A DNA stretch of 64,000 nt, from positions 6,554,103 through 6,618,102 of the forward strand of contig JABAKD010000002.1 in NCBI GenBank assembly GCA_012845835.1, read 5' to 3'. Below are positions 1 to 64,000 of the stretch, piece after piece. The notes beneath the pieces are model-generated. The model did not search any database. It saw only the letters and a list, made by a program, of their open reading frames with translations, and had not been told where the DNA came from. Both the position numbers and the translations under genes were made by a program. Numbering within the stretch: position 1 is the first letter of the stretch; every line of letters starts with the position of its first letter. The stretch comes from Undaria pinnatifida (lineage: Eukaryota; Sar; Phaeophyceae; Laminariales; Alariaceae).

Positions 1-1719
1 CCACTTCACGAAATACGGTAGGTTTAGGCAATAGTCTATTGTGGAAGCACCTCCAACAATCTCCTCTGTCTGGATGGCCAAATAATATGTTGTGGGTGGC
101 GAAGGGTTTTGATAGACACCATGGAGTTATGTTTTTGGCGTCATTAGCAAACATCGGCACTCGGCCGTTGAAACACGCCACTCCACGATACACAAAAGGT
201 TTGGACAATTTCTCATAATATTGTGGAAATGCGCCCAATAGTCTATCGCGGGTGTCGATGGCTATTGATGGACACAACTAACTGCATGTGTACTGTAGGC
301 GAGAAAAGCTATTGGTAGACAAGGTTGTTTGTCCACTATGACAAACAAAATCTATCGCGCTTGCTTCGGAGTGTCCTTCATTGTTGTGCTTTTCACAATG
401 GATGGAAGTAACCCTAACCCTAACCCTAACCCATAGGAAATATACCGATGGCTGCCCCCTAGTGACGTCACGGGGGTGAAAAGGTTGAAAAAACACAGTA
501 ATGTGCATCTCTGTTGCTTCCCCGCCATCTATCGTTCAGGACAATAGCCATCTATTTATTGACAACCAAGTGACTCCACTGTCACACACAGTTGTCTATA
601 TCGCGGCTGCTTCCCCGACATCTATTATTGTTCAGGACAATACCCAGCCATCTATAGACAACCATGTTACTCCATTGTTACAGCAAAGGTGTATAGTGGC
701 CATTGCCGGACATGTATGGTTCCCTGACAAGATCTACCGATAGAGAGGATTGCTAGACCATTGCGGTCAACAATTCCATTGAAACGCACGTCTTCGAGCT
801 TTGGTAGCGGCAATGTTCTATTTTCTTTGTATTGTCCAGGGTGTAAGGACGTCATACTATATGTACATATCCCTTGATGCTAACCGCCCATTGCCCAAAG
901 TACCTAAGTGCATTGCTGCGGACAACGTTCATCGATAGACAGCGTTGCTAGTCTATTATTATTGTCGACGCAATAGATCATTGTGGTGTCTATTGTCCCG
1001 GTGTGCGAATGTATATATAAAAATAACACGTACAAGACTATTATAATGGTCTATTATCAAACATGCGGAATGTTAACATTACGCAGACGTCTAGACTAGA
1101 CTACCAAGTAGTATTTCCTAACCCTAAGTTAATATATATAAAAGCAATAGCCGGCAGCCTACCCGTACATGCATCTTAAACAAATCGGAGTCCACGTTGA
1201 TAGCTCCGCGCACAACACCGTTCATCCGGCCGACACCGCAAATGCTGTACATCAATTTCATGCGATGCTCTCAAAGCGAACAACACTACGTCACGCGTAT
1301 TGTCCCACGTCTACCCCCACTGAGTCACCCTAACCACTGCCCGACGACACACTCGTCAAATCGTATAAGCTCTTTGCACAATCGAACGTGTGAATATGAC
1401 CAGCACATGCACTGGCAGTCACCGCGGCCAGGGGACCGGCTAAAAAATCGTATCGTATGTTGTGGGATGCTCATACGTCATAATAGTTGAGGCGACGCCA
1501 ACGGAACCTGCACAGCACACAAACCATATCAGTTACCCTTTCAGCATCTGCCTCTCTCAACGTTCAAGGTCCAACGAAGTCGATCGGCAGTCCCATACTA
1601 TAGATTACAACAGGCATGCGGTTGTTCCTTGTCCCCCGACATCTCACCGCGTAACGTGCGACCAGGAGATATATAATCAAGGTATAACAATACGTCACGA
1701 TCATGAACAATGGAAATCA
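1..1719. other. Gene-free zone at start of unit 1
   Basis: Degenerate minisatellite-like sequence (CAATAGTCTATTGTGG, ATCGATAGACAGCG) plus the telomere-like motif. Short frames are not conserved between units. No gene seen; 22054-23769 and 49171-50809 are equivalent. Confidence 0.6.
409..432. repeat. Interstitial telomere-like repeat, unit 1
   Basis: Four perfect TAACCC hexamers, the telomeric motif of many eukaryotes including plants' relatives and algae with TTAGGG ends. Too short to be a chromosome end. Confidence 0.85.
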
Positions 1720-4222
1720 TCATTGTTTTTTCGGAGAGAAGGCAGCGCGGGGCGTTGTTCCAGGAAAATTCGCTTCAAACAACCAGTAGATAGGCTCATA
1801 TCCATAAACAGATTTCTCATCCAACGAAGCGCCCTTGTCGACCTTCAGCTTGATGTTGATGGGGCCAATGTTGCCCGACATTGCGGTTCTCGCCGCGTCA
1901 TCGAAAGGGATTGTCACAGCGTCCTCTAGCAAATTGCCCACAAAATGGGTCCCGATGGCATCCATGAGCTTGAGGGTCTCTACACCTCCGACGATGTGGT
2001 TCTTCTGGAATAGGGTTTCCTGCGCCCGGACTCTTACCACAATGGGCTCGGTGAATTCAAGGTACGATCAGGTGTTGTACCTGACCAAGCGAGGGGTGAA
2101 AACGAATGGTCGTGCGGTGGAGGAGCTACGGTTGGTTCAAATTTGTCATTGCTTGATATTTTGAGGTTCGCGAGTGTATCGCACCGAAAGAGACACAGAC
2201 TCAAAGCACGTGTAATGGGTATCAGTGTGGAGAGGGTTATAGCGTTTGCCTTTGTTAGGTAACCTTGAAATTGCCTCTCTTGATAGAGCCTGAGATGGTG
2301 TTCTTGGAGGAGACGTTGTGGCCGCATCGCAAGGCAATCTTCACGCTGCACTTGTTGTTCTCGAAGGTGTTGTCGAACACGTCGGCGCCGAAGGCCTCCA
2401 TCATTGGCAGTTCGGTATTGCCTTTGTCGTGGACCTGGATTCCTGGAGCAAAAGAAAAGCTGGGGGACGTCGAGTGAAAACGATGAAAGGGGAACGGGAG
2501 CATTGTTTGTTGGTACCTCGCACATTCGTAACGCACCGTGCGTATCGATGACAGATTTCCAGCAGTATCCAGTCGGGCCATCACCGATCGTTGGCGTCCC
2601 TTAGAGATTCGAGGTGAATATGTTTCCCGTTTACTCCTGCAGCTCCGACCATCGGTAAACGCGTTCGCGCAAGAACGGTTCGTGCCGTGATCTTCGACTT
2701 TTTCTTGTTCGAACTTTGTGATTCACACTTGGACCACCCTCGCAACCAGGACAGCCCCAGATTTGCTCGTTAGCCCTGGTTTAAGGTTGTCTTCTCCCGT
2801 CGAGAGGCAGCGGTGGACACTTGTACTAGTCCCCCACCTCTGCCGAACATCCACCCACGAAGTGGGCAACATCGCGGTGCGGACGAAGTAGGCGTGGGTT
2901 CCGTCATCTTCTGGTAGGCTGCACAACAAACAAATCATATTCATATGCGCAATAAAGTGACGGTCATACCGACCTATGCGTTCCGCTGTTCACTTTGACA
3001 ACAGCGTCGTCAATGCCCCGGTAAAGCAATATAGCGGAGCACACTAGGAGCAGGACGACGACCGACTTTGGTAACATAGGGTTCAAATTATGAACAGATA
3101 GAGTGGGGGGTTCGCATATGGATGGTCAATAGGTAAGCAATGGGTAAGGCTTCAATCACTGCCTATAACAAATAATAAATGTCTTGAATCCAACGTCATC
3201 CATGCGGTTATGGTAACGTTGTTTTTAAGAGGGTGAACGAAACGGCTGCAGGTTTATGATGATTTGTCGCCGGAACGACATCTGGGTTAAATCGTGAGGT
3301 AGCTATAATAACATGTACATGAATGGGACTCAAGCTTCGTAGCGGCCTTAATGCTAGTATAATCAGGGTAACTGCTGCCAAAACAAAGTGCCAATCGAAA
3401 CTTGGTGCGAAATATACACGAGGTTTCCGCCGTGGGCGTGAAGGCTGATGACTGCGTCACTCGTAGCATTACCGCTAGGCGAGGTACCGTGCACCTGACC
3501 AAGAACAAAATGAGTGGGGACGAGGCATTGTAATCAACCAGAAGATCTGATGTATTCAATCGCCCGGAATAATACCACTGACGTGAACTAGTTTAGAACT
3601 GCGGAAGTATCCTACTCTTGTTCCAAGCAGTCGTTCTGGCAAACGTGAATGCAGTTCGGAACACGGTCAGACGAATTTTCCATTGGTAGCATCCGATGAA
3701 GAGAAAATGCTAAGGAAATCACCCGCGTATGTGGGAAAATCATACTGCGTGCCGGCGAGGATGGGGGCGCTCAGCTTGGGCTCATACAGCGCAACGACAA
3801 CACTCATGGTCCGGCCTCCATGCACGGCACCAATACACTGGCACAAGTACAAACAATTCAAGCGGCAATGACCTACCTCGAGAATGATACCGTCTTGAAC
3901 GAACACTTCGTCGATGAGCAGCCATGTCCATATTGCGCTGTGACTGATGATGCCGCTCTCGGGGTTGATGGCGTAAACGGATGTCTTGCCTCCGTGCTCT
4001 TCCCATACTCGTGTCAATGTCTCACAGCCGCCACAGGTGTTCCCACCCGCGGACACAACCTGCAGTTGCACAGAGACGGATGAATATCGAAACAAATACC
4101 GGGAGGCTGTCCTCGCACTCCGTCTTGGGGATGGACTCGTTTGGTGTCACGGTGTCTTGTGGGGCGTCTACCTTGAAAGCGAGCATGTTCTGAACACCCT
4201 CTTTTCCAAGGGCCGTCGTCAT
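1720..4222 (-). pseudogene. Mannuronan C5-epimerase pseudogene lacking catalytic exons, unit 1
   Basis: Divergent, diverged paralogue of the intact epimerase. Homologous exons on the minus strand: exon 1 4222-3877 (starts MTTALGKEGV, donor GTAGGT), exon 2 3494-3402, exon 5 about 3063-2994, exon 6 2442-2280, exon 7 2080-1720. Only about 340 bp separate exons 2 and 5, and nothing there resembles exons 3 and 4, so the DPHD site is absent. Other lesions: exon 1 is 346 nt instead of 345 (frameshift near 4100), the exon 6 donor reads GA instead of GT, and exon 7 has an in-frame TGA at 2070-2068 where the intact gene has TAC. Exon 7 otherwise stays readable, e.g. EDAVTIPFDDAARTAMSG. The body is easily aligned to the functional gene, so it is a decayed gene rather than chance similarity. 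Transcription is possible but cannot be seen. Confidence 0.87.
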
Positions 4223-4665
4223 CTTGGTACTACGTGACTTTCGGAAGATGCCGTGTCTTCTGCGGTGTAGTTGTTGAGATTTGTGTCGTTAAGCTATTGG
4301 CGAGAATTAATCGTTTGATTGTTGAGCTAATGCGGCTTTGATCAATGACAGTGAAAAGGGGGGGGCGGGGTACGATACCTTGAGCAACAACGCTACGTTG
4401 GCAATCGGCGCCCTGTATCGGAGTGGTACCAAAACAGATCGTGATCAGGAAATAATGGTGGGCTGGCAGCCAGGCAGGGAAGCAGGCGGGCAAGCGAGGA
4501 GGAATAATACACACGGAATATTTATCGTTGTGTTACAACTGCCGCACTGAACAGAACCTGAATGTAACGGTATAGACTACAAGGTTCCCCTTCGGGAGGT
4601 GGACACGTGCCTCCCGGGGGCGACGCAAGTCGAATGACTACAACTAACTGATGATGATGAAGTAT

Positions 4666-5317
4666 TTATGCAGAAGGTGTATATCGGAGGGATGCGTAGT
4701 GGAAAGAATGTGGATAATATAATAAGATATCACAGACTTTTGGTGGAGGAGAGTTGGGATATTGCTGAGGCTCGGTGTGATAAGTTATTCGAAAGTCCAC
4801 TCCGTATAACTGCGTGGCAGCAGCTAATTCTACGTTTGTAGCATATGCGTAAGGCTGTGACATGAAGCGGAGATACTCTTCAACACTCGAATATATATGT
4901 AGTAGGTTGAGATCCAGCGACTTCCACAAGTTCTTGATTTGCTCCAGCTAAGATGCTGTCGTGGAAAGTGTTGAAACCTGATCCTGGGATAACGGTGTAC
5001 AAATTGGTTGTGATGTGGGCAATAATATGTGCACGGACGATGTGATGTAAAGCTGGGTTGATGTGCACACGACGCGAGATACATCTTAATAAACATGCAC
5101 CATCACCAATCTCGGGAATAATGGACCATTGACCATAATTGTTATTGTTGCCGCTGTTGTTGTCTTGATCATTTTCGCAGTCTGATGGGTTTGTACTGCT
5201 GTCGCTGCTGTTAGAGGAATCATTGGTGTCAATTTGTTGTTTGTTTTCTGTGTCCAGTATTTTTCCCCGCGCGCTTATACCGATGTTTGTTGCCGATATG
5301 GTCTGTTGTGTGCACAT
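4666..5317 (-). pseudogene. OTU-like cysteine protease, frameshifted copy A
   Basis: The minus-strand frame from 5317 has an S/N/D-rich linker and then IGDGACLLRCISRRV, which fits the OTU signature with catalytic Asp and Cys in DGxC. That frame ends at 4880. The matching C-terminal half continues in another frame (4929-4666) with EEYLRFMSQPYAYATNVELA, LYGVDFRITYH and a terminal HYASL that supplies the expected catalytic His. The two halves overlap with a frameshift, so the gene is broken as read. OTU proteases remove ubiquitin in cells and are also found as cargo or domains in eukaryotic transposons; its location inside an insertion favours the latter. Confidence 0.7.
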
Positions 5318-5529
5318 CGTTACTTTTGCTTGAGTTGTGTTGCTACTTTATATCTCTTTATAATACAGGTTTCGCTACTGCTGTATGGTAACCACCGTGT
5401 CAATTGTGAGGGAGAACTCACAGTAAACTTAGAGTCTATGGACTACGTGCTGCTTGCTGGTGGTGCTGCTGACGGAACTTTGCAAGACAAACGGAACTTT
5501 TTCGGGCACGTTGGCGTTGTTTGTTCCGT

Positions 5530-5967
5530 TCAGAAAAATATATTGTCTACACCGACAAATGATTCTTTATTATCTACATGACCTTGATTTGCTCCAGCTA
5601 AGATGCTGTCGTGGAAAGTGTTGAAACCTGATCCTGGGATAACGGTGTACAAATTGGTTGTGATGTGGGCAATAATATGTGCACGGACGATGTGATGTAA
5701 AGCTGGGTTGTTGTGCACACGACGCGAGATACATCTTAATAAACATGCACCATCACCAATCTCGGGAATAATGGACCATTGACCATAATTGTTATTGTTG
5801 CCGCTGTTGTTGTCTTGATCATTTTCGCTGTCTGATGGGTTTGTACTGCTGTCGCTGCTGTTAGAGGAATCATTGGTGTCAATTTGTTGTTTGTTTTCTG
5901 TGTCCAGTATTTTTCCCCGCGTGCTTATACCGATGTTTGTTGCCGATATGGTCTGTTGTGCGCACAT
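5530..5967 (-). pseudogene. OTU-like cysteine protease fragment, copy B (N-terminal half only)
   Basis: Tandem partial duplicate of copy A: 5583-6073 repeats 4933-5424 with a period of 650 bp and few differences. It reads through the linker, the IGDGACLLRC site and SILAGANQ. It then runs into unrelated sequence (GHVDNKESFVGVDNIFF), lacking the C-terminal half with the catalytic His. Confidence 0.68.
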
Positions 5968-6356
5968 CGTTACTTTTGCTTGGGTTGTGTTGCTACTTCA
6001 TATCTCTTGATGCAGGTTTCGCTACTGCTGTATGGTAACCACCGTGTCAATTGTGAGGGAGAACTCACAGTAATGACATAGTTCACGTCGTTGCAGCGGG
6101 TACATATACACCGCGCCCGCGTCTAGCAGTGCGGGAAAATTCTCTCGCAAATACATTTTGATGCCACCCCGATGTACGTGCGAGGACTAAAGTTCCACCG
6201 TGTGTGTAGTAGACGTATTTAAGCCTGACGATATGCCTATATTTTAGGCTCTAAACCAAATTAAGCCCTATCGTGTTTTAAATGTCTACAAAATAGGTCT
6301 ATTTTATCGACCTAACGACCACGGCAGACCACGGTGAGATGTGGATTTTCCCAAAA

Positions 6357-6390
6357 TATGCACTTGGGCACATTTTGGCCCAAGTGCATA
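6357..6390. other. Perfect 13-bp hairpin inside the unit 1 insertion
   Basis: TATGCACTTGGGC (6357-6369) and its exact inverse complement (6378-6390) are separated by an 8-nt loop. Function unknown; it could be a cruciform or a remnant of a transposon end. Confidence 0.75.
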
Positions 6391-7540
6391 TTTGAAGCAA
6401 TTTTCCGAGTATTTTCCAGCAAACAACAGCATTTCAGACGACAAAAGCTCGAGGAAACATCAGACGGATGCCTACATTTCGAGGGTGGAAATTGAACCGG
6501 GTTGAGGGCCAGTCCTGCTGTGCTGCTGTACTGACTGCCACACTGAGGCACACCGAAGGCGGCAGACGCCTGCGAGGTATCCTACATATGAAGCGAGTAT
6601 GGAGTACGAAGCACTCAATGTTTTTGCCAGGCACCAGTTATTTGTTTTGGCCGTTTGTTCAAGCTCGCACAGCATGGGCAGGGGAGGGTCTTTCTCGAAG
6701 TTTCTACCCACTCATGTGCTGACTCATGACATAAATCCTCGTCTTGCCATCTGCGTCTGGAGTAGTGCAGAAATATCATAGTCTATTTTCAAGTAGTTTG
6801 ATCTTTCCTCGGCTTTTCTTTCTATGCGTACTGAAAGAGACCACTATTTCGAGTTTTAGACATATGGTGTTTTGTTTATGCGTTCAAGGTCGAAATATCG
6901 AATGGCCTAGCTCTTCCAGTTGGAAGTACTTAAGACCTAACCTCGAGGCTTAAATACGTCTAGTGTGTGGTTGCCCGGGGACAGAAGTGTCTCATACCCC
7001 GCAAAATAGAGCCAGTCTCGGCGGCTTTCCGCGGCCATAGCTCGCGCCACGGACGTCCCATGAGCCCGGCACACGGCTGATAATATACCGACGGGTAGTC
7101 TGATCGCATTGCAGAAGAAAGCACACCAAAAAACTCTGCGCCGGCGGAGAAAAAGGGACGGACTAGGCAAAAAAATCAAAATGGTACATATGCATACAAG
7201 ACCACGTTCTGATTGCTGGTGAAGTCGATTCTAAGATATTTCGGAACGAATATTAACTGTCAATATCGTGGAATGCCTCCGGTTATATCGTCGTGGTTCT
7301 TCAGGTGCTTTCGAAACAACATTCAATTCGTCCCTGGGGCATTGCTCGGGTTTCGAAGAAAGCAAGGACCACAATTCGATGATGGTGGCATCCACTGAAT
7401 ACTAAGTTGACCCAACAATTAAATCAGGGTTTTACATTTCATTTATTGCTTGTTTTCGTGGAACAAATTCTGTTAATGGTATGGTAGGGTTTAAGGGGGT
7501 GCGCAAATGTGAACATTATTGGTTATACAATGCCGGTCGC

Positions 7541-7620
7541 TCCGTCCGGTGGTCTAGTTGTTGCCCTCAAACAGTACTATTAGTAGCGTTGGTTCTTGAG
7601 TTCGATTCTCACCGTAGTGA
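7541..7620 (+). other. tRNA-like sequence (A box and B box), unit 1
   Basis: TGGTCTAGTTG (7550-7560) resembles an RNA polymerase III A box and GAGTTCGATTC (from 7598) a B box, about 50 bp apart. No acceptor stem can be formed, and the T stem is imperfect. This fits a degenerate tRNA or a tRNA-derived SINE head rather than a working tRNA. Confidence 0.35.
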
Positions 7621-8142
7621 TATTTTTTACTATATTTGCAAAAATGCAACAAAAATGATAACTAACTGTTGAGAGCGCCTACCAGCAGCGTGGGTAGGTA
7701 CAATTCGACGCGAGTCGACGAAGCAAGAAAAATGCCGAATTTTTCTCGCGATGAAAATGAAGGCACACAGTGCTGTGGGAAGGGGGAAGAAGGGCCCACT
7801 ATGTGCCCTCGGATCTGAGTTACTCTTGCGAGGGAGCTCGAGGGTAGTGCGAGGAAAATGAATGGAATACAAAAAAAATAGGAAAAAAAAGGCAACATTC
7901 TATTTACGCAGAACCCCGCCCGGCTGAAATACTCTCAATCCTACGATAAGACGCCCAAGTGCAATGTTCATTCAGCCCAATATCAAGGAATTACTTAATT
8001 TTCTCTTTCATCGTGGGACCGAGCGTTATTAAGGGTTTGGAGTTTAGTTTGTTGATACTATTCAAGACCTTGATTTTTTTTATGGTAGAGGGAGAGATGA
8101 TCTGCACTTGAAATCCTCTTCTTCTATTTCTGATACTACTAC

Positions 8143-8580
8143 TCAGAGTAGGAGCAGCACTGGTCCATTGCAATCGTTTTTTTCAGCAATAATACTTGAT
8201 GCAGCTCGCGATGCATGTGATAAGTTCGGACCAAACGAGACCACGTTAGACAAACACGCGTAGTACATGGTCCACACAAGTATGTCAATGCATGCACATT
8301 TTATTGATGCCGGGACGGTGCAAGGATTCGTCACAGCGCTTCCTTCTCCTAACAACGACGCACGATCTCGAAACACATTCATACGATGTTCGAGACCACC
8401 TACCAAATGGGGACCGCCCTTCCTTGAAGCTGGCGTAGCATGGGTCGAATTCTGAGTTGTGGTTTTAGGGCGTTTGATCTGGTCAGCCGAAAGATCCTCC
8501 GGAATAGCATCGATGTGTACCGGTCCGTGTAGCAAGGGTCCAACCAATTTTTCCTTAGAGTCTTCACGCAGAGTCCGCAT
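8143..8580 (-). other. Anonymous conserved reading frame, unit 1
   Basis: 145-codon frame on the minus strand starting MRTLREDSKEKLVGPLLHGP. Its first ~95 codons stay open in all three units, but the length differs (145, 96, 96) because a stop replaces the extension. No domain recognised. Part of its DNA (8283-8345) is similar to 20625-20700, so it may be an old repeat rather than a gene. Confidence 0.25.
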
Positions 8581-9660
8581 ATATTAGTTTGTTCCAATTA
8601 GTCTAGAGGTATAGGAAAGTTGCCCGTCTACGGTTGATGACGTCACTGCTGAGTGGTATCTGTTGCTAGTATCCTTTTTTTCGTTAGAATACGAAATATA
8701 GGGTTAACGCGAACAGGACCGGAAGCAATTTTTTTAGAATGAAACGTTCTGTGACTTAAATGTTTCCGAACGGTGCCGGAAGTCCTGAACTGAGGAACGA
8801 CCCGAAAATGTTGTTGATTTTCCTAAAGGGTCGGTTACATACCTACAGGAGGAGGCCATAGGATTGTTCATCCGGTGGCACATGCATTGTATTTCCATCG
8901 CAAAGTTAGGGTTCAGTAATGAGCTTCTCGAGTGAAAAGCCTCACCATGTTTCGGAGCATGTGGTTTGGGGTAGTCAGAGTTGCTCACGGGAAAATCCTC
9001 GCAAAAATTGTATGCACGCCTCTCGTATCACGATTCATAGCAGGTATTCAAAAATATGGGTGGTGCTGTGAAGCTTCACGTACAAGATATTCCTTCCGCG
9101 TCACTTCCGTAGTGATTCCACCGTTTCGTCCATTACGGAATGCGCCAAGGCCTCCCAATCGCATGTCGCCAGGTCTGGGGCCGGTACGCCTCTCAGATAC
9201 ACCCAAACACCAGTACATTACAGCAGGGGAAATAGCATTGCACTCCTCGTAACGGTTTGCGGAATCAGAGTGCACATGGCAGGGCCTTGGTGGTAGGATG
9301 GGGGGGTGTAAAAGCTGCAATTGGGTGCCTAACCCCGTCCCTTGGATAAAAGATCCATGGTTAATAGGCAAAATATAGTAGTATCCTATTCCAATGTTTA
9401 GCCGTTTTTTTGTATGTTATAGACTAGACCTTGATCGGAACGTTTTGAGTCCTACAAGAATTTTGACCGGCAACGGGTATTGATTGAACCGCCCAACGAT
9501 CTATGGTTCGGGCAGTATACTTATTTTCATCTAATAACGTCAACTAAAGCTATCACTGAAACGGGTGGCTATAGATAGACGTTTCCTGAACGGTACCGTT
9601 GGGGCGATAAGAAATTGGGGTATTGAAAACTGAGAAGCTAAATCTACTGTCTCCGACAGT

Positions 9661-10190
9661 AAGTATCGATAGACTTTGTGACCATTACGTTGTTTCATGC
9701 AGTAGATATTGACAAATGTTTTCACTGTTCTATTGTTTGGGACCGTAGGTATCGGGGGACTTATCACTATTCATTAGCTGTGGACAGAGGCGTGCCACGA
9801 CATACGTTCATTTTTTTTTTCAGAGGTGTTCCTCAATTTGGGAGCTTAAGACCTCCCAAAAACTGATTTGGAGAAAAACCAAAACTGCTGCTGGATGAAA
9901 AATCCCATGGTCTAGGTACATAACGAAAAAATCGTTCAAACAAAATGGCCTAATTCCCACGATTTTGTCTCAAGGAGCCCCGTCGTTCAGAAACCATTTC
10001 GGACGAAATTGCTACTACCTCTATCGTAGCGCGCGTCGACAGTAGCTACTTGTATCGATAAACCCTTTAATAATTTTTTCGATTCGGATGATAGGTATCG
10101 ATAGATATTTACGTAACACATTACGTATCGATAGACCTTGTTACCACTCCAAATGTTCGGACGATAGGTATCGATAGACCTTTTTTACCT
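9661..10190. repeat. Scattered TATCGATAGA palindromes, unit 1
   Basis: At least four copies of GTATCGATAGA lie within 530 bp, interrupted by the R285 repeat. The same core as the junction minisatellite suggests a related degenerate satellite. Counterparts at about 30420-30920 and 55540-56060. Confidence 0.55.
9789..10075. repeat. Dispersed repeat R285, unit 1 upstream copy
   Basis: About 285 bp shared with intron 1 of the epimerase. Landmarks are CGTGCCACGA, CTCAATTTGGGAG, AATCCCATGG, GGAGCCCCGTC and ATTTCGGACG. No coding capacity. Six copies occur in the window, two per unit, consistent with a short interspersed or MITE-like element. Confidence 0.75.
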
Positions 10191-10689
10191 ATCCAGCTAG
10201 GGTCATCTCCGACCTATTGCTAAAACTACTTCCCATGTCGAAATCGAAATGGTTAGAACTTCTGACATTGGCTTCGTAGCATAGTTGAACTGTTTTCGAA
10301 TATGGGTGGCGATTTTCCGCTATTCGACATGAAATCGGAAATCGTGAATAAAATGGTTCAAAATGAACGAACAAGTGGTTGAGAAAATCGGAAACGTACG
10401 AAGAATAATGAAAACTATCAACGGCAGAAAACACGCTAACAAATCAAACATTTCGTTTCTACCCGGCAATTCTCCAGATCAAATGACTGAGTAAGGCGAT
10501 CTACCTTGTGCACGATCCAAACTTAACCTATGGCGCAAATTCCCACACGCGGTCGCTGAATGCGCCGACCGCCAAGCGTTATTTGCAAGTAAGTGTAAGA
10601 AAACGAAAAGAATCACTACAACAGTGATATACGTATCATACCATGGTTTGGTCGACACCGCTGCGTACGGTATTCTGCAAGGTATGTAT

Positions 10690-11320
10690 TGTTCTCGAGA
10701 TGGCCAACCCGATGCAACTGGATGTCATGCGCCAAAACCACGTAAAGCCAAACAAATTATGGTGGGATAAATCCACGAAGATCTTGTTTTCGAAAACACA
10801 ACCTTCTCAATGTTGTCGGCGAGTTGACGTAAATTCCTAGCTAGTATCGGTCGGATTGTCCTACACGCCGTGTTCTTTTTCCTCAAAAATATTACGTTGG
10901 CTGCCGCCCAGGATTGGTGAGCGAATTTCCCTGATTATGTTCCCCACCCACCCTTCCCTCTCGGTTCATTTTACCCTGCAGCCTTGACCAGCGCCCCGAT
11001 CGAGTCACTCCACCGCCTGCCCTGCTATACAGCTGCTGTACTCGCGCTGCAACAACTGTGCGTGATTCTGCGTCTGGTATTTCCGTCTGTCGCGAGCTCC
11101 GTGTTCTGATGTGAGTGACGTTGGAGTTCTGCTGGTAACATACGGTTTTCATTACACGGCGCCGTGCGGGATCCCAGTTTTCTGTACTATTGATAGTGCG
11201 ATATGTTGTCCTCGCGTTCACAGCACCCAGCCGATGTGCTGTTGTTGTCAAACCCACTATCCGAACATTCCCAAGATAGCACGACGTACACATAAACCCT
11301 ATGGTTGGCGAAGACAAGCT
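10690..11320. repeat. Old internal paralogous segment, copy 1 of unit 1
   Basis: This segment resembles 20030-20600 in order and spacing: AAGATC..TTTTCGAAAACA, CTTGACCAGCGCC, and CTGCTATA near a GCTG-rich stretch. A minus-strand frame of 141 codons (11317-10892) is open here, with similar codons in the second segment, but no domain is recognisable. Counterparts lie at about 31430-32030 and 56560-57170. Confidence 0.4.
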
Positions 11321-11895
11321 ACCCTGTTGCCGTCATGTAAAGCCAACTACCTATTCCCGGCATATAGTCCACTTAGTTGATGTGACGTCAGGAATGTGTT
11401 ACATGCGGCCTCGTTTTGTCTCAGCAGCGACGGATGGACTAGAAACGCGTTTTGTACGATTCATCGGGGACCAACCGCCACATTCATGTTGGCCGCACGA
11501 CATACTCGACTAGGTAGGGCCTGGGTCGCGTTTAACGTTGGAGCAGGGTCGAAATAAGGCTGTTGATGAAGGCGGCCGAAGCAACAATTGCGGTAGCGGT
11601 GCATGTATACGAAACGGTGCTGAACTCAGAATCGATCTTTACGCAAAAAAAAGAGATACCATATCAGGTACGAGGGGTGTAATTCCGTCGATAGGTGATG
11701 ACATGCAACGACAGGCTGATTCAAGTCAACCGACGGAAATTATTCCCCGGCGAATTTCCATGTCAATTTTCTTATTCAAACCGTGAAATGTTGCACACAT
11801 CTTCTATGTGCAGTTGCTAAGACATAACCTGTCGGGGGTTTAGCTTATTTTCTTTTTCGGCTGATTTGAACGGTACTCGAGAGTTTTGGGAAATA

Positions 11896-11990
11896 CAATA
11901 ACAACAAAAACAGCAACAACAACAACAGCAACAACAACAACAACGACGACGACGACAACAACAACGACAACAACAACAACAACAACAACG
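11896..11990. repeat. CAN trinucleotide microsatellite, unit 1
   Basis: About 95 bp of CAA/CAG/CGA triplets. On the minus strand it gives a meaningless poly-Cys frame. Confidence 0.9.
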
Positions 11991-12509
11991 AAGGTCAGGC
12001 CTCGGGATGGGCATATATAGTCTATAGAAGACGTGTGAAAAATGTCAGGACCTATCGCTCACAAACGGCGAGGACATTGTTTCTTACTTTTTTTGTGCGT
12101 AAACCGGGTAAGATGTTTTTTTTCATGGCTTGGCTTTAGTGTAGGATACATCTTTCGTCGCTATATATTCAGCTTAATATTGAACATACGCAGGACAGAC
12201 ATTCATTTTGTTGATCGGAAAATCTACGGGCATGCCTTGGAGTGCATATAATCGGGTCGCGGAAAAGGTACGGCGCAATCGGTTGCACGCCTCGGTAAAC
12301 AAGTCTGAATATTATTGAAATATTTGAAGGCCTGTCATTGGTCGATACGAATTTCGCCCCTAAAACAGCCCGAGGCCGTTATAATAAATAAACGGCCGTG
12401 TCATCCTCTCCCACTGGTCATGTAGGTCTTTAACTAGATATTGCGAGCGGCATTCGTGGGGGACAGAGTGTCCGATTTTTTACTTGAACAAACCTGTGAT
12501 GGTAATTTC

Positions 12510-13170
12510 CTATGGGACGGGGGGGAGTGGCGTACCCATGTGTCGCTTGCCGAAGTCATTTGACCATTGACCACACGCATCCCTTTCGACACGAAGCACC
12601 GTTCCTACTCCTAATAGAGACACCTCCAACATCTAGGCGCTCATTGCGCTTCTTCCATACACTACATGGAAACTGTTTGCTTATCCTATTCCCGTCCTGT
12701 TTCGCCACCATGTATCTCCTAGGATAGCGATCGTTTTCTCGCAACTTTCTAGTCTACCAAACTCTTCTACATCACATATGTGTCTGATTTTCCATCTCCT
12801 CTAAGCACCCCGCACCTCCTTGTACACTTCACATTTTCCTAATATGTGAGTCCTATGCTCTATTGTTGTGCCACACGGGCACATACTGGTAGCCGCGTCC
12901 TTCTCCTCCCGAGTACTGGTTTACTGGTACTCTCTTTCTTCTTTCTGGTGGTTCCAGATCCCCTACACGAAATCGCAGTTTCAGCTTTTTCGCGTAGTCC
13001 ACTGGGCCGTGCAGATACGTGATAATTCCAATACCTTCCCTCAAGCCCCCGTATATCTCTAAGTGCTTCTCCTCTTTCACCTTATTCTTAACTACCTTAT
13101 GGGGGGGGCTGTTGACAAGATTCACATATAATTTGGAAAAGTACGGATGGCGCGAAGAGAGGCCTTGCAA
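12510..13170 (-). pseudogene. Non-LTR retrotransposon 3' end (dead), unit 1
   Basis: Read on the minus strand this is the region following a LINE-type RT. It has EKHLEIYGG and YLHGPVDYAKKLKLRFRVGD, then after a frameshift a Cys/His segment MCPCGTTIEHRTHILGKC. After further breaks come CDVEEFGRLESCEKTIAILG and KQDGNRISKQFPCSVWKKRN. The CxC...H...C arrangement resembles the terminal zinc-knuckle-like domain of non-LTR elements. Several frame changes and a stop mean it is inactive. It lies antisense and ends about 280 bp upstream of the epimerase start. Identification rests on motif recall, not on a search. Confidence 0.6.
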
Positions 13171-13447
13171 CTACTGTTCAATATATATTCTGGTGCCGCG
13201 GTGGTCGGTCAAAACGTGTGACATACATCCCCAGCTGCATCAATCACTCCCGTGCACATAACACGTACATATGCTGGCATAACCGTGCTACAAAGCCCTG
13301 TGACGGGTTTGTACGTCCTTGACATTCACGGGCTTCCTCCGTGCACTTCTTTTGAACACCCGGATCTCAACGACCAGCGAACGAAGCTAAGCCCCAGCTC
13401 AACACCGCAGCAGGCACCACCTCTTCCTAACAACACATCGCACCAAC

Positions 13448-16400
13448 ATGACGACGGGCCTTGGAAAAGCGGTGGTCCTGGGCATGCTCGCTTTCAAGAT
13501 GGCCGCATCACAAGACACGGAGTCACCGAACGAGTCTATCCCTAAGCCGGAGTGCGATGCAAGCATCCCGGTTTCGATTCGGTACTCGTCGGCCACTGCG
13601 CGGTTATACGTTGTGTCGGCGGACGGTAATGCCCGTGGAGGCTGTGTGACATTGGCACAAATATGGGAAGAACGAAGAGGCAAGGCACCATTGTATGCCG
13701 TCGACGCCCAGAGCGGGAATATAACGAACAGCGCGACAGGGACGTGGTTGCTCACCGAAGAACTGTTCGTGCAGGACGGAATTACTCTCCAGGTGAGCAG
13801 CTGTTTTCCGTTTTCCTGTCTGACGCGTGCTACGATAGAGGTGCACCATTTTGTTTCAGAATCATCCTCAATTTGGGAGAATAAGACCCTCTTCCGAAAA
13901 TACAAATATTTGGAGAAAAACAAAACTAATGAAGAAATCCCATGGCCTAGGTGCACAACGAGAAAGAATCAAGCAAAAAGCAAAATGAACCTACTTCCGA
14001 CAAATTTGGAATTATGGAGCCCCGTCATTCGACAATCATTTCAGACGTAAAAGTGCTACCTATGTCGTAGAACGTATCGTCTTACGGTGTATTTACCTTT
14101 TAAAAATCAAAGGACTGTGAGTATGCTTTCCTGCATGGCTGAGGCCAACAACGAACGCCATCATCCTGGCTTGCAAGAGGTCAGGTTTACCCACACGTAC
14201 GCTGTGTCTTCCCACCGTTTCAATATTTTCAAATGCCGACGATGATGATAATCGCGTCTTGTGTGTGTTTCAGTTTGTCAACGGAGCATTACACGGACCG
14301 GTCTTGCTTCAATTTGGTCGTCCCCGCTTGTTTCGTTCATGTTCAGGTGCACGGGACCTCGGCCGGTGGCGATGCTAACGAACTACGTCTCCTCAGTACG
14401 AGCGACACTTTCATCAACCTGCGCGCTCACGGCGGAAGCCTTGATTTCTTGAGCACCAAGGTACGCCGTACGCTCTGAATCATGCGTCGGCTCGGCCAAC
14501 GTCACACTTCGTTCGACACTCGTCTTTGTAGACTCTGACAGCGTTCTGTTATGTACACGTAGTTGTGTGGCCGCGATGCGTTATTGCCCCAACAGGCTTG
14601 ATTATCGGGAAACCCAGTGCAGCGTGCCGCGCGTTACTTATTCTAGGTGCTACCTTTGCGAAACGCCAACTTATATTCTATATTTTCGTCGTGATGGCGC
14701 ATAGATGCCGTTATGTAGTTTACGTACCGGGAAACGACGACGGAGGCAGTATCGTTGACTATTCTATGAGTCCATACAAGTTCCAATAACCACTTTGACG
14801 CTGTTTGATGTCGATTTTGTTCGCTATGATCTCTGTCATGGCCACAGGCGTCCATAACGACTATCTTCTATCGTGTTGTAGGTTACCCTTCCGCCCCCCT
14901 CTCTCTGCCCGCTTTGAACGCCAGGCCAGCTGTCGGACTGCTGCCAATGTGCGTCGCTCTATATAATATTGCCGTGCTCTCGTCCTCATCGTCCCCCCGT
15001 CATGTCAGGTGTTCTCGTGGGACACCTCCACCAACGCCCCCGACGATGATCAAGAAGACGGTCGGTCGTACGTCAGCGCCGTCTCGGAAGTCATCACTGA
15101 CAACAACCAGACATGCCGAGGCAGGGCCAAGAAGAACATGGGAGAGGCGCGGATGGACATCGAGGACAGCGAAATGGGCTACCTTGGGTACCAAGGAAGC
15201 GAGGCCTACGGTCTAACGTGGAAGGTGAGATGTGCATCAACCGTCCTGGTATGAACAAGCTCAGCACGGTATCCGTAGAAAACTTTCACCGATATGCCGT
15301 TGTAACACAGCTAATACCTCACATATCTCGGAATCCGACGTGTCGACCACGGCCACCTACAGTATGTTATAATGGACGTTACGCTGATATTATGGTCATC
15401 ATAACCTTTGCCGGAACTCCATCCAAGGTTTCGTCATATTTCCCAACCGACACCCTCAAGCCTTTCACAGGTTTTGAAAATATCGTTGACCAGTATCATC
15501 AAGCAATGCACGGAGCTGGTCCCGACGGTTAGCCCTATTGAACGCACGTGATTACCATTTTGACGGATTGGAGCGCAACAGAGCTGATAAAGTAATCTGC
15601 TATTATACTACTGCATATGAATGAGCAAATTGAAAAAATATCTCCTTGTCCCACCCGCGGTCGATCTTCACTTGGACACATCGATCTTCTGACCAGGTCC
15701 GTGGGTTCTGCGTCAACAAGAGTAACCGCGATGTGTTCGACCATGTCAACGTCTACGGTAACATCTACGATTCCGACATCCACCACAACAACTTCGGGGT
15801 CTACACGTACGGCCACCAGCAGGGAGACTGGAGGAGGAACAAGATGCACAACAACAAGGGGTACGGCTTTGATCCCCACGACGACAGCGACTTCCTCACC
15901 ATCCACGACAACGAGGTCTACGACAACGGGTACCACGGCATCATCGCCTCCAAGCGCTGCAACGGAGTGTCCATCCAGGTACGACGCGTTTGGTGTTCCT
16001 CAGTCGGTATGTGTAGCAGAACGCAAAAGAAAATATCAAGGCATTGTCTTACCGAACGTGTTGGTTTGAGCCAATGCTACGACACCCACACATTGGAGGT
16101 CCACTAACACGCCAAGAATCTCCCTGCCGCGCAAGACTCTGAGCGTTCTCACCAGCACGAGCGGGGTAAACATACATGGTTCATAACAAATATTGGGCCA
16201 GAATGCCGACTGACCAATCAAGCTTATTTTCGTTGTCGACGTTCAGGGAAATGAGGTGTACGGCGGTGCTTCGACGTCTGCTGGCATATTCCTTCACCGG
16301 AGCAGCGACGACGCCGTTGTCAAGGGTGAGCAGCCAGGCGGACAGGATAGCACGCCCCTTACTATGTTGGTCACATTTCCTGAGCAGCGATATGCACAGG

Positions 16401-17705
16401 AGTTATTCGTGGTGCAGGCCACCTCCACATAACGGAAGGAACGCTTACATCATCCTCGCCGCGGTAGTGCTCGTTGTGTCGTTGAATGCTTAGCAGCCGT
16501 GGGGGTCTTGTACAAGTGTGGTGGTATGCCTCTCGCCGGAGTTTGTTCCAGCTAAGAGCTTGCCTATCGAAATAGTGCGGGGATCCCCATGCGAAGAGGT
16601 CGCGGCCTACATGTGCACCACTAATCTCCTGTAGGGGACATATCAAGACTCGATACTACACGTTACAACTAAACCGTGTCAACGGATGGTCGGGACCGAT
16701 GGAAGAGCCAATCATGAATATGGCCCTTCAGGAGTGCCGACAATCGATGTTGGCCCGACTGAGTACTGCTGGTATTTCGAAGCACCTATACCTCTGTGCG
16801 TATCCAGATTTACTCGGTACCAGCTAACTGTTGTTATCGTTGCCGCCTCTCTTTTCGAACTCGACCCCACCCTACTTCGACCCCGCGCCAGGAAACTATG
16901 TCCACGACAATGGCGACGCCGGACTGGCAATGATGGAGTCATTCAATGCCGACGTGTCCAACAACGTCTTCGAGAACAACAAATATGGCGTGAGAATCTC
17001 CGTAGGGTGCGGCCACAACGTCTTCTCCAAGAACGCCATTAGCGGCTCTGCCAAGTGAGATCATATTCTATTGTCCGAATCAGAGGCAGCGAGTATAACC
17101 CTTTGTACTCTCTTTCATGCGTAACGCATGCGTCTATCTCGTGTACACTCAGCCACGACTGTGTTTAATGCGTCTATTGTCTACGTGCGATGCACGTCAA
17201 ACCACTAGGTTATCTTAAATCAGCACTGTACCAACGGCGGTGTTGCTCGCCATGTGCGTTGAAGCTGTGTCCGTGCACCCGTGACTCCATTCCATCCCAT
17301 TACAACCTCGTTGCGATATACACGCAAATGCCAATCATCAAGGACAAAATTGACCAACTATACCTTCTGCGCCTTACTGTTGCTTGTCAACATTTCCTGC
17401 TCAGATACAACGCCTACTCGTACCTTGGATCCGACGCACCCCACGTGGTCGAGTCGGGGCGGTCCCAGGACAACCTATTCCAGGAAAACACCATCGTCGG
17501 AAGCCTAGAGACCCTCAAGATCATGGATGCCGACGGTACCCAGTTTGTCGGCAACTCGTTTGAGGAGGCTGTGACTATCCGTTTCGATGATGCGGCGAGA
17601 ACCGTGATGTCAGGCAACACTGGTCTCAACAACACCAAACTGAAGGTCAACAATGGCGCTACGTTCGACGAGAGATCTGATTACGGTTTCGAGCCTGTCT
17701 GCTAA
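13448..17705 (+). CDS. MC5E: Mannuronan C5-epimerase, unit 1 copy (7 exons, intact)
   Basis: The predicted secreted enzyme epimerises D-mannuronate to L-guluronate in alginate. Exons joined at GT-AG sites that keep frame: 13448-13792, 14347-14460, 15009-15224, 15697-15978, 16247-16325, 16892-17054, 17405-17705. The 1500-nt CDS gives 499 residues. Residues 1-22 are a weakly hydrophobic signal-like N-terminus. Exon 4 carries YGFDPHDDSD, with the AlgG-type catalytic DPHD motif at residues 284-287. Exons 4-7 repeat N-rich rungs such as NNVFENNKYGV, typical of a parallel beta-helix. There are no WSC or other accessory domains. The start is the first ATG of the exon 1 frame, in context CACCAACATGA, and the same ATG is used in all three copies. 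Intron 1 contains a dispersed repeat also found upstream of the gene. A private feature is the loss of about 98 bp some 270 bp upstream of the ATG. Family assignment is strong; substrate is inferred from the family. Confidence 0.93.
13823..14110. repeat. Dispersed repeat R285, in intron 1 of unit 1 epimerase
   Basis: Shares CGTGCTACGA, CTCAATTTGGGAG, AATCCCATGGCCTAGG, GGAGCCCCGTCATTC with 9789-10075 at visibly lower identity than between units, so the two copies are older than the tandem duplication. Confidence 0.75.
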
Positions 17706-20029
17706 ACCAAGTTGATAGGCAGCGTGTGTGCCAAGAGCAGTGCCTCACACTGTCTCCTCTCACGTATAAAACGCCTAGTCTAACCCCCCATAGTGGTGTT
17801 GTTGTATGTTGTGCTCCCTTGCATCTCCGCCGCACGCTCATGGTGCCGTGTAAGGGACAACCCACCCACCCTCAGCATATGGCCACCAGTACTCATAGCT
17901 AGCTGTTGAGGGCTTTTTCGGGGTAGAGCCAAATATTGAGGCCTTTGGAGATTGGGAAGGAAGTGCGTTTGCTGTTATCCATCAAATTATCACCTGCGTG
18001 TGTGCATCTCACACACATGGTGTCGTTGTCTTCCGTCGTCCAGTCGGAGTTGCGGGAAAATTATATGTGTGGTTATGATCTACACACCCTGTCGGATCTT
18101 GCCAGCACGTTTGGAGCAGTGAGTGCGGCAGTGAGTATTTAGAATGGTGCAGTTTGAAATAGTGGCGGGGGCTAATATGCGAAGCAACAGTGATTGCTTC
18201 GCAAATGTTGTGGTTATTGTCGGGAAATTCTCAAGAAGTGCAATCGGAAGGATAAATAGTTGCGGGCGGAGCTTTCTGATGTTGATTCCAATGTGTTCGA
18301 GATATGTGTGAGAGTAGCCTGAATGGATATGTTGTATACGGTATCTGTATGAAGTATTACCGTTTCCTGACGATGAAAATCCCGCAAAATCGACACCGCG
18401 GCAGGGTTGTTGTCAGTTGCCACCCGAACGTAATTTCGAAGCTGTACACCGGTCGCAGTTACGACGTAAGGCTCTCACTGCCGAGGCGTTCTGGGCGCAA
18501 GCGAGGGTAGTTTACACCACACGATACAAAGACGTCGTTCATTCCGTGGCGGGTGGCAATGCACCAGCACAGGGACAATACCCCCGGAGGGGTGAATTCC
18601 TGATTGCCAGCATAAAGCACTAGCTGGTACTAAGGGGATGCCACCGGCCTAAGTATTTGTGAGGACGAACACACCCCGAACACGCGCGATCGATTTATCA
18701 CACAAAGCCTGCAATTGTACGTTTTTTGTGAAATCCTCGGCCTCATGGCTGAAGTCTATTTCTGTGTTTCAAAACAAGCACGGGCGTGGCTCGGTGCCTT
18801 CTACGTACTGCTGCATTGGCATACTGGATCACGGTGGCCTGTATTTTGTATGATGTTCTGACCTGGGCATCCCGTAGGTTTCGTTCGCGCAAGTATGTTT
18901 GGAGAAGTGTCTGGCTGAGGGTTAAGGCGAGACATTTGAGTAGTCATGAGGAGTCATGCTTGATGTCGTATTGCTCCGTTTGTGTATGTCGAAGTGAGTG
19001 TTGTACCACCTTCAGGGTGTAGGGTCCGCTTGATGACACACTTTGTGAGTGGAGCTTTCGTTGTTTGTTGCGATATGTTTAGGGAGCTTGCATACTTTAA
19101 AGAGTATTTCTTGTGAAACTGCGGAGCATCAGAAAAATTGAACGTTGCAGAAGAGTGCGTTGATGGCTATTACCCGGATGGATACAGTTTTACACCTTCA
19201 CCCGTGTTTGGGTATGTGCGGGCGTAGCGCAGCCAACTGTCAGCGAGCCGCATGCGTAGCTGGATCTCGAGTACTGCGTTGGTGGAAGACAGTTGCACCC
19301 CTCCCATTTTCAGAGGGGTGTACACTTGATATTATGCAACGCACCATACATCACAATGTATCGTATACAACCTCAGGCTGGGTTCGTTGAACAGCTAACT
19401 CACCACCTCAGCATCCAGGGCATTACCGCAGATGGTGGCCCTGCCTCTGGTAACAACGTCATATTTCCATCGACTGCGAAAGACCCTCATTATTGATAAT
19501 ATTTCGAGTTGCATTGCCACTTTCGACACAACTATCTCAGCCTCCTGCAACAATCTCCGGTGTATTTCGCGCACACGTTTACCGTAGTACGCGCGATCGG
19601 AGTATCACACACAGTTTGCAAAGATAATTTCGACAAAATCTTCGATCTCACAGCTGGAGTGCATTTTCATTTTTACAATATATATTTATATATATAGGGT
19701 CTCGAACCAGAAGGTGCAATACATATTGCCGATACCATTACGCGTGTCGTAGGAGAGAGGTGGGTCAGCAGCGAAAATAGGGTGTATGTGCCAAAGTAGG
19801 AGAGAGGTGGGTCAGCAGCGAAAATAGGGTGTATGTGCCAAAATCTTTGTTATATACAGCTTGCAAAGATGAGTTTCGACAAAATATTCGATCTCACGGC
19901 TGGAGTGTATTTTAATATTCATATAATATACATTCTGGATTTTAGAAGCACTCCTTTCGCTCACCCGAAGCCACTGGTGCTCCTGTGCCAAAACTACAAG
20001 CATCTACTATCCAACGCATACCTGGTGCG
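17706..20029. other. Gene-free zone downstream of unit 1 epimerase
   Basis: No recognisable gene. Holds repeats of ACACAGCTTGCAAA..GATCTCACAGCTGG near 18700, 19620 and 19860. The empty copia target is at about 18830. A conserved short plus frame (19293-19496; 46347-46739 in unit 2) ends NNVIFPSTAKDPHY in both units, but I cannot identify it. Confidence 0.5.
19749..19842. repeat. 47-bp tandem duplication, unit 1
   Basis: GTAGGAGAGAGGTGGGTCAG and the following 27 bp occur twice in a row here but once in unit 2 (about 46990-47036). Confidence 0.85.
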
Positions 20030-20700
20030 TCATAAATATGAAACAAATGCCCATGGCCTAAAATGTGTCGTTACCGAAATACTCATTTTCAAAAACAATA
20101 TCTTGTATTTTCCCCTGCGGTAATGGCTGGCACTGGTTGGTCAACCTATGCACCATACTATGTTGATGTTTTGGTTGCCACCTGCGGCCGGCCGGGAAAA
20201 TGGCCTGATCCCGTTCCCCATCCACACGCCTAGCTCTAAACTACACGTCTACCTCTGCCTCCATTTCGCCCTAAAATCTTGACCAGCGCCTAGATCGAAC
20301 CGTTTCACACCCATCTCTCCTACTACCGCACTCTGTGCTGCTATATTTGCATGCAGGTTCTGTACCTGACAGTTCATCCCTCCTGAGCCTGGCGTTCTCG
20401 TGTGAGCGATATGGCAGTGTTGCCGGAGGATATTGCTTCGCCCCGTCTCCATAGGACGACGTAGTGCGAAATCACCGGTATCGTGCAGTGGAGCAACACG
20501 CGTTCGTATTGACAACCGCACATACTAAGTATACTGTTGATCAAAACCTGCACACCGGGCGCGAACAGCAATGGCACACGTGTCAAAGGTCATGGTTGAC
20601 GAACATTAACAACAACACCACGTATATCCATGCATGCACATTCATCGATGCGGGAGCGGTTCTACGATATGTCACAGTGTCGTCTTCACACCATCGACAA
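20030..20700. repeat. Old internal paralogous segment, copy 2 of unit 1
   Basis: Diverged relative of 10690-11320, followed by a stretch (20625-20700) similar to 8283-8345. Counterpart in unit 2 at about 47160-47810. Contains short minus-strand frames but nothing identifiable. Confidence 0.4.
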
Positions 20701-20743
20701 TAGACAGCAATGGTTTATTGCGTCGACCATAGACGAGGGGGGC

Positions 20744-21084
20744 AATCAATCGGTATAATCGTCAGCGACAACGGATTGTGAAAGGTGTCTACCGATGGAT
20801 ACTGTCGGCGACAGTAGATTGTGGAAGGTGTCTATCTATAGATATTGTCGTCTATAATATCGTGGGAGGCGTCTATCAATAGATATTGTCGTCGACAATT
20901 GATTGTTGGAGGGTTCTATGGACAGACATTGTCGTCGACAATATATTGTCGAAAGCGTCTATCGGTAGATATTGTTGTCGACAACAATAGATTGTTGAAG
21001 GTCTCTATCGATAGCTAATGTCGTCGAAAATAGATTGTGGAAGGTGTCCATCGATAGGCCTTGTCGTTCGCAATGAATTGTGCA
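20744..21084. repeat. 43-bp minisatellite at the unit 1/unit 2 junction
   Basis: Eight imperfect direct repeats of about 43 bp with consensus landmarks GGTGTCTATCGATAGA, TTGTCGTCGACAAT and AGATTGTGGAA. Each monomer carries two palindromes, TCTATCGATAGA and GTCGAC. Similar broken motifs (CAATAG, CTATTGTGG, GATAGACA) extend to 22053 and into the start of unit 2. Confidence 0.85.
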
Positions 21085-22053
21085 GGCTGTCCATCGACAG
21101 CCATTCGCGGCTTTGTGGGGTGGCGGACTTCGTGGTTTTGAAGAACAGCAACGATAGTGCATTGTTGAAACAATAGTTTCAGGTATAGACGGTGCTGTAC
21201 TGTTGGGAGATGAAGAGCAACAACGCAGAGGGGCAGAGCCGTTCCGACTGGGAGAGTGCTTCTGAAGTACCGCTTCCAAGACATCCGTTGTTGACGCAAG
21301 TACGGCCTGCTGCCTAGCGTCCATAGGTTTCAAACGAGAGGCATTACCAACGATACAGTTCACAGTAGCAGTAGCAATTTTACGACAAAATACGTACTAT
21401 ACACAGGCAATTCGACAAACCTCCCGCTGGAACCCCAATTGTACACGCAAAATTCATCAATCAATCGGCTTATCGTTTCCCGAAACAAGCAGCTCACTAG
21501 ACTATATTTTACCCGTTTGTAATGAGGTAGTTTTTTGTTCAGGCAGAAACCTTCTTCGTACCGGGTTGCGTACACAGGGTTCCATTACTGTCTGTCTTGT
21601 CTGTCTGTCTGTCTGTCTGGCTGTCGGTTTGGTGTGTACTATGTTGACATTTGTGGTTTTACGTTATTGCGAGCGCTGCAAGAGGCCGATTTCCACAAAC
21701 CCGGCATATATAGAAGTAGGCGAGTGTGTGCGATCGCGTGGGATGTGTAGGATCTAACCCAACATATTATCAACACATTATTGTTGTTGATGATTATGGC
21801 TATTGATGTTACCACTAGGATATATTGTTGGCGGCAGTAGCAAACGTCGGCGGGCGGCGTACAATGTCACCATTCCACGATATGCAACAGGTTTTAGACT
21901 GTAAATTTGTTGTGGAAACCCCCCCAACAACTTTGAGGGTGGCCAAACCATCTATTGTGGGCGGCGATGGCAATTGATGGACACAACAATTGGGCATCTG
22001 TTGTTGGCGGCATTAGCACTCTTCCGCGGTCGTCAACAATGATCATCGATACC
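21085..22053. other. Gene-free junction zone, unit 1 to unit 2
   Basis: Contains a short TCTG microsatellite (about 21594-21625) and degenerate minisatellite motifs. A minus-strand frame (21363-20959) with CCSSSPNSTAPSIPETIVS is shared with unit 2 (48405-48085) but looks like chance openness in repeat DNA. Confidence 0.5.
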
Positions 22054-22461
22054 CCACTTCACGAAAAACAGTAGGTTTAGGCAATAGTTTATTGTGGAAG
22101 CATCTCCAACAATCTCCTCTGTCTGGATGGCCAAATAATATGTTGTGGGTGGCGAAGGGTTTTGATAGACACCATGCAGTTATGTTTTTGGCGTCATTAG
22201 CAAACATCGGCACTCGGCCGTTGAAACACGCCACTCGACGATACACAAAAGGTTTGGACAATAGCTCATAATATTGTGGAAATGCGCCTAATAGTCTATC
22301 GCGGGTGTCGATGGCGTTTGATGGACACAACTAACTGCATGTGTACTGTAGGCGGGAAAAGCTATCGGTAGACAACGTTGTTTGTCCACTATGACAAACA
22401 AAATCTATCGCGCTTGCTTCCGGGTGTCCTACATTGTTGTTCTTTTCACAATGGATGGAAC

Positions 22462-22485
22462 TAACCCTAACCCTAACCCTAACCC
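22462..22485. repeat. Interstitial telomere-like repeat, unit 2
   Basis: Four perfect TAACCC hexamers at the same place in the unit. Confidence 0.85.
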
Positions 22486-23769
22486 ATAGGAAATATACCG
22501 ATGGCTGCCCCCTGGTGACGTCACGGGGGTGAAAAGGTTGAAAAACACAGTAATGTGCATCTCTGTTGCCTCCCTGCCATTTATCGTTAAGGACAATAGC
22601 CATCTCTTTATTAACAACCAAGTGACTCCACTGTCACACACAGTTGTCTATATCGCGGCTGCTTCCCCGACATTTATTATTGTTCAGGACAATACCCAGC
22701 CATCTATAGACAACCATGTTACTCCATTGTTACAGCAAAGGTGTATAGTGGCAATTGCCGGACATGTATGGTTCCCTGACAAGATCTATCGGTATAGATG
22801 ATTGCTAGACCATTGCAGTTAACAAATCCATTGATACGCACGTTTTCGAGCTTTTGTAGCGGCAATGTTATATTTTCTTTGTATTGTCCAGGGTGTAAGC
22901 ACGTCATACTATATATATATATCCCTTGCCGCTAACCGCCCATTGCCCAAAGTACCTGAATGCATTGATGCGGACAACGTTCATCGATAGACAGCGTTGC
23001 TTGTCTATTATTATTGTCGACGCAATAGATCGTTGTGGTGTCTATTGTCCGGGTGTGCGGATGTACGTATACGAATGATACGTAGAGACTATTCTAATGG
23101 TCTATTGTCAAACGTACAGACTGTTAACGGTACGCAGGCGTCTAGACTAGACTACCAAGTAGTATTTCCTAACCCTCAGTTAATATATATAAGTAATAGC
23201 AGGCAGCCTACCCGTACATGCATCTTAAACAAATCGGAGGCAATGCTGAAAGCTCCGTGCACAACACCGTTCATCCGGCCGACACTGCAAATGCTGTACA
23301 TCAATTTCATGCGATGCTCTCAAAACGAACAACACTACGTCACGCATATTGTCCCACGTCTACCCACCGCTGCGTCACCCTAACCACTGCCCGACGACAC
23401 ACTCGTCAAATCATATAAGCTCTTTGCACAATCGAACGTGTGAATTTGACCAGCACATGCACTGGCAGTCACCGCGGCCTGGGGACCGGCTCAAAAATCG
23501 TATCGTATGTTGTGGGATGCTCACACGTCATAATAGTTGAGGCAACGCCAACGGAACCTGCACAGCACACAAACCATATCAGTTACCCTTTCAGCATCTG
23601 CCTCTCTCAACGTTCAAGGGCCAACGAAGTCGATCGGTAGTCCCATACTATAGATTACAACAGGCATGCGGGTGTTGCTTGTTCCCCGACATCTCACTAG
23701 GTTACGTGCGACCAGGAGATATATAATTAAGGTATAACAATACGTCACGACCATGAACAATGGAAACCA

Positions 23770-26546
23770 TCATTGTTTTTTCGGAGAAAAGGCAGCGCGG
23801 GGCGTGGTTCCAGGAAAGTTCGCTTCAAACAACCAGTAGATAGGCTCATATTCATAGTCAGATTTCTCATCCAACGAACCGCCGTTGTCGACCTTCAGCT
23901 TGATGTTGATGAGGCCAATGTCGCCTGACATTGCGGTTCTCGCCGCGTCATCGAAAGGGATTGTCACAGCGTCCTCTAGCAAATTGCCAGCAAAATGGGT
24001 CCCGATGGCATCCATGACCTTGAGGGTCTCTACACCTCCGACGATGTGGTTTTCCTGGAATAGGGTTTCCTGCGCCCGGACTCTTACCACATTGGGCTCG
24101 GTGAATCCAAGGTACGATCAGGTGTTGTACCTGACCAAGCGAGGGGTGAAAACGAATGGTCGTGCGGTGAAGGAGCTACGGTTGGTTCAAACCTGACATT
24201 GCGGTTCTCGCCGCGTCATCGAAAGGGATTGTCACAGCGTCCTCTAGCAAATTGCCAGCAAAATGGGTCGCGATGGCATCCATGCCCTTGAGGGTCTCTA
24301 CACCTCCGACGATGTGGTTTTCCTGGAATAGGGTTTCCTGCGCCCGGACTCTTACCACATTGGGCTCGGTGAATCCAAGGTTCGATCAGGTGTTGTACCT
24401 GACCAAGCGAGGGGTGAAAACGAATGGTCGTGCGGTGGAGGAGCTACGGTTGGTTCAAATTTGTCATTGCTTGATATTTTGAGGTTTGCGAGTGTATCGC
24501 ACCGAGAGAGACACACACTCAAAGCACGTGTAATGGGTATCAGTGTGGAGAGGGTTATAGCGTTTGCCTTTGTTAGGTAACCTTGAAATTGCCTCTCTTG
24601 ATAGAGCCGGAGGTGGTGTTCTTGGAGGAGACGTTGTGACCGCATCGCAAGGCAATCTTCACGCTGCACTTGTTGTTCTCGAAAGCGTTGTCGAACACGT
24701 CGGCGTCGAAGGCCTCCATCATTGGCAGTTCGTTATTGCCTTTGTCGTGGACCTGGATTCCTGGAGTAAAAGAAAAGCTGGGGGACGTCGAGTGAAAACG
24801 ATGAAATGGGAACGGGAGCATTGTTTGTTGGTACCTCGCACATTCGAAACTCACCGTGCGTATCGATGACAGAATTCCAGCAGTACCCAGTCGGGCCATC
24901 ACCGATCGTTGGCGTCCATTAGAGATTCGAGGTAAATATGTTTCCCGCTTACTCCTGCAGCTCCGACCATCGGTAAAAGCGTTCACGCAAGAACGGTTCG
25001 TGCCGTGATCTTCGACTATTTTTTGTCCGAACTATGTGCTTCACACGTGGACCACCCTCGCAACCAGGGCAGCCCCAGATTTGCTCGTTTTCCCTGGTTT
25101 CAGGTTGTCTCCTCCCGTCGAGAGGCAGCGGTGGACACTTGTACTAGTCCCCCACCTCTGCCGAACATCCACCCACGAAGTGGGCAACATCGCGGTGCGG
25201 ACGAAGTATGCGTGGGTTCCGTCATCTCGTGGTAGGCTGCACAACAAACAAAGCATACTCAGGCTATGCGCAATGAAGTGACGGTCATGCCGACCTATGC
25301 GTTCCGCTGTTCACTTTGACAACAGCGTCGTCAATGCCCCGGTAAAGCAATATAGCGGAGCACACTAGGAGCAGGACGACGACCGACTTTGGTAACATAG
25401 GGTTCAAAATATGAACTGATAGAGTGGGGGGTTCGCGTATGGATGATCAATAGGTCAGCAATGGGTAAGGATCCAATCACTGGCTATAACGAAAAATAAC
25501 TGTCTTGAATCCAACGTCGTCCATGCGATTATGGTAACGTTAGTTTGAAGAGGGCGAACGAAACGGCTGCAGGTTTATGACGATTTGTCGCCGGAACGAC
25601 ATCTGGGTTAAATTGTGAGGTAGCTATCATAACATGTACATGAATGCGACTCAAGCTTTGTAGCGGCCTTAATAATAGTATAATCAGGGTAATTACTGCC
25701 AAAACAAATGTGCCAATCGAAACTTGGTGCGAAATATACACGAGGTTTCCGCCGTGGGCGCGAAGGCTGATGACTGCGCCACTCGTAGCATAACCGCTAG
25801 GCGAGGTACCGTGCACCTGACCATGAACAAAATGAGTGGGGACAAGGTAATGTAATGAACCAGAAGATCCGATGTATTTAATCGCCCAGATATCTACTAC
25901 TGGTGTGAACATAAGTTTACAACTACGGAACTATCCTATTCTCATTCCAAGCAGTCCTTCTGGAAAACATGAATGCAGTTCGGAACACGGTCAGACGAAC
26001 TTTCCGTTGGTAGCACCCGATAAAGAGAAAATGCTAAGGAAATCACCCGCGTATGTGGGAAAATCATACTGCGTGCCGACGAGGATGGGGGCGCTCGGCT
26101 TGGTCTCATACAGCGCAACGACAACACTCATGGTCCTGCCTCCATGCACGGCACCAATACACTGGCACAAGCACAAACAATTCAAGCGGCAATGACCTAC
26201 CTCGAGAATGATACCGTCTTGAGCGAGCACTTCGTCGATGAGCAGCCATATCCATATTGCGCTGTGACTGATGATGCCGCTCTCGGGGTTGATCGCGTAC
26301 ACGGATGTCTTGCCTCCGTGCTCTTCCCATACTCGTGTCAATGTCTCACAGCCGCCACAGGTGTTCCCACCCGCGGACACAACCTGCAGTTGCACAGAGA
26401 CGGATGAATATCAAAACAAATACCGGGAGGCTCTCCTCGCACTCCGTCTTGGGGATGGACTCGTTTGGTTACGCGGTGTCTTGTGGGGCGGCTACCTTGA
26501 AAGCGAGCATGTTCAGGACACCCTCTTTTCCAAGGGCCGTCGTCAT
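23770..26546 (-). pseudogene. Mannuronan C5-epimerase pseudogene, unit 2
   Basis: Unit 2 counterpart of the catalytic-exon-less pseudogene. Exon 1 26546-26201, exon 2 25816-25724, exon 5 about 25384-25315, exon 6 24760-24598, exon 7 24130-23770. It shares the missing exons 3-4, the 346-nt exon 1 and the exon 7 TGA with the unit 1 copy. Private damage: TAA at codon 26 of exon 1 (26471-26469), and a 268-bp tandem duplication that adds a second partial exon 7 starting at 24398 and carrying the same TGA. Its 5' end lies inside a 530-bp sequence triplicated to the right, so extra copies of the start region occur with ATG at 27075 and 27605. Confidence 0.87.
23931..24466. repeat. 268-bp tandem duplication of pseudogene exon 7, unit 2
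   Basis: TTGCGGTTCTCGCCGCGTC starts at 23931 and again at 24199; both copies run to the region beyond the exon 7 acceptor. Units 1 and 3 have one copy. Confidence 0.9.
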
Positions 26547-28035
26547 CTTGGTACTACGTGACGTTCGGAAGATGCCGTGCCTTCTGCGGTGTAGTTGTTG
26601 AGATTTGTGTCGTTAAGCTATTGGCGAGGATTGATCGTTCGATTGTTAAGCTAATGCGGCTTTGATCAATGGCAGTGAAGGGGGGGGGGCGGGTTACGAT
26701 AACTTGAGCAACAACACTACGTTGGCAATCGGCGCCCTGTATCGGAGTGGTACCAAAACAGATCGTGATCAGGAAATGATGGTGGGCTGGCAGCCAGGCA
26801 GGGAAGCAGGCGGGCTAGCGGGAGGGAATAATACACATGGAATATTTCTCGTTGTGTTTCAACTGCCGCACTGAGCAGAACCTGAATGTAACTGTATACA
26901 AGACCACGTTCTGATCGCTGGTCAAGTCGATTCTAAGACATTTCGGAACGAATAGTGACAGTCAACATCGTGGAATCTTGGGGATGGACTCGTTTGGTTA
27001 CACGGTGTCTTGTGGGGCGGCTACCTTGAAAGCGAGCATGTTCAGGACACCCTCTTTTCCAAGGGCCGTCGTCATCTTGGTACTACGTGACTTTCGGAAG
27101 ATGCCGTGCCTTCTGCGGTGTAGTTGCTGAGATTTGTGTCGTTAAGCTATTGGCGAGGATTGATCGTTTGATTGTTAAGCTAATGCGGCTTTGATCAATG
27201 GCAGTGAAGGGGGGGGGGGCGGGTTACGATAACTTGAGCAACAACACTACGTTGGCAATCGGCGCCCTGTATCGGAGTGGTACCAAAACAGATCGTGATC
27301 AGGAAATGATGGTGGGCTGGCAGCCAGGCAGGGAAGCAGGCGGGCTAGCGGGAGGGAATAATACACATGGAATATTTCTCGTTGTGTTTCAACTGCCGCA
27401 CTGAGCAGAACCTGAATGTAACTGTATACAAGACCACGTTCTGATCGCTGGTCATGTCGATTCTAAGACATTTCGGAACGAATAGTGACAGTCAACATCG
27501 TGGAATCTTGGGGATGGACTCGTTTGGTTACACGGTGTCTTGTGGGGCGGCTACCTTGAAAGCGAGCATGTTCAGGACACCCTCTTTTCCAAGGGCCGTC
27601 GTCATCTTGGTACTACGTGACTTTCGGAAGATGCCGTGCCTTCTGCGGTGTAGTTGTTGAGATTTGTGTCGTTAAGCTATTGGCGAGGATTGATCGTTTG
27701 ATTGTTAAGCTAATGCGGCTTTGATCAATGGCAGTGAAGGGGGGGGGGCGGGTTACGATAACTTGAGCAACAACACTACGTTGGCAATCGGCGCCCTGTA
27801 TCGGAGTGGTACCAAAACAGATCGTGATCAGGAAATGATGGTGGGCTGGCAGCCAGGCAGGGAAGCAGGCGGGCTAGCGGGAGGGAATAATACACATGGA
27901 ATATTTCTCGTTGTGTTTCAACTGCCGCACTGAGCAGAACCTGAATGTAACTGTATACAAGACCACGTTCTGATCGCTGGTCAAGTCGATTCTAAGACAT
28001 TTCGAAACGAATAGTGACAGTCAACATCGTGGAAT
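26448..28035. repeat. 530-bp tandem triplication, unit 2
   Basis: Three near-identical blocks (26448-26976, 26977-27506, 27507-28035). Each runs from within pseudogene exon 1, through its ATG, to a GTGGAAT junction. Units 1 and 3 have one copy. A poly-G run of 9-11 occurs in each block and varies in length. Confidence 0.93.
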
Positions 28036-28300
28036 GCCTCCGGTCATATCGGCGCGGTTCTTCAGGTTCTTTCGAAACAACATTCAATTCGTCCCTGGGG
28101 CATTGTTCGCGTTTCGAAGAAAGCGAGGACTACAATTTGATGATAGCGGCATCCACTGTATAAAAAATTGACCAAACAATTAAATCATGGTTTTAGATTT
28201 CATTTATTGCTTGTTTTCGTGGAAATTTTTATGTTAATGGTATGGTAGGGTTTAAGGGGGTGCGCAAGTGTGAACATTATTGGTTATACAATGCCGGTCG

Positions 28301-28385
28301 CTCCGTCCGGTGGTCTAGTGGTTGCCCTCGAATAGTACTATTATTAATAGCGTTGGTCGTTGAGTTCGATTCCCACCGTGGTGAG
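28301..28385 (+). other. tRNA-like sequence, unit 2
   Basis: Best preserved copy: TGGTCTAGTGGTTG and GAGTTCGATTCCCACC. Acceptor pairing still fails. Confidence 0.35.
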
Positions 28386-29048
28386 ATTTTTTACTTTATT
28401 TGAAAAATAAAGCAAAAATGATAACTGGTGAGAGCGCTTACCAGCAGCGTGGGTAGGTACAATTCGACGTGAGTCGACGAGGGAAGAAAAATGCCGAAAA
28501 TTTCTCGCGATGAAAATGAAGGCACACGCCGTTGTGGAGACGGGGGAGAAGGGCCCGCTATGTGACCCCGGATCTGAGCTGCTCTTGTGAGAAGCACGAG
28601 GGTAGTGCGAGGGAAATAAATGGAATGCAAAAAAATCGAATATAAAGGCAACATTTTATTCACGCGGAACCCCGCCCGGCTGAAACATCCTCAATCCTAC
28701 GATAAAACGCCCAAGTGCGATGTTCATTCAGCCCAATTCAATGAATTACTTAATTTTCTCATTCTTCGAGGGATCAGGCATTATTTAGGGGTTGGAGTTT
28801 AGTTCATTGATACTATTCAAGACCTTGATTTATAATTGTATAGAGGGAGAGATGATGTACACTTGAAATTCTCTTCTTCTATTTCTCATACTACTACTTG
28901 ATGTAGGAGCAGTAGTACTGGTCGATTTCAATCAATTTTTCCAGCATATAATAGTTGACGCAGCTCGCGATGCATGTCATGAGTTCGCACCAAATGAGAC
29001 CACGTTAGGCAAACACGCGTAGTACATGGTCCACACGAGTATATCAAT

Positions 29049-29339
29049 TCATGCACATTTCATTGATGCCGGGACGGTTCTATTATACGTCACAGCGCTT
29101 CCTTGTCCTAATACCGACGCATGATCTCGAACCACTTTCATACAACTTTCGAGACCACCCAACAAAGGCGGACCGCCTTTCCTTGGAGCTGGCGTAGCAT
29201 GGTCCAGGGTCTGAGTTGTGGTTTTAGGACGTTCGATCTGGTCAGCCGAGAGATCCTCCGGAATAGCATCGATGTGTACCGGTCCGTGTAGCAAGGGTCC
29301 AACCAATCTTCCCTTAGAGTCTTCACGCAGAGTCCGCAT
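29049..29339 (-). other. Anonymous conserved reading frame, unit 2
   Basis: 96-codon counterpart of the unit 1 frame, with substitutions throughout (e.g. KEKL to KGRL). No function assigned. Confidence 0.22.
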
Positions 29340-30529
29340 ATATTAGTTTGTTCCAATTAGTCTAGAGGTATAGGAAAGTTGCCCGTCTACGGTTGATGAC
29401 GTCACTGCTGAATAGTATATTTTGCTAGTACTCTTTTTTTCGTTGGAATATGAAATATAGGGTTCACGCGAACAGGACCGGAAGCAATTGTTCCATAATG
29501 AAATGTTTTGTGACTTAAATGTTTGCAAACGGTGCCGGAAGTCCTGAACTGAGGAACGACCCGAACATGTTTTTGGTTTTCTTCAAGGGTTGGTTACATA
29601 CCTACAGGAGGAGGCCATACGATTGTTCATTCGGTGGCACATGCATTGTTTCTCCATCTCGAAGTTAGGGTTCAGTACTGAGCTTCTCGAGTGAAAAGCC
29701 TCACCACGTTTCGGGGCATGTGGTTTGGGTTAGTCAGAGTTGCTCACGGGAAAATCCTCACAAAGATTGGGTGCACGCCTCTCGTAGCACGAGTCATAAG
29801 AGGTATTCAAAAATATGGGTGGTACCGTGAAGCTCCACGTACAAGCTATTCCTTCCGCGTCACTTGCGTAGCGATTCCGCCGTTGCGTCCATCACGGAAT
29901 GCGCCCAGGCCTCCCAATCGCATGTCGCCAGGTCTGGGGCCGGTACGCCTCTCAGATACACTCTAACACCAGTACATTACAGCATGCGAAAGAGCATTGC
30001 ACTCCTCGTAACGGTTTGCGGAATCAGAGTGCACGTGGGAGGGCCTTGGTGGTAGGATGGGGGGGTGTAAAAGTTGCAATCGGGTGCCTAACCGTCACTT
30101 GGATAAAAAAATCCATGGATAATAGGCAAAACATACTAGTATCCTATTCCAATATTTAGCCGTTTTTTTGTATGTTATAGACTAGGCCTCGATCGGAACT
30201 TTTTGAGTCCTACAAGAATTTTGACCGGCAACGGGTATTGATTGAACCACCCAACGATCTATGGTTCGGGCAGTATACTCATTTTCATCTAATAACGTCA
30301 ACTAAAGCTATCACTGAAACGGGTGGCTATAGATAGACTTTTTCTGGACGGTACCGTTGGGGCGATAAGAAATTGGGGTATTGAAAACTGAGAAGCTAAA
30401 TCTACTGTCTCTGACAGTAAGTATCGATAGACTTTGTGACCATTACGTTGTTTCATGCAGTAGATGTTGACAAATATTGTCACTACTCTATTGTTTGGGA
30501 CCGTAGGTATCGGGGGACTTATCACTATT

Positions 30530-30815
30530 ACCACGCCAGATGTGCACTATTTTTGTTTCAGAGGTGTTTTTCAATTTGAGAGCTCAAGACCTCCCAATAA
30601 CTGATTTGGAGAAAAACCAAAACTGCTGCTGGATGAAAAATCCCATGGTCTAGGTACATAACGAAAAAATCGTTCAAACAAAATGGCCTAATTCCCACGA
30701 TTTTGTCTCAAGGAGCCCCGTCGTTCAGAAACCATTTCGGACGAAATTGCTACTACCTCTATCGTAGCGCGCGTCGACAGTGGCTACTTGTATCGATAAA
30801 CCCTTTAATAACTTC
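30530..30815. repeat. Dispersed repeat R285, unit 2 upstream copy
   Basis: Counterpart of 9789-10075; its left edge is altered (ACCACGCCAGATGTGCAC) by a small deletion relative to units 1 and 3. Confidence 0.7.
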
Positions 30816-32669
30816 ATTGAATCAGATGATAGGTATCGATAGATATTTACGTAACACATTACGTATCGATAGACCTTGTTACCACTCCAAATGTTCGGAT
30901 GATAGGTATCGATAGACCTTTTTTACCTATCCAGCTAGGGTCATCTCCAACCTATTGCTAAAACTACTTCCCATGTCGAAATCGAAATGGTCAGAATTTC
31001 TGTCATTGGCTTCGTAGTATGGTTAAACTGTTTTCGAATATGGGTGGCGATTTTCCGCTATTCGACATAAAATCGGAAATCGTGAATAAAATGGTTCAAA
31101 ATGAACGAACAAGTGGTTGAGAAAATCGCAAACGTTCGAAGAATAATGAAAACTATCGACGGCAGAAAACACGCCAACGAATCAAACATTTCGTTCCTAC
31201 CCGGCAATTCTCCAGATCAAACGACTGAGTAAGGCGATCTACCTTGTGCACGATCCAAGCTTAACCTATGGCGCAAATTCCCACACGCGGTCCCTGAATG
31301 CGCCGCCCGCCAAGCGATATTTGCAAGAAAGTGTATGCGAACGAAAGGAATCACTACAACAGTGATATACGTATCATACCATGGTTTGGTCGACACCGCT
31401 GCGTACGGTATTCTGCAACGTATGTGTTGTTCTCGAGATGGCCAACCGGATGCAACTGGATGTCATGCGCCAAAACCACGTAAAGCCAAACAAACTATGG
31501 TGGGATAAATCCACGAAGATCTTGTTTTCGAAAACACAACCTTCTCACTGTTGTCGGCGAGTTGACGTAAATTCCCAGCTGGTATCGGTCGGATTGTCCT
31601 ACACGCCGTGTTCTTTTTCCTCTAAAATATTTCGTTGGCTGCCGCCCAGGATTGGTAGCCGAATTTACCTGACTATGTTCCCCACCCACTCTTCCCTCTC
31701 AGTTCATTTTACCCTGCATCCTTGACCAGCGCCCCGATCGAGTCACTCCACCGCCTGCCCTGCTATACAGCTGCTGTACTCGTGCTGCAACAACTGTGCG
31801 TGATTCTGCGTCTGGTATTTCCGTCTGTCGCGAGCTCCGTGTTCTGATGTGAGTGACGTTGGAGTTCTGCTGGTAAGATACGGTTTTCATTACACGGCGC
31901 CGTGCGGGATCCCAGTTTCTGTACCAATGCTATATATGTTGTCCTCGCGTTCACAGCACCAAGCCGATGTGCTGTTGTTGTCAACCCCACTATCCGAACA
32001 TTCCCAAGATAGCACGACGTGCACATAACCCTATGGTTGGCGAAGACAAGCTACCCTGTTGCCGTCATGTAAAGCCAAACTACCTGTTCCCGGCATGTAG
32101 TCCACGTAGTTTATGTGACGTCAGGAATGTGTTACATGCGGCCTCGTTTTGTCTCAGCAGCGACGGATGGACTAGAAACGCGTTTTGTACGATTCATCGG
32201 GGACCAACCGCTACATGTTGGCCGCACGAGATACCCGAATAGGGCCTGGGTCGCGTTTAACGTTGGAGCAGGGTCGAAGTAAGGCTGTTGATGAAGGCGG
32301 CCGAAGTAACAATTGCGGCAGCGGTACATGTATACGAAACGGTGCCGAACTCAGAATCGATCTTTACGCTAAAAAAGAGATACCATATCTGGTACGAGTG
32401 GTGTAATTTTACGCTAAAAAAGAGATACCATATATATCTGGTACGAGTGGTGTGATTCCGTCCATAGGTGATGACATGCCACGACAGGCTGATTCAAGTC
32501 AACCGAAGGAAATTATTCCCCAGCGAATTTACATGCCAATTTTCTTATTCAAACCGTGAAATGTTGCACACATCTTCTATGTGCAGTTGCGAAGACATAA
32601 CCTGTCGGGGTTTTAGCTTATTTTCTTTTTCGGCTGATTTTAACGGTACTTAAGAGTTTTTGGGAAATA

Positions 32670-32728
32670 CATCAACAACAACATCATCAACAGCGACAAC
32701 AACAGCAGCAGCAGCAACAACAACAACG
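32670..32728. repeat. CAN trinucleotide microsatellite, unit 2
   Basis: About 59 bp of CAA/CAG/CAT triplets at the same place in the unit. Confidence 0.88.
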
Positions 32729-33239
32729 GAGGTCAGGCCTCGGGATGGGCATATATATAGAAGACGTGAGAAAAATGTCAGAACCTATCTCTCACAAACA
32801 GCGAGGACATATATATATTTCGACTTTGGTGCGTAAACAGGGTAAGATGCTTTTCAATATGGCTTGGCTTTAGTGTAGAATCCATCTTTTGTCGTTGTAT
32901 TTTTAGCTTATTATTGAATAAACACAGGACAGACATTCATTTTGTTGATCGGAAAATCTACAGGCATGCCTTGGAGTACATCCAATCGGATCGCGCAAAA
33001 AATGCTGCGCATTCGGTTTCTCGCCTCGGTAAACAAAGTCTGAATATTATTGAAACATTTGAAGGCCTGTCATTGGTCGATACGAGTTTCGCCCCTAAAG
33101 ACAGCCCGAGGCCGTTATGAACATTAAAGGCCATGTCATCCTCTCCCACTGGTCATGGGGGTCTTTAACTGGATATTGCGAGCGGCATTCGTGGAGGACA
33201 GAGTGTCCGATTTTTTACTTGAACAAACCTGTGATAGCA

Positions 33240-34000
33240 ACACCCTATGGGGCGGGAGGGGAGTGGTGTACCCACGTATTGCTTGCCTTAGTCATTTGAC
33301 CATTGACCGCGCATCCCTTTCGGCACGGAGCACCGCTCCTACTCCAAATAGAGATACCTCCAACACTCATTACGCTTCTTCCATGTACTACATAGAAACT
33401 GTTTGCTTATCCTTTTCCCGTCCTGTTTCGCCACCGTATATATCCTAGGATAGCGATCGTTTTCTCGCTGCTTTCTAGTCTACCAAACTCTTCCATGTCA
33501 CATATGTGTCTGATTTTCCATCTCCTCTAACGCATCCCGCACCTCCTTGTACATTTCACAGTATCCTAGTATGTGGGTCCTATGCTCTGTTGTTGTGCCA
33601 CACGGGCACATATTCGTAGCCGCGCCCTCGTCCTCCCGACTACTGGTTTACTGGTACTCTCTTTCTTCTTTCTGGTGGGTCCAGATCCCCTACACGAAAT
33701 CGCAGTTTCAGCTTTTTCGCGTAGTCCATTGGGCCGTGCAGATACGTGATAATTCCAATATCTTCCCCCAAACCCCGGCATATCTCTAAGTGTTTCTCCT
33801 CTTTCACCGTATTCTTAACTACCCTATGGGGGGGGTTATTGACGAGATCCACATCTATTTTAGAAAAATACGGATTGCGCGAAGAGAACCCGCAGCAGTG
33901 TTCAATGTGTATGTTCCCTGTTGCTGACGGCCCCTTTGGCAAATTCGACCCAGTCGCGTAGGGGTCAAGATATATTTTCTGCGACATGTATCCGACATAG
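33240..34000 (-). pseudogene. Non-LTR retrotransposon 3' end (dead), unit 2
   Basis: Unit 2 counterpart, slightly better preserved: a long minus-strand frame (34149-33640) passes through EEKHLEICRGLGEDIGIITY and YLHGPMDYAKKLKLRFRVGD. In the next frame comes MCPCGTTTEHRTHILGYC and CEMYKEVRDALEEMENQ, then a stop. It sits immediately upstream of the epimerase, antisense to it. Confidence 0.62.
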
Positions 34001-34271
34001 AGTACTGTGTATTCTGGTGCCGCGGTGGTCGGTCCAAACGTGTGACATACATCCCCAGCTGCATCAATCACTCCCGTGCACATAACACGTACATATGCTG
34101 GCATAACCGTGCTACAAAGCCCTGTGACGGGTTTGTACGTCCTTGACATTCACGGGCTTCCTCCGTGCACTTCCTTTCAACACCCAGATCTCAACGACCA
34201 GCGAACGAAGCTAAGTCCCAGCTCAACACCGCAGCAGGCACCACCTCTTCCTAACAACACATCGCACCAAC

Positions 34272-37200
34272 ATGACGACGGGCCTTGGAAAAGCGGTGGT
34301 CCTGGGCATGCTCGCTTTCAAGATGGCCGCATCACAAGACACGGAGTCACCAAACGAGTCTATCCCTAAGCCGGAGTGCGATGCAAGCATCCCGGTTTCG
34401 ATTCGGTACTCGTCGGCCACTGCGCGGTTATACGTTGTGTCGGCGGACGGTAACGCCCGTGGAGGCTGTGTGACATTGGCACAAATATGGGAAGAACGAA
34501 GAGGCAAGGCACCCTTGTATGCCGTCGACGCCCAGAGCGGGAATATAACGAACAGCGCGACAGGGACGTGGTTGCTCACCGAAGAAATGTTCGTGCAGGA
34601 CGGAATTACTCTCCAGGTGAGCAGCTGTTTTCCGTTTTCCTGTCTGACGCGTGCTACGATAGAGGTGCACCATTTTTTTTCAGCATCATCCTCAATTTGG
34701 GAGAATAAGACCCTCTTCCGAAAATACAAATATTTGGAGAAAAACAAAACTGATGAAGAAATCCCATGGCCTAGGTGCACAACGAGAAAAAATCAAGCAA
34801 AAAGCAAAATGAACCTACTTCCGACAAAATTGTAAATTGGGGTTAAGGAGCCCCGTCATTCGGAAATCGTTTCAGACGTAAAAGTGCTACCTCAGTCGTA
34901 GAACGTGGCGTCTTACAGTGTGTTTATCTTTTGGAGATCAAGGACTGTGAGTACGTTTTCGTGTACGGCTGAGGCCAACGACAAACGCCGTCATCCTGGC
35001 TAGCAAGAGGTAAGGTTTACCCACACGTAGGCTGTGTCTTCCCACCGTTTCAATATTCTCAAATGCCGACGATGATGATATTGGCGTCTTGTGTGTGTTT
35101 CAGTTTGTCAACGTAGCATCACACGGACCGGTCTAATTTAAAATTTTGTCGTCCCCGCTTGTTTCGTTCATGTTCAGGTGCACGGGACCTCGGCCGGTGG
35201 CGATGCTGACGAACTACGTCTCCTCAGTACGAGCGACACCTTTATCAACCTGCGCGCTCACGGCGGAAGCCTTGATTTCTTGAGCACCAAGGTACGCCGT
35301 ACGCTCTGAATCATGCGTCGGCTCGGCCAACGTCACACTTCGTTCGACACTCGTCTTTGTAGACTCTGACAGCGTTTCTGCTATGTACGCGTAGTTGTGT
35401 GGCCGCGATGCGTTATTGCCCCAACAGGCTTGATTATCGGGAAACCCAGTGCAGCGTGCCGCGCGTTACTTATTCTAGGTGCTACCTTTGCGAAACGCCA
35501 ACTTATATTCTATATTTTCGTCGTGATGGCGCATAGATGCCGTTATGTAGTTTACGTACCGGGAAACGACGACGGAGGCCGTATCGTTGACTATTGTTAG
35601 AGTCCACCAAAGTTCCAATTACCACATCGACGCCGTTCGATGTCGATTTCGTTTGCTCTGATCTCTGTCGTGGCCGCAGGTGTCCATAACGACTATCTGC
35701 TATCGTGTTGTAGGTTTTTCGCTTCCGCCCCCCTCTCTCTGCTCGCTTTGAACGCCAGGCCAGCTGTCGGACTGCTGCCCATGTGCGTCGCTCTGTGTAA
35801 TATTGCCGTGCTCTCGTCCTCACCGTCCCCCCGTCATGTCAGGTGTTCTCGTGGGACACCTCCACCAATGCCCCCGACGATGATCAAGAAGACGGTCGGT
35901 CGTACGTCAGCGCCGTCTCGGAAGTCATCACTGACAACAACCAGACGTGCCGAGGCAGGGCCAAGAAGAACATGGGAGAGGCGCGGATGGACATCGAGGA
36001 CAGCGAAATGGGCTACCTTGGGTACCAAGGAAGCGAGGCCTACGGTCTAACGTGGAAGGTGAGATATGCATCAACCGCCTTGATATGAACAAGCTCAGCA
36101 TCGTATCCGTAGAAAACTCTGACCGATATGATGTTGTAACACAGTTACTACCTCATATATCTCGGAATCCGACTTGTCGACCACGGCCACCTACAGTATG
36201 AGATAATAGACGTTACGCTGATATTATGGTCATCATAGCCTTTGCCGGAATTCCATCCAAGGTATAGTCGTATTTCCCAACCGCCACCCTCAAGCCTTTC
36301 ACAGGTTTTGAAAATGTCGATGATCAGTATCATCAAGCAATGCACGGAGCTGGTCTCGACAGTTAGCCCTACTGAACGCACGTGATTACCATTTTGACGG
36401 ATTGGATCGCAACAGAGCTGATAAAGTAATCTGCTATTATACTACCGCATATGAATGAGCTAATTGAAAAAATATCTCCTTGTCCCACCCGCGGTCGATC
36501 TTCACTTGGACACATCGATCTTCTGACCAGGTCCGTGGGTTCTGCATCAACAAGAGTAACCGCGATGTGTTCGACCATGTCAACGTCTACGGTAACATCT
36601 ACGATTCCGACATCCACCACAACAACTTCGGGGTCTACACGTACGGCCACCAGCAGGGGGACTGGAGGAGGAACAAGATGCACAACAACAAGGGGTACGG
36701 ATTTGACCCCCACGATGACAGCGACTTCCTCACCATCCACGACAACGAGGTCTACGACAACGGGTACCACGGCATCATCGCCTCCAAGCGCTGCAACGGA
36801 GTGTCCATCCAGGTACGACGCGTTCGGTGTTGCTTAGTTGGTATGTGTAGCAGAACGCAAAAGAAAATATCAAGATATTATCTTACCGAACGTGTTGGTT
36901 TTAGCCAGTGCTACGACAACCACGCAGTAGAGGCCCACTAACACGCCAAGAATCTCCCTGCCGCGCAAGGCCCTAAGCGTTTTCACCAGTACGCGCGGGG
37001 TTAACATACATGGTTCATCACAAATACTTGGGCTAGAATGCCGACTGACCAATCAAGGTTATTTTCGTTGTCGACATGCAGGGAAATGAGGTGTACGGCG
37101 GTGCTTCGACGTCTGCTGGCATATTCCTTCACCGGAGCAGCGACGACGCCGTTGTCAAGGGTGAGCAGCCAGGCGGACAGGGTAGCATGCCCCTTACTAT

Positions 37201-38539
37201 GTTGGTCACATTTCCTGAGCAGCGATATGCACACGAATTATTTGTGGTGCAGGCCACCTCCACATAACGGAAGGAACGCTTACATCATCCTCGCCGCGGT
37301 AGTGCTCATTGTGTCGGTGAATGCTTAGCAGCCGTGGGGGGTCTTGTGCAAGTGTGGTGGTATGCCTCTCGCCGGAGTTTGCTCCAGCTAGGAGCTTGCT
37401 TATCGAAATAGTGTGGGGATCCCCATGCGAAGAGGTCGCGGTCTACATGTGCACCACTAATCTCGTGTAGGGAACATATCAAGACTCGATACTACACGTT
37501 ACAACTAAACCGTGTCAACGGATGGTCGGGACCGATGGAAGAGCCAACCAGGAATATGGCCCTTCAGGAGTGCCAACGATCGGTGTTGGCCCGACTGAGT
37601 ACTGCTGGTATTTCGAAGCACCTATATTGTGCGTATCCAGATTTACTCGGTACCAGCTAACTGTTGTTATCGTTGCCGCCTCTCTTTTCGAACTCGATCC
37701 CACCCTACTTCGACATCGCGCCAGGCAACTATGTCCACGACAATGGCGACGCCGGACTGGCAATGATGGAGTCATTCAATGCCGACGTGTCCAACAACGT
37801 CTTCGAGAACAACAAATATGGCGTGAGAATCTCCGTAGGGTGCGGCCACAACGTCTTCTCCAAGAACGCCATCAGCGGCTCTGCCAAGTGAGATGATATG
37901 CTAGAGTCCGAATCGGAGGCAGCGAGTATAACCCTCTGTACTCTCTTTCATGCGTAACGCATGCGTCTATATTGTGTCCATTCAGCCACGACTGCGTTTA
38001 ATCCGTCTATTGTCTACGTGCGATGCACGTCAAACCACTAGGTTACCTTAAATCAGAACTGAACCTACCGCGGTGTCGCTCGCCATGTGCGTTAAAGCTG
38101 TGTCCGTGCACCCATGACTGCATTCCATCCCATCACAATCTCGTTGCGATACACACGCAAATGCCAATCATCAAAAGACAAAATTGACCAACTACACCTT
38201 CTGTGCCTTACTGTTGCTTGTCAACATTGCCTGCACAGATACAACGCCTACTCGTACCTTGGATCCGACGCACCCCACGTGGTCGAGTCGGGGCGGTCCC
38301 AGGACAACCTTTTCCAGGAAAACACCATCGTCGGAAGCCTAGAGACCCTCAAGATCATGGATGCCGACGATACGCAGTTTGTCGGCAACTCGTTTGAGGA
38401 TGCTGTGACTATCCGTTTCGATGATGCGGCGAGAACCGTGATGTCAGGCAACACTGGTCTTAACAACACCAAACTGAAGGTCAACAATGGCGCTACATTC
38501 GACGAGAAATCTGATTACGGTTTCGAGCCTGTCTGCTAA
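34272..38539 (+). CDS. MC5E: Mannuronan C5-epimerase, unit 2 copy (7 exons, intact)
   Basis: Second complete copy of the alginate epimerase gene. Exons: 34272-34616, 35178-35291, 35843-36058, 36531-36812, 37082-37160, 37725-37887, 38239-38539. Exon lengths equal those of the unit 1 copy (345, 114, 216, 282, 79, 163, 301), giving 499 residues with no stop or frameshift. The catalytic DPHD at residues 284-287 is unchanged. Relative to unit 1 I count six substitutions: TEEL to TEEM and GDAN to GDAD in the N-terminal part, FCVN to FCIN at the start of exon 4, and three in exon 7 (DADG to DADD, FEEA to FEDA, DERS to DEKS). The copia element starts 1.1 kb downstream of the stop codon, so the transcription unit itself looks undisturbed. 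The product is expected to be secreted and to act on cell-wall alginate. Confidence 0.93.
34646..34933. repeat. Dispersed repeat R285, in intron 1 of unit 2 epimerase
   Basis: Counterpart of 13823-14110 inside the first intron of the unit 2 gene. Confidence 0.75.
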
Positions 38540-39662
38540 ACCAAGTTGATAGGTAGCGTGTGTGCCAAGAGCAGTGCCTCACACTGTCTCCTCTCACTTA
38601 TAAAACGCCTAGCCTCACCCCCCATAGTGGTGTTGTTGTATGTTGCTCCCTTGCATCTCAGATGCACGCTCATGGTGCCGTGTAAGGAACGACCCACGCA
38701 CCCTCGGCAAATAGGCCACCAGTAGTCATAGCTAGCTGTTGGGGGCTTCTTCGGGGTAGAGCCAAATAGTGAGGCTATCGGAGATTGGGGAGAAAATGCT
38801 TTTGCTGTTATCACCCAAATTATCACCTACGTGTGTGCATCTCACACACACATGGTGTCGTTGTCTTCCGTTGCCCAGTCGGAGTTGCGGGAAATTTACA
38901 CGTGTGGTTATGATCTACACACCCTGTCGGATCTCGCCAGCACGTTTGGAGCAGTGAGTGCGGCAGTGAGTATTTAGAATGGTGCAGTTTGGAAGAGTGG
39001 CGAGGACTAACATGCGAAGCAACAGTGATTGCTTCGCAGACGTCGTGGTTATTGTCGGGCAATCCTCAAGAAGTGCAATCGGAAGGATAAGTAGTTGTGG
39101 GCGGAGCTTTCTGATGATGATTCCAATGTGTTCGAGATATGTGTGCGAGTAGCCTGAATTGATATGTTGTACGTGGTATCTGTATGAAATATTACCGTTC
39201 CTAACGATGAAGAGCCCGCAAAAGCAACGCCGCAGCAGGGTTATGGTCAGCTGCCACCCGAACGTAATTTGGAAGCTGTACACCGGTCGCAGTTACGACG
39301 TGAGGCTCTCACTGCCGAATCGTTCAGGGCGCAAGCGAGGGTAGTTTACACCACACGATACAAAGACGTCGGTCATTCCGTGGCGGGTGGCAAAGCACCA
39401 GCACAGGGACAATACCCCCGGAGAGTGAATTCTTGATTGCCACCATAAAGCAGTAGCTGGTACTAAGGGGGTGTCACCGTCCTAAATATTTGTGAGGACG
39501 AACAAACCCCGAACGCGTGCGATCGATTTATCACACAAAGCCTGCAATCGTCCTTCTTTTGCGAAGTCCTCGGCCCCACAGCTGAAGTGTATTTCTGTGT
39601 TTCACAACAAGCACGGGCGTGGCTCGGTGACTTCTACGTACTGCCGCGTTGGTATCCTGGGT
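38540..39662. other. Gene-free zone between unit 2 epimerase and copia element
   Basis: Counterpart of 17706-18833. Only short, non-conserved frames; nothing identified. Confidence 0.5.
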
Positions 39663-39667
39663 CACGG
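39663..39667. other. Target-site duplication, left copy (CACGG)
   Basis: CACGG directly precedes the left LTR and is repeated after the right LTR at 46079-46083; the unit 1 empty site has one copy. Confidence 0.95.
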
Positions 39668-40199
39668 TGTTCGTGATAGCGGCATGTGTGTATCAACTGT
39701 ACTGCGGTGAAACTCTGATTGGTTGGTTTGAATAGCAGAACTGTTGATTGTATGTTGTTGTACCAGAATACTCTTCTTGTGGTGCTACGGTATTTTGGTA
39801 GATTGTACATGTGCACGAGTAATACATCGGACCGTAGTGGTGTGTACGGTACGTTGGTATGTCGGTACGTTGGACATATTGACGAGTAGGAACATTCCTG
39901 TAGTGTTGCTAACACGATATAGCTTGTCTCAACGAACAGCCTAGCAATAAGTTACAGTTACATACGTTGTGTCACGGAGGCAAGTTACACGGATCGTCTC
40001 GTGGTATCACCCACGAGCAGTCCCACGGGTATGTACGAGTAGGCACTATGCGAGGAGGTTTAGGTATTCGACTACGAGCGGTTGTTACTGGGCTGTGGAG
40101 AGTTGGCCCACATGACCCACTCCACTTTCTGACCTGTCTCTCCAGACATTGGTCTCTCTAATATAATACCTTTCTCCAGAAGCCACTGATTTACCAACA
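39668..40199 (+). repeat. Left (5') LTR of the copia element
   Basis: 532 bp, starts TGTTCGTGATAGC and ends TTTACCAACA. It should hold the promoter and polyadenylation signals of the element; TATAATA-like sequence occurs near 40160, but I cannot assign a start site. Confidence 0.96.
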
Positions 40200-40287
40200 C
40201 GCTATAGCGCTATCGGTCGACTGCTGTACGTCCCCCTGGACTGTGTTCGACGAGACTGTGAGGGAGGCTTGATCAACCGGCCTCGTC

Positions 40288-40755
40288 ATGGCTGAACAGG
40301 AGGGAGATGACCCTGCGGCAAGCCAACAGGGTGACCCGCAGGGCTTTGGTGAGAGAATGGATTCCTTAGAGTCTCGAGTGTCTCAAATGCTGGATATGTT
40401 TTCTAACCAGCAGCAGATGCTCCAGACAGTTGTTGAGACACACCAGAGGGGGAATGTGGAGTCCTCTAGTTCGCGTGCTGCGCCGCGAGGCATCGAACTA
40501 GAGTCTGGTGTGCACCAATCGGGTGCCGCCGGTAGGACCGCGGGGAGTACGGGAGGCGATACCCCAGGCTTTGGCGTGTCTGACATGAGGGTTGGGAGTA
40601 GGGGTGTTGTAGACCCAGGCTTGAACCCGCGTGTTTCTGATGAGAATCGTTCCTCTGTTTCTGCAGTAAATTTTGGTTCGGTTGACGGGACTGTTGGTGG
40701 GGCTTTAGGTAGCCAGTCCTCTGTTCCGCCCACTACCTCAGCAAGTGAGTGGTAG
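40288..40755 (+). CDS. gag: Copia gag N-terminal segment, ended by in-frame TAG
   Basis: 155 codons from ATG 40288 to TAG 40753-40755. The product has an acidic Q/S-rich start (MAEQEGDDPAASQQG), a short heptad-like stretch (MDSLESRVSQMLDMF) and a low-complexity G/S/V-rich remainder. The frame is the same as that of the downstream gag-pol frame: 40288 and 40816 differ by 176 codons exactly. No early ATG exists downstream of the stop. The simplest reading is that this is the true N-terminus of one 1728-residue polyprotein now cut by an amber mutation; programmed readthrough is the alternative. Its acidic start is the only likely initiation site. Confidence 0.8.
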   Translation: MAEQEGDDPAASQQGDPQGFGERMDSLESRVSQMLDMFSNQQQMLQTVVETHQRGNVESSSSRAAPRGIELESGVHQSGAAGRTAGSTGGDTPGFGVSDMRVGSRGVVDPGLNPRVSDENRSSVSAVNFGSVDGTVGGALGSQSSVPPTTSASEW

Positions 40756-43700
40756 GGAAAAGTCGATAGTGGGAACACACTGATCCCAGCGGCTGACAGT
40801 AGTTCGGGGGAGAGCTTGGGTGGGGGTCTTTTCAAGAAAGTTCCCAAGGCTCCTGAATTTATCGGTACTGATGTATCGTATCCTTCATGGTCGCAGAATT
40901 TTCTGCTCAAAGCTCGTCACTACAATCTGAGCGAGCCGTTCACCTGTGATATCGACATTAAAATCGCCGACGTTAATTTCGACTTGACCCCTTGGGTAGA
41001 GAAGGGATACAGCGTTGGTGTACTGCGTCAGCATGAGATTGCTTGGTGGTTTCTGTTCGACTGCTTGAAGAAAGACAGCCACAAAAACATGGCAGGGCAA
41101 GCTGGTTCCCCGTATAAGGCTTTTCGCGCGCTCAAAGATCACTTTCTACCGTTGAGTCAGAGTCAAATTCGAGTGCAGGAAGAAAAACTGAAGTCTCTGC
41201 GCATGCGTCCCCACGAGAATCCCACAACTTTCATTTCATCCATCAGAGAGACGCTTGGTGTGTTGACCATGCTTGAAGTAACGAAGGATGATCGTGAAGT
41301 GTGTAATCTCATGCTGGAAGGACTGTCCCCCGAGTACAAGACTTTACGTGAGACTCTTGTGGTGTTCTGTTCGAATGACCCCTCTTTCATCGAGACTAAA
41401 GTGCGTGAGCGGTACCTAGACTTGCAAGCACAGGGTGGTTCTAAGAAGCAGAATAGTGTTGCTCTGGTGTCTAGGCCTGCGAAGAAGAAGAGTAACTTCA
41501 AGAAGCACAACAAGCAAAAGTCTAACTCGGAGTCTGATCCCTCGAATAAGTCTTTTCAGGGGAGGTGTTACAAGTGTGGGGAGGTGGGTCACATGAAGCT
41601 CGACTGCAAGGCTCGCATCATCCCTCATCCTTCCCAGACTGGAAAGCCCGAGGCCGGCGAGAATGAGAGCGGTGAGCAGTGTGCTATTCCTGATTCGTAT
41701 CTGGTGTGCAGAAATGGTAGTTACCGCATGAGTGATGACTGCCAAAAGGTGTTGCTTGCAGCATGTCGTAAGGAAGTGGTCTTGAAGGCGTGTGATGATT
41801 TGAGTAGGATGTGGTATGATGTCTCTGGTCTGAAGTGTCTGATGACGTCCCGTGATGATCTGATTCTGAGCGCCGTCAGTAATGATATGATCCTGAAAGC
41901 TGTCAACAAGGCTAGATATGTCGAGGATTGGTATGCTGACACAGGCACTTCATATCACATGACTGATTCCCTGTCTTGCATGAGAGACTTGAAGCCTTGT
42001 CACAGAAGTGCGAATGGAATTGGTGGCGTGTCTTGTGAAGTAGCTTGCTCCGGAACGCTAGACTTGGTATTTGTGACTGCTGACAGTGAGTTCTCCGTGG
42101 AATTGAAGAACGTATTGTACTCTCCCAACTTGGGGTATAATCTCTTTTCTCCGAGTGCAGAGTTTGATGGTGAGTCATGGAATGGCCTTGGTGGTTCTAA
42201 TGGTGTTATGACTGCATTCAATGGACAAGTAACTTTTCAGAACTTCGATGGCATGCTGATTGCGTCTGCGTATCGCCTAGGAGAAGCCTCTGTTGGTACG
42301 GTGTTGGCTGCTCTCACTCCTGCCAACCCCAAGCATGAAACTACGATGGATATCAACGATTTCCACAATATTTGTGCACATTCGCACGAGGGTCTGCTTC
42401 GCACTACTGCAAAGCGATTAGATACCAAGTTGGTTGGTGACATGCATGCTTGTTCAGGGTGTTCGATGTCGAAGACTATTCGGAAAGAAATCGTTCGGGA
42501 AACTAAAACTCGATCGGATAAAAAGTTGGGCAGAGTTTTTGTTGACCTGGGAGGAAGGAAGGCCTTTGCGTCCGTAGGGGGAAAACATTACCCCATGATT
42601 GTGAAGGATGATTTCACGAGACGTGCATGGCTGTATTTCCTGAAAAATAAATCAGACGCTGGCAGTGCTTTCCGGAGTTTTCTTGCGAGTGTGCGTGCTG
42701 ATGGTGTCCCGTCATTGGTTGAGATTGTTAGGTATGACAATGGTGGGGAGTTTTTCGAGGGGAAGTTTGCATCTGTGTGCAACGAGCTTTCGATCAAACA
42801 AGAGTTCACACCGGCTTATAGTCCGCAATATAATGGTGTTGCAGAGCGTGGGCTGGAATTGATAGAGGAGGCCGCGATGGCGGCTCGTATTCAAGCAAAA
42901 ATTATTTTTGGGCATGTACAGTTACCTAAGACTGATAAACTCTGGGCTGAGGCTATGCACTGGGCTTGCGAAGCGATGAATCACACTGCGTGTTCTGCTA
43001 ACCCTGAATCCAAATCGCCGTATGAAATGTGGTATGGTGAACCTCGTCCCGCTAGACCGTATCCGTTTTTGAAGCCCGCCTACTGTAGGTGGCAGCGACC
43101 GTCAAAGCTGCTGCCGAAGGGTGAGAGTTGTTTCTATTTCGGTCCTTCGAGAGACCACCGGCGTGATTGTCATAGAGTACTTACGAGCGCTGGTACTATT
43201 CAAGAAACGAGGGATGTGACGTGGGAGGTGCTGCCGTCACAGCTCCCTCCGCTGCAACCTTCTTTGCCGATAGAGGTAGCAGAGGAGGGAGGGGAGGATA
43301 GTGACGACGATGTTGAAACCGAGATATGGCCGCTTGTGGGAAGAGGAGTCGCTCACACACTTTTGAAACGTGATGCCGTGCCCTCTGGTGCGGGAGTCGA
43401 GGAGGTTGAGAGTGTTGGCGCAGGTAGTATAGGCCCGTCCTTTTCTGTTCCATCTTCCCCTGCTGAACCGTCTGCCCCCGTGAACATTTCTTCTGGTAGT
43501 GTAGCTCCTTCTGTGTCTTCGCCTGTGAATGACGGGGAGGGCCAGGGAGGGCATGAATCAGGAGAGGTAGAGATGGGGGATCTGGGAGGGGATGATGAGG
43601 TAGAGTCGATGGGGCAGGGAGGGCATGATGATGAAGAGTCGATTGGGTCGGGAGGACTGGTAGAGGCGGAGGCATCCCCTCCAGCCGCTCGTCCTCCGCG

Positions 43701-45474
43701 GCATGTAGCCGAGCTTGCTGACTTTAATACTTCCGCGCGTGAAAATGATGAAGTGAGAGAAGGTAGGACTCGCGCGCAAACTCGTGCAGTCAACCAGCAG
43801 AGTGTACCCGGCCTCATGGCCACCCTAGGACCCATCTTTGCGACAGAGGTCGTGTACTCATTGTTGTCGGAGCAGAGAGCAGGTGATGAGACGGAATTGC
43901 CGAAAGAACTGGTTCAGGATGTAGAATCGGAGCCTGGTAGTTATCAGGAAGCCCAGCGTTCGAAGTACGCTAAGATTTGGGAAGGAGCCAGGTCTGCCGA
44001 AGTTGAAGGCTTGATAAGAGCAGGAACGTTCACGTTGGCAGTAAAAGTCCCAATAGGCTGTAATGTGATTGCTGCTAGATGGGTTTTCAAGTGGAAAGCA
44101 GACGAAACAGGAAAGATAGTGAAGGCCAAGGCTAGGCTTGTAGCGAAGGGCTTCAAGCAGAAGTATGGTGTGGATTATCTTGAGACATTCTCGCCTACCG
44201 CAAATGCTGCATCTTTACGATTGCTGATAATGTTGGCGTGTTTGTACAATTTGAAATTACTCCACTGGGATATTGAGCAAGCATTTGTTCAGTCGGAATT
44301 GGATCACGAGGTGTTCATGAAGTTGCCTCCTGGCTGCGGGTCGATGTCAGGAAAGGTTGTCCGTTTGAAAAAAAGTTTGTACGGATTGAAGCAGGCTTCT
44401 AGGACATTTTACAAGAGGCTGGTGTCGGAACTGAAGAGGATTGGTTTTGAGCAGTCAATGTCTGACCCCTGTGTCGTGCGTTTCATGATGGGAGACGAGG
44501 TATTGGGGATGGTCGCGATCCACGTGGATGACATTCTGTATGCAGGAAGTAAGAGCCTTGCCAAGGTGGTTGTGGCAGCACTTGGTGACTCTCTTCCTAC
44601 GAAGGACTTGGGGGAGGTCAAGTTCTTTCTAGGTTGTGAATATATTCGCGACCGTGAGGCTGGTACGATTGAAATTTCTCAGGAAAGTTATATCAGGAGT
44701 GTTCTCGAGAGATTCAATATATGTCGCACCAGCTCGATCCCTGCTTCCCTTGCCAATGATAACAGGTCCGTGATGGAGGATGAGGGGGCAGGAGATGTGC
44801 CGTTCCGAGAGGTGGTGGGGAGCCTGATGTGGATCGCCAGCCAGACAAGGCCCGACATCGCGAATGCTGTGCGGGCGGTGGCGAGGCACTCTCACGAACC
44901 AAAGAGGAGCCACTGGAAGGCAGCTCAGAAGATTCTCAATTATCTTCTGGAAACGGCGCATCTGACTTTGAAGTTCAAGCAGGATAGTTCGGTAGACGCA
45001 GCCACGTTGGTGTATGTAGATGCTGACTTTGCAAGTAGGGCCACTGACCGTAGATCAGTTTCGGGTGCGATGGTTTTCGTGGCGGCGATGCTTGTAGTTT
45101 GGATTTCTAGGACGCAGAAATGCGTTTCACAGTCAACTTCAGAAGCAGAGTATCTTGCGATGGGAGATGGTGTAAAGGTGGCTCTGTTTGTAAACGGAAG
45201 GCTTCAGTTCCTGAGGCCTAGTGCAAAGCCTCGTAAGATAGACGTCCTTGAAGACAACGAGGGGGCGATTGCGCTCGCAGAGAACCCGCTGAGCTCGAGT
45301 AGGAGTAGACACATCGATGTGAGGCACCACTTTCTTAGGAATCTGACCAAGGAGGGTGTGATCGAAGTCACCCACGTCCCCAGCAAGAAACAACACGCGG
45401 ACGTCCTCACGAAGGCGTTGCCAAGAGATCTTTTTCAAGTTCACCGCGACTTTGCACTTGGTATCAAGAAGTAG
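40756..45474 (+). CDS. gag-pol: Copia gag-pol polyprotein (continues from gag after TAG)
   Basis: Open without interruption from the codon after the amber to the stop at 45474. A copia-type gag core comes first (EFIGTDVSYPSWSQNF near 40852), then a CCHC zinc knuckle CYKCGEVGHMKLDC at 41566. The aspartic protease has WYADTGTSYHMT with Asp at 41938. A pre-integrase H/C zinc region (CSGC near 42450) is followed by the integrase catalytic triad: Asp in FVDLGG at 42544, Asp in RYDNGGEF at 42736, Glu in NGVAERG at 42844 (D-35-E spacing). The RT has FKWKADETGKIVKAKARLVA, SLYGLKQASR and the active site HVDDILYAG at about 44521. RNase H has YVDADF, TSEAEY and EDNEGAIALA. The family catalytic residues are all present, so the element may supply activities in trans despite the amber. 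Confidence 0.96.
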   Translation, partial: GKVDSGNTLIPAADSSSGESLGGGLFKKVPKAPEFIGTDVSYPSWSQNFLLKARHYNLSEPFTCDIDIKIADVNFDLTPWVEKGYSVGVLRQHEIAWWFLFDCLKKDSHKNMAGQAGSPYKAFRALKDHFLPLSQSQIRVQEEKLKSLRMRPHENPTTFISSIRETLGVLTMLEVTKDDREVCNLMLEGLSPEYKTLRETLVVFCSNDPSFIETKVRERYLDLQAQGGSKKQNSVALVSRPAKKKSNFKKHNKQKSNSESDPSNKSFQGRCYKCGEVGHMKLDCKARIIPHPSQTGKPEAGENESGEQCAIPDSYLVCRNGSYRMSDDCQKVLLAACRKEVVLKACDDLSRMWYDVSGLKCLMTSRDDLILSAVSNDMILKAVNKARYVEDWYADTGTSYHMTDSLSCMRDLKPCHRSANGIGGVSCEVACSGTLDLVFVTADSEFSVELKNVLYSPNLGYNLFSPSAEFDGESWNGLGGSNGVMTAFNGQVTFQNFDGMLIASAYRLGEASVGTVLAALTPANPKHETTMDINDFHNICAHSHEGLLRTTAKRLDTKLVGDMHACSGCSMSKTIRKEIVRETKTRSDKKLGRVFVDLGGRKAFASVGGKHYPMIVKDDFTRRAWLYFLKNKSDAGSAFRSFLASVRADGVPSLVEIVRYDNGGEFFEGKFASVCNELSIKQEFTPAYSPQYNGVAERGLELIEEAAMAARIQAKIIFGHVQLPKTDKLWAEAMHWACEAMNHTACSANPESKSPYEMWYGEPRPARPYPFLKPAYCRWQRPSKLLPKGESCFYFGPSRDHRRDCHRVLTSAGTIQETRDVTWEVLPSQLPPLQPSLPIEVAEEGGEDSDDDVETEIWPLVGRGVAHTLLKRDAVPSGAGVEEVESVGAGSIGPSFSVPSSPAEPSAPVNISSGSVAPSVSSPVNDGEGQGGHESGEVEMGDLGGDDEVESMGQGGHDDEESIGSGGLVEAEASPPAARPPRHVAELADFNTSARENDEVREGRTRAQTRAVNQQSVPGLMATLGPIFATEVVYSLLSEQRAGDETELPKELVQDVESEPGSYQEAQRSKYAKIWEGARSAEVEGLIRAGTFTLAVKVPIGCNVIAARWVFKWKADETGKIVKAKARLVAKGFKQKYGVDYLETFSPTANAASLRLLIMLACLYNLKLLHWDIEQAFVQSELDHEVFMKLPPGCGSMSGKVVRLKKSLYGLKQASRTFYKRLVSELKRIGFEQSMSDPCVVRFMMGDEVLGMVAIHVDDILYAGSKSLAKVVVAALGDSLPTKDLGEVKFFLGCEYIRDREAGTIEISQESYIRSVLERFNICRTSSIPASLANDNRSVMEDEGAGDVPFREVVGSLMWIASQTRPDIANAVRAVARHSHEPKRSHWKAAQKILNYLLETAHLTLKFKQDSSVDAATLVYVDADFASRATDRRSVSGAMVFVAAMLVVWISRTQKCVSQSTSEAEYLAMGDGVKVALFVNGRLQFLRPSAKPRKIDVLEDNEGAIALAENPLSSSRSRHIDVRHHFLRNLTKEGVIEVTHVPSKKQHADVLTKALPRDLFQVHRDFALGIKK

Positions 45475-45536
45475 AAGTCTGAGTTTTGTTTTTGTTTTTG
45501 TTTGATATGTATTTGGTCTGGTAGATACAACAGCCC

Positions 45537-45546
45537 CTAGGGAGGG
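45537..45546 (+). other. Polypurine tract of the copia element
   Basis: Purine-rich AGGGAGGG immediately abuts the right LTR, the position where plus-strand DNA synthesis of LTR elements is primed. Confidence 0.7.
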
Positions 45547-46078
45547 TGTTCGTGATAGCGGCATGTATGTATCAACTGTACTGCGGTGAAACTCTGATTG
45601 GTTGGTTTGAATAGCAGAACTGTTGATTGTATGTTGTTGTACCAGAATACTCTTCTTGTGGTGCTACGGTACTTCGGCAGATTGTACATGTGCACGAGTA
45701 ATACATCGGACCGTAGTGGTGTGTACGGTACGTTGGTATGTCGGTACGTTGGACATATTGACGAGTAGGAACATTCCTGTAGTGTTGCTAACACGATATA
45801 GCTTGTCTCAACGAACAGCCTAGCAATAAGTTACAGTTACATACGTTGTGTCACGGAGGCAAGTTACACGGATCGTCTCGTGGTACCACCCACGAGCAGT
45901 CCCACGGGTATGTACGAGTAGGCACTATGCGAGGAGGTCTAGGTATTCGACTACGAGCGGTTGTTACTGGGCTGTGGAGAGTTGGCCCACATGACCCACT
46001 CCACTTTCTGACCTGTCTCTCCAGACATTGGTCTCTCTAATATAATACCTTTCTCCAGAAGCCACTGATTTACCAACA
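45547..46078 (+). repeat. Right (3') LTR of the copia element
   Basis: 532 bp, same ends as the left LTR. Six differences by eye: one A/G near the start, three C/T in the stretch around 45670-45680, and one C/T each near 45887 and 45940. Confidence 0.96.
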
Positions 46079-46083
46079 CACGG
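46079..46083. other. Target-site duplication, right copy (CACGG)
   Basis: Second copy of the 5-bp duplication made on copia integration; the unit sequence then resumes as GTGGCCTGCATTTGG. Confidence 0.95.
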
Positions 46084-47857
46084 TGGCCTGCATTTGGTAT
46101 GGTGTTCTGATCTGGGCATCCAGTAGGTTTCGTTCGCGCAAGTATGTTTGGAGAAGTGATTGGCTGAGGGTTAAGGCGAGACATTTGAGTAGCCATGAGG
46201 GGTCATGCTTGATGTGGTATTGCTCGGTTTGTGTATGTCGAGGTGAGTGTTGTACCACCTTCAGGGTGTAGGGTCCGCTTGATGACCCACTTTGTGAGTG
46301 GAGCTTTCGTTGTTCATCGCGGTGTATGTGACATGCATGAGGGAGCTTGCATATTTTGATGAGTACTTCTTGTGAAACGGCGGAGCATCAGAAAAACTGC
46401 ACGTCGCAGAAGGGTGCGTTGATGGCTATTGACCGGATACAGTTTTACACCTGCACCCGTGTTTGGGTATGTGCGGGCGTAGCGCAGCCAGCTGTAAGCG
46501 AGCCGTATGCGTTGCTGGATCTCGAGTACTGCGTTGGTGGAAGACAGTTGCACCCCTCCCGTTTTCAGAGGGGTTTACGCTTGATATTATGCTACGGACC
46601 ATACATCACAATGTATCGTGTACAACCTCAGGCTGGGCTAACTCACCACCTCAGCATCCAGGGCATTACCGCAGATGGTGGCTCTGGCTCTGGTAACAAC
46701 GTCATATTTCCATCGACTGCGAAAGACCCTCACTATTGATAATATTTCGAGTTGCATTGCCACTTTCGACACAACTTTATCAGCCTCCTGCAACAATCTC
46801 CGGTGTATTTCGCACACACGTTTACCGTGGTACGCGCGATCGGAGTATCACACACAGCTTGCAAATATGAGTTTCGACAAAATCTTCGATCTCACAGCTG
46901 GAGTATATTTTCATTTTTATAATACATATGGTACGTTAGTGGTCGCGAACGTGAAGGACAATACATACTGCCGATACGATTACGCGTGTCGTAGGAGAGA
47001 GGTGGGTCAGCAGCGAAAATAGGGTGTATGTGTCGAAATCTTTGTTATATATATTCTGGATTTCAGAAGCACTCCTTTCGCTCTCCCGATGCCACTGGTG
47101 CTCCTGTGCCAAAACCACGAGCATCTACTATCCAACACATACCTGGAGCGTCATAAATAGGAAATAAATGTCCATGGCCGATAATGTGTCGCTACCGAAG
47201 ATCTCATTTTCGAAAACAATGTCTTGTATTTTCCCATGCGGTAATGGCTGGCACTGGTTGGTTAACCTATGCACCATACTATGTTGATAGTTTGTTCGCC
47301 ACCTGGGGCCGGCCAGAAAGTTTGCCAGATCCCGTTCCCCATCCACACGCCTACCTCAAACTACACGTCCACCTCTGCCTCCATTGCGCCGTAAAATCTT
47401 GACCAGCGCCTAGAGCGAACCATTTCCCAACCATCTCTCCTTCTACCGCACCCTGTGCTGCTATATTTATATGCAGGCTCTGTACCTGGCAGTTCGTCCC
47501 TCCTGAGCCTCGCGTTCTAGTGTGGGTGATATAAGAGTGTTCCTGAAGGAGATTGCTTCGCCCCGTCTCCATAGGACGACGTAGTGTGAAATCACCGGTA
47601 TCGTGCAGTGGAGCAACACGCGCTCGTATTGACAACCGCACATAATAAGGATATTGTTGATCAAACTGCACACCGGGCACGAAGAGCAATGACACACACG
47701 TCAAAAGTCATGGTTGACGAACATAAACAGCAACGATTCATGCATGCACATTCATCGATGCGGGAGCGGTTCTACGATATGTCACAGCGTCGTCTTCACA
47801 CCTTCGACAATAGACACAGCAATAGTTTATTGCGTCGACCATAGATGAGGGGGGGGC
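46084..47857. other. Gene-free zone downstream of copia element, unit 2
   Basis: Counterpart of 18834-20743, collinear with unit 1. Contains the 130-codon plus frame 46347-46739 of unknown meaning and the old paralogous segment at about 47160-47810. Confidence 0.5.
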
Positions 47858-48210
47858 AATCAATCGGTATACGTTGTCAGCAAAAACGGATTGTGGAAGG
47901 TGTCACCTATCGATGGACATTGTCGGCGACAGTAGATTGTGGAACGTGGCTGTCGATAGACATTGTCGAAATCAATATATTGTGGAAAGCGTCTATCAGT
48001 AGATATTATAATTGCCGTCGACAATAGATTGTTGGAGGGTTCTATCGATAAACATTGTCTTCGACAATATATTGTGGAAAGCGTCTATCGATAGATATTG
48101 TTGTTGACAATAATAGATTGTTGAAGGTCTCTATCGATAGCTATTGTCGTCGAAAATAGATTGTGGAAGGTGTCCACCGATAGACATTGTCGCTGACAAT
48201 GGATTGTGCA
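47858..48210. repeat. 43-bp minisatellite at the unit 2/unit 3 junction
   Basis: Same monomer family and copy number as 20744-21084, with monomer-specific substitutions and a small insertion in one monomer near 48008. Confidence 0.85.
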
Positions 48211-49458
48211 GGCTGTCCATCGACAGTCATTCACCGCTTTGTGGGGTGGCGGACTTCGTGGTTTTGAGGAACAGCAACGATAGTGCATTGTTGAAACAAT
48301 AGTTTCAGGTATAGACGGCGCTGTACTGTTGGGAGATGAAGAGCAACAACGCAGAGGGGCAGGGCCGTTCCGACTGGGAGAGTGCTTCTGAAGTACCGCT
48401 TCCAAGACATAGTTGTTGTTGAAGCAAGTCCGGCCTGCTGCCTAGCGTCCATAGGTTTCAAACGAGAGGCATTACCAACGATACAGTCCATCTTAGTAGT
48501 AGTAATTTCACGACAAAATACGTAGGATACACAGGCAATTCGAAAAACTATCACTGGACACCAATCGTACTTGCAAAATACATTCATCGGCTTATCGTTT
48601 CCCACAACAAGCAGTGCACTATATTTTAGCCGTTTGTAATGAGACCGTTTTTTTTTCAGGCAAAAAGCCTTTCCATACCGCGTTACGTACACAGGGTTCC
48701 ATTTCGCAATGTGTCTGTCTGGCCGTCTGTCTGTTTGGTGTGTACTATGTTGACATTTGTGGTTTTTACATATTATTGCGAGCGCTGCAAGAGGCCGATT
48801 TCCACAAACCCGGGATATATTAAAGCGTGCGAGTGTGTGCGAACGCGTGGGATGTGTAAGATCTAACCCAACATATCATCAACAAATACCAGGTATTATT
48901 GATGATTATGGCTATTGATGTTACCTTAGGATATATTGTTGGCGGCGTTAGCAAACGTCGGCGGGCGGCGTACAATGTCACCATTCCATGATATGCAACA
49001 GGTTTTAGACTGTAAATTTGTTGTGGAAACGCCCCCAACAACATTTGAGGGTGGCCAAACCATCTATTATTGTGGGCGGCGATGGCAATTGATGGACACA
49101 ACAATTGGGCATCCGTTGTTGGCGGCAATAGCACTCTTCCGCGCGGTCGTCAACAATGATCATCGATACCCCACTTCACGAAATATAGTAGGTTTAGGCA
49201 ATAGTCTATTGTGGAAGCACCTCCAACAATCTCCTCTGTCTGGGTGGCCGAATAATATGTTGTGAGTGGCGAAGGGTATTGATAGACACCATAGAGTTAT
49301 ATTTTGGCGGAATTAGCAAACATCGGCACTCGGCCGTTGAAAAACGCCACACCATGATACACAAAAAGTTTGGACTATAGCCCATAATATTGTGGAAATA
49401 CGCCCAATAGTTTATCGTGGGTGTCCTACGTTGGTGTGTTTTTCACAATGGATGGAAC

Positions 49459-49482
49459 TAACCCTAACCCTACCCCTAACCC
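49459..49482. repeat. Interstitial telomere-like repeat, unit 3
   Basis: Four TAACCC hexamers with one A-to-C change. Confidence 0.8.
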
Positions 49483-50809
49483 ATAGGGAATATACCGATG
49501 ACTGCCCGTTAGTGATGTCACTGGGGTGAAATGGTTGAAAAAACACAGTAATGTGCATCTCTGTCGCTTCCCTACCATCTATCGTTCAGGACAACAGCCA
49601 TCTCTTTATTGACAACCAAGTGACTCCATTGTCACCAACAATTGTCTATCGCGGCTGCTTCCCCGACATGTATTATTGTTCAGGACATTAACCAGCCATC
49701 GATAGACAATCATGTTACTCCATTGATACAGCAACGGTGTATAGTGGGCATTGCCGGACATGTATGGTTCCCTGACAATATCTATCGGTAAAGAGGATTG
49801 CTAGACCACCGCGGTAAACAATTCCATTGATACACACGTTTTGGGGCTATTGTAGCGACAATGTTCTATTTTCTCTGAATTGTGCAGGGTGTAAGCACGT
49901 CATACAATATAGTCCATATCTCTCTCTATATATATATATATCCCTTGACGCTAACCGCCCATTGCCCGAAGTATTTAAGTGTATTGCTGCGGACAACGTT
50001 CATCGATAGACAGCGTTGATAGTCTATTATTATTGTCGACGCAATAGATCATTGTGGTGCCTATGGTCCGGGTGTGCGGATGTATATATACAAATAACAC
50101 GTACAAGACTATTATAATGGTCTATTGTCAAACGTACAGACTGTTAACATTACGCAGACGTCTAGACTAGACTACTAAGTAGTATTTCCGAACCATAAGT
50201 TAAAATATACATATATTTAATAACAATAGCAGGAAGCCTACCCGTACATGCATCTGAAACAAATCGGAGTCCATGCTCATAGCGCCGTGCTCAACACCGT
50301 TTATCCAGCCGACACTGCAAATGCTGTACATCGATTTCATGCGATGCTCTCAAAACGAACAACACTACGTCACGCATATTGTCCCACGTCTATCCCCACT
50401 GTGTCACCCTAACCACTGCCCGACGACACACTAGTCAAATCGTATAAGCTCTTTGCACAACCGACCATGTGAATTTGACCAGCACATGCACTGGCAGTCA
50501 CCGCGGCCTGGGGACGGGCCACGAAGACGTAGTGCATGTTGTGAGATGCTCACACGTCGTAATAGTTAGGGCGACACCAACGAAACCTGCACAGCACACA
50601 AAACACACTAGTTACCCTTCCAGCATCTGCCTCTCTCAACGTTTAAGGGCCAACGAAGTCGATCGGTAGTCCCATACTATAGATTACAACAGACATGCGG
50701 GTGTTGCTTGTCCTCCGACATCTCACCACGTAACGTGCGACCAGGAGATAAATAATCAAGGTATAACAATACGTCACGACCGTGAACAAATGAAAATCAT
50801 CATTGTTTT

Positions 50810-52718
50810 CTAGACAGAAGGCAGCGTGGGACGTTGTTCCAGGAAAGCTTGCTTCAACAACGAGTAGATAGGCCCGTATCCATAGTCAGATTTCTCATCC
50901 AACGAAGCGCCGTTGTCGACCTTCAGCTTGATGTTGTTGAGGCCAATGTTGCCCGACATTGCGGTTCTCGCCGCGTCATCGAAAGGGATTGTCACAGCGT
51001 CCTCTAGCGAGTTGCCAACAAAATGGGTCCCGTTGGCATCCATGACCTTGAGAGTCTCTGCACCTCCGACGATGTGATTCTCCTGGAATAGGGTTTTCTG
51101 CGCCCTGACTCTTACCACATTAGGCTCGGTGAATCCAAGGTACGATCAGGTGTTGTACCTGACCAAGCGAGGGGTGAAAACGAATGGTCGTGCGGTGGAG
51201 AAGCTACACACGTGGACCACCCTCACGACCAGGGAAGCCTCAGATTCGCTCGTTAGCCCTGTTTCAGGTTGTCTCCTCCCATCGAGAGGCAGCGGCCGCC
51301 GTGGACACTTGTACTAACCCCTCACCTCTGCCGAACACCCATCCACGAAGTGGGCAACATCGCGGTGCGGACGAAGTAGGCGTGGGTTCCGTCATCCCGT
51401 GGTAGGCTGCACAACAAACAGAGCATACTCAGGCTATGCGCGCAATGAATTGACGGTCATGCCGACCTATGCGTTCCGCTGTTCACTTTGACAACAGCGT
51501 CGTCAATGCCCCGGTAAAGCAATATAGCGGAGCACACTAGGAGCAAGACGACGACCGACTTTGGTAACATAGGCTTCAAATATGAACAGATAGAGAGGGG
51601 GTTCGCGTATGGACGGTCAATAAGTAAGCAATGTGTAAGGCTCCAATCACTGCCTATAACAAATAATAACTGTCTTGGATCCAACGTCATCCATGAGGTT
51701 ATGGTAACGTTAGTTTAAAGAGGGTGAACGAAACGGCTGCAAGTTTATGACGATTTGTCGCCGGAACGACATCTGGGTAAAATCGTGAGGTAGCTATAGT
51801 AACATGTACATGAATGGGACTCAAGCTTTGTAGCGGCCTTAATGATAGTATAATCAGGGCAATTGCTGCCAAAACAAATGTGCCAATCGAAACTTTGTGC
51901 GAAATATACACGAGGTTTCCGCCGTGGGCGCAAAGGCTAATGACTGCGCCACTCGTAGCATAACCGCTAGCCGTTGTACCGTGCACCTGGCCATGAACAA
52001 AATGAGTGTGGACGAGGCAATGTAATGAACCAGAAGATCCTGTGCATTTAATCGCCCGGAAAGCTACCACTGGTGTGAACAAGTTTAGAACTACGGAACT
52101 GTCATATTCTCATTCCAAGCAGTCCTTGCTTCTGGAAAACGTTAATGCAGTTCGGAACACGGTCAGAATAATTTGCCATTGGTAGCACCCGATGAAGACA
52201 AAATGCTAAGGAAATTACCCGCGTATGTGGGAAAATCGTACTGCGTGCCGGCGAGGATGGGGGCGCTCGGCATGGGCTCAAGCAGCGCAACGACAACACT
52301 CATGGCCATGCCTCTATACACGGCACCAACACACTGGCACAAGCACACACAATTCAAGCGGCATTGACCTACCTCGAGAATGATACCGTCTTGAACGAAC
52401 ACTTCGTCGTTGAGCAACCATGCCCATATTGCGCTGTTACTGATGATGTTGCTCTCGGGGTTGATGGCGTACACGGGTGTCTTGCCTCCGTGCTCTTCCC
52501 ACACTCGTGCCATTGTCGCACAGCCGCCACGGGTGTTCCCACCCGCGGACACAACCTGCAGTTGCACAGAGACCGATGAATATCGAAACAAATACCGGGA
52601 GGCTCTCCTCGCACTCCGTCTTGGGGATGGACTCGTGTGGTTACACGGTGTCTTGTGGGGTGGCTACCTTGAGAGCGAGCATGTTCAGGACAGCCTCGTT
52701 TCCAAGGGCCGTCGCCAT
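50810..52718 (-). pseudogene. Mannuronan C5-epimerase pseudogene, unit 3, also missing exon 6
   Basis: Unit 3 counterpart. Exon 1 52718-52373 begins MATALGNEAV and is 346 nt. Codon 26 is TAA (52643-52641), as in unit 2. Exon 2 is 51986-51894, exon 5 about 51557-51487, and exon 7 51158-50810 with the shared TGA. Compared with unit 2, about 595 bp (24448-25042 there) are absent at about 51208, which removes exon 6 entirely. The exon 7 tail is shifted out of the ancestral frame near its end. Exons 3 and 4 are missing as in the other copies. This is the most degraded of the three. Confidence 0.85.
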
Positions 52719-53420
52719 CTTGGTACTACGTGACTTTTGGAAGATGCCGTGTCTTCTGCGGTGTAGTTGTTGAGATTTGTGTCGTTGAGCTAATGTCGAG
52801 GATTAATCGTTTGATTGTTACACTGATGCGGCTTTGATCAATCGCAGTGAAGGGGGGGGGGGGTACGATAATTTGAGCAACAAGGCTGTGCTGGCGATCG
52901 GCGCCCTGTATCGGAGTGGTACCAAAACAGATCGTGATCAGAAAAAAAAAATGGTGCGCTGGCAGCCAGGCAGGGAAGCAGGCGGGCAACCGGGGAGGAA
53001 TAATACACACGGGATATTTATCGTTGTGTTACAACTGCCGCATTGAGCAGAACCTGAATGTAACTGCATAGTCTAGACTACAAGAACACGTTCTGATCGC
53101 TGGTGAAGTCGATTCTAAAACATTTCAGAACGAATATTAACTGTCAATATCGTGGAATGCCTCCGGTCATATCGTCGTGGTTCTTCAGGTGCTTTCGAAA
53201 CAACATTCAATTCGTCCCTGGGGCATTGCTCGGGTTTCGTAGAAAACAAGGACAACAAATTGATGATAGTGGCATCCACTGAATACTAAGTTGACCCAAC
53301 AATTAAATCAGGGTTTTACATTTCATTTATTGCTCGTTTTCTTGGAACAAATTCTGTTGATGGTATGGTAGGGTTTAAGGGGGTGCGCAAGTGTGAACAT
53401 TATTGGTTATACAATGCCGG

Positions 53421-53505
53421 TCGCTCCGTCCGGTGGTCTAGTTGTTGCCATCGAACAGTACCATTAGTAGCGTTATTCCTTGAGTTCGATTCCCACCGTA
53501 GTGAT
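53421..53505 (+). other. tRNA-like sequence, unit 3
   Basis: Counterpart with TGGTCTAGTTG and GAGTTCGATTCCCACC. Confidence 0.33.
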
Positions 53506-54168
53506 ATTTTTTACTTTATTTGCAAAAATGCAACAAAAATGATAACTAACTGTTGAGAGCGCCTACCAGCAGCGTGGGTAGGTACAATTCGACGCGAGTC
53601 GACGAAGCAAGAAAAATGCCGAATTATTCTCGCGATGAAAATGAAGGCACACACCGTTGTGGGAAGGGGGAAGAAGGGCCCACTATGTGCCCTCGGATCT
53701 GAGTTACTCTTGCGAGGGAGCACGAGGATAGTGCGAGGAAAATGAATGGAATACAAAACAAAACGAAAAAAAGGCAAGATTCTATTTACGCAGGACCCCG
53801 CCCGGCTGGAATATTCTCAATCCTACGATAAGACGCCCAAGTGCCATGTTTATTCAGCCCAATATCAAGGAATTGCTTAATTTTCTCTTTCATCGTGGGA
53901 CCGGGCGTTATTAAGGGTTTGGAGTTTAGTTCATTGACACTATTCAAGACCTTGATTTTTTATGGTAGAGGGAGAGATGATCTACACTTGAAATCCTCTT
54001 CTTCTAATTCTGATACTACTACTTAGTGTGAAGCAGCACTGGTCCATTGCAATCGTTTTATCCAGCAATAATAGTCGATGCAGCTCGCGATGCATGTGAT
54101 AAGTTCGGACTAAACGAGACCACGTTAGGCAAACACGCGTAGTACATGGTCCACACAAGTATATCAAT

Positions 54169-54459
54169 TCATGCACATTTTATTGATGCCGGGCCGGTGC
54201 AAGGATTCGTCACAGCGCTTCCTTCTCCTAACAACGACGCATGATCTCGAAACACATTCATACGATGTTCGAGACCACCTACCAAAGGGGGACCGCCCTT
54301 CCTTGAAGCTGGCGTAGCATGGGTCAAACACTGAGTTGTGGTTTTAGGGCGTTTGATCTGGTCAGCCGAAAGATCCTCCGGAATAGCATCGATGTGTACC
54401 GGTCCGTGTAGCAAGGGTCCAACCATTTTTTCCTTAGAGTCTTCACGCAGAGTTCGCAT
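54169..54459 (-). other. Anonymous conserved reading frame, unit 3
   Basis: 96-codon counterpart ending in VPASIKCA-like GPASIKCA. No function assigned. Confidence 0.22.
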
Positions 54460-55663
54460 ATATTAGTTTGTTCCAATTAGTCTAGAGGTATAGGAAAGTT
54501 GCCCGTCTACGGTTGATGACATCACTGCTGAATAGTATCTGTTGCTATCCTTTTTTTCGTTAGAATACGAATTATAGGGTTAACGCGAACAGGACCGGAA
54601 GCAATTTTTATTGATAATGAAACGTTCTGTGACTTGAATGTTTCCGAACGGTGCCGGAAGTCCTGAACTGAGGAACGACCCGAACATGTTGTTGATTTGC
54701 CTAAAGGGTCGGTTACATACCTACAGGAGGAGGCCATAGGATTGTTCATCCGGTGGCACATGCATTGTTTTACCATCGCAAAGTTAGAGTTCAGTACTGA
54801 GCTTCTCGAGTGAAAAGCCTCACCATGTTTCGGAGCATGTGGTTTGGGGTAGTCAGAGTTGCTCACGGGAAAATCCTCGCAAACATTGTGTGCACGCCTC
54901 TCGTATCACGAGTCATAGCAGGTATTCAAAAATTTGGGTGGTGCTGTGAAGCTTCACGTACAAGCTATTCCTTCCGCGTCACTTCCGTAGCGATTCCACC
55001 GTTGCGTCCATTACGGAATGCGCCAAGGCCTCTCAATCGCATGTCGCCAGGTCTGGGGCCGGTACGCCTCTCAGATACACCCAAACACCAGTACATTACA
55101 GCAGGGGAAATAGCATTGCACTCCTCGTAACGGTTTGCGGAATCAGAGTGCACATGGCAGGGCCTTGGTGGTAGGATGGGGGGGTGTAAAAGCTGCAATC
55201 GGGTGCCTAACCGTCCCTTGGATAAAAGATCCATGGTTAATAGGCAGAATATAGTAGTATCCTATTCCAATGTTTAGCCGTTTTTTTGTATGTTATAGAC
55301 TAGGCCTTGATCGGAACGTTTTGAGTCCTACAAGTATTTTGACCGGCAACGGGTATTGATTAAACCGCCCAACAATCTATGGTTCGGGCAGTATACTTAT
55401 TTTCATCTAATAACGTCAACTAAAGCTATCACTGAAACGGGTGGCTATAGATAGACGTTTCCTGAACGGTACCATTTGGGCGATGAAAAACTGGGGTATT
55501 GAAAACTGAGAAGCTAAATCTACTGTCTCCGACAGTAAGTATCGATAGACTTTGTGACCATTACGTTGTTTCATGCAGTAGATGTTGACAAATGTTTCCA
55601 CTGTTCTATTGTTTGAGACCGTAGGTATCGGGGGACTTATCACTATTCATTAGCTGTGGACAG

Positions 55664-55950
55664 AGGCGTGCCACGACATATGTGCATTTTTTTTTTCAGA
55701 GGTGTTTTTCAATTTGGGAGCTTAAGACCTCCCAAAAACTGATTTGGAGAAAAACCAAAACTGCTACCGGATGAAAAATCCCATGGCCTAGGTACATAAC
55801 GAAAAAATCGTTCAAACAAAATGGCCTAATTCCGACGATTTTGGCTTAAGGAGCCCCGTCGTTCAGAAACCATTTCGGACGAAATTGCTACTACCTCTAT
55901 CGTAGCGCGCGTCGACAGTAGCTACTTGTATCCATAAACCCTTTAATAAT
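55664..55950. repeat. Dispersed repeat R285, unit 3 upstream copy
   Basis: Counterpart of 9789-10075 in unit 3. Confidence 0.72.
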
Positions 55951-57763
55951 TTTTTTGATTCGGATGATAGGTATCGATAGATATTTACGTAACACATTAC
56001 GTATCGATAGACCTTGTTACCACTCCAAATGTTCGGACGATAGGTATCGATAGACCTTTTTTACCTATCCAGCTAGGGTCATCTCCGACCTATTGCTAAA
56101 ACTACTTCCCATGTCGAAATCGAAATGATCAGAACTTCTGTCATTGGCTTCGTAGCATGGTTGATCTGTTTTCGAATATGGGTGGCGATTTTCCGCTATT
56201 CCACATGAAATCGGAAATCGTGAATAAAATGGTTCAAAATGAACGAACAAGTGGTTGAGAAAATCGGAAACGTACGAAGAATAATGAAAACTATCAACGG
56301 CAGAAAACACGCTAACAAATCAAACATTTCGTTCCTACCCGGCAATTCTCCAGATCAAATGACTGAGTAAGGCGATCTACCTTGTGCACGATCCAAACTT
56401 AACCTATGGCGCAAATTCCCACACGCGGTCCCTGAATGCGACGACCGCCAAGCGTTATTTGCAAGTGTAAACGAACGAAAAGAATCACTACAACAGTGAT
56501 ATACGTATCATACCATGGTTTGGTCGACACCGCTGCGTACGGTATTCTGCAAGGTATGTATTGTTCTCGAGATGGCCAACCCGATGCAACTGGATGTCAT
56601 GCGCCAAAACCACGTAAAGCCAAACAAATTATGGTGGGATAAATCCACGAAGATCTTGTTTTCGAAAACACAACCTTCTCAATGTTGTCGGCGAGTTGAC
56701 GTAAATTCCTAGCTAGTATCGGTCGGATTGTCCTACACGCCGTGTTCTTTTTCCTCAAAAATATTACGTTGGCTGCCGCCCAGGATTGGTGAGCGAATTT
56801 CCCTGATTATGTTCCCCACCCACCCTTCCCTCTCAGTTCATTTTACCCTGCAGCCTTGACCAGCGCCCCGACCGAGTCACTCCACCGCCTGCCCTGCTAT
56901 ACAGCTGCTGTACTCGCGCTGCAACAACTGTGCGTGATTCTGCGTCTGCTATTTCCGTCTGTCGCGAGCTCCGTGTTCTGATGTGAGTTACGTTGGAGTT
57001 CTGCTGGTAACATACGGTTTCCATTACACGGCGCCGTGCGGGATCCCAGTTTTCTGTACTATTGATAGTGCGATATGTTGTCCTCGCGTTCACAGCACCC
57101 AGCCGATGTGCTGCTGTTGTCAAACCCACTATCCGAACATTCCCAAGATAGCACGACGTACACATAAACCCTATGGTTGGCGAAGACAGGCTACCCTGTT
57201 GCCGTCATGTAAAGCCAACTACCTATTCCCGGCATATAGTCCACTTAGTTGATGTGACGTCAGGAATGTGTTACATGCGGCCTCGTTTTGTCTCAGCAGC
57301 GACGGATGGACTAGAAACGCGTTTTGTACGATTCATCGGGGACCAACCGCCACATGTTGGCCGCACGACATACTCGACTAGGTAGGGCCTGGGTCGCGTT
57401 TAACGTTGGAGCAGGGTCGAAGTAAGGCTGTTGATGAAGGCGGCCGAAGCAACAATTGCGGTAGCGGTGCATGTATACGAAACGGCGCTGAACTCAGAAT
57501 CGATCTTTACGCGAAAAAAAGAGATACCATATCAGGTACGAGTGGTGTAATTCCGTCGATAGGTGATGACATGCAACGACAGGCTGATTCAAGTCAACCG
57601 ACGGAAATTATTCCCCGGCGAATTTCCATGTCAATTTTCTTATTCAAACCGTGAAATGTTGCACACATCTTCTATGTGCAGTTGCGAAGACATAACCTGT
57701 CGGGGGGTTAGCTCATTTTCTTTTTCGGCTGATTTTAACGGTACTCAAGAGTTTTGGGAAATA

Positions 57764-57888
57764 CAATAACAACAAAAACAGCAACAACAACAAAAACAGC
57801 AACAACAACAACAGCAACAACAACAACAACAACGACGACGACAACAACAACAACGACAACAACAACAACAGCAACAACAACAACAACG
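57764..57888. repeat. CAN trinucleotide microsatellite, unit 3
   Basis: About 125 bp of CAA/CAG/CGA triplets, the longest of the three alleles. Confidence 0.9.
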
Positions 57889-58399
57889 AAGGTCAGGCCT
57901 CGGGATGGGCATATATAGTCTATAGAAGACGTGTGAAAAATGTCAGGACCTATCGCTCACAAACGGCGAGGACATTTTTTTTTACTTTTTTTGTGCGTAA
58001 ACCGGGTAAGATGTTTTTTTTTATGACTTGGCTTTAGTGTAGGATACATCTTTCGTCGCTATATATTCAGCTTAATATTGAACATACGCAGGACAGACAT
58101 TCATTTTGTTGATCGGAAAATCTACGGGCATGCCTTGGAGTGCATATAATCGGGTCGCGCAAAAGGTACGGCGCAATCGGTTTCACGCCTCGGTAAACAA
58201 GTCTGAATATTATTGAAATATTTGAAGGCCTGTCATTGGTCGATACGAGTTTCGCCCCTAAAGACAGCCCGAGACCGTTATATTAAATAAACGGCCGTGT
58301 CGTCCTCTCCCACTGGTCATGTACGTTTTTAAATAGATATTGCGAGCGGCATTCGTGGGGGACAGAGTGTCCGATATTTTACTTGAACAAACCTGTGAT

Positions 58400-59100
58400 G
58401 GTAATTTCCTATGGGACGGGGGGGAGTGGCGTACCCATGTGTTGCTTGCCGTAGTCATTTGACCATTGACCACACGCATCCCTTTCGACACGGAGCACCG
58501 TTCCTACTCCTAATAGAGACACCTCCAACATCTAGGCGTTCATTGCGCTTCTTCCATACACTACATAGAAACTGTTTGCTTATCCTATTCCCGTCCTGTT
58601 TCGCCACCATGTATCTCCTAGGATAGCGATCGTTTTCTCGCAACTTTTTAGTCTACCAAACTCTTCTACATCACATATGTGTCTGATTTTCCATCTCCTC
58701 TAAGCACCCCGCACCTCCTTGTACACTTCACATTTTCCTAATATGTGAGTCCTATGCTCTATTGTTGTGCCACACGAGCACATACTGGTAGCCGCGTCCT
58801 TCTCCTCCCGACTACTGATTTACTGGTGCTCTCTTTCTTCTTTCTGGTGGTTCCAGACACCCTACACGAAATCGCAGTTTCAGCTTTTTCGCGTAGTCCA
58901 TTGGGCCGTGCAGATACGTGATAATTCCAATATCTTCCCTCAAGCCCCCGTATATCTCTAAGTGCTTCTCCTATTTCACCTTATTCTTAACTACCTTATG
59001 GGGGGGGTTGTTGACGAAATTCACATATATTTTGGAAAAGAACGGATGGCGCGAAGAGAGGCCTTGCAACTACTGTTCAATATATGTTCCCCGTCGCTGA
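58400..59100 (-). pseudogene. Non-LTR retrotransposon 3' end (dead), unit 3
   Basis: Unit 3 counterpart. The tail ISKQFLCSVWKKRNERLDVG, then GGVSIRSRNGAPCRKGC and VVNGQMTTASN in a shifted frame, is readable at 58643-58400. The Cys/His segment lies near 58780. Frameshifted and inactive. Confidence 0.6.
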
Positions 59101-59444
59101 CGGCCCCTTTGGCAAACTCGACCCAGTCGCGTAGGGGTCAAGATATATTTTCTGCGACATATATCCGATATAGAGTACTATGTATTCTGGTGCCGCGGTG
59201 GTCGGTCAAAACGTGTGACATACATCCCCAGCTGCATCAATCACTCCCGTGCACATAACACGTACATATGCTGGCATAACCGTGCTACAAAGCCCTGTGA
59301 CGAGTTTGTACGTCCTTGACATTCACGGGCTTCCTCCGTGCACTTCCGTTGAACACCCAGATCTCAACGACCAGCGAACGAAGCTAAGTCCCAGCTCAAC
59401 ACCACAGCAGGCACCACCTCTTCCTAACAACACATCGCACCAAC

Positions 59445-62400
59445 ATGACGACGGGCCTTGGAAAAGCGGTGGTCCTGGGCATGCTCGCTTTCAAGATGGC
59501 CGCATCACAAGACACGGAGTCACCAAACGAGTCTATCCCTAAGCCGGAGTGCGATGCAAGCATCCAGGTTTCGATTCGGTACTCGTCGGCCACTGCGCGG
59601 TTATACGTTGTGTCGGCGGACGGTAATGCCCGTGGAGGCTGTGTGACATTGGCACAAATATGGGAAGAACGAAGAGGCAAGGCACCATTGTATGCCGTCG
59701 ACGCCCAGAGCGGAAATATAACGAACAGCGCGACAGGGACGTGGTTGCTCACCGAAGAACTGTTCGTGCAGGACGGAATTACTCTCCAGGTGAGCAGCTG
59801 TTTTCCGTTTTCCTGTCTGACGCGTGCTACGATAGAGGTGCACCATTTTTTTTCAGAATCATCCTCAATTTGGGAGAATAAGACCCTCTTCCGAAAATAC
59901 AAATATTTGGAGAAAAACAAAACTGATGAAGAAATCCCATGGCCGAGGTGCACAACGAGAAAGAATCAAGCAAAAAGCAAAATGAACCTACTTCCGACAA
60001 ATTTGGAATTATGGAGCCCCGTCATTCGGAAATCATTTCAGACGTAAAAGTGCTACCTATGTCGTAGAACGTATCGTCTTACGGTGTATTTACCTGTTAG
60101 AAATCAAAGGACTGTGAGTATGCTTTCCTGCATCGCTGAGGCCAACAACGAACGCCATCATCCTGGCTTGCAAGAGGTCAGGTTTACCCACACGTACGCT
60201 GTGTCTTCCCACCGTTTCAATATTTTCCAATGCCGACGATGATGATATTCGCGTCTTGTGTGTGTTTCAGTTTGTCAACGGAGCATCACACGGACCGGTC
60301 TTACTTCAATTTGGTCGTCCCCGCTTGTTTCGTTCATGTTCAGGTGCACGGGACCTCGGCCGGTGGCGATGCTGACGAACTACGTCTCCTCAGTACGAGC
60401 GACACTTTCATCAACCTGCGCGCTCACGGCGGAAGCCTTGATTTCTTGAGCACCAAGGTACGCCGTACGCTCTGAATCATGCGTCGGCTCGGCCAACGTC
60501 ACACTTCGTTCGACACTCGTCTTTGTAGACTCTGACAGCGTTCTGTTATGTACACGTACTTGTGTGGCCGCGATGCGTTATTGCCCCAACAGGCTTGATT
60601 ATCGGGAAACCCAGTGCAGCGTGCCGCGCGTTACTTATTCTAGGTGCTACCTTTGCGAAACGCCAACTTATATTCTATATTTTCGTCGTGATGGCGCATA
60701 GATGCCGTTATGTAGTTTACGTACCGGGAAACGACGACGGAGGCAGTATCGTTGACTATTCTATGAGTCCATACAAGTTCCAATAACCACTTTGACGCTG
60801 TTTGATGTCGATTTTGTTCGCTATGATCTCTGTCATGGCCACAGGCGTCCATAACGACTATCTTCTATCGTGTTGTAGGTTATGCTTCCGCCCCCCTCTC
60901 TCTGCCCGCTTTGAACGCCAGGCCAGCTGTCGGACTGCTGCCAATGTGCGTCGCTCTATATAATATTGCCGTGCTCTCGTCCTCATCGTCCCCCCGTCAT
61001 GTCAGGTGTTCTCGTGGGACACCTCCACCAACGCCCCCGACGATGATCAAGAAGACGGTCGGTCGTACGTCAGCGCCGTCTCGGAAGTCATCACTGACAA
61101 CAACCAGACATGCCGAGGCAGGGCCAAGAAGAACATGGGAGAGGCGCGGATGGACATCGAGGACAGCGAAATGGGCTACCTTGGGTACCAAGGAAGCGAG
61201 GCCTACGGTCTAACGTGGAAGGTGAGATGTGCATCAACCGTCCTGGTATGAACAAGCTCAGCACGGTATCCGTTGAAAACTTTCACCGATATGCCGTTGT
61301 AACACAGCTAATACCTCACATATCTCGGAATCCGACGTGTCGACCACGGCCACCTACAGTATGTTATAATGGACGTTACGCTGATATTATGGTCATCATA
61401 ACCTTTGCCGGAACTCCATCCAAGGTTTCGTCATATTTCCCAACCGACACCCTCAAGCCTTTCACAGGTTTTGAAAATATCGTTGACCAGTATCATCAAG
61501 GAATGCACGGAGCTGGTCCCGACGGTTAGCCCTATTGAACGCACGTGATTACCATTTTGACGGATTGGAGCGCAACAGAGCTGATAAAGTAATCTGCTAT
61601 TATACTACTGCATATGAATGAGCTAGTTGAAAAAATATCTCCTTGTCCCACCCGCGGTCGATCTTCACTTGGACACATCGATATTCTGATCAGGTCCGTG
61701 GGTTCTGCGTCAACAAGAGTAACCGCGATGTGTTCGACCATGTCAACGTCTACGGTAACATCTACGATTCCGACATCCACCACAACAACTTCGGGGTCTA
61801 CACGTACGGCCACCAGCAGGGAGACTGGAGGAGGAACAAGATGCACAACAACAAGGGGTACGGCTTTGATCCCCACGACGATAGCGACTTCCTCACCATC
61901 CACGACAACGAGGTCTACGACAACGGGTACCACGGCATCATCGCCTCCAAGCGCTGCAACGGAGTGTCCATCCAGGTACGACGCGTTTGGTGTTCCTCAG
62001 TCGGTATGTGTAGCAGAACGCAAAAGAAAATATCAAGGCATTGTCTTACCGAACGTGTTGGTTTGAGCCAATGCTACGACACCCACACATTGGAGGTCCA
62101 CTAACACGCCAAGAATCTCCCTGCCGCGCAAGACTCTGAGCGTTCTCACCAGCACGAGCGGGGTAAACATACATGGTTCATAACAAATATTGGGCCAGAA
62201 TGCCGACTGACCAATCAAGGTTATTTTCGTTGTCGACGTTCAGGGAAATGAGGTGTACGGCGGTGCTTCGACGTCTGCTGGCATATTCCTTCACCGGAGC
62301 AGCGACGACGCCGTTGTCAAGGGTGAGCAGCCAGGCGGACAGGGTAGCATGCCCCTTATTATGTTGATCACATTTCCTGAGCAGCGATATGCACACGAGT

Positions 62401-63704
62401 TATTTGTGGTGCAGGTCACCTCCACATAACGGAAGGAACGCTTACATCATCCTCGCCGCGGTAGTGCTCATTGTGTCGGTGAATGCTTAGCAGCCGTGGG
62501 GGTCTTGAAGAAGCGTGGTGGTATGCCTCTCGCCGGAGCTTGCTCCAGCTAAGAGCTTGCCTATCGAAATAGTGTGACATCCCCATGCGAAGAGGTCGCG
62601 GTCTACATGTGCACCACTAATCTCGTGTAGGGGACATATCAAGACTCGATACTACACGTTACAACTAAACCGTGACAACCGATTGTCTGGACCGATGGAA
62701 GAGTCAATCATGAATATGGCCCTTCAGGAGTGCCAACGATCGGTGGTGTTGACCCAACTGAGTACTGCTGGCATCTCGAAGCGCCTATACCTCTGTGCGT
62801 ATCCAGATGTACTCGGTACCAGCAAACTGTTGTTATCGTTGCCGCCTCTCTCTTCGAACTCGACCCCACCCTACTTCGACTTCGCGCCAGGCAACTATGT
62901 CCACGACAATGGCGACGCCGGACTGGCAATGATGGAGTCATTCAATGCCGACGTGTCCAACAACGTCTTCGAGAACAACAAATATGGCGTAAGAATCTCC
63001 GTAGGGTGCGGCCACAACGTCTTCTCCAAGAACGCCATCAGCGGCTCTGCCAAGTGAGATCATATTCTAGAGTCCGAATCAGAGGCAGCGAGTATAAGCC
63101 TTAGTACTCTCTTTCATGCGTAACGCATGCGTCTGTCTCGTGCCCACGCAGCTACGACTGCGCTTAATCCGTCTATTGTCTACGTGCGATGCACGTCAAA
63201 CCACTGGGTTACCTTGAACCAGAACTGAACTAAAGGCGGTGTTGCTCGCCATGTGCGTTGAAGATGTGTCCGTGCACCCGTGACTGTATTCCATCCCATC
63301 ACACGCTTGTTGCGATATACACGCAAATGCCAATCATAAAAGACAAAATTGACCAACTATACCTTCTGCGTCACACAACCGCTTGTCAACATTGCCTGCA
63401 CAGATACAACGCCTACTCGTACCTTGGGTCCGACGCACCCCACGTGGTCGAGTCGGGGCGGTCCCAGGACAACCTTTTCCAAGAAAACACCATCGTCGGA
63501 AGTCTAGAGACTCTCAAGATCATGGATGCCGACGGTACCCAGTTTGTCGGCAACTCGTTTGAGGATGCCGTGACTATCCGTTTCGATGATGCGGCGAGAA
63601 CCGTGATGTCAGGTAACACTGGCCTTAACAACACCAAACTGAAGGTCAACAACGGCGCTACGTTCGACGAGAAATCTGATTACGGTTTCGAGCCCATCTG
63701 CTAA
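59445..63704 (+). CDS. MC5E: Mannuronan C5-epimerase, unit 3 copy (7 exons, intact)
   Basis: Third complete copy. Exons: 59445-59789, 60344-60457, 61006-61221, 61694-61975, 62244-62322, 62891-63053, 63404-63704. Lengths and splice phases match the other two copies and give 499 residues ending in FEPIC. The DPHD motif at residues 284-287 and the surrounding YGFDPHDDSD are intact. Differences from unit 1 are about five residues, including IPVS to IQVS in exon 1. Exon 3 and exons 5-6 encode identical protein in all three copies. As in the others, intron 1 holds the roughly 285-bp dispersed repeat, and a dead LINE 3' end lies antisense upstream. The gene ends 296 bp before the window edge, so its downstream neighbourhood is not visible. 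Confidence 0.93.
59820..60107. repeat. Dispersed repeat R285, in intron 1 of unit 3 epimerase
   Basis: Counterpart of 13823-14110 in unit 3. Confidence 0.75.
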
Positions 63705-64000
63705 ACCAAGTTGATACGCAGCGTGTGTGCCAAGAGCAGTGCCTCACACTGTCTCCTCTCACGTATCAACCGCCTAGTCTCACCCCCCATAGTGGTGTTG
63801 TTGTATGTTTTTCCCTGGCATCTCCGCCGCACGCTCATGGTGCCGTGTAAATAACGACCCACGCACCCTCGGCGCATGACCACCAGTAGTCATGGCTAGC
63901 TGTTGGGCTTTCTCGGGATACAGCCAAGTAGTGAGGCCTTTGGAGATTGGGGAGGAAGTGTTTTTGCTGTTTTCACCCAAAGTATCACCTGCGTGTGTGC

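Follow-up and report, generated by a model that had tools for sequence, protein, structure and literature searches.

Alginate gel strength depends on guluronate, which is made by mannuronan C5-epimerases. The closest described counterpart of the locus considered here is found in Saccharina japonica, in a paper that we take to be by Ye et al. In the sections of that paper drawn on here (Nat Commun 2015, PMC4421812), S. japonica has 105 MC5E genes, 43 with >85% identity, clustered on seven scaffolds, and the authors read these clusters as recent tandem duplication. A survey of brown algal ManC5-E (BMC Genomics 2024, PMC11468063) reports, in the parts used here, a DPHD motif in all of its ManC5-E, amplification of the family in Laminariales among others, and a mean of 27 members per genome; the word "tandem" is absent from its main text. 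In the open-access papers searched, we found no paper that joins mannuronan C5-epimerase with gene conversion and none that joins C5-epimerase, Undaria pinnatifida and tandem duplication.

Here we analyse an epimerase array in U. pinnatifida. The window is a stretch of 64,000 nucleotides (C26:6554103-6618102); 60 kb were read on either side of it, with negative window coordinates lying to its left, and the genome searched comprises 511,146,479 bases in 68 contigs. A preliminary description of the window had proposed three almost identical, intact epimerase genes in tandem, explained by either very recent amplification with selection on the protein or ongoing gene conversion.

Live genes and enzyme identity

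Four live genes make up the array, three of them (A, B and C) in the window and a fourth (D) to its left:

13448..17705, plus strand: gene A, predicted mannuronan C5-epimerase, 499 aa; spliced model, GT-AG throughout, no internal stops
13448-13792, 14347-14460, 15009-15224, 15697-15978, 16247-16325, 16892-17054, 17405-17705, plus strand: exons of gene A
34272..38539, plus strand: gene B, 499 aa; spliced model
34272-34616, 35178-35291, 35843-36058, 36531-36812, 37082-37160, 37725-37887, 38239-38539, plus strand: exons of gene B
59445..63704, plus strand: gene C, 499 aa; spliced model
59445-59789, 60344-60457, 61006-61221, 61694-61975, 62244-62322, 62891-63053, 63404-63704, plus strand: exons of gene C
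-8561..-4310, plus strand: gene D, fourth intact copy, 4.3-8.6 kb left of the window; spliced model

In the spliced models of A, B and C, exon lengths are 345/114/216/282/79/163/301 nt in each gene, all 18 introns are GT-AG, and each gene has 499 codons plus a stop with no internal stop. The proteins differ at 6 (A-B), 5 (A-C) and 5 (B-C) of 499 residues. Variable residues are 41, 106, 126, 231, 444, 454, 490 and 498, and the protein is invariant across exon 3 (aa 154-225) and exons 5-6 (aa 320-400). The models agree with the preliminary description on three intact seven-exon genes of equal exon lengths and 499 residues with 5-6 pairwise differences, and on the protein identity of exons 3 and 5-6. 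Its tandem array stands for A, B and C but was incomplete, in that D, three dead inverted copies and a larger cluster were missed; the observation was correct but clipped at the window edge because D sits outside it. Between D and each of the other three proteins there are 13-14 residue differences. Six variable residues fall within the first 21, all six setting D apart from the other genes, and this N-terminal stretch looks by eye like a putative signal peptide.

Gene A, the sole copy scanned against Pfam, matches Beta_helix PF13229 (5.8e-21) and NosD PF05048 (5.6e-16), which is the right-handed beta-helix of brown algal ManC5-E. Six distinct chains of solved bacterial C5-epimerases match A by sequence (phmmer E from 7.6e-12 for 4ozy to 2.4e-8), which indicates homology, and the catalytic region is aligned. 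All four live genes carry the ManC5-E motif DPHD, each a single time (residue 284 in A). Family membership suggests that the four enzymes convert mannuronate to guluronate in alginate, and the genes are presumably expressed.

Array architecture and dead inverted copies

The array runs D(+), I1(-), A(+), I2(-), B(+), copia element, I3(-), C(+), where I1-I3 are dead inverted epimerase copies. Starts of successive live genes are 22.0, 20.8 and 25.2 kb apart, the last step taking in the 6.4-kb copia element. Blocks of ~5-7 kb recur in the same orientation at 91-96% identity on one contig, which is the colinear repetition that defines tandem segmental duplication. Other features between the live genes are:

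1789..4222, minus strand: I1, dead inverted epimerase copy; pieces of exons 7, 6, 2 and 1; exon 7 with a stop; exon 1 with an extra base
4580..7194, no strand: 2.6-kb insertion in unit A; missing at the homologous place beside C and, by block matches, beside B
23839..26546, minus strand: I2, dead inverted epimerase copy; pieces of exons 7, 6, 2 and 1; stops; repeated exon 7 piece at 24191-24400
26447..28035, no strand: 530-bp unit in three copies at ~99% identity beside I2; the dead exon 1 start recurs every 530 bp
39668..46078, plus strand: LTR retrotransposon of copia type, downstream of gene B; LTR identity 98.9%; CACGG on either flank
50867..52718, minus strand: I3, dead inverted epimerase copy; pieces of exons 7, 2 and 1; stops

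Exons 3, 4 and 5 were not found in I1, I2 or I3 at E up to 0.01, nor was exon 6 in I3, and a whole-genome search with the catalytic exon (exon 4) gave no match in the I1 span. The exon 7 stop and the extra exon 1 base are common to all three dead copies. The 60 kb right of the window yielded no inverted copy. In a tree of exon 1 (26 rows), A, B, C and D group together (100/96) with A, B and C nested inside (98/94), and I1-I3 form a clade of their own (100/100); support is weak at several deep forks. We take this tree to mean that the dead partners were duplicated together with the live gene.

The copia element has an open frame of 1552 aa. Unit A has an empty site at this point, where the alignments of A, C and D run through without a break; since the element (LTR difference 1.1%) is missing from those units, its insertion in unit B postdates the duplication. 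Within the insertion at 4580-7194, a minus-strand ORF is present twice in tandem (98% alike); it contains a GDGACLLRCIS stretch, which presumably resembles OTU proteases; a Pfam scan of this ORF gave nothing at E 0.01. Six of the 48 listed ORFs were scanned against Pfam, of which five gave nothing at E 0.01 and the remaining one is the copia polyprotein.

The wider epimerase cluster

The exon 4 search gave 105 matches across the genome. Fifty-nine of these, on C26, C19 and C32, are full-length and stop-free and include one (I0) that is nevertheless dead by other lesions. Matches of at least 100 bits number 69: 23 on C26 within 537 kb, 37 on C19, 5 on C32 and 4 elsewhere; additional arrays thus exist beyond C26. 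Two groups are referred to below:

C26:6109490-6646334 (6.109-6.646 Mb), minus and plus strands: epimerase cluster that includes the array; 23 catalytic-exon matches reach 100 bits or more
C19:2963500-3019300: L051-L053, three epimerase units ~24.4 kb apart, with 0-4 substitutions in about 6989 sites

Several runs of matches of at least 100 bits show repeated steps of about 18-28 kb, with wider and narrower ones between. In the C26 cluster the matches are minus-stranded on the left and mostly plus-stranded on the right, with a switch near 6.30-6.32 Mb, as if part of the cluster had once been inverted. Around the array, K (from -52889) and H (from 90308) have all seven exons without a stop, as exon matches rather than spliced models. 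Copies I0, E, F and G are damaged: DPHD is altered in G and E, and I0 has DLHD plus frame breaks. With 13448-14050 as query and 40 of 1552 candidates scored, four places match at 92% or more, which are the array's own genes, and no second haplotype copy was seen among the scored candidates. With 14569-15240 and 40 of 66 candidates scored, the four genes match at 93-100% and the others at 86% or less.

Around exon 1, identity among ten loci from the left part of the C26 cluster spans 99.9% to 76%. L042 (C26:6199967-6203246), one of the ten, shows 51 gaps, 31 of them a single base long, where its relative L039 has 6. It looks like unpolished long-read sequence, so that the assembly is of uneven reliability and frameshifts in that part should not be read as pseudogenes. 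The C19 units L051-L053, compared over 7 kb per unit, also show a few gaps, mostly of one base, and their near-identity may reflect either very recent triplication or an assembly artefact. Copy counts are provisional because the L042 stretch looks unpolished and the C19 triplet may be an artefact. Amplification ages differ, because the C19 triplet has 0-4 substitutions while its fourth unit, L054, is 12% away; units are 0-0.06% apart in the C19 triplet and about 4-12% apart at synonymous and intron sites in the present array.

Divergence and purifying selection

The dN/dS comparison proposed in the preliminary description gives 0.06-0.15 in all six pairs of A, B, C and D (dS 0.053-0.121; dN 0.0043-0.0121), and synonymous and nonsynonymous rates differ in each pair (Fisher p 1.4e-7 to 2.2e-15). 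Introns differ by 3.5-9.1%, and their Jukes-Cantor (JC) distances of 0.036-0.097 are close to dS. Whole-gene divergence is 2.8-6.9% with 0-8 gaps per copy and pair. Since dS is about equal to intron divergence while dN/dS is low, the near-identity of the live proteins is the result of purifying selection on copies that are not very recent. Indels per kb are 0 in exons, 0.7-4.0 in introns, 2.0-5.6 in the upstream block and 5.6-7.9 in the 3' flank, which bears out the earlier remark that the surrounding intergenic DNA has many more indels; the proximal 5' flank (258 sites) likewise has 0. Equal divergence of exons and intergenic DNA, named in that description as the outcome that would count against it, was not found. 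An apparent divergence of 14-21% between the 5' flank of A and those of B, C and D is taken to arise from the alignment at 13100-13190, a stretch in which ~90 bases of C are missing from A; recounted from 13190, the 5' flanks of A, B and C differ by 1.9-2.3%.

The dead copies provide a control for selection on the protein. Differences at codon positions 1/2/3 are 3/6/4 (I1-I2), 13/7/6 (I1-I3) and 14/7/4 (I2-I3) in dead exon 1, and 3/7/5, 4/9/8 and 3/8/7 for the same pairs in dead exon 7, so that no third-position excess appears in exons 1 and 7 of I1-I3. Live exon 7 gives 0/2/5 to 1/1/12, the latter for A-C. Changes in live exon 1 are few among A, B and C, and comparison with D lacks a clear third-position excess (A-D 6/3/7); this exon cannot show such an excess because its changes are too few. 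The selection on the protein that had been suspected earlier is borne out by the low dN/dS in six of six pairs and by the lack of a third-position excess in the dead copies.

Purifying selection on each of four intact copies also fits a reading in which the array is kept for gene dosage, with unit number tuning guluronate content. Such selection has other possible reasons as well, and one unit is a small share of the 59 of 105 full-length, stop-free exon 4 matches spread over three contigs; we regard this reading as doubtful. Much less probable is that the copies are alike simply for want of time to diverge. Proteins that differ at only 5-6 of 499 residues would suit it, and near-identical units such as L051-L053 exist elsewhere in the assembly, but the introns of A, B, C and D are 3.5-9.1% apart, and the copia insertion, absent from A, C and D, is itself younger than the duplication. 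With synonymous divergence of 5-12% and intron divergence of 4-10%, the "very recent amplification" of the preliminary description is not supported for this array. The part of PMC10254074 used here puts the mutation rate of Ectocarpus at 4.07e-10 per site per generation (interval 4.93e-11 to 1.47e-9) and that of a Scytosiphon cross at 1.22e-9; a distance of 0.07 would correspond at these rates to some 86 and 29 million generations, respectively, although kelp rates may differ. We take from this only that the array duplications are not very recent.

Exchange tracts between copies

Two tracts interrupt the divergence of A, B and C:

7195..16340, no strand: A/C exchange tract, A side; partner about 53079-62.3 kb; right edge about 16.14-16.34 kb, around exon 5
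13190..13990, no strand: short tract of ~0.8 kb in which B is as near A and C as A is to C; covers exon 1 with the proximal 5' flank and the beginning of intron 1

The A/C tract, ~9 kb long, is firmly established. Noncoding difference between A and C is 2.5% inside it and 8.4% to its right, with a change point at A 16344 (0 of 300 permutations); in bins of 500 alignment columns, A-C divergence is 0.4-5.3% at A 7.2-16.1 kb, 4.0% in the next bin and 5-9% past 16.6 kb. On the tract's left side, divergence between the homologous stretches 2724-4579 and 51207-53075 is 9.5%. In the three-way comparison of A, B and C, site patterns at 13190-16140 join A with C in 122 cases against 15 and 16, and are mixed (78, 62 and 102) right of 16140.

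The short tract uniting B with A and C rests on a noncoding scan and on its edges. A and B differ there at 9 of 450 noncoding sites against a mean of 33.9, and the edges (13.19-13.98 kb) are sharp and visible in noncoding DNA too. A minimum as low in a 450-site window arose in 0 (A-B), 1 (B-C) and 1 (A-C) of 2000 permutations. The same scan gave no significant patch in pairs with D (A-D 148, B-D 731 and C-D 238 of 2000) over 12.4-18.6 kb, a span of 3928-3932 sites against 9678-9776 for pairs of A, B and C. A run test that includes exons and looks for the longest stretch of agreement gave, for four copies and 5000 permutations, A-C 0, B-C 16, A-D 28, A-B 54, C-D 99 and B-D 163; for A, B and C alone, A-C 0, A-B 57 and B-C 3707 of 5000 (the last not significant); and over 7300-18600, A-C 5, A-B 8 and B-C 799 of 2000 (the last again not significant). 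Identity is patchy beyond chance in A-B, B-C and A-C by the noncoding scan and in A-C by the run test. Pairs with D may carry weak exchange signals in the run test that includes exons.

Both tracts are probably products of conversion or crossover. Promoter constraint could contribute to the low divergence among A, B and C at 13.19-13.99 kb, but exchange is favoured because D differs there by 8-10%, a value that is not significantly different from that of its intron 1. Part of intron 1 (13821-14050) matches many other contigs at 74-77% and is a dispersed repeat of ~230 bp, inside which the short tract ends.

Significant patchiness among A, B and C would also be expected if gene conversion alone kept the genes identical. 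Conversion on that scale would homogenise introns and synonymous sites too, and these are 4-12% apart against 0.4-1.2% at nonsynonymous sites; noncoding scans of pairs with D, moreover, revealed no significant patch. Homogenisation throughout the array was rejected on the same grounds, dS (0.053-0.121) and intron distances (0.036-0.097) being far from zero, and it is hardly credible as the cause. The earlier suggestion of gene conversion survives for local patchy tracts, formed by conversion or unequal exchange, and fails as the chief reason for the proteins' near-identity, given that divergence at synonymous sites is about that of introns.

Origin of the array

It is very probable that the locus is a tandem array of diverged live genes held by purifying selection, in which later patchy exchange has overwritten tracts. 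The repeating module is ~19-22 kb long (copia element excluded) and carries one live mannuronan C5-epimerase gene, with one dead inverted copy between successive live genes. The array probably arose within the large brown algal epimerase cluster, most simply via repeated unequal exchange. Its live copies are now about 4-12% apart at synonymous and intron sites, and purifying selection has held their proteins nearly identical. Later exchange between units, by gene conversion or unequal crossover, then probably overwrote local tracts, and dead relatives in and around the array show birth-and-death turnover. This mechanism of amplification and exchange is our reconstruction from the assembled sequence.

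An assembly artefact or a string of alternative haplotypes, to which the poorly polished L042 in the same cluster, copy number known only as assembled and the possibly artefactual C19 units might point, is most improbable here, because gene divergence among A, B, C and D is 2.8-6.9%, with 0-8 gaps per copy and pair, against a U. pinnatifida heterozygosity of 0.48% in the part of PMC7058681 used here, and because insertions private to single units tell the units apart; the outcome that the preliminary description had feared was not found in the assembly, given 3-7% gene divergence and these private insertions.

Kelp epimerase loci might act as copy-number engines, in which modules of ~20-25 kb on several chromosomes amplify at different times, exchange tracts and shed dead copies; individuals and populations would then vary in copy number and M/G ratio. 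We offer this as a speculation that is unlikely to hold.

Comparison with known systems

Dead copies between the live genes serve as an internal control, which attributes the near-identity of the proteins to purifying selection; the duplicates themselves are not very recent, and patchy exchange comes in addition. Protein identity should accordingly not be read as recency. Bacterial mannuronan C5-epimerases (PDB 4ozy, 4nk6, 2pyg and 5lw3, which we take to be AlgG and AlgE) belong to the beta-helix family, as does gene A, and their DPHD region aligns with gene A in three alignments; they are distant from it by sequence (E 2.4e-8 to 7.6e-12), and the algal gene has seven exons. The DPHD motif is common to A, B, C and D and to the ManC5-E covered in the consulted parts of PMC11468063, and the present genome has more catalytic-exon matches, 59 of 105 being full length without a stop, than the mean of 27 members given there. 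Tandem expansion in Saccharina (2015, PMC4421812) and amplification in Laminariales (PMC11468063) are already known from the parts of those papers used here, and the array is a fairly ordinary case of both. Like the S. japonica clusters, as far as the consulted sections describe them, it consists of tandemly expanded kelp epimerases; it differs in that the dead-partner module, neutral divergence, selection and exchange tracts are measured here. What this analysis adds to the known expansions is a resolved module with dead partners, a selection test with an internal control, and exchange tracts.
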